From Pocillopora verrucosa (Eukaryota > Cnidaria > Anthozoa > Scleractinia > Pocilloporidae): a stretch of DNA of 64,000 nt. The notes below the pieces were generated by a model that was not told the origin of the DNA, did not search any database, and saw only the letters and a list, made by a program, of their open reading frames with translations. Of this stretch, positions 1-64,000 are shown piece after piece; positions within the stretch are counted from its first letter, which is position 1, and each line of letters starts with the position of its first letter. The position numbers and the translations under genes were made by a program. The stretch spans positions 26,672,825-26,736,824 of the forward strand of contig NC_089316.1 of the NCBI RefSeq assembly GCF_036669915.1, written 5' to 3'.

Positions 1-2629
1 TTAGAGCCTTCTTGTATCATGCTGTTACATGTACTCGATGTGTCTGTGTGTGGTTCAGAAGCTGTTAATGTGTAATCAATTGACTTGACCTCTGATGAAG
101 GCTTTGAATGACACAAAATACATGCAATCACCTCCACTGTCTTTCCAAGTCCCATTTCATCAGCTAAAATTCCTCCAAGAGGCAGGGATGGCTGGCAGAA
201 TCTTTCTTTTGTAAGTCTAAATTAATTGATATAAAGAAATTACTCAGGATGAAACATTTACAAATCACTAATTAAACCTTTGACTCCAACAAGTGACCAA
301 GACATAGTTTCTCCTTACAAATGCAATACAATATCAAGCAGCTTACTGATGAGAATAGCAAGAAAAGAAAAAATAACTACAAGATTATCACTTGATCCAA
401 CAAAAAATTCTCAGAACAAACTTTTATGAAATGTAAACACACAATATGTTCATTGCCAGCCTAGGACATCATGTTGTGTACAGAAACATTCCCTGGCCTA
501 AGGAGGTGGGGGAAGGGCAGAGATAGGAAATAAAGAAGGGTAAGGGTATTGATCTTAGGGGGGAGGGGGAAGAGGGGAGGGGGCATTACATATAGTTCAC
601 TATGATGTGCAACCTTCTCACCCTCCCCTCCCCTCTCCTTCTCATCAGCTTTCTGCTCAGGGGGAGGGGGGACATGACATATAACTCTATAATGTCCAAC
701 CTTCTCACCCTCCCCTCACCTCTCTTTCTCATTGACTTTCTAGCTTACAGATGATAAGTTTAAGGTATTGGGGTGAAAAAAATGGGTCACATAGCCCACT
801 TTATGTTCATTTATCATAACTGCCATTCATGTACCTTCCAGTATAAGGACTGTAGTAAATCATCTTTCCATCCAAACTGTGAATTTTCTGCCATAATGGG
901 TGAAGACTATGAGCTGCAAGTATATGAAAAAGAAACAAATTCATGATTTTTTTTTTACTTTTTAACTCTAAAGTGTATCAAATTTTGTGGGAGATGTGGT
1001 GAATGAGTGATCAGTGCACAGGACTCCGGGTTGAGAGATCCAGCTTAAGGACCTGGCTGGGTCAGTGTGTCTCTCTCTCCACCCAGGAGTATAAATGGAA
1101 ACTGGTGAACTGTCAGGGAATGAAATGCTGGGAGGGATAACCTTTTGATCTGGGAGTTAAAGGGTTAAAAACCAGAAAAAGCACTGGCTGGATGGGCCTC
1201 TTAGCTCTGGTACAGACTTGCTCTGTTACTTATTCATTTAATACCAACTAGCACCAAAAGCAACCAAGGAATTCCATAGTTCTGAGTAATAAACATGTAT
1301 TTGGCAATACAAAGACTCTTTAAACCTTTCACTCCCACAAGTGACCAAGACAGAATTTCTCCTTACAATATCAATACAATATCAAGCAGGCAGGTGATGA
1401 GAATAGAGAAGAATGTCAACCATGGGATTATTAGTTGATCCAATACAAAATTCTCTAAACTAACATCATATGAATTGTATGGTAGACAGTAAGGAGAATT
1501 ACCAATTAGATCTTGGGAGTGGAAGGGCTAAGGTAATATTCTACTTACCATCAATTTCTTTCCTTTGACATCCACATGTCACTTGACAAGCAAGTTCTCT
1601 CTGTAACATCCATTCAACAGCTCTTCTTTGATAACCTCTTAGCACAGGTCTGAGATGAGGATGCTGTACATCAAAATCATTTGCTCCATTACATCTGTTG
1701 ATTTCTGCATTAAGACTACAATTGTTATCTTTGTCTGTATCAAGTACATGGCAAAGGGGTGTATTTGAGAGAGAAGACCTTGGTACAGACGTGGACGAGC
1801 AATTGCTTTCGCGAACTACCTTGATAGCATTGTAAAGTTCATCAAAACCTTTGTCTACTCCTGCATTATTGCAGTCCAGCAAAACAGAGTCATCGCCTCT
1901 TGCAGATATGTTATAAAACCATTCTATTAACACTTTCATCAACTGGTCTATTTTCCTATTTTTGACATCAGCGCATGCAGAAGACATCTCGGTTAAGCCA
2001 TTCTCCTTCAAACACACAACAACTTCCCAGCTTTCTTTTAAAATATGTTGCTCTGGTTTCAGCACTAGGGAAATCATACCTTTGTTTTGCAGGTAAACTA
2101 ATGCTTCGAGTTGATGTGTGGAAACGGAAGGAACTGTTGCTTTAAAAGAGGCATGTCTCAAGCTGCCATTATTTAACTCAAACAAGTTCTTGTCATCTGT
2201 TATTGAATGCTGTGGCTCAAAGGAAAGTTTTATCACGACGCAGTGATAACAATCCACAGTCCACAAGTCATCAGAGATACCAGTTCCATTCTGTGATTTC
2301 AATTCATCACGTTGCGTTTCACTCGTGCACAAATTGATGTTAAACAAACCTAACTGACATACACAGGTTTGCGGGTAAGAGTTTTCCAGATTGAGCTCGA
2401 TGCTTCTGTTACGATCAAATGCCTTTTGTCTCTTCTTCTTCCGAGGACTCGAAGCTGTTGGAGTGTTAGTTTCATCATTGACTGAAGAGGAATCAATAAA
2501 ATTCATCGTGGTCTGGTAAGTGGAGCCTGAAGCCGGCAAATGGAAATCAAGCATGTTCCAGGTCAATTCTGCTCGCTTGTCTTCACTGAACCTCTCAGGT
2601 GGCCTCTGCTTTCGCTTCCTATTTGACAT
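1..2629 (-). CDS. SHPRH: SHPRH, E3 ubiquitin ligase / SNF2 helicase (N-terminal part; runs off the window)
   Basis: SHPRH is a nuclear SNF2-family ATPase and RING E3 ligase that polyubiquitinates PCNA in DNA damage tolerance. Three coding exons are visible: 1549-2629, 835-913 and 1-201, joined with consistent phases and GT-AG ends. The start is placed at 2629 rather than at an in-frame ATG at 2677, because the residues from 2629 ([14 protein letters not shown]) match the N-terminus I know for vertebrate SHPRH. Exon 1 ends with a helicase Q-motif-like segment ([17 protein letters not shown]). Exon 2 gives [20 protein letters not shown], and exon 3 carries the Walker A region [16 protein letters not shown]. 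The linker-histone, PHD and RING regions expected for the family would lie beyond position 1. The middle of exon 1 is poorly conserved. Identification is strong; the exact start is likely but not proven. Confidence 0.9.
272..430. repeat. MITE copy, degraded right end
   Basis: Left end TTAAACCTTTGACTCC followed by AAGTGACCAAGAC and TTTCTCCTTACA, the same order as the intact copies elsewhere in the window. The right end is decayed. Lies in SHPRH intron 2. Confidence 0.6.
577..748. repeat. Tandem duplication of about 85 bp with G-rich and C-rich tracts
   Basis: In SHPRH intron 2, a unit starting with a GGGGAGGGGG tract and containing ACATATA..., CAACCTTCTCACCCTCCCCT and a pyrimidine run occurs twice, at about 577-660 and 661-748. 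An extra G-run block (560-592) precedes it. The G-runs could form a quadruplex, or pair with the C-runs downstream. Confidence 0.7.
988..1225 (+). mobile_element. tRNA-derived SINE (family 2), degraded, antisense to SHPRH
   Basis: Contains GGACTCCGGGTTGAGAG, a decayed box B region, CTCTCTCCACCCAGGAGTATAAATGG, GAACTGTCAGGGAA, AATGCTGGGAGGG and GATGGGCCTCTTAGCTC in the order I recognise from a very common cnidarian tRNA-related SINE. Part of its middle is replaced by a MITE end (GGGAGTTAAAGGGTTAA). Sits in SHPRH intron 1. Other fragments lie at 13.6 kb and 22.7 kb. Confidence 0.6.
1320..1532. repeat. MITE copy, subtype A1
   Basis: Ends TAAACCTTTCACTCCC and GGGAGTGGAAGGGCTAA form imperfect inverted termini. 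The internal part has AGTGACCAAGACAGAATTTC, TTAGTTGATCCAATAC and GTATGGTAGACAGTAAGG, shared with the copies at 13.8, 24.6 and 34.1 kb. In SHPRH intron 1, just downstream of the exon 1 donor. Confidence 0.8.
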
Positions 2630-5600
2630 CGTTGGAAATTCTTTCCCTCGAAAAGACGAAACGCTTTCGATTAACAATCTCAGTGATTTACAACCAAAAA
2701 TTCACCTGTGTTTATCAAAAATTCACTAGCGTTTGGTGTAAGCGTAAATGAATTGTCCCAGATCAAGCTATACCCAGGACCACGTGCGAGTTAGTTTGAT
2801 CTGGCCTCACTTTCGTGACGAGGGCACAGCTGATAAATTACTCGTTCTGATACCAATTGTTTTCCTTCTCAATGGCAGGAGTGTTTCATTTAGCTAGGTA
2901 GGCATTTAATAGCAGGTATGACATTTTCTAACGGAGATGCAGTATCAGATAGTCCATGAGCACAGATAAATTTCTGGTGTGTCCTCCTCTGATTGATAAA
3001 AATCTAAGTTAACAGACAGCCATCTAATTAACAAACTGCTTTCATGTACATGTTGCCATGCATTTGTTCAGTGATAAGATTGCAGATAACATCAAAATGT
3101 GGTAAGACCAAAAAAAGTCACACACAAGGAACAGCAGACTATCACTAATGCTCTTACCACATTTGAAAATCTCCTGTAATCTTTTAGTCTAGACTCATAG
3201 CCACGTGGAATCCATTTTATAAACACAAATTTCATTTTCTGACTATTTTCAAACTTTTTTCCTGTATTGTACGCCATTCCCAAGAGAAAAAAAAAATATA
3301 TGTGAACTTGTAAATCTATAATTCAAAGCATAAAAAAGCTTTTGTCACACCTGATACGAAAAAATTGGTTTTATTTAACTTAAAATTGTGATTAGCATTA
3401 CTTATAATAATTTGATGACAGTTACAGTAAATGTATTTACAAGCAAGTGTGTCATATTTACATACATCTCAGTATAATGAAAGTCTGGAATATCAATAAA
3501 TACTAGTAGTTACATAAATTAAGGTCATCCCTTATAGTTAATTATAGAATGGTACCTCAAAAACCTATAGGTCTTGCAAACTTTTTGTCAAATCAAGACT
3601 TCTTAGTCTTTTCTCAGTCTTGAGTCTTGTCATTTGAACATACTGCAATAAAGTGGCTGATACCTGAACTACAGGTAGTTCCTGCCTTTCAGTGGAGTCC
3701 TTCATATGGTGCACTAACATCAGATTTCTTTAATGATTTTTTTGGACATGATGGACTTTACTGAAAAGGACGGATTGCTCATAGCTCAACTGATATCTCC
3801 CAGAGGCAACACAAACAAGAGTATTACAATTCTAACGCAACATTTTCTGGTCAATAATAATGCATTCTGCTCATTGTAGTAAACAACACACATAACAAGA
3901 TCAAAAGCTACATATGTTTAGTCTTGGTGTATGATTTTTAAAGAAGAATCTTAGCATTGTGTTAGTCTAAGATCTCACCATTCCCTACCCTATCTAATTT
4001 ATCCATATTGTTTGACCGCTTCAGGCCAAGTAACCCAACCAATGAAAAAGTTAAAGTGAAATTATAAACTTGCCTGCTTGTTTTCACTCTATTTCCTCTA
4101 CAAACATATGGAATAATGTTGTTGTGATCACTGTAACTTCACTGCAAACCATGCTACACTCCCTATAGTAATTATAGAATTCATCAGGACCCTAATCTGC
4201 TTGTGGTGATCAGGATACTTACTGGTTGCCAAAAACATAAAAGATACTACATCTGCATCTGCTTTAGATCTACCCCTGGACAATTAAAAACCTAAACCCT
4301 TTACACCCTCACATCAGAATGCATATTCTCCATACTGTTCTCTACAGATTTCCTAGGGTACTGACAAGGAGAATTTATTTAACAGTAAAGGACTTTTTTT
4401 GTTGGTGATCTTTTTCTTTATTCTCATGACCTTAATGTGCGATTCAGGGGTGATATTGTTTGGAGAAATTAGATCCTAGTCACTCATTTGGGTCACAGAG
4501 TTAAGAAAATTGCAATAGTATCTAAATTTAAAACTTCTGATTCCATTGGTAAACTCAAGATTGTCATAGTACCAAAAATTGAAACTTCTGATTCCATCAG
4601 TAAACTCAAGAATAACAACAGACCTTAAGTCAGAAAGTAAATTCTTTGTAGAAATTAATGAAATTCAGTGCTCTTAATTAAAAAAAAAAGAAAAAAAAAA
4701 CACTTGAAACATTAATGAATTTTGTACAGGGTGAACAAAATACTATGTACAATGCAGGAAAATTAAAAATAAGCTCTCCTAGGAAAGAAAAGAAAAGACT
4801 ATGAAAGGGCAAAAGGAAACTATACACAAAGTTGCTAATAATTAAAAAAACTAGTATGGAAATTGAACAGCTCATCACTGTCATTGTGATTTTGCAGTAA
4901 AACATGTCCTTTAACTTTCTGCAAAGGTTTCAATTTCCTGAAAAAACTTTAATCAGCCCAACAAAAACCACTTATACTTATTTTTTTTAACTAGCATGTC
5001 TAGCAAAGTGGTAATATTAGGGACCTTTTTAAGCATTTAAGACAAAAACACTGAGGAAGATTATTATTAACACATGAATCTCTATTTTTAGTTAGAATTT
5101 TGCAAATAGCTGCAAATTTTGCAAATAGCTGCAAGTTGGTACTATTACTGTTAGCTGCAAATGGCTGGATGTGTTTACCATCTCTTGTGGCAACATAACT
5201 GAACTGCAGCATAACACTGGCAGCAGTGTTTGGTTCCAAATGGAAACTTAATTAATTTGCAGTCTGGGTTTCTGTTCTCAAGCCATGCAAATTTAAGTGA
5301 TTTCACATTGTTTTTTTTTTTTTTTTTTTGCAGAGGATGGCTAAGAAAAGTACAAAGTTCTTATACCCACAAGATGAGCTATCCTTCTTTCCATAAGATC
5401 TTTTGTTTTGCCATGTCCTCATTGCCATCACCACATTAGTTTGTTTAAGGTCTCTTATCACTTCTACAATACTTTAAAAAAAATCTAAGGATTTCACTTT
5501 GTGAGATTTACAAGGAGAGCAAAAAAAAAACCATAGAAATGCTTAAAATTAATTATGAAAAAATATTAACATTTTGATTTCTGATTTATCTTTCTACAAG

Positions 5601-5704
5601 AATCCTACTGAGCTTGGTGAATATTTTTACAAGTTAAGTAATTAATAGACAAAAAATAAATTAGACATTAAAAACTATTTCCTAAACTCACATGGTACAA
5701 GAAA
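2630..5704. other. Intergenic: SHPRH 5' flank and RNF19 3' flank
   Basis: No gene supported. The left part should hold the SHPRH promoter (a CACGTG E-box is present near 2783); the right part should hold the RNF19 3' UTR. One MITE copy lies at 4292-4503. The rest is AT-rich with poly-A/T runs (4680-4700, about 5311-5330). Short open frames here look like chance. Confidence 0.6.
4292..4503. repeat. MITE copy, subtype B (reverse orientation)
   Basis: Begins TAAACCCTTTACACCC and ends near CAGAGTTAAG. Contains the subtype B landmarks GAATGCATATTCTCCATACTG and TTGTTGGTGATC...TTTATTCTCATGACC. Intergenic, downstream of RNF19. Confidence 0.75.
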
Positions 5705-8700
5705 TTAATCATCTTCATTGCTACCAACACTTTCGAGGACCGATAAACTGTCCTTATCCACTGTGCTTCCTTGGTGAGAGATGTTAGTTACAGATGTTCT
5801 ATCTACAACATCAGTTTCCATTACCATAGCCTCTGCAATAGATGAAGATGTTCCTATTCCATCACAAGAATTGATGTTAAAATTGTCAAAGCTGCTGGCT
5901 ATGCTCACAGTGCAGCTTCTAGGACCAGGTATGAGGGATGCATGACTGTCGCCGTCACCAACACCTCTTGGGCCAATTGTACCACTGTCTAAGCTGGAAC
6001 AGTCCTGACTCATGCTGATACTGGGTTGCTTGCCACTTTCTGTGTCTAAGGGGGATGATACTAAGTCAGCATAGTACAGTGGTAAAAGCACACTGCTCCC
6101 ACAATTGGAATAATTGTAACCCTAACCCTAATTCTGAACCCAAGATCTGATTGTTAATTCTCCCCTCTAGATGTGACACATTTCCTTGTAAATAAGTTAT
6201 GAGAATTTGGTGTTAGATCAAGATAACAACTTCTATCTGACAAGTTTGAGTATTCTCATGACTTGTTTGCTGGATAATGTTCAACTGATACAGGGAGAAG
6301 TTACATGTTGATCACTTTTGGGAGTTAAAGGGTTGCATTCCCTTGAAAGACATCTTAAAATTCTTCAATTAACTCTCACATGACTTAACCCCCTTAGTAT
6401 CTTGCTATTTTTTTAAAATTCACTTTGCCAATTCATTTTAACAGGGCTCTAAAGTGAGACTTAACCCTATCCTTCTCATAAGTGACCAGAAAGTAATTTC
6501 TCCTCACAGTATCAATACATTTTCAAGCAGAGAGGAAACGAGAAGAACAAAAACATCAACTGAGAGATTTTGTTCGAGTTTACATCAAATTCTCAGGGCT
6601 ATGGTTGTAGTGTAAGTTTGACAGATGCTGAGTAAAATTAGTATTTGGATATTGGTTAGGAATGAAAGGTTATAGTATCCTCATTTGCTTCAAGACAAAG
6701 TCACTCTGTAGATCGCTTTATATTGTGCTAATATAAATTTGTCAAGCATTGTAATAAGACAATTAGCATTTGATTACCTGTTCCTGTGTTGTTGACAGTG
6801 GCCACAACTGTCACCACCCCTGTTGAAGACCCCTTTTCTCCAACTCTCATGCTGCTTCTGCTGCTAGATTGTGATGTACCAAACACCCCAGCGACACTGG
6901 CTGGCCCAGGGTCTCCATCTTCGTCAAAATCAAGGTTCACTCCCTTGCCATTGCGAATATTTGTTACTGTTGCACAGCCTCCACTGCGGCACAGAGAAAC
7001 TGGCACAACACCATAGATATACCCAAGAGCAATTGGTACCCCAACACCCACGGTAAGTGCAGCTAGGATGGGGGATGCAAGGACAGAAAGGGTGACTGCC
7101 CCAGTGATGGCAAAGTTCCGCTTCCTTCTTGACTGATATGGCTTGTCATACTTGTCATGCACCTGTATAAAACAATGTAACCCTTAAACTCCCAAGATCT
7201 GATTGTTAATTCTCCCTTATGATTGCTACACATTTCCTAATGAGAATTTGGTGTTAGGTCGAGATAGCAAGCTCTACCTGATAAGTTTGAGTACTCTCAA
7301 AACCTGTCTGTTTATATCGACATTAAAAGAATAAGTTAGATATAAATCACTTCTAAGAGTTAAGGTAGAATGCACGTGTCATTTAGGCCAACTTAAAGAA
7401 TCCTGAGAAGTAAAAATTTAAGAAGTTTACACTCGCATCACATAAAAACCAACTGCTTCTGTTTGAGCAATTTACCTGGAAGATAGCAATATTTCCCCTT
7501 AATCTGAGCTGCAGTACAGGACAAAGAAACCAAAAGATTTCTTTATAGCTTTTTGTAATAAGATAATTCAAAACAGTGCCTTAAAGCCAAGAAAAAACTT
7601 TCGTAGGTGCCAAAAGGCTCTTTTGAACAAATATGGTGTGCAAATTTCTCTTCATTCCTTCTTCTGGCATTTTCCTGCCTTGTCAAGGAATAAGTTTTAA
7701 CTCAGATTATTTTTCATCAACCTAACACAAAACATTCCTCCTCAAATAAGAGAACCAACTTAGTGATAATCATTCCCCTTGCTTTCTCATGATCAGAGGT
7801 ATTTCTGTTAAAATGAGGTGGATTGTGTATATATGTACACAGAACTTAACAGTGAAAGACAAATCCCTTACAGTGACTCTGACAGCCAATAGAAGGCTCT
7901 TACCTGTCGGCCAACATACACGGGAATACCAATTACCATGGCAGGAAGAACCACCCCTGCAGCAAGAGCTATTCCAAGAGGTGCACCTATGAGTGTTCCC
8001 ATTTGCCAGAGGATTTTCTTCTTGCGACTCCAAGGCTTTTTACCCCAAAAGGTACAACCAGAAGGACTAGAGTGAGAAAACAAGATTTTTTCCAAATAAT
8101 TCATACTAGATTTGATCACAATCAAAACAAAATTATTGAATGTGATTGGTTAATACCAACCCTATTTTAACACTAAAAGGACAAGGCAAGTGTCTTGCTT
8201 GTAATTGGGCAGTGTATGAAGACAGTATATGCATCAAACCTGCGTAAATGGACAGTGTGCATCATGCGCAAGATCTTTCCATGCATTTTGCAGAGTTAAC
8301 TGTTGTTTTACATGGAAAGGTATAACCAATGGCTAGTTTGTTTCTTGTCATTTGACAGTTTCGTAAATCTAAATTGATTAGATTTTTTTGCGTCATCCAA
8401 TTCTGCCTATGACCATACATGTGATTTATAAGTCAGACTTCCACTTTACAGCAGTTTTATATTGTATAGGAAAGAGTGGAGTCCAATTCCCCTCTTGTGT
8501 TTTGTGACAACATGGACTGAAATTGTGGATGTCACCTCATAAAAAAAGGAAAACTTTTTACTGTTTTTGGTTGGGAGTGATTCCAAAGATTCTACCACTT
8601 GAATCTTTTCAGAAGTTGTCAAGCATGCAAACTTTGTTTGTATGCAAGTATGTCCTATTCAGGTTGAAACAAAATTTACAGCCCTTAGTGCTTGTTGACT

Positions 8701-10028
8701 TAGATTGGTTGAGCTGAGCAGAAAAATATTTGGCTCTTGGTCATGATGCATGGCCTGCAATGCACTTGGTCCATACATCATAAACTGGGGCCAATATTTT
8801 TTCATCCGGCCCACCCACCCAGTCAATAAGTACGAAATACTCCAGGGCAGAATTACGCTGCGGTTCAGCCCAGGCTTGCTCCTGAACTTCTTGACCTCCA
8901 CCCCGCAGTGCTAAATTAAACTCCACATCTCCCACGCATATAATTATAAGAATATGACGTTCAAGTTTGATTTTCACAAAGGCCAAAGCTTGTGAAGGTA
9001 TTTTTACATCACTACCTTTACACATCTTTCTAAACAACTTCCAGTACAACAGGATTACTTTACAGTGCCTCATTAGAAGATAACCTTAGATTACTGCATA
9101 GAAAATGGGAAAATCCCAAGGTAACTGGCTAGGGAAGGTCTGTTGTCTAAAATAGAGTCCGCAGTGGTACCATTAAGGTACATGAATCAAATTCTAAAAA
9201 TAAAATGAAAATGAAATACCTCAAGTAATGAAGATCTGATATTTCCTTCATACATAACCAACAAAACTCTGCTCCACACACTGCACAAGTCATATGATTA
9301 CATGAACCATCATCCATCTTGATAATAAAAGCTCCACATCTCGGACATGGCTTCATGTCATCTGAGCCATTTGAGCTTCTTCCTTCAGATCCAGAGATGG
9401 ATTTGATGTGAGTAGCTCGCCGAAGTCGTGCTGCATCACAAGTCAAATTAGGATGCCATATTTGCTTGCAGTGATAACAGAACTCAGTGTTACATCCCGG
9501 TCTTTCACACTGCAGTTTCGGGCAGCTTGCACATCCCGATGCTATGACTGCAAAGCCGCAGTCCGGAGCGGGACACCAACGACAATCAGGATCAGCAACT
9601 AATGTCCTTCGAAGAGTAAACTCGTCATATTTGGCCATAAGGACATCATCATTTAAAATCAGTTTTATATCATTCGGATGAAATCTTTCTGAACACTCAG
9701 GACATGTTAAGTTCACTCGCGATTCATTTATTTCGATTGTCATATACTGCCGCAAGCACTCAAAACATGATCGATGTTCACAAGTTGAGATTTCTGGGAA
9801 CAGAGATTTCGCTCTCATTGCATAACAAACTGGACAAATAGCCAGTGCCTCAGTGCTGTTTTTTCGAGTGAATTTATCCGTCGTGTTCTCGCCTTTGTAC
9901 GTCTTTGATCGTCCAAACAATCGTCTAAGTGAAAATCTCCGATCGTCGTTTCCATTTTGTTTCGAAGACGGCTCGTTCATAACAGTTCCTTTGCTTCTTT
10001 CCACATCAGTACCACTGTCTTTCGCCAT
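5705..10028 (-). CDS. RNF19: RNF19-type RBR E3 ubiquitin ligase
   Basis: RBR E3 ligase anchored in ER or other endomembranes by two membrane segments. Coding exons 9220-10028, 7904-8066, 6778-7162 and 5705-6060 join in phase to a 570-residue protein. RING1 spans about C65-C112, the IBR about residues 149-200, and RING2 about C228-C259. The expected catalytic cysteine is C243, in [10 protein letters not shown]. Exon 2 encodes [20 protein letters not shown] and the first hydrophobic stretch. Exon 3 holds the second, ending [17 protein letters not shown], which is close to human RNF19A/B. The C-terminal tail is short (about 210 residues after the second membrane segment) and ends in acidic NEDD. 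The vertebrate proteins are longer (about 730-840). A probable 5' UTR intron runs from a donor just below 10620 to an acceptor at 10055. One ancestral gene for RNF19A and RNF19B is likely. Confidence 0.92.
6121..6334. repeat. MITE copy, subtype A2
   Basis: Contains CAAGATCTGATTGTTAATTCTCC, ACACATTTCCTTGTAA, TTGGTGTTAGATCAAGATAA, then GGGAGTTAAAGGGTT at the right. The left terminus abuts a short CCCTAACCCTAA run. In RNF19 intron 3, next to the exon 4 acceptor. Confidence 0.75.
6461..6673. repeat. MITE copy, diverged
   Basis: Starts TTAACCCTATCCTTCTCATA, followed by AGTGACCAGAAAGTAATTTC and CAGTATCAATACA, and ends near GAATGAAAGGTTATAG. In RNF19 intron 3. Confidence 0.6.
7178..7364. repeat. 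MITE copy, subtype A2
   Basis: Starts TAACCCTTAAACTCCCAAGA and ends AAGAGTTAAGG, with internal TTTGGTGTTAGG...GATAGCAAGCTCTACC. In RNF19 intron 2, only about 15 bp upstream of exon 3 in the sense of transcription. Confidence 0.75.
8680..9073 (-). other. Unrecognised open segment in RNF19 intron 1, probably transposon debris
   Basis: The minus strand stays open for about 110 codons and contains phrases such as [19 protein letters not shown] and [18 protein letters not shown]. An overlapping frame reads [21 protein letters not shown] recall similar fragments scattered in coral genomes, which suggests an interspersed repeat rather than an exon. No splice sites or domain support a host gene. Confidence 0.3.
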
Positions 10029-11238
10029 GAATTTAATTAAATCCCCCGTTCAAACTAAACACAAAACACAATTATCAACGTTACTTCATTGAATCAAATC
10101 TGTCACGTATTGCACATTCGTGCGATTTTCCTCCCCATCTCAGGGCACGAGCTTCAATTTATACACTTATAGAGCACTCAACAGTCTAAAAATATGGTGC
10201 CGACGACAAAAGTGGCACAATCTTGTAAGCCATTACGCGTTAAAAAGACGAATTTAGCTTCACATGTAAATTTTCCTTTTCATAGGTCCGTAATAATACT
10301 GAATAACATCAAATAATTTCTCATGTTCGCGGATACAATTGATAGGCCTTACTACTAACTTTACCCCAGCATCCGATGATCTGCCGAAACACAGAAATAA
10401 AATTACTAAGAGACTACGAAAGATCTTTCCATCTCGTTTTTTTCTCCAGAATCTTCCGTTAGCGACGGCAGTGTAACCCAAACAATTTAAACCTCTACTA
10501 GATATCTGCCAAAGTTTCGAAGTGTGTCAACCTATCGCAGCAGAATAATTTCATGAAAAGGAAAAGCTACTTAATCGGTAACTCAAAGGAAAAAACTTAT
10601 GACGAATAATCTTCCTTACCTTTCCTGGTTACACGATCTCCTGCGTCAAATTTCAAAATTAGATGTCAAACATTCCACTTTACAACGCCTTATAGCTCGA
10701 CCGAGTTCAAGCGCACGAACGCGAATTTGACACGAGAAAACAGTATCTGTTGTTAATTTTTCTCAAAAGAAACTCAAGTTTCGAAGACTAGAAATTCCCT
10801 TCAAATGTATTCTTGCTGAGCAAAACCTTTACTTCGGTCGCATTTCCGTTTTAAACAACAAAGCTGAATTTGAATGCTGTTCAACCTTGCAACTTAGAAC
10901 AGTCTAGCCGTTTCCAGGCGAATACGTGAGAGCTGAATAATACTAAACCTAAGACTGACACGAAACTGCTGTTGAGAGAATATAACGAATTCTATCAAGA
11001 GGTAGGAACAACAAGGGAGGCAAATAGACTTCTCAATCGCCAACGGCAAAATAAACGGTTGTCTTATCCGGATCTTTCCTCGACCGATCTTGAATTGTTT
11101 TGCTCCAGATCATGTGACCACTCAAGTGAAGACTGACGTCACACGTTTCCCTTTCCACTAGTTCCCATGCCTTCGGAGACAATAGAACAATTGACTTGTG
11201 GAAGCTGTGAGCAGGATGCAAGTTAAAATATTGGTCAA
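10029..11238. promoter_or_regulatory. Divergent intergenic region between RNF19 (-) and the PRKCSH-like gene (+)
   Basis: Contains the probable RNF19 5' UTR exon ending at 10620 (AAAG|GTAAGG on the minus strand) and its acceptor at 10055 (GTGTTTAG). The remainder, with scattered CG-containing stretches, presumably serves as promoter for both genes. No TATA box was identified. Confidence 0.5.
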
Positions 11239-14200
11239 ATGAGATTTGTGAGATCTAGGAAGTCTTATATTTTTATCAGCTTCGGCCTTATAATAGCTCT
11301 TTTTCTTTTTACACACTGGAGATCATACAAAATTCTTGTTGAAAAAAGTCACGAAGAAAGAGAGACACATGCTAAAGACAATAAGCTTGGAAGTCATGAT
11401 CAGCTGAGCGGGAAGATGACCCAGCAAAACTGCTCACCGGAAAGTGGCTTGCAAACATCCGCCCACTGCAGAAAGAAAGGTGAAGATGGAATTGTATGCT
11501 TTTTTAGCGCAGTGATGTCAGTCTAATATTCTGGTCACTTTCGAATTCCTTTTAAGCGTGTATGATTCAGTTTTGAGAACGCTCTTGACTTGTGATCTTT
11601 AGGAATTCCAGGGAAATCTTTGATCTTTTGTCCTATTCTGGGAACTTCCCTGTGATAAGGAAAAAGTTTAGAAAGCACTTTCGAGGAAACTGACAGATTG
11701 ATACTTGTAGGGACGACAAATTTTCAGGAGACTTTTATCAGTGAAATAGAATGACAAAGCTTTTATTACATGTGTTTAATTTTGAACTCTAGTGTGGAAT
11801 ATTTGATTTTTTTACACTGGAAAAGATGATAAGCATGCATCCCCACCCCCTTCATTTACAAGTCTCTCCTCCTAGCATTTTTATTTTGGGCTTACCCGGT
11901 AACTCTTTAACTCCCAGAAGTGACCAACATGTAACTTCTCCCTTTAATGTCTATATGTTTTCTAGCAAACAGTTAATGAGAAAACTAAAACTTATTGGGA
12001 AGAAGTTTTTATCTTGATCTTACACCAAATTCTCGTAACTCATTTTCAAGGAATTGTGTTGCAGCAAGAGGAGAGAATTAACAATCAGATGTTGGGAGTT
12101 AAAGGGTTAAACAAGATCAAGATTGAGATCAACTTTATTTAAACAGGGTAGCCTATTATCAACATTATAAAAAGCTGGTTTCCAGTAGAGGCATGAAAAC
12201 ACACATCATGTACAGACCTTTTACCTCTCTGTTAGGGTAGTTAGCCGTATGAAGCAGTAATTTCTGATTCTTTCTCTCTCCTTTTGTTTTGAGATTAATA
12301 TTTCTCTCAAAAGAGTTTTTAAAGAAAATGAATGGTTGTTGTTTTTCTTTATTTTAGGTATCCTTGGGGTGGCACCCTCAAATTTATCAAGTTATAAGCC
12401 TAACTTAATGGGCCTCTTTGCATGTTTGTCTGGAGAACTGAGCATCAGTTGGACATCTGTTAACGATGATTACTGTGATTGTCCAGATGGTAGTGATGAA
12501 CCAGGCACAGGAGCATGTCCAAATACAAGGTGAACACACCAAGCCAGAGATAAGCTAAATTATAGCAAAATTGATCAGATAGAGGTAGCTGCAGAACAGG
12601 CTGCCTTTTTTGCAGTTAGGCATAAGGGGAGAGGTAGAAATGATATGCCCTTTCTGCTCACCTTACACTCTACCCTTACAATTGCCTCCACTTTCCTGAA
12701 AAATGCGGAAAAAGCACTCTCTGTTGTGCGAGCTGAGATGGAAAAATAGTGAAAGTGTCAATGATGTCTTCAACTCTTCGAGAGGTGGACAGTGGCGGTT
12801 CTGAATGCAGTACAACTGCAAAAGATTTGGCAAATACCACAATACTTCAATAACTACCTGAAATTCAATTTCATCCATCAAAATCACTACTCTATATGTT
12901 ATGTTTAGACTGAGAAAAAAAACACAGAAAGAACAAGTAGGGATTTTTTTGATGAACAGTGTGTTAGGTTATTGCCAATTTCAGCTTGTTTGTGAAACAA
13001 TTGGAAACTGGAAAAGGCTCAGAAAAGGGTGGGGGACTTGAAGGAGAAAATGCTAAAGAAATGTATCTTGCACATCCAGTGAATACTGCTATACTACAAA
13101 TTATACAATATTAAAATTAGCAAAATACTACAAGAAAAAAGTCCAATACCGCAAACCCCAATGCCCCTCCCTTCCTCTCCCCCCCCCCCTCCTTCAATCC
13201 CTGAGTATCTAATTTCTCCTTTGAATACCATTCTTGAATAAAACATTAAGGTCATGAGAATAAAGGAAATGATCACAAACTGAAGAAGGTGATGATTCTG
13301 TTCAACAAATTCTCCTCTTTTGGCGTCATAGGAAATCTATAGAGAACATTATGGAGAATATGCATACTGATGTTAGATTGTAAAGGATTAGATAGAAAGT
13401 AGTAGTGTCCAAGCTAAGGATATCCTTGGGTTTTATGTAGCAAGAAGTAATTTTATGTGACGGTACTACAACCTCATTATCAGGGTCTCTCCTCTTTCCT
13501 TCCTTTTGAACAAGAAAGAGGAAGGGAAGATGACAGATCCTGGGTATGAGGTTGGGGCTGCCTTTGGATGGAGAGTAAGTTCATTACAGTTGGCCCTCCT
13601 CAGCTTTGCATCTATTATCCCTGTCAGTTCACTGGTACCCATTTATACTCTTGGGAGGAGAGACACTGTGGAAGTAAACTTTTTTTAACCAAACTCACAG
13701 TACACAACACTGATAACTCTAATCAAAGATCTGGAACCCAGTGTATCCACCATCCATTTTACTCTGACAGTCTCTTAACCCTTTAACTCCCAGATCAAAT
13801 TTGTAATTCTCCTTACTGTCAACCACACAATTCTTACAATGTTAGTTTAGAGAATTTAGTATTGGATCAACTAATTATCCTCACAAGGATAGTTTTCTTT
13901 ATTCTCATCACTTATCTGGTTGATATTGTATGGATATTGTAAGGAGAAATTCTGTCTTGGTCACTCATGGGAGTTAAAGGGTTAAGTGAAGCATGAAAAT
14001 GTAAGTCCATGGTTGTCATTCTGACTTCCATGGTTTTCTGTGAGCTCTTTTCTGTTTGCTCCACTTAGTTGACAGTTTTATCTTTTACAGATTCTACTGC
14101 GCTGGCGGAGAACATTACTTGCCCTCTTCTCGTATCAATGATGGAATATGTGACTGTTGTGATGGATCTGATGAGTGGAAGAAATTGACAGTCAGGGAAG

Positions 14201-14259
14201 ATGTGTTACAGAAACATAACTTTGACATTAAATATGTGCCCTGTCAAAACTTCTGTTGA
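11239..14259 (+). CDS. Short membrane-anchored glucosidase II beta-like (PRKCSH N-terminal domain) protein
   Basis: Exons 11239-11479, 12358-12529 and 14091-14259 join in phase (GT-AG) to 193 residues. Residues 9-27 ([19 protein letters not shown]) form an N-terminal hydrophobic anchor, so a type II membrane protein or uncleaved signal is likely. Residues about 100-165 are two LDL-receptor-A-like repeats typical of the glucosidase II beta N-terminus: [20 protein letters not shown] and [14 protein letters not shown], with the paired acidic calcium ligands. Full-length glucosidase II beta also has EF-hands, an acidic stretch, an MRH domain and an ER retrieval tail; all are absent here, and the protein ends PCQNFC. 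It may be a separate PRKCSH-like adaptor or ER-Golgi lumenal protein. In the full-length family this domain binds the catalytic alpha subunit; whether it does so here is inference. Confidence 0.8.
11900..12110. repeat. MITE copy, subtype A2
   Basis: Starts AACTCTTTAACTCCCAGAAG and ends TTGGGAGTTAAAGGGTTAA, with internal AACATGTAACTTCTCCC and ATCTTACACCAAATTCTCG. Intron 1 of the PRKCSH-like gene. Confidence 0.85.
13200..13393. repeat. MITE copy, subtype B, left end worn
   Basis: GAGTATCTAATTTCTCC at the left. Subtype B interior: GAATAAAGGAAATGATCAC, GAGAATATGCATACTGATG. Intron 2 of the PRKCSH-like gene. Confidence 0.65.
13605..13695 (-). mobile_element. SINE family 2 fragment
   Basis: On the minus strand reads ACAGTGTCTCTCCTCCCAAG, AGTATAAATGGGTACCAGTG and AACTGACAGGGATAA, matching the body of the SINE at about 1.1 kb. 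Intron 2 of the PRKCSH-like gene. Confidence 0.55.
13775..13985. repeat. MITE copy, subtype A1, intact ends
   Basis: TTAACCCTTTAACTCCCAG at the left and CATGGGAGTTAAAGGGTTAA at the right: near-perfect inverted ends with TTAA at each border. One of the best-preserved copies. Intron 2 of the PRKCSH-like gene. Confidence 0.9.
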
Positions 14260-15846
14260 TGGTTGTTTTACCACACAGTAGATATTTGAAAGTTCATTTA
14301 AAAGTTCTTTTCTAGGATAACATAGGCTGTAGTTCAACATCCAGATGATGATGATTTAACTGTTTCTCTCTGTAACAGTTAAAGTGCTGTCTTCACAATG
14401 CTGACCTTCAGCTTGACATAGATGAGCTTACAGACAGAAAATTGATCACACCTTTAAAAAAAATCTGTGATAGCAAACAAATTTCATGTTAAAGAATACT
14501 TCTAGAAGAGAAAACTGGGCTTAGTGCAACCTCTAGAGAAACTGGCTGACAAAAGTCAATATGCTTAAAAATAACTAGAGTTAAATACAAGAGGACTGCA
14601 TAACTGGGTATGGTAAGAATTGCGCAAAAGTGAAGGGGTAACTGACAAGAAACAACCATAAACTGAAACAAGATCACTAACAAGGAGTTATGAGAAAAGG
14701 AAAGAAAATACTGAGAAGCACAAAATTCTGTTTACAATTAGAAAGCACTTAGATCTTACACCCTCCTTCATGAGTGGTCATTGTAATGGAACTAGGCAAG
14801 CAAATGTCATCCTTTCAAAATATCACATATCCATAAAATTTGTCAACCATTTAAACCCAACCTTCAGTATGCAAATTCTTAATAATATTTGACAAACATT
14901 TCCTTAGGTCATGTCTAGGAGGATTTGGTCTGTCTAACAATCAATAGTATTTCTATATGGTGGTTATTTTCCTCTATTATTGTGACTTTAGTTGTGATTC
15001 AAGGGTGATATAGTAAGGAGTTATTGGTTGCAAATCACTTTTAGATGTCCAAAAGTTTAGGAAGCATAAAATGCACCAGGCATCCCGACCAGACTCTGAA
15101 AAACAACATTATGTGAACCTAAACATACAGTTCACTGGATGATGCCAAATTTTCAGTTCACTGGGAGTACTAGGGGCATTCACAAGCTAGACTTCATTTA
15201 TTTGTACTGGGGTTGTAAATTTGTAATTGCTTGTTCAGCAGTTCTCTAAATGCAATGAAAATTCGTGACCCGTGAAAATTCTGGGGTTATCATAATGACG
15301 CTGGTAGTGTTAAATATTCATGCCCCCAGCACGACTCTGAACATCTTTTGCCAAACATTATGTTCCAAGTGGATTGAACATCTGTTATGGTAACACGTCT
15401 TCAGTTTAAGCGAGCTGAATGCTTCTGTACAACATGTTTTTGGAGAGAGTACACTTAATAAAAAGTATTATTAAGTAAAGATGAATTTTTAAAGTACTCT
15501 TTCACAGACACATTTCATGTCTGAACCCTGAGGGACCATCAGGAAACCATAGGGATTCTTATCTAACAAATGCACCTGTCACTGAGTGTCTGCAAAATCT
15601 TTTAACATCCAGTGCTTTAACTTAGCATCAAAAATGAATTTATCACCACAAAATGGATACCAAACCTTTATCAGGAACTGTGACTCTGTTCACTCCAACG
15701 GTTTAAAAAATACAAAGGAAAATGACAAGAAAATTATTTTTTTACTTCCCTCTGATTCTTTCTTGTGGCTTTTTAAGTTCAAGTTGTGTTAAATTCATCA
15801 AGAAGAAGGTACAGATCAAACCAAACATTGCCCTCACAAAACAAGT
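14260..15846. other. Convergent intergenic region
   Basis: Lies between the PRKCSH-like stop (+) and the RPL19 poly(A) signal (-). Holds a degraded MITE (14846-15058). The rest is AT-rich with no supported gene; it includes the 3' UTR of the PRKCSH-like gene, whose end I cannot fix. Confidence 0.55.
14846..15058. repeat. MITE copy, subtype B, degraded
   Basis: CCATTTAAACCCAACCTTCA then GTATGCAAATTCTTAATAAT at the left. GTGATTCAAGGGTGATATAG and AAGGAGTTATTGG at the right follow the order of subtype B copies. Confidence 0.45.
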
Positions 15847-15852
15847 TTTATT
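15847..15852 (-). terminator. RPL19 poly(A) signal
   Basis: AATAAA on the minus strand, 27 nt beyond the RPL19 stop codon, giving the very short 3' UTR typical of ribosomal protein genes. Confidence 0.75.
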
Positions 15853-15878
15853 CAAACATAATGAAGGATTATTAACAT

Positions 15879-18800
15879 TTATTTTGCTGCCTCTTCCTCT
15901 TTTGCAAATTGCTGGATCAAATCCTTGCGTTTTTGCTCCAAACGTTCCTCGCGTCTTTGCTTTGCAGCCTTGTTCTTCATGCGGCGAGCCTCAGCTTGGT
16001 CACTGAAGGGAGACAGAAAGTTTGCACTTAACACCCCTGAAATCTTTAAGTGAATTCTCCTAAATAATAGCACACATTCCTTTATCAACGACTCCTAAGA
16101 ATTCAGTGTTTCATCAAGACTATATCACCTAGTTAAAACTTTTCTTGATTCTCAGTACCTGACTACACAATAGTGTATTAAGCAACGTAAGGAGAATAAA
16201 TGTGGTGATCAATCCTGTGTGGTAGCACGAGGGACACAAATGTCATAGGAGCCCAGGACTGATTCAGTCAGTAAGCACACACTGATCAGTCAGAACAAAC
16301 TCCTGCATTGTTTTATGCACACTTAGTCACCCATCCTTGATATAAACAAGGCCAGGCCGGCTTAATAGTGTGCAATAAATTTGACAGTAAGAAACCATGT
16401 GAATCAAACTATTTTGAAGATTCATTGACCAGCTCATAACAATCTTAAGAAGGAAAGCTATTTGTGGGAGAACCAAAATGTCAACTAGTGGATGACCAGT
16501 TTTTTTAACAAGATAATTTGGTATTATTAACTGCATTGATAATTAACCTGAATTGGCCTCCAGAGAGAGATTGTAAAGCTGGTGTTTTCAGCCTTGGCCC
16601 TTCATTATTCACTTTGGTAAAGGGCTTAGGTTTACAATACCAGCTTTCTAATCTCTCTTCAGAGGCCAATTTATATGATAAAAGGAGAATAAGGATTTGA
16701 TATCAATGTCCTTGGACTTGGATATCAAACTGGTTTTCCCTTCCTTTAAAATCGGTAACTTGCTCGGTGTGAAAGACTCTGTCCCTGACAGGCTCCATTC
16801 ACATGTGGTTTATAAGTTTGTATGTGCTGGCTGTAATGCCTGTTACATCAGTGGTATTTTTCCACACGTGTTAGAGAGCACTTAGTCAATGACAGGGCCT
16901 CTCACATTTTCAGGCATCTGAAAGATTCTCCACATTGTCGAGCTTTGTGTTCTACAGATAATTTCCATGTTTTAGATCATGCCTCCACCAGCTTTCAGCT
17001 TAAGATAAAAGAGGCTATTCATATTCAAAGAGAACAACCATCTTTGAATCAGCAATTACACCATGTAAATCTAAAACTATCTTTTTAATTCTCACACTTT
17101 CATGCTTTACCTCTTTTCTTGTTGTCACTATTCATCTTAATTAGCATTGTTTTACTTACTATATAATTCAACTTTCAACGCTTTGTACAGTAATTAACTG
17201 AAAATGACAGACATTTCTGTCGAAACATATCAACTCAAAAGTGTTGTCGCTTTCTTTAAATTCTTGACTTGCCTGCTGATATCAAGACCCATAAGCAAAC
17301 CACTTGAACATTTTAGCTAAAGCGTCAAATGGGTGCAAATTTTTTTTAAGGGATAAACAAACCATTCAAATGCATTCATGAACCATTTAAATGGATCTAA
17401 ACAGATAGTAAACAGTTTTGCAGTTTAAAGGGAAAAGTGTTAGTGTCCGCTTTCCCATGGAGGGTCACAATTTATATCACCACAGCACATAGTCAAAAAC
17501 AAAAAAACTCACCTTAGGAGTTTGGCACGTTGCTTCTCAGCCTTCTTCCTGTGTATGTATTCCATCAAGACTCTCTTGTTTTTGAACACATTACCCTTGG
17601 CCTTCATGTACAGATTATGGTACATGTGGTTGTCGATCTTTTTTGCCTCTCTGTATTTTCGAAGCAACCTTCTGAGCACTCGCATACGTCTCATCCAGAT
17701 GGTCTTTTCAGGCATACGTGCATTCGCTGTACCTTTTCTTTTACCATAGCCGCTATGCCGACCCTTCTTTCTGGCTTCATCTGCCTTTCGAACACGAGCA
17801 CGGCTGTGGATGATCTGTGGCTTTTTGATGATCAAACCATCTTTGACGAGCTTACGGATATTTTGACCTGCAAATAATGATAAGTTCTTTTTCAATCCTT
17901 AACTCAGTGTATAATGAAATGGTTTTTCTTTATCAAAACACCATGCAAAAACTAGTAATAGTTCTCTAACACTGACAATTGAAATCGCACATTTTAGTCT
18001 ATGATTGGTTGACAGAATAACTGCTGATGAAAACTATAAAACCACACATTTTACCAATAAATTATAAAATAACAATTCGCAATAACACCAACCACAGAAA
18101 TAAAAAGAAAAGAGACATTTTGACCTGTAAAAATAGTTCATAAAAGCCATGTATTCAGATCCACTTTGCCATTGGTCATATGGGAATTTTATTAACCCTT
18201 AATTCCCAGAAATTATTAAAACAAAACTTCTCCCTAAAAAAACTCACACACTATCCAGCAAACAGGTAATGAGAATACTCAAACTTATCAGGTAGAAGTT
18301 GTTACCTTGATCTACCATATTCTCATAACCAATTTAAAAGGAAATGTGTAGCAGCAGGAGGGGAGAATTAATGATTAGATCATAGGAGTTGAGGGTTAAG
18401 GAACTGAGATTTGAGACTGATCACTGAGATGAAAAGGATCAAAACTTTCACTCCAGTTTCCCTAGGACAGGTAGGAGTGCTTAAACGTTAAATTTTGCCA
18501 TGAAGTAACACAGATTCAGATAATTGGGCTACCTGACAATTCTGTGATCTCATTGAACTTTAACACAGGAAAAGAATGGTTAACCAAGATTTCAAACACA
18601 AAATAAGCCCTTTTAACCAGCCTCAGAACCTCTCATTGTCAATCTTACTCAGAGTAGTTACAACAGAACTTACGTGAGTTGGCATTAGCAATTTCATTTG
18701 TCTCATTAGGATCCAACCAAATCTTCTTTTTTCCACACTTAAGGACACTGGCTGCCAGCCGCTTTTGTAGTCGCAAAGTACTACATGAGAAAATCAACAC

Positions 18801-19649
18801 AAGTCACTCAGTGATGTCTGCTAAGTCATACAATGTATCCCTCAAACTCTATACTTTTGTACATTTTTTCAGAATTGCAGTCTACACCTCATGTTAGCAG
18901 AACACAACTTTTTTTTTTCAACTATACAGAATACAGGGCCAATTCTGATCATCTCATCTCCACAAGGTGTCTTTAAGCTAGAACCTACAATCACTGCATT
19001 CTGTAGTTACCCAACAAGATCTTACAGCGACCTGAAGGTTTTAACACTTCCATGACAAATTTAAACCCCACTTCACCTCTACATGCACCATAATTATTCA
19101 TAAAAAATTTAAGCCTAGTTAGAGGCAAGGAGTTGCTCGCTAAGTGTGCGGAACTCTTTAATTACACTGTGATTTAGCAGGAAATTTTAAATACTTATTT
19201 TCTTTAACAATAGTACGTTAGTAATATCACCATAAAAATGCGACCGTACAAACCGGCTACACAAACTGCATGACAACAAATTAATTGATGTTCTAAGTGT
19301 CGCAGTGAAAATATATGGTGTCATTTTTGGCCTTGTGATAAACAATTTTTATTAACGAGAGTAAAAAGCTTAATCTGCCGTTCTCGAACTCTGAATTACA
19401 ACAAAACAGATCGGGTATTCCAAACCAAGACACATGTAGACTCACTAGTATCAAGTTTACTTATTTTTCACGTGCACTACTGCTAAATCGAATTTCTATG
19501 TATTCCACTCGTTTTCCTCTCGATTAATACAATCATGGTGAATATGAGCCCCTCTCTCTCAGATCCAGGCCTACTATTTAATTCTAGAGCGACTACCGAG
19601 ATGTAAATGGCTCGATTTGGTTCATGGTAAAATATCTTCCCTACCTCAT
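15879..19649 (-). CDS. RPL19: 60S ribosomal protein L19 (eL19)
   Basis: Cytosolic large-subunit ribosomal protein, on the solvent side of 60S and making a bridge to 40S. Coding exons 19645-19649 (ATG plus two bases), 18674-18780, 17513-17867 and 15879-16002 give exactly 196 residues, the length of human RPL19. The conserved core is visible: [60 protein letters not shown] and ADQAEARR-type sequence at the last exon. The C-terminal helix is Lys/Arg/Glu-rich as in the family. The tiny first coding exon is a known arrangement in vertebrate RPL19. Intron 3 contains a Penelope-like element remnant on the opposite strand. I saw no box C/D snoRNA on the sense strand of its introns. Confidence 0.97.
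16551..17240 (+). mobile_element. Degraded Penelope-like element (foldback, GIY-YIG end, hammerhead-like tail)
   Basis: Lies in RPL19 intron 3, antisense to the host. From 16551 to 16671 an inverted repeat pairs AATTGGCCTCCAGAGAGAGA with its near-complement ending AGAGGCCAATT. From about 16750 to 17084 the plus strand encodes a GIY-YIG endonuclease end: [16 protein letters not shown], a frame break near 16872, then [31 protein letters not shown] and a stop. The tail (17198-17226) has CTGA, a GACAG/CTGTC hairpin and CGAAAC, resembling a decayed hammerhead motif as known from Penelope-like retroelement ends. The reverse transcriptase is missing, so this is a 5'-truncated, inactive copy. Confidence 0.75.
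18192..18399. repeat. MITE copy, subtype A2
   Basis: TTAACCCTTAATTCCCAG at the left, AGGAGTTGAGGGTTAA at the right, TTAA at both borders. RPL19 intron 2. Confidence 0.85.
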
Positions 19650-19858
19650 AATGGCGGCGATTGAAAGGGAAGAACGTGGTGGTGCAATTGCCTTTTGGGG
19701 GGTAAAAACATTTCGAATAGGGAACCAAGTATTGCTCGCTTATACGAACATTTGTTTATTGTGTACAGCGGATATACCCATTGGCAGTGAAGAAATTCAC
19801 GTGGAGTTGATAAAGCCGTAGAGGTTTACACCAAAATTACAAAGTTTTAATCCACAAA
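19650..19858. promoter_or_regulatory. Shared bidirectional promoter of RPL19 and MRTO4
   Basis: Only 209 bp separate the RPL19 ATG (minus) and the MRTO4 ATG (plus). Contains the TOP tract and YY1-like site. Two divergent start codons this close imply a common promoter. Confidence 0.75.
19663..19672 (-). promoter_or_regulatory. RPL19 5' TOP-like pyrimidine tract
   Basis: CTTCCCTTTC on the minus strand, 13 nt upstream of the ATG. A transcript starting here would carry a terminal oligopyrimidine tract, the mTOR-responsive translation signal of ribosomal protein mRNAs. The sequence next to the ATG (CGCCGCCATTATG; ATAATGGCGGC on the plus strand) resembles a YY1 site, as seen at many ribosomal protein genes. 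Confidence 0.65.
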
Positions 19859-22800
19859 ATGCCAAAATCTAAACGAAATAGGGCAGGTAAGTATCCTCAG
19901 ATGTACTTCATATTTAATCGAGTGAGTAACAAGAAAAATCAACGCCAAATGGCGTAGTTCCTGCTGAGAAAACATGTACCTCCAATAATGATTTTAGATA
20001 TATGAAATTCACATATGTAGACTGCGGTGAAGAAACGAATATAAGAGATCCTCGCAGCTAAGAACACTACTGAACTAGTAGTTGAAATAAGACCTGAAAA
20101 AAAATTCAGGCTCGTACGGGATTTGAACCCATTACCTCTGCGATACCGGTGCAGCGCTGTATCAACTTAGCTAACAAGCCAACTGGGAGCTGGTCGATAT
20201 GTTGGGTCCAAATACACCATCCAAGTGATGTACCTCCAAATTGGGAAAGAGGCTTGTGATGATAAAGTATTTCAAATGAACATCTAGGAGATTTTATTAT
20301 TTCGATTACTCCTTTCATTTGATCAAACCAGACGTTCCTCCTTGGGTAGTTTTATTTTTTTTAAGATACGATTTTTATCTCGTTCTTCAAATAATATATT
20401 TATCTCTTTTATAGTTTCATTGACCAAAGCAAAGAAAAAGGGTTTGGAGCTAAAAACAGGACTGGTGAAGGAGGTAAACTGGCTTATTGTAAATCCATTA
20501 ACTTAACTATAGATAAGTGTTTACAGCTGATTTTCTGATGAAAAAAAGTATACGCCACTATTTGATTTGTTTGTGAAATAGATCCAAGAATGCGTGGACA
20601 ATTATGCCTTCATGTACGTATTCTCTGTGGAAAATATGAGAAATAGTAAACTTAAGGAAGTGAGAAACGAATGGAAACATAGCAGGTAGGTTGAATGATA
20701 GCAGAAATTATAATTTACTTGTTTTATTTCTTCATACTTATTGAACACCTTGAAAAAAAAATTATGTAGATCTTCATTTAAAACAGTGTAGCATTAACCA
20801 TTTGATGCCTAAGGGTGACTAGCATCTAAATTCTCTTCACAATATCATCTCTGAATCACATTATGGTCACAGGAATAAAGGAAATGATCAGAAACTCAAA
20901 AAGCTCTTGATTGTTGATCAAATTCTCCTTGTCAGCACCTTAGGAAATGTATAGAGAACAGTATGGAGAATATGCATACTGATGTTAGGGTGTGAAGAGT
21001 TAATAGTCCTCGTTCAGTTTTTGTTTTCTTCTCTTGCAGGTTTTTCTTTGGAAAGAATAAAGTCATGACCATTGCCCTTGGCAGAGAAAAGGAAACAGAA
21101 TATAAGGAAAACTTACATAAGATAGCTAATGTGAGTAATAACTGAATGCTTTAACTCCCAGGATCTAATTGGTAATTCTCCCTTCTAGCTGCTACACATT
21201 TCCTTGTAAATTAGTTGCAAGAATTTGGTGTTAGATCAAGGTAATAGGGCTGAGATAATGATATTAATGAGTTTATGTACGACATTCTCAATATGAATAT
21301 GTTCTAGTGTACTTTACAGTACTCTTCGGGGGACTTAAGCCAGGCTACATTGAGTAGTTTACAACTTTGAAAGGGAATATTTCAGGTGCCCCAGTTTAGG
21401 AATTTTTGGAAACAAGGTCCGACCATCACACTGGAAGCTATGTTCCTTACCCCCCTGAGTAGAGGGTAGAGTTCCTACCCCCTATTCCGTGAGTGTCCAT
21501 TTATACAGCCATGACACATACAGTGCTTAGTTACACAGTCCAGATACAACCATGATGTGCACACTGTCCTGTTCAAGCTCAAATTAATCTGTTGATGACC
21601 AATCACATTCTAGAATTTTGTGGCAATTTTGATTAAATAGGTAAACTAGCAAACTGCCTGAATATAGAAGAAAACTGAATTTATTTTGTTCTGTTTTCTA
21701 GAAATTAAAAGGACAATGTGGATTGATGTTTACAAATCAAGCTAAAGAAGATGTAGTGAGGTAAAACTTGACTGTGACAGTCTGCCATTAAGTCACTCGA
21801 TCATTCCATCATTTTATCTTCGTGTACTTCAGTCGACTTTTCAGCTAGTCAGTCAGTCAGTCATTCATTCAGTCAGTCAGTCAGTCAGTCAGTCAGTCAG
21901 TCAGTCAGTCAGTCAGTCAGTCAGTCAGTCAGTCAGTCAGTCATTCATTCAGTCTGTCAGTCTGTCAGCCAGTTGGTCAGTGAGTCATTCAGTCAGTCAG
22001 TCAGTTAATCATCAGGCAGCCATCTAATCATCATTGAGTCACTACCTTCACCAAACTTGTATAAGTTCCATTCTTGTTTGCTTTCCAGATGGTTTAACGA
22101 CTACAGTGAACTGGATTATGCCAGGTCAGGCAATGAAGCAACAGATGATGTCACAATAGATGCAGGTATAAAACTCATTCTGTAGCAAAAAGAAATTTGC
22201 ACATTCAATTTCTTTACATGGCAATCTAAATAATGAAAAATATATTAATTTTGTTTACAAGGTCCACTGGATCAGTTTCAGCACTCGATGGAACCACAAC
22301 TTAGACAGCTTGGACTTAATACAACTCTTAAAAAAGGTACCTTACATATTTGTGTGTACAGGAATAAAAGGCCTTTTTTGTTGTCATTTTTTTTTTCTAT
22401 TCTATTTCTTTTTTTGGGGGGGAGGGGGGTGGGGATTTATCACTTTTAGAAATTAGTAATTTGAACAGTGGGCAAAATGAAAGGTGCGATCTTCCTGTTG
22501 AACTGGGGTGTGCAATGTTTTTGTCTTTTTACACGGGGCTGCATCTTGGGACACCCCCATATACTGGGTGTGCTTTCGAGGAAGAGTTGATAACTTAGAA
22601 AAACCCAGTGTGCCTTAAAGTGATTCATCCCTAAATGGAATACTGATACTTAAAAGGCTCCCTCTCATGAGAAATTTATCAGGCTTTCATGCAGCACCCA
22701 TTTATACTCCTGAGTCGGTAGGCACAGGTAGAGTAAAGAATCTTACATTAGAGCACATGTTATAGTTGCACCAGATCTTAAAACCTGTACCTCTTGAACC

Positions 22801-24372
22801 AGAGTTTGGTGCACTAGCCAGTAGGTTATTGCACCTTCTGCCAGCATAGCACCAACATAATACAAAATAATTTTGTTCGTAGGTATCATAACACTTCAAA
22901 CCGATTTCCAAATCTGCAAAGAAGGTGACACTCTAACCCCAGAACAGGCCAGACTCTTGGTGAGAAACTCTGTTACTTATTCTTCATTGATTAGTATATA
23001 AACCTGTTTTTTTTTTTAACAAGTCAATTAGAGGAACCACATTCATGTAAACTCTTAACTTTTTCACTCCTAAGAGTGACTAGAATCTACTTACTCCCTT
23101 CAACATCACCTGTCAATCACACACAAGGGCAGGAGAATAAAGGAAATGATCACCAACTGTTAAAAGAGGCTCTTGATTATAGAACAAATTCTCCTTATCA
23201 ACACCTTAAGAAATGTATAGAGAACAGTATGGAGAATATGCATACTGATGTTAGCTTGTAAAGGGGTTTAAATTCCCTTAGCCTCCGACTGACACAATAT
23301 TGACTCACTCCACTCAGTTCTAACAAGCAGAAAATTTATTTTCTTAATATAACACTGTTAAGAATATTTCTAAATCATCTCTGTTTAATTTCCTCTTTTT
23401 ATTCAAAGACTATCTTAACAAACTCAATGAAACTTGATCCTGTAAAAAACTATCACTATATTTTGTGCAGTGCCATATATACAATGTAACTGTTGAAGTA
23501 ACATACTCTGTGTTATTCAATGCAATGGCGTAAGATCTTCCATTGCCACAAAATACTAGTAACCATCAACTTATAATTATTTTTGCTGAAATTTTGAGCA
23601 TTAGCTCTGACAGAGGGGCTAACACTGAAATGTCAACTTTAGAACCTCTTTATGGTGGCCAATTTGCACCTTCAACTCTGTTGAAAAAAACCAGATTATC
23701 TTGTTCTACTCCCCCACTGACGCAGGAGCACAGTTTCTATAAAAGCCTACCCTTTTTATAGGATTATTTTAGATTTTTCTTGGCCTTCTATAACAAGTCA
23801 GAAGAATTAAGTTTCAGATCTGTGAAAAATCTTCTTGGTTGTTTAGGTGAAATATCTCAATTTGGCCAACACAATCAAGCATTAATTGTTTGTACAACAT
23901 TTTCTTGCATTTATAAAATACATCTTACTTTGTAAATATAAATGAAAAAGTATCAGCATCTAAACTGTGTTAAGTTGACTAAAAATATTTACATTATATG
24001 TACTAAATGACTGTGAATTTATGAAAACCATACATGTGAACTGCAGATAAAGATGTGAATATGAAAGCGATCTTCGCAGCAATGAATACTACTTGAGCAG
24101 TAGTGAAAATAAGGCCTGAAAAAAATTCAGGCCTGTACAGAATTTGAACCCATAACCTCTGTGATACTAGTGCAGTGCTCTATCGACTAAGCTAACAAGC
24201 CAACTGGGAGCTGGTCATTATGCTGGTTCTGTATAAACCCATGAAGCGATGAATATTAAATATATGTACTCTATTTTTTGAACAGAAACTCTTTGGAAAC
24301 CCACAAGCTGAATTTCACATCAGTCTCCTTTGCATGTGGTCCCAGAGTGGAATATTTGAAGAGCTCACTTAG
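19859..24372 (+). CDS. MRTO4: MRTO4, mRNA turnover 4 homolog / 60S ribosome assembly factor
   Basis: Nucleolar paralog of ribosomal stalk protein P0 that occupies the P-stalk site on pre-60S particles until P0 replaces it. Nine exons, all GT-AG and in phase: 19859-19886, 20415-20473, 20582-20685, 21040-21130, 21702-21760, 22089-22165, 22262-22336, 22883-22959 and 24286-24372. They give 218 residues; human MRTO4 is 239. Family signatures include MPKSKRN at the start, [53 protein letters not shown] and [17 protein letters not shown]. The C-terminus is short (ending FEELT) and lacks the acidic tail of the human protein. Introns 1 and 8 hold two copies of one tRNA-derived SINE, intron 5 a TCAG microsatellite, intron 7 another SINE, and introns 3, 4 and 8 MITEs. 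Confidence 0.95.
19990..20230 (-). mobile_element. tRNA-Thr-derived SINE, copy 1 (MRTO4 intron 1)
   Basis: On the minus strand, 20183-20109 reads as a tRNA-like head: GTTAGCTTAGTTGATACAGC (box A region), an anticodon-like loop CCGGTAT (GGT) between CTGC and GCAG, and GGGTTCAAATCCCGTAC (box B). A tail follows: TTCAGGTCTTATTTCAACTA, GCTGCGAGGATC and CACATATGTGAATTTCATAT-like sequence. Same family as the copy at 24.1 kb. Confidence 0.8.
20794..21003. repeat. MITE copy, subtype B
   Basis: TTAACCATTTGATGCC at the left, GTGTGAAGAGTTAA at the right, with GGAATAAAGGAAATGATCAG and GGAGAATATGCATACTGATG inside. MRTO4 intron 3. Confidence 0.75.
21144..21248. repeat. MITE copy, subtype A2, truncated
   Basis: GCTTTAACTCCCAGGATCTA to TTGGTGTTAGATCAAGGTAA. 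The right half is missing. MRTO4 intron 4, immediately after exon 4. Confidence 0.7.
21847..22005. repeat. TCAG microsatellite
   Basis: Long GTCA/TCAG tetranucleotide run, pure over about 21870-21944 with TCATTCATTC interruptions repeated at both sides. MRTO4 intron 5. Confidence 0.95.
22690..22860 (-). mobile_element. SINE family 2 copy, degraded
   Basis: Minus strand reads GCTAGTGCACCAAACTCTGG, TTCAAGAGGTACAGG, then CTACCGACTCAGGAGTATAAATGGG, matching the element at about 1.0 kb. MRTO4 intron 7. Confidence 0.5.
23053..23271. repeat. MITE copy, subtype B
   Basis: CTTAACTTTTTCACTCCTAA at the left, GTAAAGGGGTTTAA at the right, with AGGAGAATAAAGGAAATGAT inside. MRTO4 intron 8. Confidence 0.75.
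24005..24240 (-). mobile_element. tRNA-Thr-derived SINE, copy 2 (MRTO4 intron 8)
   Basis: tRNA-like head at 24204-24130 on the minus strand: GTTAGCTTAGTCGATAGAGC (box A), anticodon-like loop CTAGTAT (AGT, threonine), GGGTTCAAATTCTGTAC (box B). Tail: TTTTTTCAGGCCTTATTTTC, TTGCTGCGAAGATCGC and TTCATAAATTCACAGTCAT. The tail ends about 45 bp upstream of the exon 9 acceptor on the plus strand. Same orientation as copy 1. Confidence 0.82.
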
Positions 24373-24432
24373 ACTGTTGAATTTCTCTATGATTTTCGTT
24401 ATTTGTAAAATAAAAATTTTGAAACTGAATCA

Positions 24433-24438
24433 AATAAA
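24433..24438 (+). terminator. MRTO4 poly(A) signal candidate
   Basis: AATAAA about 61 nt after the MRTO4 stop; another AATAAA is at 24409. Either could be used. Confidence 0.6.
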
Positions 24439-24496
24439 AGATTCAATAACCTCTATATACAAAATAATGTTTTGAAAGTTTCATTGCTACTTTTCC

Positions 24497-24910
24497 TTAA
24501 CCCTTTAACTCCTAAAAGTGACCAGCATCTAATTTCTCCTTACAGTATCAATGCTGAATCACACAGAAAGGTTAAAGGGATTAACCCTTTAACTCCCAGG
24601 AGTGACCAAGGCAGAATTTCTCCTTACACTATCAATACAATATCAAGCATGGAAGTAATGAGAATAAAGTAAAATATCAATTAGAGGATCATTAGTTGAT
24701 CCAATACCAAATTCTCCAAATTGACATCATAAAAATTGTATGGCAGACAGTAGGGAGAATTACTAAAAAAATTATGGGAGTTAAAGGGTTAAAGAAATTA
24801 TCACAAATTTAAGGAGCTCTTGATTGTTAAACAAATTCTCCCTCTCAGCACTTTTAGTAAATATGTAGAGAACTCTATGGAGAATATGCACACTGATGTT
24901 AGGGTCTATT
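24497..24910. repeat. MITE subtype B copy interrupted by a subtype A1 copy
   Basis: Left part 24497-24580 (TTAACCCTTTAACTCCTAAA, AATGCTGAATCACACAGAAA) and right part 24793-24910 (GAAATTATCACAAATTTAAG, GGAGAATATGCACACTGATG) are two halves of one B element. The insert at 24581-24792 separates them. Confidence 0.75.
24581..24792. repeat. MITE copy, subtype A1, intact, nested
   Basis: TTAACCCTTTAACTCCCAGG at the left, ATGGGAGTTAAAGGGTTAA at the right; 212 bp including TTAA at both borders. Inserted in an older subtype B copy, which shows that this subtype moved later. Confidence 0.9.
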
Positions 24911-24988
24911 TGGGTTTGAGCACAAATTTTTCTCAGTAGAATTTTAAGTTGCCCTGATCTTTTTTGCAAAGATAATTTTCATTTAAAA

Positions 24989-24994
24989 TTTATT
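24989..24994 (-). terminator. Poly(A) signal candidate for P1
   Basis: AATAAA on the minus strand about 230 nt beyond the P1 stop. MRTO4 and P1 converge here. Confidence 0.4.
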
Positions 24995-25223
24995 TTGAGG
25001 CCATGGGTATTTGGAGATTATCCATACATTACAATTTATATACAAATAGAACAATAATAATAAAAAAATTAGTTTTACGTTGTTGAAAGATATTACTTTG
25101 AATTATTATTTTGTAAAATTTTTACCAACTTCCCAGGCTGGCTAGAATGTGTTTTCGCTCCATAAAGACTCACATTTTCTACCGTTGTAACAAATGTAAA
25201 GATTTAAAAAAAAAAAATCAATT

Positions 25224-28200
25224 CTATTTCTTATCAAAAGCTGCTATTAATTTCTGGAGCCGTCCTTTTCCCATTGCCTCATCCTGATCTTCAGCTTCAC
25301 CCTTCTCCAATACTACTTCTTTCTTTTTTTCCTCAATGTGGTACTGATTAGATTTTTTTTCAGTAACTTTCTGCTTCTGTTTTCGTTCATTTTGTTTGGA
25401 TGTAGTTTGTTTTAATTGGCCACCTTTACTGGCTTCTTCCAACTCTCTCCTTATTTCACTTGGTGATTTAAAAATCTCGTCACCTTGCTCGATGTTGGCA
25501 GTCATAGCCTTTCGCTTCTTCTTCGTCTTTTCCTCTCGAGTTGAGCTTGAATTTTTGTCCGAAGGCGCTGGCACAATTACATCGTCTACCATAATCATAA
25601 CACTGTACTGCGGAGCTTCTGTTATTTCTTTCTTCTGTTTCTTGCTCCCTCGAGGAAACAGTGCAGGTTTTAATTTGTCTTTAAATTTCCTTGGTTGAGG
25701 GACTGGTCCCGGTTCAGCTATTTCTTGAGAGTTGACGACATTACCCTTAGCTCTTGTCACATGATTTATATCGCCAATTCCAATTGGCAAGTTGCTTGGT
25801 TGTCCTCCGTCAACCTTTGTATCTTTAGTATTGAAAGGGCCTGGAGCGGATTCTTTCGGCGAGTTAATGACGTCGCCGAGCGTCTTGTGATTAGTGTAGG
25901 AGTTGTTGTTTGGTTTAACGTGAGTGATGTCAACATCAACACTATCTACGTCATCGTTCGTCGTGACATCAGCATCGTCGCTTTGTAAGTCATCTGTGAC
26001 GTCAAAAAAGACATCACCATTGTCATTTATGCCAGTTGCTTTGCCGTCGACATTCTGTTGGTTTTCTCTCATTCTCATTAGTTCCTCAAAGGGATCGAGG
26101 ATTTCTTCATCGTTCTTGTCTTGAGACTGAGGTTGTGGGAGATCTAACGGATCAAACGAGACCAGCAGAGTTTGCTCAGGAAATACAGGGGGAGATGGTG
26201 ATTGCAAAGTCAGGTCAGTGACGTTTGTCAGGGTGGAGGTGTAAGAGGCCTGGGACTCAAACTGAAACAGATCATCTGAAGGTGGTTTAATCAACAGCGG
26301 TTGTTGGTATTCCTGTGACGGTTCATAGTCGATCTGCGAGGTAACAGCATCATCTACTCCTAAATCAAGACCATCATCTGCCGTATGCGTCAAAGTTGCT
26401 CGACTTGGTGGAGATTCAGTGACCGCTGATCGTTGGTAATCAATGTAGGAGTTATTTCCGTCAATCAGATCGTCTGCGAAGTCTTCTGCAGTTTGTTTTT
26501 CACTCGGCGTTTCAGTCATGTCAGCATGGCTGTAATCGGTGTGGAAATCTGGTAAATCTCGAGTAATATCGAACAGATCTTCTGTCATCCCTAGTGAAGT
26601 TGTTTGCTTTCCTAGCGAATTTTCGAGAACTGGTGACGTGAAATCGATGTGTGGCTCTATAATGTCAATAATGTCCTCGGTAGCTGGGGTATCAGGAGTA
26701 TCTACTCTGACTGGTTTATTAAATTGGACACCAGAGACTTCCCTGCTATCATCGTCCAATTTCTGTGAACGTTCTTGTTTGGGTGTGTTTGTTTTTACCT
26801 TATCAGCAGTAACACTATCGCATGGAATTACATTCACAACAGGGATACCAATCGTGCTCTCATTATCTGATTCCACAGGCATATCCTCCCTAGATAAATT
26901 ACTGGGTGCCCTGTCTTCATTAAGTACACTACTTTCGTCGAAAAAGTCGAACATGGACTGAGTTGATCGAAGTGAATCGACGGAGCTGTCTCGGCTCCTG
27001 TTCGGTCGCTGTCGTGCTCTGCTCGGCCTTCCGTACTCTGACAGATTATCAGCGCTTTTTCTCCTCCAATCCTTACCTCCCATTGATGTCCTTTGCACCC
27101 TTATTTCGTGTTTCTTTATATCTTTTAGGAGTTCGTTTTCCAAGTCGGTTACTTTGATTTGAGCGGTGCTTAACTTGTCTGACCAGTCTCGAATCAATTT
27201 ATCTGCTCTCTCCGGATTAGACTGCAACTCCGACACTCTCGCGACCGCAACTTCGGAATCCGTCGGAAGGTTTGCTTTCTCTTTATACATCGCCTCCAAC
27301 TTCGCTAGCTTGGCTTTTGTGTCGGCTAATTCTTTTGAAAGCCTTTCATTCTCGATATTTACTTTCTTGTAGGACAACTCGGTTTCCCTGAGTTTCTTGT
27401 TGACTTTTTCAGACTCATTTTCCAAGTCATCAATGTGTTCTTTCTGCATTTTCAACTTGGCTTCTTTGCGCGCGAGATCCTTCTTCACAGACTGCAGAGC
27501 TCGTTCGGCTGCATCACGGTTGTAGTTTGAGTTCAAAGCGCTCTCTTCACGTTCTGCTAAATTATTCCTGAATTCATCACTGATTTCTTTCTGTTTCTGC
27601 CAGCGTTTCTCCAATTCTAAGTTTTCTTCCTTCGAGTATTTTAACTTTCGGTTAAGTTCTTCAAGTTCCTCATGTAGGTCTGCATTATCTCGTGTAGCAT
27701 CTTCCAGCCTCTGCTCAAGAGAGGCAGTTTTCCCTCGCATTTCTCTTAACGAATCTTCCATTTCGTTGATGTTTTCTTCTTGATTTTCTCTTGTTGCTTC
27801 CAATTCGGATAACATCTTTTTCGTCCTCGATAATTCTTCCCGCAACTTGTTTTTTTCTTCCATGTCTCTGTGTTGAATGTCCTCATTCTCGGCTTTACTC
27901 TTCTCCAACAAGTTCACTTTTCTTTGAATAACTTCATTATCTCTATCTCTGGTTTCGAGTTTCTGCTTCAAAGTTAAACGTTTCTCTCTTTCATACTCAA
28001 GCTCGTGGCGAATTTCATTGGTTGTCTTCTCCAGTTCTTCTTTCTTATCTGCAAGTGTTTGTTGTTTGGAAAGTGAATCATTGAACTTCCTCTCCATCTT
28101 TGTCAGTCTCTCCTTCAAGTCATTGTTTTCTGCTTCGGTTTTGTCAATTTTCTCCTTTGCATTTGCAAACTTTTGCTGTAAGAACTGTTCGTTTGATAGT

Positions 28201-31200
28201 CCATTATCTCTAGCCATTTCAAGTTCTGCAATACTCTCCTCTGCTGCTCTCAGTTTTTTCTCCAAAACTGCAATCTTTTCCTTGCTTGAATCCAAAGACG
28301 CGCGTGCTTTTTCAAGGTCCTTCTCTGCATCATTGTAATCTCTTTCGAATTCCCTACTCTCTCTTTGTGACTCATCCAGCTGCATTTCAAGTTTTGCAAT
28401 TCTTTCTTTGGCCTCGCGCAAGTTTTCCCCAATTTGGGCATTTTTGTCTTCGCCTCTCTCGAAAGCTGTTTCCAAATCTGTTATACTTTCATGAGCTGCT
28501 GATAGCTGCTGCTCAAATTCTTTCGTTTCTCCTTTAGATTCAGCCAGTAATCGTTCCATTTCACTTTGCGTTTCCGCTGCTTCTTCCAATTTTTCTCTCA
28601 GACGTTCGTTTTCTGCTCCCAACTTACTATTTTCACTTTCGTAATCTTCAAGCTTATCGACAAGATCTTCCACTTTGTTCTCTTTCTCAGATATAATCTT
28701 CTTATTTTCTTTCCTCTCCAACTCCAAAGCTTGGATCTTTTCATCTTGTTCTGCAATGGTGTGCTCCACATCTTTCAAATTGTGGATAAGTCTTCCTTTT
28801 TCTTGTGAAACCGTGTAAAATTGCTCTTTGGTTTCAATGAGTTCTGCATGAAGATCAGAGATCTCGGTTTGATTGTTGCTCGATAACGACTTAATTTCAC
28901 TATATCGTTGTTCAGAGAGATTTAATTCGTCTTGAAGTTGCTCTATCTGATTTTCCTTCTCTCTGATATCTTCTTTCAGCGCTAAAATCTCATCTTTATT
29001 TTCCAGTAGTGAAGTTTCTAAACTGTTTTTGGCCTTCACCAGTTGTTCTTGCAAGTGTTCGTTTTCTATTTGCAAATTTCTCAAACTCTCAGAAGCTTTT
29101 TGTTCATTCTCTTCTCCTTCAGCCATCTTTTCTCGTAACTCGTTCACTTCCCTCTCTAATTCTGCGGAACCCTCCTGAAGAAGAGAGATTTCTTGTAATA
29201 ACGCTGTCGCCTCTTGTTCCATACTCTGATACTCACGCCCCTTCTCGCCCACCTGAACTTGCAAATTGGCATAGCTCTCTTCAGATTGGTTTAAATTTGC
29301 TTTTAGGGTTTCTTCTGTGTTGCGTGAAATTTCCTGTTGTCTCTCCAGCTCCACTATAACTTCTTGTGCTCTTTGCAGCTTCTCCTGGGCATCGGAGCAC
29401 TTCTCAAGCTGTTCAGATACAGCCCTCTCCTTCTCTGTTACCTCAGAGAGCATTTTTTGCAAATCATTAACCTCTTGTTCCAATTCTACAGAACCCCGTT
29501 GCAAGTGAAGAATCTGCTGCTGCAAATTTTTAGCATCTTGGTCTGCATTTCGGCATTGTTTCTGGGCTTCACTTAGTTGTACCTGCAAATTTGCATTGCT
29601 ATCTTCTGATTTATGAAGTAGTTCTTGCAGAGATTGTTCTCTCTCGCGTGAAAGTCCTTGATTTCTTTCAAAATCCAGAATAATTTTCTGGGCCCTTAAC
29701 AACTCTTCTTCAACGTGAGAACCTGTTTCCTTGGAGCTATTTACAAAGGATTTTAGATCCTCTCGTTCATTGCATAACGCGGACAGCTCTTTTTGTAACT
29801 TGGCAACCTCTTCATCTTTTGCAAATAGTTCCTCTTGCATTATCTTTTGAAAATTGTCTTTGTTTTCCTGAACAGAGATACAATTCTTCTCCATAATTTT
29901 TAGGTCTTCTTGAGTTTTTGATAATTCTGACAATAATTGTTCCTTATCTTCTGCCATCTTGGCCAGACATATTTCATAATCTCGAACTTTATCTTCCAGC
30001 TCCCTCTCATTGGTTTGAATTTCATCAACACCTTCGATCACAGGTTTCATAGACGGACCATCTTGTTCATCGGCAAAATTTATGAGTGTTCCATCAGGTT
30101 CACTTTCTAAACATTCCACATCATTCTCTAAACCTGCCTCCACAACAGGTTGTAAAATGGCTGTCTCTATCGGCTCGTCGACAAAAAGCAAAATATCTTC
30201 AAGTTTCTCCTGCTGCGGGTTATTTTGCTCCACGCGATTTTCCACCCGTGATTTAATGTTGTGGTTTTCCTTCAATGCTTGCGCGAGTACCTTCTCCTTT
30301 TCTCTCAATTCCTTGTTCTCTTCCATCATCTTACGAAGCTTCGAATCGATTTGAAGTTGTAAGCTCCTTGCTTCCTCTTCACGATCTTTAAGCTCTTCGT
30401 TCTCAGCAAGGACGTCCGCCAGTCGCTTCTCAGTTTCTTTAAGCCTGCGAGCTTCCAGTGCAAGTGCAGCTTTCGTTTTACTGTCCTCGTTTGTTGCCAC
30501 ATTTTCCTCGAACAAAACGGGTTGTTGAGGATGAAATTTATTTTGGATGAGAATTTCTCTTCTTAGTTTGTCAATAGCTTTTTCTCTCTCCAGGTCTGAG
30601 AACCCGCTATCTGGACTCGCCGGACCCGCTGTGGGGTTAAATGGCCAGGAATCTTTAGCTGCACCTTCTTTTTGGGGTGACCGCATCGGTAATTTTCCAG
30701 ATTTTAGTAGGTCCAATTCTTGGTCCAGCAACATCTTCGCCATTCGTAGACCTTCCATCTGACGATTTTTCCCGAGAATTTCATCGGTTAATGCATCCAT
30801 TTGGTTGTGAAGCTCCAACAGTTCATTCTGTAGTTCTTTAATTCTTTCATCTTTCCTCTTCATGAGAGTTTCATGAGCGTCTAATCTCATTCTTTGCAAA
30901 GAGTTTTGTTCCCGTGCGCTTTGCAATGCTTCTTCCAACTCTTCGATTTCTGTTTTGCTTGTTTCGTAATCTTCCTTCAATCTTTGATTTTCCAAGTTCA
31001 GTTCTTGGACGTCCTTCTCAATATCACTAACTCGTTGCTCGTCTTCTTCATTCACTTTCTTGGATTGTACCCTTCTCTCTAAAATCGAAATTTTTTCTTT
31101 AGACCTCTCAGCCTCTGCTAGTAGATCTCTCTTCTTTTCCTCACTGGACTCGTAAAATCCGCGTACTTGTGCGAGTTCTTTCTTAGCGAGATACAACTGT

Positions 31201-32663
31201 TGCTCAACTTGGGTGTATTTTTCCAAGTTCGCGAGAACATCCTGACTTAACTGCGCTTCTTTGTCATCGTGTTGTCTCTTTTGCCGCTCCAATTCATCAA
31301 CCTTTCCTTGCAATTCGTGTAGATGCAGCTTCATTTTAGAAATTGCGCTTCCTTGTGCTTCAGTAGTCGTTTCTGAGCTCAAACGATCAATCTCCCGATC
31401 TGCGTTTTCTTTCTGTAGTCTTTCGTTTTCTATCTTCAGCGACCTCTCTTCGCCTCGAACAGCGGCCAGTTCTCTTTTCAGCTCTTCGATCGCTTTTATG
31501 AATCCTTGTTTCTCCTTGCACACAGATTCAAGGAAACGTTCTTTGTCGTTCAACTTATCTCTGTAACTTTCGCACTTTTCTCGTAGCACCAAAATGCCTT
31601 TCTCCAGTTCAGGCAAGTTTGCTTTGGAATTTGCGTCGCTTATGCAACGCTGTAAATACAAACGCTCTTGCTCCGAGCTACTAAGCTTTTCTCTCAAAGT
31701 GTTTATTTGCTCCTCGCTAAACTGCAATTCTTGCTGTAATTTTGTATTATCTCGCTCTGAATTCAAACGTGTTGCATTCACCCTCAAAATTTCGTCTTGA
31801 AGTGTTTTCATATCTTCATGTAAACCTTTGTTTTCAGCTTCCAAGCGATTAAGCTTTTTATCTTTAGAGCTCATGTCTTTGTTATAAGACTCGCAAAGCT
31901 TTTCCTGAAGAGCGACTTTTCTTTCAAGTCTAGCATAATCATTTGATTCGTATTTACGAAGCATTTCCCTTAAACGAGAATTTTCTTTCATGAGTGTTTC
32001 GCTAAGGTCATCATGCTCAACGTAACCAGGTTTTATTCGATAACCACGGAGTCCATTTTCACGTGGGCGAGAATTACCCGTCGCTTTTAGTAGCATATTC
32101 TCTCGTTTTAATGTATCCACATCCGTTTCAAGTGTTTGTTTAGCAGCTTTCAGCCGCTCGATTAAAGCATCCTTCTCTGCTTCTTCTTCACGATGTTGCT
32201 GGCAAGATTCTTGATGCCTTAAAAGCTGCGCGTGCATAATTTCAAAGCTAGAGATTAAATCTTCTTTCTGGGCTTCCATTTGTTCAAAATAGGACAACAG
32301 TGACATTTTTAGATCGTCCTCTAATTTCGATACTTGAAGACCCAGCACCCTCACCAGACTATCACGCGCCCCTCGTGATTTATCACCTTCTATAAAATCT
32401 GTACTTTCGTGCGGGCTAAGATCCAAATTTGGCGATTCCATTCCTACTCCAGAACTTGCTCCCTCGTCGCTGTCTTGCCTGAGCTCTCGGTAACCATCCC
32501 ATTCACTTTCTCCGTTCATTGTGGATGATTCACCGTTCGATATACCATGGAAATTCTCCGAGTCGCTTTTCGGATCCGTAAGCGCCCTTAATTTGTTCAG
32601 GGTTTCCTTTGCTAGTTCGAGCTGTTCGTGAATCTGTTCTTTTTCCTGTGCGTAATTTGCCAT
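25224..32663 (-). CDS. P1: giant single-exon coiled-coil protein, 2479 aa, family not recognised
   Basis: One uninterrupted 7.4-kb reading frame from MANYAQEKEQIHEQL to LIAAFDKK. Residues 1-100 are low-complexity and acidic. Residues 103-190 form a block shared with P2 (DLISSFEIMHAQLLRHQ; LIERLKAAKQTLETDVDTLK). From there to about residue 1860 it is almost continuous Glu/Lys/Gln/Leu heptad coiled coil, broken near residues 640-680 by a Pro/Ser loop (MRSPQKEGAAKDSWPFNPT) and near 800-870 by an acidic loop. A 105-residue tandem duplication lies at about 29075-29715. The last 620 residues are disordered: basic Ser-rich sites (RRKSADNLSEY, RSRDSSVDSLRSTQSMF), an acidic 33-residue repeat (26270-26700), DPL and DPF tripeptides, and a Lys-rich end. 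No motor, kinase or membrane segment is seen. A cytoskeletal, Golgi or centrosomal scaffold is plausible, but no function can be assigned. Confidence 0.9.
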   Translation of the reverse strand: MANYAQEKEQIHEQLELAKETLNKLRALTDPKSDSENFHGISNGESSTMNGESEWDGYRELRQDSDEGASSGVGMESPNLDLSPHESTDFIEGDKSRGARDSLVRVLGLQVSKLEDDLKMSLLSYFEQMEAQKEDLISSFEIMHAQLLRHQESCQQHREEEAEKDALIERLKAAKQTLETDVDTLKRENMLLKATGNSRPRENGLRGYRIKPGYVEHDDLSETLMKENSRLREMLRKYESNDYARLERKVALQEKLCESYNKDMSSKDKKLNRLEAENKGLHEDMKTLQDEILRVNATRLNSERDNTKLQQELQFSEEQINTLREKLSSSEQERLYLQRCISDANSKANLPELEKGILVLREKCESYRDKLNDKERFLESVCKEKQGFIKAIEELKRELAAVRGEERSLKIENERLQKENADREIDRLSSETTTEAQGSAISKMKLHLHELQGKVDELERQKRQHDDKEAQLSQDVLANLEKYTQVEQQLYLAKKELAQVRGFYESSEEKKRDLLAEAERSKEKISILERRVQSKKVNEEDEQRVSDIEKDVQELNLENQRLKEDYETSKTEIEELEEALQSAREQNSLQRMRLDAHETLMKRKDERIKELQNELLELHNQMDALTDEILGKNRQMEGLRMAKMLLDQELDLLKSGKLPMRSPQKEGAAKDSWPFNPTAGPASPDSGFSDLEREKAIDKLRREILIQNKFHPQQPVLFEENVATNEDSKTKAALALEARRLKETEKRLADVLAENEELKDREEEARSLQLQIDSKLRKMMEENKELREKEKVLAQALKENHNIKSRVENRVEQNNPQQEKLEDILLFVDEPIETAILQPVVEAGLENDVECLESEPDGTLINFADEQDGPSMKPVIEGVDEIQTNERELEDKVRDYEICLAKMAEDKEQLLSELSKTQEDLKIMEKNCISVQENKDNFQKIMQEELFAKDEEVAKLQKELSALCNEREDLKSFVNSSKETGSHVEEELLRAQKIILDFERNQGLSREREQSLQELLHKSEDSNANLQVQLSEAQKQCRNADQDAKNLQQQILHLQRGSVELEQEVNDLQKMLSEVTEKERAVSEQLEKCSDAQEKLQRAQEVIVELERQQEISRNTEETLKANLNQSEESYANLQVQVGEKGREYQSMEQEATALLQEISLLQEGSAELEREVNELREKMAEGEENEQKASESLRNLQIENEHLQEQLVKAKNSLETSLLENKDEILALKEDIREKENQIEQLQDELNLSEQRYSEIKSLSSNNQTEISDLHAELIETKEQFYTVSQEKGRLIHNLKDVEHTIAEQDEKIQALELERKENKKIISEKENKVEDLVDKLEDYESENSKLGAENERLREKLEEAAETQSEMERLLAESKGETKEFEQQLSAAHESITDLETAFERGEDKNAQIGENLREAKERIAKLEMQLDESQRESREFERDYNDAEKDLEKARASLDSSKEKIAVLEKKLRAAEESIAELEMARDNGLSNEQFLQQKFANAKEKIDKTEAENNDLKERLTKMERKFNDSLSKQQTLADKKEELEKTTNEIRHELEYEREKRLTLKQKLETRDRDNEVIQRKVNLLEKSKAENEDIQHRDMEEKNKLREELSRTKKMLSELEATRENQEENINEMEDSLREMRGKTASLEQRLEDATRDNADLHEELEELNRKLKYSKEENLELEKRWQKQKEISDEFRNNLAEREESALNSNYNRDAAERALQSVKKDLARKEAKLKMQKEHIDDLENESEKVNKKLRETELSYKKVNIENERLSKELADTKAKLAKLEAMYKEKANLPTDSEVAVARVSELQSNPERADKLIRDWSDKLSTAQIKVTDLENELLKDIKKHEIRVQRTSMGGKDWRRKSADNLSEYGRPSRARQRPNRSRDSSVDSLRSTQSMFDFFDESSVLNEDRAPSNLSREDMPVESDNESTIGIPVVNVIPCDSVTADKVKTNTPKQERSQKLDDDSREVSGVQFNKPVRVDTPDTPATEDIIDIIEPHIDFTSPVLENSLGKQTTSLGMTEDLFDITRDLPDFHTDYSHADMTETPSEKQTAEDFADDLIDGNNSYIDYQRSAVTESPPSRATLTHTADDGLDLGVDDAVTSQIDYEPSQEYQQPLLIKPPSDDLFQFESQASYTSTLTNVTDLTLQSPSPPVFPEQTLLVSFDPLDLPQPQSQDKNDEEILDPFEELMRMRENQQNVDGKATGINDNGDVFFDVTDDLQSDDADVTTNDDVDSVDVDITHVKPNNNSYTNHKTLGDVINSPKESAPGPFNTKDTKVDGGQPSNLPIGIGDINHVTRAKGNVVNSQEIAEPGPVPQPRKFKDKLKPALFPRGSKKQKKEITEAPQYSVMIMVDDVIVPAPSDKNSSSTREEKTKKKRKAMTANIEQGDEIFKSPSEIRRELEEASKGGQLKQTTSKQNERKQKQKVTEKKSNQYHIEEKKKEVVLEKGEAEDQDEAMGKGRLQKLIAAFDKK

Positions 32664-32709
32664 GTATTCAATCAGTCGAAAATAATCCAGCGTTAATAGT
32701 CGCTTTTAA

Positions 32710-32731
32710 GTCGCGGCAAGCATGCCGCGAC
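32710..32731. promoter_or_regulatory. Perfect GC-rich hairpin upstream of the P1 start
   Basis: GTCGCGGCA / TGCCGCGAC, a 9-bp perfect stem with an AGCA loop, 46 bp upstream of the P1 ATG. If transcribed it lies in the 5' leader and could affect scanning; alternatively it is a palindromic DNA site. Confidence 0.5.
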
Positions 32732-34099
32732 GACTTTTGAAGCTAAAATAAACCATGTACGTTACTGGAGGATCCTCATGAGATAAAGACGCTTTTGTAT
32801 TGACTTTCTGCCTCTTCACGTTATAGATAGGACTCCTTCTTTGCAACACTCTCCAGGTTCGCTAACGAACGTAGCTTATTTTTATGCGTGATGAAAATGC
32901 ACACCGCAAAGTCTGAAACTGAAATTATTACCCGAAGAAATATACTGACTGTTATTCACCGCAAAGTCAAAATTCCCATCGATACATCCCTGACGATAGA
33001 TTTTGGACGTTTAGCACCTGAAGTTGTCTTCAAATTTCTCGGCTCTCGGTGAAACCACAATGTCATGAGTTCTCTATTCGTGAAATTTTGTAAGAGGCCA
33101 TTTAATCAGGAATAAAGCGGCTGATATCTATTATGCAAAAAAGCCATTTGTTGTTATTTCCCGTTTCCTTCTTTTTCTTTGTGATTCGTCAGTTGTGAAG
33201 TTTACGACAGGTGTACGTGTCATTTTCTGAAACTATGGAGACCAGTTTTTTTTTAACTGGCACCAGATTGGCTGATGCATTGTACGACCTGTCATTTAAT
33301 TTTGTGAAAAAAACGAACTTAACTTAGAGTCTAAAATTTCTGACATTTGAATACTGGCCAAATCAATCATTTTCATTGATTTGTTCAAATTTTGGCGCAG
33401 AATATAATCTGATATTGCTGCTGCAAACATTCATACCTGTTATATTGATTCATCAATTTAAGTCGAGCCTGAATAAACAGCTCGCAAATATATCCATTTA
33501 CAATGCACAGGAAAGAAAGCTCAAAACTGGAGCAATATTTTTCAAAACACAACAGCGTCTGTTTAAGATTTATGCACGTATACGATAATTGTTATTGAAT
33601 TTTATCTTTATTTGATTTCTGGAAGTAACATTGGACGAGGATATTTAACAAGAGCACGGCAATTGAATTTGCCTCCGTTGGCAAATTTAGAGCGTTAATG
33701 TATCTCATCGGATTTTTCAGACCTTAATGAAAAAAACTTTTTCGCTCAGAAAACGAAAATTTACATAATTCAAAATCATTGAAACGAAAATTTTTGAAAA
33801 CTTTGACCGTAAAATTCAGTAAAAGAAATTGAAAATTTAGATTCATTTCTTTAAAGTTTTTTGCTTAGTTAAAATGTATTTTGAAAATTGTAGTCAGGTT
33901 GATTTAGAGATAAATTTTAGCATTTAATTAGGCAAATTAGGTTAAGTTTTGTGCGCTAGCGTTTGTCGCAGTTGGCAACCTTCATTAATTTGACTTTTAT
34001 CAACTTCCAACTGATAATATTTTCAACGTTCGTGGTCTTGATTTTTTTTACGGTATGCGCTTTCCCACTCACGTTACCGAAATATTCGTTAAAGGTGTT

Positions 34100-34309
34100 T
34101 TCCTTTAACTCCTATAACTGACCAAGACAGAATTTCTCCCTACAAAATCTATACAATGTCAGACAGAAAGGGGATGAAAATTAAGAATGATATTAATTTA
34201 GGGATTATTAGTTGATCCAATACCAAATTCTCCGAACAAGCATAATAATAATTGAATGGCAGACAGTAAGGAGAGTTAATGATGACATCTTGGGAGTGAA
34301 AGGGTGAAA
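34100..34309. repeat. MITE copy, subtype A1
   Basis: TTTCCTTTAACTCCTATAAC at the left, TGGGAGTGAAAGGGTGAAAG at the right, with TTAGTTGATCCAATACCAAA inside. Confidence 0.75.
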
Positions 34310-34329
34310 GGAAACGTACAATGGTACCT

Positions 34330-34520
34330 GTATTAAGCAGCACAGTAGTAAGCGGTCACCCTGTATTTAGCGGTCTTTTTTAAAAGTCCCAAAATTTTTT
34401 CCCTAAAGTACTCCAATTTTTACTTCCATTTAGGGGTCAAAGTCATCCTTTACTCAGTCCTAACGGTCTGTTTGTACTGTCCGCTACTTGTGTTGTACGG
34501 TCACTAAAAAGCGCAGGTAC
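34330..34520. repeat. Unclassified interspersed-repeat-like segment
   Basis: Contains GTATTAAGCAGCACAGTAGT, AAGCGGTCACCCTGTATTTA and related near-repeats of AAGCGGTCA. I recall similar 'TTAAGCGG' repeats in cnidarian DNA but cannot classify it. Confidence 0.3.
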
Positions 34521-35856
34521 TCAAATAAAATTAAGAATAATCTTTCAAGTACAATTTAATCCACGATTCTCTCCCAAAATCAATGTTAGTAGTATTTATG
34601 AGTGAATTTTTGTAAATTAAGTGGTCAATTATGGCAAACAAAATGCGTTTTTCATCGCTTTTTTTTTTACTCCTATTCTGTACAACCTGTAATCTGCGTC
34701 AACCTTTAGTAAGCAGTCATTGCGTCGTTCCCTGTGGGTGACCTCTGGACACAGGTTCGACTGTCTAATGATTCACGAGGTGCCAAGCTAAACTGGATGA
34801 TTCATTAACGGGCAAAACAAGACCACACATTTTATTAATGTCTTTTTTATCAAGGAATAGATACTCATTGAAACGATCTTGGTTGACCTGAAGCCATACA
34901 AAATCTTATAAGAAAACCAAATTCGACTGAATTTAAATATAATTCTATGAAGACTTAAAACGTGCGTTAAGCATTCTCCTGAAGTCATATGAGTAATTCC
35001 CTATAATACCCCTCACGTTTAATAACGGCTTTTGAATCATTTGAAAAAAAAATGTAACTTAAACGTGTATCTCTCGATTGACGAGTTACAATACTACCAA
35101 CACCTGTAGTACTAAGATAAATGCAGTGACACTCTTAATACAAAGTGTTACAACTTAAAACCTAGCTTTTTCAAAAATCATTTCCATAGAGATTTACACG
35201 GTAGAAAAGCTACATATATATGCCACATGGTACGTTCTGGCAGATGAAGACTCCTAAGAGAACCCTTTTTTCATTAATCATTAACATAAAATAACAATTG
35301 CCTAATACAAAGAATGTATGATTTAGAAAATTTTTCCTAAGAAAAGCACGTAGGCTTTCATATCAGTAAATTGACCATTGATTGTGTTTAAAATATCTTA
35401 AGCGACAAAAATTAAATCTTAAAAACGCGCTTCCGAGAAAAGGTATCTAAATGCAAAGAGTACACAGCATCATGGGGCACAAAATCACACTTACATAACA
35501 AAGCAAAGTACAGCAAAGTTTGAAATGGTCACAGCCATCCCAACGCTTGCGTCACAGTTATCCCAATAAAGTGGGATAACACTCAAGACGTCTAAGAACA
35601 TCAGATCTTAAAACGTCCAGTATCTGCCAGAGAATCTAACAATGGCCACAGTCATCTCAAAGCTTGAGACCATTATCCCAACAAATTGTGATCAGAATAT
35701 TGTTACTTCTAAACGTTTAAGAACATCAGAATCTTAAACCTTTCATTTTCTCCAAAATCCTCCAAAAAATGGTCAAAGTCACCCCACTGTCGCAGTCACA
35801 GTCCTAGTCATCCCAATCTCCATAATAACCCTAAAACTTCCAAGATCACTAGGATC

Positions 35857-38800
35857 TTAATACTTCCATCTTCTTCTTGGCTCTCTCCTGCTTTCAATTT
35901 GTGCAATCTCATATCCCCCGTCCTCCTCTTCCTCGAGAGCAAATTCCACAGGTCCATACTTCCGGTCCCTATACACCTGAAAAGATGAGGCACGTCCGGT
36001 GGACCATGATGCATTTGGTGCATTTTTCGCTTCTTGTTCAATATCAATTTCCAGTTCAGTCGTTTCGTGACGTTCTTGGACGTCGATGTCGAGTGTAGTT
36101 GTTTGTGTCTTTATTTCGAGTTCTGTAATAGTGGTCTGTGGAGTAAAACTGTATTCCGAAGTTCTTTGAGGTCTGGCGTCAAATTGAGTTCTTGAGGTCG
36201 GTGGCGCAGAGCTGTATTCAGTTGTTGTCTGCGGAGTTACGTATGACTCTTCTGTTTGTGGTGTAAAGCTGTATTCAAATGTCCTCTGTGGTGCCACATT
36301 GATGTCCAGTGTTGTAACCTGTGGTTTCACATCAATGTCCAGAGTCGTTGTCTGCTGAGGCCTTTCCGTGACATCGACACGAAGCGTGGATGTTTCTGTT
36401 TGGTCATCAGACAATTCAAAGTCTTCCAGTTGTCTCTTACACTGCTCATATGCTCTGTGGCTTAGAATCAAGTCATCTTGCAAGCTCTGAATCTCGCGCT
36501 CGAGCTCGTCAATCCGGTCTTGCAGGTTTTTAACCTCATTGGCCTTGCGCTCTCGGTTCAGCTCAAGTAACTTGCACTTTCGTCTTTGATCTCCAAGTTC
36601 TCCCTCCAGTCTCTCAAGTCGACCCTGTTTGGCGATGATGTCATCGTTCGCATCGTCCAGTTTCCTCTGAGCATTTTGCAGCTCAATTTCCATTTTTCTT
36701 ATTTCAAAACGCATGCCGCTGACTTCCTCAGAGATTTTCTGTTTTTCCATTGCTCTGGAATCGAACTCCCTTTCGACGATCAAAAGCCGATCCTGAGCCG
36801 TTTTCAATTCGTACTCCAAACGACGTTTTTCCTCTTCTAAGTAACTATTAGACTCTTCAAACCTTTGCAACTTGTTCTTACAGTCATTAAGATCAAATTC
36901 CAGATTCTGCTTCTCTTGGACCAAGGTTTGTTTCTCGATCAGGAATATACTGCGTTCCTCTTCAATCCTGGTGTACTTCTCTTTGATCACTGTGTATTCG
37001 TAGAAGAATTCCTCCCTTTCGCGTCTCACTTTTCCTACATCCTCGGTTATTTCAGCTTTGGATGCTATATCAGCCATCAGTCTTTCTATTTCTCGCGTCA
37101 GTTCTCTATTCTCTTTAGTGAGACTTATCTTTTCGCTTTGGAAAGTCTTGATTTCGTCTTGTAGCGTCGATCTCTCTCTTTCCCATGCCTCCAGATCTCG
37201 TTCTCTAGTTCCAGCCTCCCGCTGTAATTTCTCTAGCTCTCGTTTCACCCGCCAAAGTTCCTCTTGAACTTCAGATCTACTGACTTTAAGGGTGTTTAAT
37301 TTCTTCCTTAAAGCTGCTCTTTTCATTTTCAAATGAGTCATATTCGTATTTACTCATTGACATCTCTCGTTTAAGGTGGTCAATCTCGAGTTTGCCGCTT
37401 GTATTTCCTCTTGAGCCTACCATTTTCCTCATCACAATGACCTTTTTCTGTCTTCATAACGGAAAACCTTTCCTTGATATTCTCATAATCATCTTTATTA
37501 GACGAAGTTCTTCATCGGCGCGTGATTTTTCTTTCCTCAAGTTAAAAGCTTCTTCTCTATAATTCTTCCTTTCCTCGTCCCAGCTGTCCTTGTTTTCCCG
37601 GGTATACACCAGCTCTCTCTTCAAGGTGGACACTTCAAAATAAGAGAACTTATTTGAGCGTTGAGATCGCTGTTGAGGCTTTCTTTCTCAAACACTACTC
37701 GTTGATGGTCATCGACTGCCCGGTCATACTCGAAAGTTTTAGCCGATAATTCAGATTCGCTCTTATGTAGCCTCTCGAGAGTTTCTTCTAGTTCATCTCG
37801 TAAACGATTCGTTTCTAAAATTGATTTATTGCTGCGATCATTCAGCTGCTCTTGCAAGTAATCCACTTCTTTGGTCTTTTCATCCAGTAGCCTCCGAATA
37901 CGAAATAACTCCTCACTTTTTGCTTGTTGTTCATCAGAGATTTCTTTCTTCTCTTGCACGATACGTTGGTAGGTCACTTCTAACTCTGCATACCTGGTCT
38001 CGACAGAATGCAGCTTCTCTTCAAGGAAAGCTTTCTCCTCAATGCCAACAGAGGCATTACTAAGTTGTGTAACTTCATGACGCGAGACAAGGAAAAGCTC
38101 ATTTTCAAGAGTGCTAATTTTTTCTCTGCATCCTCCAAACCTGACTGAAGTCTTTTGTTGTCGTCTTGAGAACGATCGTACATACTTTCCGTGGTAGAGA
38201 GTTTTCGGTGTAAATCCAGAAGTTCGTCTTGAAGATTAAGCGCTCCGTCTTTAGTACCATCCATTGCATCTCCTTGCTCCTGTAGTCTTCTCTTTAATTT
38301 GCTATTTCATCTGGAATGATTCTTTTTCTTGGTGACAATGTTGATGTGCCATCACCATTTCTGATGCTTTCTTGTGTGTTTCCAACAGCTCTCTTGAAGG
38401 CCGAGTTTCTCGTCTTCGCTTTCTTTACAAAACCTTTCGAGCTCACGGTATTTATCAGTGCTGGTTTGGAGTTCATTCCTTAAGCTTCGGATGTCCTGTT
38501 GCACTGGATTCTCGATCGGTGCTGCCCGAAAAGCGCCCATCAACAAGACTTTCCTCACTGAGTCATTCTTGGTCTTTAAAAGTTTGTACTTCCTTCTCTG
38601 CCATCAGCACCTTTCTTCCTCAAGAACTCCATTTCCTGGCTGCAGCCCGAGGGTCTGACTCACTCGATCTATCAATCATCTTGCAGTGTACATACCAGAT
38701 TGTGTGCTGTAATCATCTCATTGCGAACCTTTTCCTTTTCTTCTTCACATAGTTTCAGTAGCCTCTCCTTTTCTACTAGTTCATCCTTGATCACCTCTAG

Positions 38801-41800
38801 CTCATGTTGCATCCCGTTATTTTCTCTCTCATGATCCTCGTTGGATCTTTCTTTGTCCAATAAATCTCTCTTAAGCCTGTCAAGTTCGTCTTCCAGTGTT
38901 TCCCGTTGTCTCCTACATTCCTCTAAAGCGATCGCTTGTTCGTCAAATTCTCGGTTACTGTTCGAGATTTTCCCTTGTAAATCCTTTATTTCTGTCTTCA
39001 GGTTGTTCACATCGTCTTGATCAGTGAAACTAGTGTTCCTTAAATCATCCAGTTCTGATAGTAATTCCTCTTTCTCCCTGATTCCTTCTTGAATTTCACG
39101 CTCCAAGGTTGAGATGCTGTCTCTCAAGATGGTCAGCTCTTTCTCTTGTTCCGTCTTCTCAAGTTGTCCAAATTTGTAAACCTCTTCCGCATTGTTAACT
39201 CTACGTTCTGCCTCTTTGGCCTCTTCTTCCCAACTATTTGCCTTTTCTTTCCACATTTCACAAGTGGCTTCCAACTCATTAATCTTCCCTTGCAAGTCAA
39301 GGACTTCTACTTGTAGGACGTCATTCCTTTCTTCCATGTCTTGCACAACATTTTGTGCATCCTCAAGGAGCCCCTTCTTTGCTTGCAGCTCATAATCTAA
39401 TTCTGTAACCCTCTTGTGCGAGTCAAGAATTTCTTGCTCCAACTCTGTCTCCCTATCGTGAATCCTGTTATAAGAGCATTCCAACAGGGCAAGCTTTTTT
39501 TCCATGTTTGACAACTCTCTGGTAGCGTCGTTTTTCTGGCTTTCGCACAATTCATAACTTGCTTCAAGGGAGACCAGCTTCCTTTCTGCGTCAGTGAAGT
39601 TCCCTTGCAACTTCTCCTTAGCTCGTTTTATTTCTTCGCAAGACACCTCCACGTCGCTTAATCGCTTTTTAGCATTTCCAAGCTCCAGAACGTTTCTGTT
39701 ATTATCCAACCGAAGAGTTTGATAACTTGACTGTAAGTCAGTTAGTTCTTTCCTCACTGCATCCAGTTGTTCCTCAGCCTTAGTTTTCGCTGTCAACATG
39801 TCCTCATGAGTAGTTTTCAATGATCCTAAATCTTTTTCAACTTTGGAGAGCTGACTTTCTAGATCCTCCTTTTCCTTCTTCAGGGAGTCATCCGTCGATC
39901 CAAAATCTACCGAATCTGGGGCAGCAGCCTCGAGGAGCTGAGAATTAAGAACTTCTTTTTCTTTCTGTAGCATCTGGCATACCAGCTGCGCTTCCTGATA
40001 CGACGTTTCCAGGTGCAGTACCTCTGTTCTGAGTCTGTCGTTCTCTATGGTGCTCAACTCAGCGGTAGACTCCACATCTGCCAGGCGCTCTTGACTGACC
40101 TCCAATTGATTCTGCAATTCTTTGTTCTCGTGACTAAGTTTTTCAGAAGTCAATTTTAAACTTGTGAGATCTCTTCGAAGATCATGGACTTCATTTTCAA
40201 GGCTCCTCTTAGATGATTGAAGATTCTCAATAACCTTGGTTTTGTTTTCAGTATCGTTTTGTGTGGTTTCATATTCCTGTTGCTGTTGGGTTAGTTTTCT
40301 TTGATGTTTCACCACCTCTGTCTTCAGATTTTCAATCTTGAATTTTGCGTCTTGAAGTTGGCTTTCAAGCTGTGCTCTGTTTTTAATCTCGCTTTGCAAT
40401 TTACGATCGCTTGTTGTAAATTTATTTCTGTACATGTTAATATCCTGCTGTAGTTGGTTCTTCGCCGTCTGACTTGTCTGGTAAGCCACCTCAAAGTCAG
40501 TTGCTTTCTTGTAAGCAGCCATGAGGTCGTTCTGTTGCTGTGACTCCTTCTCTCGACTTGACGTCAAAGCAGTTTCAAGTTGTGCTACTTTCTGCTCCGC
40601 ATTGAAAAGATCATCGCTAAGGACTTTCATCTTCTCCTTCTCCACACCACCAAAGGCCTCCATTCTGGTAATTTTGTTCTTAGCCACAATGAGTTCTTGA
40701 TCGAGTGCTGTTATCCTTTTGTGAGAATCGATGAACTCTCCTTGAAGCTGTTTGTCTTTTTGTTCTAAATACTCTACAGTGTGTTCCAACTCGTCCACCT
40801 TTCTCTGAAGTGCTTGGACCTCTCCTTGTAAAGAAACCTTTGTTTTTTCATATTCACCGTGCTCAAACACATTTTTGGACAATTTTTTATGAAGTTCAAC
40901 TATTTCCTTGTCCTTTTCTTCCTTTTGAGAAAGAATCGTGTTGTAGTCCGCCTGCAATGTTGTTAGTGAAGTGTTCATGGATGAGATTTCCACAGAAGAT
41001 TTGTCTTTTTCTTGAAGAATTACAGTTACTCTACTTTTCAGGTCTATGCTCTGTTGTTTCACAACTGCCAATTCGCCCTCAAGTTTGCCTTTTTCTCGCT
41101 GAGCGCTATCCAGTGCAATTTTCATCTCGGATGTATCTCGTTTGAGCACATGGTACTCTTCCTTGAGTTTGTCTTTATCTTCAGATATACTCCTGTATCT
41201 TTCCTCTAAGTAGGTGAGCTTTTGCTGCAGTGACATAGCCTTGTGTTCTTGGCCCTCGTGTTCCCTCTGTAAGGCTTGGTATCTCTCTGTGAGATCAGCA
41301 ACGACAGCTTGATTCGACAAAGCCTCCTTCTTCAAATCATCTTTTTCCTTTCTAAGACGTGTTGCAGTGTCCTCCAAGTTGGCTGCACGTGCTTCACATG
41401 CTTCTAATTCCGTCTGCGATTTAGCTATTTCTTCTTGAGTGTGCTTGTGTCTTTCATTCTCGTTACCCAATTCTTCTGTCAAGGATTTTAGCTCTTGTTC
41501 TAGTGTGCTGACCTCTAATTGTAACGAATCAATCTTGTTGTCCTTCTCCTCGTAAGTGTTTTTGTTTGTCTCAAAACCTGTTTCTTTCTCATCAAGGCGC
41601 TGCTGTAAATCAGCGACTATATCTTTACTTTCTTTTGCGCGAGATTGTACATCTTCCAGTTCGTGTCTTACACTCGCCAGATCTTTCAGAGCTCGATACA
41701 ATTCCTCCTGCAGACTGGAAATTTTTTCCTGCTTTTCCACCAGCTCTCTGTTCAACTCATCGCTTTCCTCCTGTGCCGTGGCAAGGCGAAGCTCATACTC

Positions 41801-44800
41801 TGAACCTTTCTTCAAAGCATCGAATAGTTCCTTATCAGAAGCATCCTTTTTACGTTGAAGCAATTCTATACTTGACCTGATACTAACATTTTCCTCCTGC
41901 AGACTCCTGACATCCACTTTCAGGGTGGTGTTTTCCGCCTTAAACATTTCAATGGTTTCCTCTTTGCTTGCACAGTCTCTGCTGCGAGACTCAAGGAGAA
42001 TATCTTGTTCTTGGACTCTTCTTTGGAGACGGATCTGTTCACCGTTAGTGTCATTACTCCCAGGTGTCAATGTATTGACTTGTTGTTCCAGATTATTCTT
42101 GATTCTTTCAATTCGTTGTATCTGCGTTTCTAAAGAATACACTTTATTTCTGCTCATTTGCGCCTCGGATCGTAATTTGTCGAGTTCTTCAAGCTCTTCG
42201 TCTCGTAATTTTCTTGTTTTCTCCAGTTCATCTCGGAGAGACTGGGTTTCTTCCTCCAGGTCGCTACGATCCCCTTGGCAAGCCTGGTAACCAGATTCTA
42301 AACTTGATATCTGTGATTTTAAAACAATATTATTTCGTTGGACTTCATTTTCCCTCTCTCTGAGTTCTGTCAGCTTTCTTTCCATATCCTCCAGTTTATT
42401 TCTCAGAGAATCTGCTTCCCCTTCTAGTCTTCTAACAGTTTCTTGATTCGCCTTAAGTGTGCTCTCTGCTTCTGCTAGCTGTTGCAACGCAGAGCTCAAA
42501 CTAGTTTCCAACTCCTTCCTCTTTGTGGTCAACAAATCGTTCTCTTTTTCCTTTTCCTTTAGAAGATTTTGTAATCGTTCAGTTTCTTCCTCATAAATTC
42601 TCTTAGACTCTCGTAACTGCCCCATAGATCCTTCCTTTGCGTCCAATGTCTCCTTTAACACGTCATGTTGACCAGTGAGCTCTGTGACTTGCCGCTGGAA
42701 CGTCAAAACTTCATTTTTGTAATTTAAAGCGCTTTGTTTGTACTCCTCAAGTCGGTGTTCAAGATCTTCTTTCTCCTCTTGTGACTCATCCAGGCGACTC
42801 GTGAGAGAAAATAAATCGTCTTTGTATTTATTGACGTCCTCTCGAGCTCGCTCTTTTTCTGCGACCATTTTTGAAAGCTTTGACTCCAGTTCAGCCGCCC
42901 TCTTATGCAGCTGAAGGCTTTCGCGTTGGAAACGAGTAATCTCTTGTTGTAGACGTTCAGAGTCTTCCTTTCCGGACGCCACAGTTTGCTTTAAGTTATC
43001 TCTCTGCCCCTCCAAAAACATCTTGCTGCTCTTCAGCTGACGAATAACCTCGTCCTTCCCATCGACTTCCTGGTTGGCCACATCTAAAAGAATCGTCTGT
43101 TCTGCGACTTTCTGCTCTAGATTGAGGGTTTTGTCGAGAGCGGCAGACAGTTGACCAGTTGCTTCTTCCAGCTGTTTAAACAGTGAGTTTCGTTCATTGC
43201 ACTCATACTCGTATTTGTATTCCAGGTCTTGCAATTTGCTTTGCGTTATAATCAGCTCTTGTCTCACTTCTTTTCTTTCTCGATCGCTTTTCTTAAATAC
43301 TTCATCAAGATCTCGATACTTCTTTCCCAGCAGCTCGTTCTCACGATTATTTTCAGTTCTTAGATTTTTAGACATTTTACATTCCGATTCCAAAGCAATT
43401 ATCTTATTATTGTAGCTTTGTAATTCATGCCTTAGGTCGCTTTCGACCTGAGAAGACTTCACAACCAAGCCTTCGAATTCTAGACATCTAGAATTAGAGA
43501 CCTGCAAGTCTTTTTTTAAGGTATTTCTCTCCTTCTCTATGTCAAATATCAAGTCCTCTAATCGCGAGATTTCATTTTTGCACCGCTTGAGTTCATCATC
43601 AACTTCTCGGATGTTCTTCTCGTTTGTTTCGTTCTTTGATTTATCTTCTTCATATTCCGAGCGAACGTTTGCTAACTCGCTCTCCACAGCCACTTTCACT
43701 GCTCTTAGCTCCTCGATTTGAGAGTCCATGGCTTTGTTTTCAGCTCTTAACCGTTCGATGACTATCTGATATTCTTGTAAATCCTTCTGCACTCTCGAAC
43801 CATCTTCAGACTGTTTGGCAAGCTTCCTGACAGTTTCGTCAAGATTTGATTTCATTCTCTCTTTTTCACGCTGCAAATTCTTCAATTGGCTTTCCTGTTC
43901 TGAGTTCTTTTGAAGAGCAATGTTCAATTCCCGTTCCAGCTCTTCCCGTAAATCACGAAGCTCCTTTATTTCATTCTGAGTCGTTTCATCCTTGCTTTCG
44001 TACTCCATCAGTCTTACACCAAGGTCTTCTTGTGCCCCTTGAAGAGTCTCGCAGGATACTTTTATCGTCATTCCTTCGTGGCGGAGTGTTTCCAGCTCTG
44101 TTACAAGCTCAGAAATCCTTTCGTTCAGTTCCTCGACAGTCTTCTCTTTCTTTGCAAGAGCCTTTTTCAAGGACTGCGCCAGGCCTTGTTGCTCTCTTAA
44201 CTGACTAGCAACCTTAACGTTTTCTTCTTTAAGCTCCACAGTCTTGTCTCTCGAATCGGTTAATTGCTCTTTAAAGTTCTGCTTCTGTGACTCCAATGCG
44301 CGAATCGTCGATTCCATTTGTGTCATTTTGTTACGTATTGTGAAAAGCTCCTCTTCAGAAGCCTCCTTATTTTGACGGAGACTTGAGATTTCTTCGTCAC
44401 CTTTCTCGACGTTCTTCTCCAGAACCGCGATTTGTCGCCGGAGATCTAACTCCTCGCCTTGAGCTGTATCAAGCTGAATAGAATACCTCGTGTTCTTCTC
44501 TTGTGCCGCTCTTAGCTCTTCTCGCACTTCTTCCAGTTCCTTTCTTGCCTCTTCGTAATGCAACTCCATCACGGAAACCTTTTTTCGCATAGAGTTTAAC
44601 TCTGTTTCGAGGTCTGATAGTTTACTTTTGCACGTATTCAGCTCTTTTTCAGTCTGATTTCCCCTCTCTTCGTTTTTCTTTAAGGCAGATTCCAACGTTG
44701 CCACCTTCTTTCGGTTTGACTGCAACTCTGTTTCAAGTTGATCTTTTTTGCGCTGTGCAGTCTCCCACAATGGCTTCATCCTGATAACTTCATCGCTTGT

Positions 44801-47800
44801 TTCTCTCCACTTCTCTTGTAGCTTTCGTCTATCATTTTCTGTCTGCCAGACTTGCTCCTTCTTCTTCGTCAATTCTGAGTTCAAATATTCATTTTGAGAT
44901 GTTAGTGAAGTTATCTTCAATTTGCATTCCTCGACAATCCTTTCCTTCTCGAGCAATTGGTGTGAATACTCGCTAACTGATTTCTGGTTTTCCTCCAAAC
45001 GAATTTTGACAACAGTCAATTCATCCACGGTCTTCTTGTTTGAAACATTTAGATCTCCAGAGTGATATTCTAAGGAAGCTTTTTCTCTTTGTGTCTGCTG
45101 TAAAGCACCCTCTAGTTTGTCCACTTTCTGCTCCAGAACCATTACTTGACGTTGTGCGTCCATTTTTTCGTGTTCACACGTTTGATAAGATCCTTGAAGT
45201 TCGGCGAGTCTCTTGTAAAACGAGTGAATCTCTTCCTCCAGCTTTTGCTTTTCGTGTTCACACAGCTTGTACATGGCTTCAAGTTCTTGGAACTTTTCTT
45301 GATTTTGCAGAAGTTCTTCTTGGAGATCTTGCTTGCTTTGTTGAAGTAAGTCGTTCTCTGTTTGATATTTGTCGAGCGTTTCACTCGTCTGTCCAAGCGT
45401 CGTTTCAAGAGAAAAGCACTTGCCTCGTAGCTCTGTTATGGTATTGTCCTTGCCGGAAGCATCTTTCCGCAAAGCATCTAAACTTCGCTGACAGTCGTAA
45501 AGGTGACTTTGTACTGTTACTAGTTCATCTTTGCATTTTAACAGCTTTGCCCTAACATCCTCTAACTGTTCTCTGTACTGCGTTTTTTGCCTCTGCGCAT
45601 GATTTAACTGACCTTCAAGCTTCGTTGTTCGATGTCGAGTGCTATCCAGTTGTCTTTCCAAATCATCATTTTCTTCTTCATTTCTCTGAATTGTCTGCCT
45701 GAGTTCTGATACCTTTCTCTCTGCATGTGTAAGTTGTTGTTTAAGATCTTCTTTCTCGCGCTCGCTAAATTCATACGCGGACTCGATCTCAGACAAACTC
45801 CTGTGAGCCGCATCCAGTTTTTCCTCTAAATCGTCGATTTGACCAAATTTATACCCGTGATCTGTTTCAAGCTGGGAAGCTTTGTGCTTTATGATAGATA
45901 GCTGTTCTTCTAGATCGCCTATGACCTTACGAGCAGCATTCAACTGTATCTCAAGATCTTTCACTTTTTCTTGAGCCCTGGCGTATGAGTCCTCCACAGT
46001 CGTCAACTTGTTGGTCACGCGGTATAGGTCTTTCTGAATCTCATCCTTCTCTGATCGCAGTGAGGTCAAATTATATTCAAGCTCTGTTATCTTATTTCCA
46101 GCTAACTGCAAATCGTCTTCTAAGATGTCTCTCTTCTGCTTCACAGCCTGGCCTGTCATTTCGTTTTGTCCCAGTTCAAGTCTCATCTGTTCCATCTTCC
46201 TCATTAAATTGTTTTTCTCATCTTCTAATTTATCGATTTGATGACTCTTTGCTAAGAGCTCCTTTCGATACGCATCACATCGTTGCTGGTGCTGGATAAA
46301 TTCTTTCTGCAAATGTGTATACTCATCTTTGGTTTTCTTCAACTCGTCACGAACTTCTTCGAGCTGTTCCTTCAGAGAGTCTCGCTGTTTAAGAACCACT
46401 TGGACTTGTGACTCAAACTTGCTGACCTTCAGGTGATTGGTACGGATTTCATTTTGTCGATCTTTTTGGCTTTTATTGAACTCGTTTTCCACCTCATTCA
46501 CCATCTTCTGAGCATTTCGTAGTTCCTTTTCTAGACTCTCGTGTTCTTGTTGCAGCATCTTGTACGCATTTTCCCACTCCTGGACCTTGTCCTTGGCCAA
46601 GCGCATCTCTTGCATAATTTCGTATCTCTCTGTATCAAACGCCTCCACGCTGGAAGTGGTGTTTACCAGCTGAACCTGAACACTTTCAAGTTCCCTCTCA
46701 ATAGTTTCCTTTTCTACTCGAATCTTTTTATTTTGTGTTTCCTTGGAGTGAATATCCTTGTGGTACACTTCAGAGTCTCTCATAAGCTCTTGCAGTCTCG
46801 TTTGGGCCTTGTGCAGTTCATCTTGGTATCTTCGAGCTGCATCTCTGCTCTCCTCTAATAATTGCTGCAGCTGCTGCTTTTGCTTGGATAAATTTTCTAC
46901 TTGGGTCTCAAGCTTTGCAATCTTTGCCCGATCTGTTTCTCTAGTTGATTCACCTTCGTTCTTTGCAGCTTTGTAAAGGTTTTCAAGCTCTGAGAGCTTC
47001 TTTCGTACCTCTAGTATTTCCCTCGACAACTCGTCTTTTCTCAATTCTGAATTCTCAAAAGCGCTCTCTATTTTGCTCTTGTTGTCCTGATGGAACAATA
47101 TCTCTTTTTCAAGCTTGCTAATACTGCCTCTACAACTTTCAAGCTCATGGTGTAGCCTTCTTTCTTGTTCTTGCAGTCTTCCATAAGCTTTCTCCAACTC
47201 GGAGTTCTTCGCTTCGAGGGAAACTATCTCCTTTTGGAGCTGCAGGTTCTTTTGCCGCCCGGAATCACAGTCTTCCTCAAGTTCTCGCACGTGCGCATTT
47301 GTGTCTGCGAGTTGATTTTGAAGTAATTCCAACTCAACTTCAAAAGTTCTTGTGTCGGGAACATAACTTGTGGAATGATCTCCAGATTCATCAAGCGCTG
47401 AGTCCAGCTCTTTTTTAAGCGCCATGTTTTCCCTTTTCAACTGCTGCACAAGACTCTCCTTCATTTCACTCTCTTTGTTAACGCGCTCGAACCGCCTGGC
47501 GCCATCTTCGATCTCCCTTTCTAATTTGCTAAATTCCACTTTGCACCTCTGAATCTCCATCGTTTTAGTTTTCAAGCTTTCTTCATTCCTTCTCAGTTCT
47601 TGAATTTCACTTTCAAGTCCGCTTATTTTGGTCCTCAATACCATGGTGTCCTGTTGTGAGGTTCGTTTCTCGCTATCACGGCTCGACTCGTACCTCGAGA
47701 TGTTCCTTTGAGCCGTCAACACTTCCTGTTGTAATCTTTCCTTGTCGTTTTGGATTTTTTCACACATATCTTTCCACTGTGCGTTGTTGTCCTTCATAGA

Positions 47801-50065
47801 ATTCAACTCGCGTTGAAGATTTTCTCGTTCTTGTTTTAGACGTTCGCAATCTTTTTCGAACTCGGCATTTCGCTGTCTCTCGATCACCAAATCATTTTGC
47901 AAGTTCCCTTTTTCCCGCTGACAGGCTGCGAGCTCCCTATTCAACGTCTCAAAATCTTGCTTGAATCTCTGAATTTCAGCTTCCAGTAGTTCCTTTTCGT
48001 CTCTAAGCTGGTGCACCGTTTTGTCTCTGTTCTGCACTTCTGTACTGAGGTCATCACACTTCTTCTGTTGGTCATACCATTGGTTATCTCTCTGCTTTCC
48101 ATCATCCGAAACATTCACCAGCCGTCTTTTGGCCTCCTCTAATTTCTCCACCAGGCTTTGCTTTTCGCTCTGAGTTCGTTGAAGTTGCTGCTCAACTCTG
48201 TTAAATCGGTTTTCTAAAGCTTTCATATCGCGCTGAATTTCTGCCTTTTCTTGTTTGTATCGCTCCGTTTTAGCTTCAAACTCGCCCAGCCGCTTGTGCG
48301 AGGAGAGGACTTCCTGTTGTAGTTGGACCTTCTGTTGTTGACAGCTCTCATAAGCGTTTTTCAGCTGTGCCATTTTAGTATTTGCAGGTATTAACTCTTG
48401 CTGAAGCTGTAGCTTCTCCTTTTGACAACTTTCATACGCACTTTCAAGCTTTGACAACTTCTTCCGAACAATTACAAGTTCATTTTCAAGGTCTAATTTT
48501 TTTTGTTCAAGTGAATCATCCAAAGCTTCGACTCTGAAGTGCTTTTGTTTGTATTCCTGCATTTCACGATGTAATCTCTCGTTCTTCTGTCGGCAATCTT
48601 CGTAGGAAATCTCCAACTCAGCAAACCTTCGTTCCGAGGCGAGAAGTTTCTCTTGTAAAATTTCCCGGTCTCGTCCAACTTCCGTTTGTGAAACTTGAAT
48701 AGCAGTACGCGTTGACTTCAATTTTTCCACCTCAACCGCGCTTGTCTCCAGTTTCTCCCGCAGCTGCTGGACAAGATTATCTTTGGCAGCGATCTCTCTC
48801 ATGTGGTTCTCATTTAGCAGGTACTGCTCTCGAAACTGAATTTTTAGTTTGGATAACTCTTCTTTCTCTGTGTGACTGTGTGAGCTAATTTCTTGAGATC
48901 TTCGCTTTTCCATATCTCTTTGCCGTCTCTCGTTCTCTAACTCGGCTTCAAGTTTGGAGATTTTACTTCTGGAAGATGTCAAATCATGTTGAAATTTTCT
49001 CTGTTCTTGTAAATATTTGTCACTCTCTGCTCGGCAGGCTGCCAGCTCGCTTTTGAGTGTTTCCACCTCGGTCTCTAAAGTGGCTTTTGTAGCTTTAAGT
49101 CTTTGTATAAGCGTCTCTTTTGACGAAATTTCATTCTTTTGCATTTCATGGTGTCTTTGATGTTGTAAAAGCTGAGTTTGCATATTCTTAAATTCTTGAA
49201 TTAATTGCTCTCTCTCGGCCTGCAACTGGTACTTTTGCGATACGACGGCTTTTTGTAACCGTTCTTCAACTTCCGACATTTTACTGCCGAGCTCCAACAC
49301 ATAACTCTCATCAATGTTCGAAAGTTCGCCTCGTCGTGGGCTTGAAGATGTAGAAGAAGCAAATCGATACGATTCGCGCGAGCTAACCCCCTCAGTTCTT
49401 CTGCCACTTTCCAGACTGCGTATAATTTCCTCATAATGCGAAGCAGTATTGATCAACTCTTGTAAAGTCTGTTTATCTTTCGCAACACTCTCCATAGTTA
49501 GCACTAATTCTTCCCTACCCTCGATAGTTGTCGTTTCGCTACCAAAACTCCGCGAAGTTTTCGACGATGAAGTTTCTTTCTGAAACTTTAACTGACTTTC
49601 TAGCCAATTCTTATCCACGCGCAGTGCAGAGAGTTCCACTTGCACGCCGCTGAGTTTATCCAGCGTTTGCAGTCGTTCATTTTGGGTTGTCTCCAGTGTT
49701 TCTTGTAATCTGTCATTTTCTTGATGCAACCTGCTGATCGTGGCGTCCTTCGCCTCTAGTTCTCCTCTCGCGCGTGCGTACTGCTGGTACACCTGTTCAG
49801 TGTTATGATGAGCGTGCGTCAATTCTTCTCGAAGTTGTTTAACAGCAATCTCTTTATTCTGTACCACGCTCTGGAGCTCTTGAACCTCATTTTCACGATA
49901 AACTCGCTCAGTGGTTACCATTCGTGTCTCTTTTGATTCCCGTACAACTTTCACTTCGTCTTGCAGCTGGCGAATAATGCTCTCCTTCCCCTCTACGGCC
50001 GCTTTCAGTTCCAGATTTTCAATTTCTAACGAGATGTTTCCTTTACCTCTTCTGTTTTCCATCAT
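35857..50065 (-). CDS. P2: giant coiled-coil protein, about 4,700 aa, with a patch of frame breaks
   Basis: An 11.4-kb open frame (38672-50131) continues, after about ten frame changes between 37340 and 38680, into a 494-codon frame ending at 35857. The start is placed at 50065 (MMENRRGKGN): a good acceptor (TTTCTTTAACAG|GGCC) ends at 50097, so upstream codons are intronic and a 5' UTR exon lies further up. Residues about 255-343 match P1 103-190 (QLIQEFKNMQTQLLQHQ; LIQRLKATKATLETEVETLK). The rest is near-continuous coiled coil with a 28-residue repeat whose hallmark is L-E-x-x-Y-x-x-C-x-x-E-K. The C-terminal 170 residues are a Thr/Gln/Pro tail with TTTLDIDV and EYSFTPQT repeats, ending RREPRRRWKY. 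No family recognised. The reading continues in coiled-coil style through the frame breaks, mostly at homopolymers, so consensus errors are more likely than a dead gene. Confidence 0.8.
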
Positions 50066-53000
50066 GAAACAAGATCTCCCTTTGCTCGGGATGGCCCTGT
50101 TAAAGAAAAGACGCAAAGCAAGACTTATCAACTGTGGAAGAAATTCTCGACTATTTTATTTTAGCATTGTAACCGATAGGTGTCGGAAAATGTTCATGTT
50201 TTAATTCGTTGTTTAGTTTGCGGTTTCAGACCTAATGGATAGTCCTCTAATTATTCTGAAAATAAACCGCATGTTTTGTGTTTTTATAAAAAATCAGCAG
50301 CGTCTCGGCTTTTCCACGCAAGGGGTATTGTTTACAAGCCATAAACGTCTTGAATAAAAAGAAAGAATCGAGACCCTTTACAAACAAAAAGAGAACTTTA
50401 GAACAAATATAATTTTAACTCGTAAATTAATTGACTATCTTGTGCATATTGTTTGAATACTTCTTGTGGTAGAACATATATGGCCATGTTTGTATAATCC
50501 GCGTGATTCTTTGGTACAGGTCTTAAAATTGTTCGATACTGTTAATTTCTTGTAACGCATGGAAAGTCTTGTTCTACCAGTTTAGTTAGAGACGATCAAT
50601 ACAATTGATTGACCTGTTTTTTTAACTGATCTATTACTCCATTAGTTTGGGTTTATTTACATTACGCTGTTAATACAGAATGCAAATGAAAACTGCCTGT
50701 TGATATTAATCATTATGTGCCCATTGTGAAAAAGTTGGAACACGTAATGGGTTTAAGAAATAAACCTTTTATTGTAGAGTAATCGTATGAAGCAGTTTAT
50801 GTAAAAACACGCCACAAAGCATAGTATTTCTATCATTTAAAGAAGTTAAAAACTTTCGTTAAGGGGGGCTGGTCGGTTTTACTGCATGTGAAACTATAAA
50901 AAAAATTAATTTTGCGAAATAGGAAATCACCTCGTCCAAAGATTCCTTTGAATACCATGATCAAAAATACATAGCCTAAACTCTTAGAAAAGTAGCTTTG
51001 GAATATTTTAGTTTTCATACAAACTTTGATTGAGCTTACGTCGAATTAAATCCAAAGAAAGAACTCATCATACTTTACATTTGTCTAACAAAATTTAACT
51101 GAATAAACTGTATGTTTGTATAATTAGAATTGAAAAGCAAAAAAATTGACAGAAACTATTCGAGTTTTCTATTTAGATAGAGGAACGTTTATCCATCGGT
51201 TTCTTTTTTGGTCTGTGCAAATTCATTTAACGTAGAACAATCTTTCGGTTTCATTGTGCAAAATTACAGCTCACCTGTTCTATAAGAAAGCTTTTTGTAT
51301 TACATTGTCAAATCAACATCTTAAACGATGCAAACTTGTCGTCTTCCCTTCGAGAAGAAATTTCAAGAGCAGAACCTCTGCAAGAATGAAACTCAATATT
51401 TCCATTTTGTCAGGTCTTGTCGACCGCAAAGTAAATAAATTCGGTAGAAAATCTTTCACCGAATCATCACTCCTTCCTTGGAAACTGGTGGATTTGCTAA
51501 TGATGCCGACAGCCAATCAGCTTGCAGTATTTTCCCGCGTTATTTACAAACAGTTCTATTCAACAGAACCGAAAGAATTTTTCATAATCTTCCTGTTGTA
51601 TCTAGGTAGTTTGCCAAGGCCGACAGAAGCTTTAATTCCTTAATCAACCAAGTTTATTATCAATCATACAGTTTCACAGAGAATGTTACGAAATATTGTA
51701 ATTCCTCCAAAACTCAGAAGCGAAACCACGAACACTTTCGTTCAAACTATGACAAAGGTTCTAAATTATGCATCAACTTATGGTTTTTCATAATTATCGT
51801 TGGGGTAAATGTATAATTTGCCCAGCATCAGGTGCGACCTAACTGCATTTCATACATACTGTTCATTAAATTGACAGACCTCTTATTTCATAGTAAAGAA
51901 CGTTCACCCAAATTTAGCAACGAATATTCACCAGCATTGGCCTATCGACGTGGTTCAAAATTTATGGGCGATGAATCTCCAAAAGAGCAGGGTAAACATA
52001 TTTTTTAGCTGTTTCGACTGAAATTAAAACTTAAAGGTAAAAACTAGCAAACTGCCAAAAGCGCAGGAAAATGCGCCTGTGGAAGTCGCGTTTGGTTTTA
52101 GTTTTGCATCTGATTGGTCGAGAGGGAAAGGCGACTTGGTCCACGTCAAGAAATACGTCATCGAGCGTCTGGTCATGCGAGGTAAAAAGTCAAGTAATTT
52201 CCATTGGCAAATTTTCAAGAATAGTCAAGGCTATTCCCGTTTTATTTTTCGAGGAATGGACTTTTTAAGGAAAAACTTGAACATATTTTTTCACCTTGAC
52301 AGACCTCCTAGCCATTTGGTCGCCATCATAAATTAGGCGAGCTTAAATTGACAGTCCATAATCCTCAAAAAAAAAAAACAACAACAACAACAACATAAAA
52401 AGCCTTAGCTTTTTTCCCGGGGCAAATCTAATCAACTTTTCATTTGACAAAAAGCCTTCAAAAGTTTCAGTTTTAAGGTTTACAACTTCATTATTTGTAA
52501 TGACATACGATAGTTCGCGGCAATTTGTGATTTAGTGAGAAAATAAGAAAAAAACTTTCTGTCATGCCGCAAGAGGAACCGCAAAAAAACATCTTAGTAC
52601 TGAATTCTTAAAAACTTCCACAAGGCTCGTTTGAAATTCACAGTCGTCTCGTGACATGATTTTCCTGTTCATTTCTCTTCTTCTCTGTGGTGTGTTAACT
52701 CGAATTAAAGTATTTACTAAGTATTTCGCCGCCGTCATGAGGTGAGATGTTTTGTCACGCTACAACTGCTTACAGTCGCGAAATTTAATACAAACTAATG
52801 ATCAAAAAGTCACATATACTTATCTGAGTTAATAAATTTACAGAATCTTACTCACCCAAAAAATACCTCGAGGAAGTAAATAAGCCAGTTATTGCTACGG
52901 CTTCTATTTGCATATCTCTCTACATCAAGAGCAACCGGTATACTTATTTACCGTTTCTCACAAAGCACGTTTCTGGCGCCATCTCCACACAGACTTCGCG

Positions 53001-56000
53001 GACAGGTTCCCAAATCGCGCGCAAACTTCTCTTTCAGTACACTCTAAGATTGTCGCTTGTTTATGTTCGATTATTGAACTGAAAAAGTTCACGATTCCTC
53101 ATATAGTGAATTGTAGTGAATATTCACCTCTATCTATCTAAATGATTGTCATTAATTCAGTCCGGATTGTAAGTGCAGTGTAGGTTGCAGATGTTTTTCA
53201 ACATTTAACTCACAGCTGTAAAAACAATCATCATTGCCTTGTCATACCAAGAAATGTGAATATCCTAGATATTTTTTTGGGTAGTGTTAGAAATGCTCCT
53301 TTCTTTTAATACATTCAGTGGTTGAAAACGCCTTGTAAACTTCTGTTAAGCCCAGAATTCTGTGGGAGACTTACGAACATATGGAAAATAATTACCTCGA
53401 GCATTGTGCTCATGATGAATTTTTATTTTGCGTGAATCCACGATTCTAAAGCCCATACAACAAAATGAAACAATACCGTCATTTTAAAAGAATACATAAA
53501 TTTCGTCGATTGATATAACCGTGTGGTAGTAAGTAAGTTTTGCATTTGATTAGCGTCTGTGAAAAGCGATAAAATTCGGCTAAAAAACGACAATTTAAAA
53601 AAAACATTTTATGCAATACACGTTCGTTTGATGCAGTCTCCGCTAGTTTCGAAGAATCATTTCATCTTCACGTCTCTTTCATTTTGCTGAATTTTGGAAA
53701 CAAACCCCAATTCTGTGATGTTTTTGTTCATCGGAAAAATATTGGCGTTAATTTCAAAGTTTCAAACGCTCATTGGTCCACATAAAATAAATTGTTAAAT
53801 GAAATAAATACAGCAGTAAGATACGGCCATCATTATACTTCTGCTTCGAGGTTGAATTTCCGCCCCGGATTAGAGTTGCAAATTGACAGAAAGGGTTCGA
53901 TTCACGCATGATTTGCGCTTGACAGAGACGATTTTAATATTTGGTTAGAACAGTCTCAGAAATCGCCCAGAATCCAAGAATTTCTTCTGCGCTCGAAATA
54001 TAAAATAATTCAAACAAGATCGTTAACGCTATGGAAATCATGTGCTAAGAACATTATCATCGGTGTTTAATCGAGAACTGGCCACGAATTTTACATTTAA
54101 AAAGGAATATTTACCTGAATCGGTTGCGAGCGAAACAGACCACCCATGGATAAAAACTGCAACTGTTCTTTTGTCATCTTGAGTCTTTTCATGCACAAAT
54201 CGAAACGGGGTTTTTTTCTAATTCTTAACGAGCCCTTCGTTCGAATAAACCTGCAAAATGAAAACAAAAACCTTTACTTTTTCGGTACATTGAGTTCGAC
54301 AGAAGACATAATTTTTTCTTGCAAAGCTGAAACTTCCTCTGTAGCCAAAACAGCTTTGTGTGCAAACAAAGTCACGTGGTAAAAGGCTTTTAACGTTGCC
54401 TTGGAAATAGAGGATGACATTTTGCGCAAATTGTGAAATTTGCTTCTGATGAGAATTCTAAAGTAAAAAATAACACATAAAACAAGAAAACGAAGGTATC
54501 TCAGTTTTTGGTGAGGTCTTCAGTTGTCGCTTAAAGAAATCAGATAATTACCAGGATTAAGCTTGTTTTCGTCATAATTAATTGAATTTTTTGGTGAAAA
54601 TAGCTAAAACATGATAATTTGGGTTTTGGCGGATGGATTAGAACTGTTTAGATTCAGCAAAATATTCGACTCCATCCTTTACCGAGGGAAGCGAGCTTAA
54701 ATTCGTTTTAAATTAAAAAACTTCATGGGTGACCAAGGTACGAAAAACCTGTCGCATGAGATGGAAAGCCTCTTGATAATTGATTAGTTGTTCAGCCTAA
54801 AAATGCTTCGTGCAGAGTAGTCATGACTTCAAAAATAATTCATAGTTACATTTCCCCCGTTCGACTGGAAACAAAGCTGTTCCGTTTGCATACGCATAGC
54901 TTTTGAGCAGTTTTCAACAGAAAGTTGAGAATAATCCGGGATTGTGATGGTTTTGCTTTACTACGCTCTGTGATTGGCCCAGAAAACTCGCGCCAATATC
55001 TCAACCAATCAAATACAAAACTTTAAACCATTTGCTCCTCGGTCACTTGCTTTTTTCCCGCGCTTCAGTCAGTTTGCTTGTTTTGATTCTAAGTTCTCAT
55101 TCGCTCCTTGTGATATTTCCTCTCTTCTGATTGGCCGTGGTGATAACTTGGGGGTTTCGTTTCACGACAATCAATCGGAAAGAGCTCCGCTTTGCTCTGT
55201 GATTGGTCTATAAAATTCGCGCCACTTTTCTCAACCACTTATATGTAAAACTAAAACCAACCGCGCCTAGGTCTCTCTCATTTTTTCGCGCAGTTTTTAT
55301 GTATCCGTTCTCATTGGCTCTTTGTAATCCCTCCCTCACTTCGACATGGTTATGCTTTTACGACACAAGAGAAACGCTGTCTTTTCTCTAATGTTTAAGT
55401 AAAACTTTCGCGCATTTGTTAAACATTTTCTTTATGTTTCCGTTTCTCAAAAGCTGGGCAGTCAGCAGAAGGTGACTACTGAAGATTTTAGTGCATCGGC
55501 TGGTACTTATTATTAATAACTGAATTTTAAATTTACAAAAAAAAAATTTCTTAGCCAGTGTCCGGTCATCGGTCTGCGGATATGAGCGAAAGAGCAGACG
55601 CGCAAAGCACGAACATTATCAGCGGCTGTTTCCCTGACAACTGCAGTTTATCGCTCACCCGCTCTTTCCCTCGTTCCCAGTTTCCCTTCTGATCTCAATG
55701 GGCCTGGCTCAGGTTGGTTCTATTTACGTTCTTTGATGTCGAGGAAACAATGTCTTTCTATTTGCATAAACTACCTGAAAACTTATTTACTTCTGTAATA
55801 ACATCTAAAGAACGTGACATTACTCGGAAGTTAACATATATCTTGCTTTTGTGTCCAAAATGAATCATGTGGTAGACAGTCTAATAACCGGAGACATTTC
55901 ATAGGCTGTAACATGGCATAGTGGTCCACCACAAGCGACGCCATGCTAAATTAGTAACGAAGGCCAAGTATTTTAACTTGGCTAAATTCGCTTGTGAAAA

Positions 56001-56392
56001 TACTTTAAATGTAGTAAGTAGAATCGAAAATCTTGCAAAAATAACGTAATAAGCTTTATTTGTTGATAAAACTAATCTTCCATTACAAGAGTTTGAGAGT
56101 TTGCAAAGATGCTGACAATAATTTGCGAAGGATTAGCAAAGAATGTTTGAATATATAATACGAATTCTGTTTAATATGCTTTCACATTAATTATGAAAAA
56201 GGCTTATATGTAAGCAGATGAAAACATAAATATTACGAGTATCTGAAATTCCACAAACATAAAATATCTTAGAAAAATAGATAACGAATTTTCCTTTTTC
56301 AAGAAAGTTTACAAAAGAGGTTTGATATCCGTGTGAAACAAACGCTACTTTACATTCCAGTAGCCGAGTTAACTACATAAATATACTGGCTT
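50066..56392. other. Long intergenic region upstream of P2
   Basis: Should contain the P2 5' UTR exon(s) and promoter, because the P2 coding exon starts at an acceptor (50097), but I could not place the donor. Contains an inverted fragment of a satellite-like repeat near 52090, two direct units at 54957-55400, and a short CAA run (52376-52396). Open frames at 51254-51643 and 52071-52336 show no domain or codon-like bias I can defend. Confidence 0.5.
54957..55400. repeat. Two degenerate units of a roughly 235-bp CCAAT-rich repeat
   Basis: Both units follow the order CTCTGTGATTGG, (A/T)AAA(A/T)TCGCGCCA, TCTCAACCA, AAAACT(A)AAACCA, CGCG, TTCTCATTGGCTC-like, CCTC, TTTCACGACA-like. Unit 1 is about 54957-55190, unit 2 about 55191-55400. 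ATTGG/CCAAT and GCGCC motifs recur. I recall it as an abundant coral repeat. A reverse-oriented fragment (GTTTTGCATCTGATTGGTCG) lies near 52100. Confidence 0.65.
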
Positions 56393-57838
56393 TCAGCTTG
56401 ACTTTTTCGTGGCTTTGTCAACAATATCTAATGCCTCTTTGAGCCACGATACCTGCGTCTCTGATGCGAGAAACTTTCGTCTGATATCCGCTCCCTCCAC
56501 GCACTTCTTCTCCAAGCTGTTCCTCAAGTGACGATTTTCTTCGTTTAATGCTGTCATAGTGTCGTGTAAATCGTTGTAATCTCTTTTAAACTGCTGTAGA
56601 ATCTGGTTTTGACTCTGGCTTCGATTCCTCGCCTCTTCCAGATCTTTCTGAGTTGCTGCCAGAACGAGCGACAGCTCAGAAAACTTTCCATGGCTGTTGA
56701 GATGTTCCCGAAAGATCTCGTTCAATTCTACACAGAGCAATAACAAATGCTCATTTGTGGTAGAGTCTGTTTTAGCCTTACTCCTTTCCTCGCTGGCTCT
56801 GTTGCTTTGATCAGCAAGATTTTCTTTTAGTTCATTCACGAGACTTTTATAGGACGCAACTTCGTTTTCTAATGTCTGAATGCGCGTTTTCCTTTCGACA
56901 TCTAACTTTTCCCAGTTTTCTAAAACATTTCTCAATTCTCGCACTTCCTCCCAACATCCTTCCATCTCCGATTTCATTTGTTTCTTAATCTTCACTTTCT
57001 CCTGTTCGTTTTTCTCCGATTTCTTTGTCAACAGTTCCATCTCGTTGATCGCTTCGACTGCTTGATCACTCGCATTGTTGGCTTCAACTCTCAACTTACT
57101 CAAATCACTCTGATATTTACCGACAAAACTCCGCAAACTTTCCACCTCTTCCCAGCTTTTTTCATGCTCTTCTTTATAAACCACAATCTGGCTTTCTAAC
57201 TCTTCAATCCGCCGAGCTTTCTCGCTTTCATTTTCTTCCAGAAAATCAATTTTCTCCTTTAAAATTTTCAATTCGTTCTCGTGAGACTCCGCTTCAGATT
57301 TCAGCTCTTCTTCGAGTTTAAATCGTTCAACTAGTTCCTCTTCAAGCCTGATTTTAAACGTTTCCAACTGGCTTTGCACAGTCGCTAAATCTTTGCGTGT
57401 TATGTAAAGTTCCGATTCAACCTCTTCACGTGTAACTCTCGATCCGCAACTATTGCAATGCGTCTCTAAATTTTCCGCACATTTCATTCTCTTCTCTCCA
57501 TTCTCTAAAACCATTCCACTCCGTTCTGTGCAATTTTCTGTGTTTACACGAAGAGCATTAAATTGTTTTGAATCACCTGATCTTGCACCATTATGAACGT
57601 GATCGTAAACATTTTCGTCTCCATCTACATTTGAAGGAGACCCCTCAAAAGGTTTCAAATTTTCACAGATACCGTGCACCACCTGCTTAGAGTTGTCTTT
57701 GTAATTTGAATCAGCCATATAAATATCCTGTTCTCTTGTAGCGACAGCAAAACTTTCCGGAGTCTTGATTCTAATAATCTCTCGAATATTCTTGCTCCCA
57801 ACCGGCGGAGATCCCAACCTAATCGTTATATGAGTCAT
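56393..57838 (-). CDS. P3: 481-residue coiled-coil protein, single exon, family not recognised
   Basis: Open from MTHITIRLGSPPVGSKN to DKATKKSS with no visible intron. Residues 1-120 are non-coiled and polar. A cysteine cluster (C120, C128, C131; HCNSCGSRV) precedes the coiled coil, which runs from about residue 135 to 470 (for example RRIEELESQIVVYKEEHEKS). A less charged stretch (LLLLCVELNEIFREHLN) falls near residues 360-385. No enzyme motif is seen. It shares strand, exon style and composition with P1 and P2, but I see no clear sequence match to their shared block. A second in-frame ATG (MADSNYKDNS, residue 41) is an alternative start. Confidence 0.8.
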   Translation of the reverse strand: MTHITIRLGSPPVGSKNIREIIRIKTPESFAVATREQDIYMADSNYKDNSKQVVHGICENLKPFEGSPSNVDGDENVYDHVHNGARSGDSKQFNALRVNTENCTERSGMVLENGEKRMKCAENLETHCNSCGSRVTREEVESELYITRKDLATVQSQLETFKIRLEEELVERFKLEEELKSEAESHENELKILKEKIDFLEENESEKARRIEELESQIVVYKEEHEKSWEEVESLRSFVGKYQSDLSKLRVEANNASDQAVEAINEMELLTKKSEKNEQEKVKIKKQMKSEMEGCWEEVRELRNVLENWEKLDVERKTRIQTLENEVASYKSLVNELKENLADQSNRASEERSKAKTDSTTNEHLLLLCVELNEIFREHLNSHGKFSELSLVLAATQKDLEEARNRSQSQNQILQQFKRDYNDLHDTMTALNEENRHLRNSLEKKCVEGADIRRKFLASETQVSWLKEALDIVDKATKKSS

Positions 57839-58677
57839 GTCGCTTCACTGTTTCAATCGCGTGAAATTTGCAACATCTGAACAGCACTGCGCTGGGTGCT
57901 ATATAAAATGGAAGTCTTGGCAATTCTTGGCTAAAATCCAACGCTTTCATCCTCTAAAGCATGTAATTACCAAACCTGTGAATCACATTACACACAAAAA
58001 TTTGAATTTCAAGCAGTGTTTGGCAACAACGCGCACAATCTGAATAGGCAAGTGTCTCGTGAGGACCGATTTTGATCAGAGCCACCTGTGGCACTTTAAG
58101 CAATAAACTGCAATCCGCGAGCCTATCGGCTTTGATTACGCGCGAATTCTAATTGCACCACGCGACTAAACAGAGAATAAAGACGAGCGCGCGTTGATAT
58201 GGTACTTTTTTTCTGGTGTTCAAATCGATATCTCTTACGTTCGAGTTGAACACGAGAAGAAAAATTTCACGTCTACAAGCAACCATGTATTATTTTGTAT
58301 ATTACAGACACACCATAGGCCTTTACTACAAGAATAGTCGACTTTATCAATAAACAATAAAAAAACAGTTGTCGATTTTCGCTCTCAGCCGCGAGAAATG
58401 CCACCTCCAAATCCAAGTCACTTTCTGTTTTTCTTTTCATGTTTTGGTTTTCTTCCGCTTTTAGAAAATTTTAAACGTCTCTATTTGTGAGCGGCACAGA
58501 TCTTTTAGTGTTGTTAGCAGCCATAATCCGGGAAAATTTCGAGAAACCACCTTGGATTCAAAATGGTGAAGACTTTGCCCTTCATTCATCAACATAACAG
58601 AGTGGCGCGAAAGGCGAGTGACGTGTCAGTTACTGATTGGCGATATTAAACACACGTGAAAAATTAACGTAAATAAA

Positions 58678-58716
58678 TGACTGTAAATATATGAAAATCA
58701 TATATGTGAAGAGAAT
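58678..58716 (-). mobile_element. Fragment of the tRNA-Thr SINE tail
   Basis: ATGACTGTAAATATATGAAA then ATCATATATGTGAA matches the far end of the SINE copies in MRTO4 (ATGACTGTGAATTTATGAAA, ACCATACATGTGAA). Confidence 0.5.
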
Positions 58717-58740
58717 GGCAAAGGGGGGGGAAGGTTCCAA

Positions 58741-58784
58741 TCACACATCACGCGGATTTGTTTTACTAAATCACACATCACGGA
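58741..58784. repeat. 30-bp-period repeat, block 1 (two units)
   Basis: TCACACATCACG at 58741 and again at 58771, preceded by AA. Matches the TCACGCGTCACG units near 60.5 kb. Confidence 0.55.
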
Positions 58785-58953
58785 TAATTTTTTTAACCAA
58801 TGACGTAAAAGGAGTCAGTATACTAAGCTAATACTGTAAGATTTTAACCTATCGGATGTATTTCGTAAAAAAAGTTGTGGTTATTCATCGTAGTGAATAA
58901 CAATAAAAGCTAAGTTTTTCGTTTGTCTCATGATGTAGTCACATGTGATGTAG

Positions 58954-58997
58954 AGCGCGACGTTTCCACTGCATAATGCTAGTCTTCTTCAGGCGAT
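58954..58997 (-). ncRNA. Hammerhead-ribozyme-like motif, minus copy
   Basis: Minus strand: ATCGC, CTGAAGA, hairpin GACT...AGT, GAAAC, GTC, GCGCT. Stem I pairs ATCGC with GCGCT imperfectly, and the base before GAAAC is G instead of C. A worn copy of the motif at 59288-59331. Confidence 0.4.
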
Positions 58998-59287
58998 GAT
59001 GTCAACTAGTCATGCGTGATCTTATAAAGCATGATGCTCTGCTGTGATTAGTTATTTTTCAACAGCTCTGATTGGTGCATTTCGATCCCTGCTGTTTCAC
59101 TCAGTGATTTGCTCCCTCGGCAGTCCGTCTGTCGCACGGCTCTCCTGTTGTTGTTTTTTGATTGTGGGCATCCACGCTTCTGCAATTTCTATTCCACCAT
59201 CCCTGTTGATGTTGTTACGGTGAAGTCTTAAATGAATTGCCTCTTTGAGGGTCACGATCAATAAACGAAGTAAAGTTTAACGACCTC

Positions 59288-59331
59288 ATCGCCTGAAGAA
59301 GACTAGCAGTATGCAGTCGAAACGTCGCGAT
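59288..59331 (+). ncRNA. Hammerhead-ribozyme-like motif, plus copy
   Basis: In order: stem I strand ATCGC, core CTGAAGA, one extra A, stem II GACT...AGTC, GAAAC, GTC, stem I strand GCGAT. Stem I is a perfect 5-bp pair, and the tiny stem III (AC/GT inside GAAACGTC) is the type known from Penelope-like elements. It departs from the canonical core by A at position 7 (a tolerant position) and the extra A, so activity is uncertain. Confidence 0.5.
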
Positions 59332-60501
59332 CTACATCACACGTGACTACATTGTGAGACAAACGAAAAAACTTATCTTTCATCACGATTGGATGTATTG
59401 TCAAAAATTAAATTGAATCCAACGTTTTTTATACTGGAACGAATCGCGTTTCATTTGTCATATTGCTTTTTGTTAGACAAATAAAGACGACTTAGTTGTT
59501 GAAACTAGACGCTCCGAGAGCGTTTTCTCGGGCTTCGTATCGCAATATCAAATCGTACTTTACAAGTATAGAGCACAATAAAAATAAATCTTAGGTATTT
59601 ACAATTCAAGGTGCTTCGTTGAGTATCCTCTTCATCCAATAGCTTGTTGTTTGCCTCACCTTCGAAGTTCTGTTCACGAAGAATTTTTTTTTTCAATTCA
59701 ACATCTGAGGTGTTCGTCTGGGTATCATAGTCGTCATAGTATGTTCTTTAATAAGTCAATAGTCATAGTTTTGACAATGTTTTCGTAGTTTGAACCCATA
59801 TATAGCCCAGTTATCTCGTGAGAACCAGTATGAACTTTACTAATTTGGCCATCTTTCACATGATTTGCGGCCACTAGTGGCTCTAAGATTGAGTAGACGT
59901 CTGCGCCACTTAAAATTTTTTTTTGATACACAGGCAATATTTATGTCAATGCTTTGCCCAATCCTCTTATGTACGGCAACTGTCTTTATGCCAGTAAAGG
60001 ATATAACGTGGCATTTGAATTCGTTTAAGTTAAAAAATGTTTTCCTCGTGTACTAACTCATTGCTTACATCGCCATCCTCTCGGTATGCATAAAATGATA
60101 CCAAAATTCTAACGTCTTTTACCGTTTCAGTCGTTTAGGTCGACATTCTTTCAGATCTTTCATTCGATGGATTCAGATACTTTCTGGTTTTTCTAGATAA
60201 GATCTGGCGCCCCACCACGACCAGGCGGTCGACAAAAATATCACTAAAGGTCATATACCTTGTGCAAATGTTAACTTTAGTAACTTGTGCTTATTGTGTT
60301 ACGATTGTTTGGACCTACCACGAACATCAAAGACATCAGAGGTCAAGCGAAGGTCAGCAAAGGACGGAAAAGACCAGAAATAGTGTCACGGCTGCCGCAG
60401 TTTATTGATCTTTGTTAAGACTCTATTCGCTTTGAATGATAGGTTTCCTCTTAGGGCAAAGAACGTTCATTATCACGGGAATCTAATTAGTAAGTCTTAT
60501 A

Positions 60502-60630
60502 AATCACGCGTCACGGGCTTGTAAAATAGAAAATCACGCATCATGTTGTCGTGTGCAGTCCCGCGTCACGCGGATAATTTGGGTTTAATCACGCGTCACT
60601 CTGCAAATTTTGGGACCATCACGCGTCACG
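60502..60630. repeat. 30-bp-period repeat, block 2 (five units)
   Basis: Units TCACGCGTCACG, TCACGCATCATG, TCCCGCGTCACG, TCACGCGTCACT and TCACGCGTCACG begin at 60504, 60534, 60559, 60589 and 60619. Between them is non-conserved AT-rich sequence. Confidence 0.7.
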
Positions 60631-60873
60631 TGGGCCGTAATTTTACACGTAGGCTGTTACAGCTTTTCTCAGGGCTTGAGATACTAATAGTTGCTTTATT
60701 CGCCTCGTTGCCAAAGGGGTTTTATTTCAGGAAGCAGTGATACCAGGCCTACGTTGATACGCATAGTTTTCAACCGTTACACTGAAGGCAAAAAAAGTTT
60801 ACATACATCAATCACAAACTAAGAAAATGTCACCAACCTATTTTCTCCGTCACCATGCCTCTACTGGAAGAAG

Positions 60874-63168
60874 TCAAGAAGTCATTTCTGTTGACGAACC
60901 ACCAGATTGTGAACAATAATCAATGTCTTGAACAACAATATTCTGATCTGCTATTTTGTAAACAACATTAGCCAATGAAGAGCCATCATTTGAGTTGGAA
61001 GGTAGCACTGAAAGCTCATAGAGATTTGCAGCCTTCACCTGGATTAGAAGGACAAACTGTACCCAGCGTTCATAAAATGATTGTCTTGGAACTGATTTAG
61101 TGTCAGTGGGAACTGTAATTGACATCAATAGCATGCCAGATTGTTTGACTTTGGGCTGATCACTATAGGAGAAGCAAAATTGAATTTAACCCTTTAATCC
61201 CCAAGAGTGACCAGCATCTAATTTCTCCTTACAATATCACCCTTGAATCAAACATAGAGGTTATAAGAATAGAGGAATTGATCACCAACTAAAGCAGCTC
61301 TTGATTGTAAAACAAATTCTCCTTGTCAGTACTATAGAAAATGTACAGAGAACAGTATGGAGAATATGCAGACATGCGTTAGGTTGCAAAGGGTTAAATT
61401 GTAAATATTCAGCAATCCACCATATCATTTTTTTCTGGCATACAAGTTTTAAAAAGAGGAATTTCTCCATATGCTAATCGGTGATTTATGTGTTGGAGAA
61501 AATCATCCAGCTTTACAACAACCATAGCTTCATAGAGACATTATCAAAATTTTGGAAAAGTCTGGGTCCCATTTCTCAGAATGGCAGTTGACTCTTGCCT
61601 GATGGACACCTTAAGGACACCCCGCTATTGCTGACAAGAGCCAGCCCCCCAGCAAATCACATGAAGAAAGTACATGACTGAAATAAATGTCTCTTATTAC
61701 AGACTCTTACTATTACAGAAATGCAGACACTTTCATGCCCCTTCAGTGCAACACTTAGTGGACCATATTGGACACTTAAGTACTTCATCCAAAATCCTGA
61801 CTCACATAACATAAAGTGAAATTGCAATACAGGAAAATAAAGAAACTATTCTTCAATTGGGTGTAAACATGAGAATTTCCTGCTTGCAGCCTTATCTTTT
61901 TTTGCTTTGTGAGGCCATGTTAGAAACTTTATGTTTACTTAGAACTGTACATATTATTTCATTCACTTTGAGACAAAACAATTTTTTTTCTCTTTTACCT
62001 TGCAATTACAGACTCTTGCTATTAAAGACACCAAATCTCCCGCAAAGGGTGTCCGCAATAATGGGAGTCAAATGTATTATTATAAGAAATCATGGTTTTG
62101 GAAAAAGTGTATTTTTTGCTATTTTTTCACTGAAGATCAAGACATCAATACTTCTTCAATTCAAAATATGAAGGGGTCCATAAAAACATCATGTAATGAA
62201 ACAAAATAGACTGGTATTTGAGCTGAGATCTCCAATACTAAACCTAACATTTAGATTTCAAGTAATGATTGCAGGTCCATGAAGTTACAAGGGCTTTCAA
62301 AAGACAAGAGTCAGACCTTTTTAAGAAAAAAGATGTGCATTGCAAGAACTTTGTGGTTAGTTTACAAAAACTGCCTGTTGGCTCCTTAAACCGTTAACTC
62401 CTTGAAGTGGTAAACATGTAACTCCAGTACAAAAGTAATGACAGTACTCAAACTTATCAGGTAGAAGTTGTTATCTGGATCTAACACCAAATTCTCGTTA
62501 CTGATTCTCAATGAAATGCGTAACAACTATATATTGGGGAGAGTAAACAATCAGATCTTTAAAGTTAAGGGCTAAACTTACATTTGCTTGGACTTTTGAA
62601 ACAGGAAAGCATCCACAGTAAGAGCGAAAATCTTGGCAACTGACGACAAATCTTCGTTTCTCATATTGGCGGGAAAATAGGCATCAATATTATCTACAAT
62701 GATAGCATGAGAAACTCTAGCTGTCGACATGTGGATAGACGCCATGTAATTCAGAAATTCCTCTTTCGTTTCCAAATAGACCATCTGTATGTTCTTCAAA
62801 GTACCACTTGAGGGCTGAGTTCTTCCATGAGTGAGCAAAGGAAGTTTTGAGAGTTTTCTGGGACAAATAAACAGGACGTGTTTTCCTTCGTCAGCAAAGC
62901 TAAGAGCCATTTCGAAAAGAAGCGAGGTTTTTCCAACTTCAGGCGGCCCACACAACAGGATTTTATCGATTCCAGTAACAAAATCTGCATCAAAAAGTAA
63001 AGAAGATGTGCTTTCTTGGCCTTCTCCTTTAGATTCACCGCAAGAAGGATTATTGATGCGAAACAAACGAGATAGCATTTTGACAAGACGCTGTTTACTG
63101 TCCTGTGCGCGAAATTTACCGCCAGGCGACATTCTAATGCGGAGAGGTCTGGGTACTAGACTTCTCAT
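60874..63168 (-). CDS. SWSAP1: SWSAP1, SWIM-domain-associated RecA-like ATPase
   Basis: SWSAP1 partners with the SWIM protein SWS1/ZSWIM7 and supports RAD51 in homologous recombination, including meiosis. Exons 62582-63168 and 60874-61162 join in phase (donor AAT|GTAAGT, acceptor CTATAG|TG) to 291 residues. Walker A is GPPEVGKT (residues 74-81), followed by SLLFEMALSFADEGKHVLFI, as in human SWSAP1 (TPGSGKTALLF). The Walker B-like strand is HAIIVDNIDAYF (about 154-165). Exon 2 encodes the C-terminal beta strands (FYERWVQFVLLIQV). About 70 residues precede the Walker A motif, more than in the human protein, so an internal ATG (residue 13 or 31) is a possible start. The single intron contains two MITE copies. 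Confidence 0.85.
61186..61397. repeat. MITE copy, subtype B, intact ends
   Basis: TTAACCCTTTAATCCCCAAG at the left, GTTGCAAAGGGTTAA at the right, TTAA at both borders. SWSAP1 intron. Confidence 0.85.
62386..62574. repeat. MITE copy, subtype A2
   Basis: TTAAACCGTTAACTCCTTGA at the left, TTTAAAGTTAAGGGCTAA at the right, with AACTTATCAGGTAGAAGTTG inside. Ends almost at the SWSAP1 exon 1 donor. Confidence 0.75.
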
Positions 63169-64000
63169 AAGCTACAAAACTACAAAACAGTCCTTTTCAA
63201 AAGGAAAATTTTCAGAAAAACTAATTTAGGAAATCAAAATAAAATCTAATAAATGCACTTTATATATATTTGTTACGCTGATTTGTTCGAATTTGAGAGA
63301 CGTATTTCGGTCTTTATGAAAGGTTAAGGAGAAAGGGAAGGCGTAAGGACCTGGTACAGAGTTCCTTTCTATCACGTGTTTCATTCACTATCTCCTCTTT
63401 CTCTCTTTGTACGACACGTCTCCAAGATGGCTGCACGAGGTTCGTGAAACACATTTTAATTGAAAAATGCTATAGAAGTGATCGTATATCATCGTTTTAC
63501 CGTAGATCTATTGTTTTCGGAGCTGCATGATTAAGGAGGCAGCTGTATCTTGAATGTTTAGACAGACCGTTCCTTCTATTTGGTCGCGTGTTTATACCAA
63601 CTCAGGGAAATCGAATTGTGCTGATTAATTACTGTAGTCCAGTTCATTGACTTTTTTCAATATTCTTCGCCAAAGCAGCGAATTTTTTTCAAAGGATTTG
63701 ATTAAATTACAAGCAGTGCCTGCTTCAATTGTCAGTTTTCTGGCAATTGGCTTAAAATATGGTGGAGATTTTCATTGTTACTTTTGCAGTCTATGAATGC
63801 GGTTGGCCTTTGTTTTGTCTACCCTCTCACTAGGATCTTGTTATAGGAAAAACAGTCTGTCTGAAACGTTTAAAATTACTTCTTCCTTCGATTCCACATA
63901 GTAGTGAATAACTGGACGAAATACGGTTTATTTCTGAGAGAGAATAACTTGACATGGCGTATCAATTTCTGTTATTGTACATACAGTAATATTTTTCTTT
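63169..64000. promoter_or_regulatory. SWSAP1 promoter region, possible start of a divergent gene
   Basis: At 63424 the plus strand has CCAAGATGGCTGCACGAGG. This resembles a YY1-type initiator spanning a start codon (ATG GCT GCA CGA), which often marks the first exon of a housekeeping gene. No clear donor follows in frame, so a plus-strand gene running off the window is only possible. Nothing else is recognised to 64000. Confidence 0.35.

Follow-up and report, generated by a model that had tools for sequence, protein, structure and literature searches.

The window analysed here covers 64 kb of contig C5, one of 52 contigs in a searched genome of 353 Mb. Three minus-strand genes, P1, P2 and P3, lie within it (Table 1). 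Other genes in the window include an RBR-type exon at 9147-10049, in which the IBR domain scores 81.5 bits, and an open reading frame (ORF) at 62578-63171 with weak AAA matches below their cut-offs. A glucosidase II beta domain is divided over two ORFs (12261-12533 and 14044-14259) that are 1.5 kb apart, and an RPL19 ORF at 17509-17898 contains only the last part of its N-terminal domain. Because both of these domains are divided between exons, introns appear normal at this locus, and an earlier note's remark that ordinary genes around the cluster are intron-bearing is borne out by these two neighbours. An excerpt of PMC9526059 lists SWSAP1 and PRKCSH together in horse, in regions several megabases wide, which is too broad for use here.

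Table 1. Features of the P1, P2 and P3 genes, in window coordinates
Feature	Coordinates	Strand	Description
P1	25224..32663	-	Single coding exon, 2,479 codons, ~286 kDa, pI 4.85
P1 C-terminal 680 residues	25227..27266	-	Acidic, pI 4.71; 43% P/G/S/T/N/D
Shared element, P1 residues 82-188	32100..32420	-	~105 residues, near the N-terminus
P2 C-terminal open frame	35857..37353	-	498 codons; last part of the rod and the tail
P2 frame-broken stretch	37354..38675	-	~1.3 kb; coiled-coil reading switches between all three frames
P2 main open frame	38672..50065	-	3,797 codons, 446 kDa, 0.2% proline, nearly all heptad coiled coil
P2 unbroken-register rod, residues 1206-3378	39932..46450	-	2,172 residues without a detected heptad break; 14-residue charge period
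Shared element, P2 residues 227-340	49046..49387	-	Near the N-terminus
Candidate P2 5' UTR intron	50097..51274	-	CAG/GTGAGC ... TTTCTTTAACAG/GG; splice consensus alone
P3	56393..57838	-	Single exon, 481 codons; coiled coil from about residue 140 by eye

The P1 frame lies in a stop-free stretch of 2,493 codons (25224-32705, minus strand), with its ATG at 32663 and an AATAAA polyA signal at 24994. Its heptad periodicity (LIVM power 23.3 at period 3.50) is strong at residues 840-1790, weak and interrupted at 210-840, and at most 3.1 in every window past residue 1820. Attractive g-e' pairs are above chance (P 0.007). Charge periods of 14, 28 and 28/3 are all absent from the rod at residues 945-1790 when power is compared with a shuffle null (at 28/3, 3.3 with a null maximum of 6.9), and the 28-residue sequence repeat of the rod reaches a z of 2.2. 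The C-terminal 680 residues are without clear heptad periodicity and have no Pfam match and, at E 1, no PDB match.

The P3 frame occupies a stop-free stretch of 483 codons (56393-57844, minus strand). It also shows heptad periodicity, with a LIVM power of 16.7 at period 3.50, and attractive g-e' pairs above chance (P 0.002). Two weak matches to PDB sequences are found at E<=1, the better of them to a moesin/ezrin/radixin homologue (E 0.0092). A bacterial promoter scan near this gene was set aside as inapplicable to an animal gene. The description of all three proteins as dominated by heptad coiled coil needs qualification: the periodicity is present in each, and P1 is dominated by it only in part.

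The main frame of P2 lies in a stop-free stretch of 3,827 codons (38672-50155, minus strand), with an ATG at 50065. No open frame exists between about 38675 and 37353. P1 and P3 are intact single-exon genes, as had been proposed for all three, but P2 has no single frame of about 4,700 codons. When only stops are counted, at least 10 frame switches are needed to avoid stops in 38900-37100. The corresponding number is 0 for all four of the P2 main frame, the P2 C-terminal frame, P1 and P3, which are ORFs chosen as stop-free, and 19, 21, 25, 26, 30, 32 and 39 for seven 1.8-kb non-coding controls. A composition-based frame path was dropped in favour of this count, because it makes 1-10 switches even in intact ORFs. 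We also rejected introns as the cause of most of the switches, because in our reading the coiled coil restarts within a few bases. About 95 bases near 38695-38601 can be read as a small intron. A DNA search of the genome gives the frame-broken stretch as a single copy; an intact second one is not seen. Because the breaks are confined to one short stretch, a sequence error, from unpolished or gap-filled sequence, seems a better explanation than decay. Such an error, which we think likely, is required for P2 to reach about 4,730 codons.

On the 5' side of P2, a consensus acceptor ends at 50097 and a donor follows 51275. The interval from an upstream acceptor to this donor, 51377-51275, looks non-coding, because every one of its three frames holds a stop. 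P2 therefore probably carries a spliced 5' non-coding exon. At the opposite end, the tail includes short repeated words, with three pattern matches to TTxLDIDV-like words and two to EYSFTPQT-like words, which suggests docking sites. A predicted model of the tail has a mean pLDDT of 45.5 and is uninformative as to fold. A whole-genome search with the tail finds only itself (one match from five candidates scored). None of the seven arrays reported by Tandem Repeats Finder is a recent DNA tandem repeat in P2.

P1 and P2 share an element near their N-termini. The two segments are 39% identical by blastp (E 8e-14) and 41% identical in a MAFFT alignment, and their best 84-column score is 175, whereas 30 heptad-preserving shuffles reach at most 121. 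A six-frame search of the whole genome with the P1 N-terminus yields two matches at E<=0.001 among 21 candidates scored, namely P1 itself and P2 (E 6.5e-13, 40% identity). On this sequence evidence, P1 and P2 are paralogues. AlphaFold predicts the element as one 92-residue helix with a mean pLDDT of 89.5, from an alignment of two sequences only; beyond the first 20 residues of the modelled piece, block values are 93-99. Because it is modelled as a single helix, the element would be rod-like itself. Similarity between the P1 and P2 rods beyond the element (blastp E 2.5e-11) is not accepted as homology, because its 84-column score of 127 barely exceeds the null maximum of 121.

P3 does not join this pair. 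Over 56 columns, and with heptad-preserving shuffles as the null, it scores 73 against P1 (null maximum 81) and 64 against P2 (null maximum 89). A three-member family was rejected because P3 falls within the shuffles in both comparisons. The idea of a family expanded by local duplication is consequently supported for P1 and P2, the only two genes in which the genome-wide search finds the shared element, and not for P3. The cluster consists of a duplicated pair and a coiled-coil neighbour with no detectable relation to it.

The P2 rod is exceptionally regular, with a LIVM power of 154.6 at period 3.50. A register path through its 3,797 residues has eight breaks, of which those at 891, 1041 and 1206 are shifts of 3, and none is detected at residues 1206-3378. 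The core contains L, V, I, K and N at position a and L and A at position d, a composition typical of parallel dimers. Among 534 g-e' pairs in the main frame, 136 are attractive and 54 repulsive; the net of +82 compares with a null of -4.4 +/- 13.4 (z ~6.4) and is reached in 0 of 2,000 permutations. In the C-terminal frame alone, the pairing is not significant (P 0.068). The charge pairing of P2 fits a parallel, in-register dimer. No membrane-type segment is found, the highest 19-residue Kyte-Doolittle mean being 1.09.

Charge in P2 alternates with a period of 14 residues. The net-charge power at this period is 27.5 for residues 1206-3378 (maximum of 6.4 in 200 shuffles), 9.0 for residues 3378-3797 (null maximum 5.5) and 9.1 for residues 274-891 (null maximum 7.5). 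For residues 1206-3378 the power is 2.0 at 28/3 (null maximum 5.3) and 0.2 at 28, and no part of P2 that was tested rises above its null at either of these two periods. Acidic residues alone exceed the null at period 14 in residues 1206-3378 and not in the two shorter parts. The sequence itself repeats every 28 residues, with z 3.3 at residues 1190-3290, 5.7 at 3360-3797 and 4.0 at 280-840. The best 112-column score between internal repeats is 180, against a maximum of 129 in 20 heptad-preserving shuffles, and 17 of the 25 repeat pairs listed exceed 129. Lags of 196 and 364 residues also stand out (z 5.6 and 5.2).

The most favourable staggered parallel packing of P2, beyond staggers of 5-8, is 77 residues. 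This signal is modest (z 4.6, against a largest maximum of 3.7 among the ten null runs listed). When staggers of 5-8 are removed from the top 20, 14 of the remaining 16 either are odd multiples of 7 (six) or differ from one by a single residue (eight); the two exceptions are 359 and 360. The stagger result is not independent evidence, because it largely follows from the 14-residue period. With a rise of 0.1485 nm per residue, residues 274-3797 are predicted to span about 523 nm, and the rod would reach about 635 nm if the frame-broken stretch and the part of the C-terminal frame before the tail are added.

None of these proteins is assigned to a family. No Pfam family reaches its cut-off when five ORFs are scanned whole (E<=0.001) or when six ends are scanned apart (E<=5). 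The best scores below cut-off are 26.5 bits for Tropomyosin (cut-off 38.6) and 23.3 for ATG16 (33.7) with the P2 main frame, 26.4 for ATG16 (33.7) with the P2 C-terminal frame, 27.3 for ATG14 (33.2) with P3, and 20 for PUMA_CC (30.1) with P1. The best whole-protein scores are to coil models. No PDB sequence is a relative of whole P1 or P2 at E 0.001, and the P2 N-terminus has three weak PDB matches at E<=1 (best E 0.015). Viral contigs contain no relative of P1 or P2, and prokaryotic genome contigs none of P1 or of the shared element. Among the literature matches listed, no publication concerns such a gene pair, by title. The earlier note's statement that the cluster belongs to no recognised family and has no named domain therefore holds for Pfam and PDB sequences at the thresholds used, and for Pfam it extends to the six ends scanned apart.

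Judged from sequence, a structural scaffold is the best reading of P1 and P2. The abstract of PMC1322226 states that long coiled coils serve as cables, networks, scaffolds, motors, levers and more. Starting from the observed reading frames, N-terminal paralogy, register, g-e' charge pairing and 14-residue period, we propose with moderate confidence that P1 and P2 are paralogous giant scaffolds of an animal that is most likely an anthozoan, with P2 forming a dimeric cable or fibre backbone of about 0.5-0.6 micrometre and P1 serving as a scaffold with a docking tail. Two P2 chains would pair in parallel and in register as a coiled coil, with a length of about 0.5 micrometre on the intact reading that grows to about 0.6 when the frame-broken stretch is taken as a sequence error. 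The 14-residue charge banding could lead neighbouring P2 rods to bind at staggers that are odd multiples of 7. P2 might thus act as a cable or fibre backbone, and its disordered C-terminal tail might serve for docking. P1 would be a shorter, more interrupted sister scaffold, whose long acidic tail could dock partners. A cable or fibre backbone suits P2 best because the continuity, the dimer pairing and the even charge bands all fit it. Counted against it are the modest stagger signal, the lack of a 14-residue period in the P1 rod, the failure of acidic residues alone to exceed their null at period 14 in residues 274-891 and 3378-3797 of P2, and the g-e' result for the C-terminal frame. Also, the joined length of P2 applies only if the broken stretch is an error.

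The main rival to the cable is a named protein that has gone unrecognised. P1 and P2 could be diverged orthologues of a known long coiled-coil protein of animals, such as a vesicle tether or a component of centrosomes or junctions, with ends that have outpaced the Pfam models. Some support comes from the abstract of Rose et al. 2005 (PMC1322226), in which the eukaryote-specific long coiled coils are said to be dominated by motors, tethers and vesicle-transport proteins. An adaptor role would also suit the long acidic tail of P1. Nevertheless, neither the whole proteins nor their ends reach a Pfam cut-off, and the PDB search with whole P1 and P2 gave no relative at its threshold, and we consider such orthology somewhat unlikely.

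Alternately, the 3' part of P2 may be decaying, in a truncated or dying gene of which only the 3,797-codon frame is translated. The number of frame switches in the broken stretch and its single genomic copy are compatible with decay. However, no switches are needed in the 11.4 kb before the stretch and the 1.5 kb after it, and the coiled-coil reading persists in each frame, a pattern that localised errors in unpolished or gap-filled sequence would fit better; decay is quite improbable. It is more improbable still that P2 belongs to the muscle-type filament rods (paramyosin or headless myosin-like). Its 28-residue repeat and its long, seldom broken parallel-dimer heptads would suit such a rod, but a charge power concentrated at 14 rather than at 28/3 or 28 speaks against it, as does the absence of PF01576 from the P1 and P2 matches at E 0.001.

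Should P2 prove to be a fibre-forming cable, it would in our judgement, made without a survey, be among the longest coiled coils in animal genomes with so few register breaks, and it would indicate an undescribed cytoskeletal structure. The 14-residue charge rule of P2 is a testable packing rule. At this locus, one duplication would have given rise to two very different giant scaffolds, both in giant exons. A bolder possibility, which we think unlikely, is that P2 is the founder of a distinct class of giant fibre-forming protein: a parallel dimer running unbroken for about 0.6 micrometre, with charge repeating every 14 residues, forming polar cables stepped by odd multiples of 7, unlike myosin, intermediate filaments, SF-assemblin or rootletin, and making a structure found only in cnidarians.

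Several known systems resemble P1 and P2 in part. The intermediate-filament domain PF00038 matches the P2 N-terminus only at E 0.76 (9.8 bits, cut-off 40). No kinesin motor, as in CENP-E and kinesins, is matched at E 0.001, and the CENP-F leucine-zipper model scores 21 bits with the P2 main frame and 24.2 with the C-terminal frame (cut-off 34.5). Golgins, giantin and other tethers are giant, domain-poor coiled coils and are like P1 and P2 in both respects, but P1 and P2 match no Pfam model at cut-off and have neither a GRIP match nor a hydrophobic C-terminal anchor segment.

Rootletin (CROCC) is, like P1 and P2, a long coiled-coil protein of animals. Excerpts of PMC8435291 describe its R3 region as a parallel homodimer and report rootlets in putative proprioceptors of a cnidarian. 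Unlike P1 and P2, rootletin carries the rootletin domain, PF15035, which is absent from P1, P2 and P3 at E 0.001; its two matches in this genome are both on contig C9, not C5. SF-assemblin, as presented in the same excerpts, is a coiled-coil fibre protein whose repeat is, like that of P2, built on four heptads. Its motif is 29 residues long and includes a skip residue, whereas the P2 repeat is 28 residues, and no skip is detected in the 2,172-residue stretch of unbroken register.

With myosin II and paramyosin, the comparison starts from the lack of a PF00063 (motor) or PF01576 match in P1 or P2 at E 0.001. The rods of these proteins are like P2 in having a 28-residue repeat of four heptads and few register breaks. 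They differ in how charge is distributed along the rod: the charge period is 28/3 in myosin rods and 14 in P2.

Features in the window, with forward-strand coordinates
Feature	Coordinates	Details
Interspersed repeat, first group	1320-1532, 13774-13985, 24581-24798, 34102-34304	~200 bases
Interspersed repeat, second group	4295-4483, 13204-13395, 20794-21003, 23055-23263, 61186-61397	~200 bases
Interspersed repeat, third group	6139-6334, 11901-12096, 18194-18381	~200 bases
tRNA-Thr predictions (two)	20108-20180 and 24129-24201	anticodons GGT and AGT
AGTC tetranucleotide array	21847-22005	~40 copies
Inverted repeat	58903-59003 and 59282-59383	~102 bases, 90% identical; ~1 kb upstream of P3
PRKCSH-like exons	12261-14259	
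ORF, presumably SWSAP1-like	62578-63171	

Residues 1190-3290 of the giant coiled-coil gene P2 (40196-46498) exhibit similarity peaks at lags of 196 and 364 residues, in addition to the one at 28.

The three groups of interspersed repeats are SINE-like, with pairwise identities of ~72-86% and copies in both orientations. Both tRNA-Thr predictions sit within a 225-base repeat, whose copies are 79% identical, and this repeat is perhaps a tRNA-derived element. The inverted repeat near P3, a single-exon coiled-coil gene, could be a small transposable element.

The ORF that we take to be SWSAP1-like has only weak AAA matches in Pfam, and it shares the window with the PRKCSH-like exons (glucosidase II beta). 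A cattle study lists DOCK6, RAB3D, TMEM205, CCDC159, PLPPR2, SWSAP1, EPOR, RGL3, ODAD3 and PRKCSH in one 0.61-Mb region (PMC12523860). Because SWSAP1 and PRKCSH occur together in this single list, the neighbourhood may be of ancient origin. The coiled-coil gene CCDC159 of the cattle region might be a candidate counterpart of P3.
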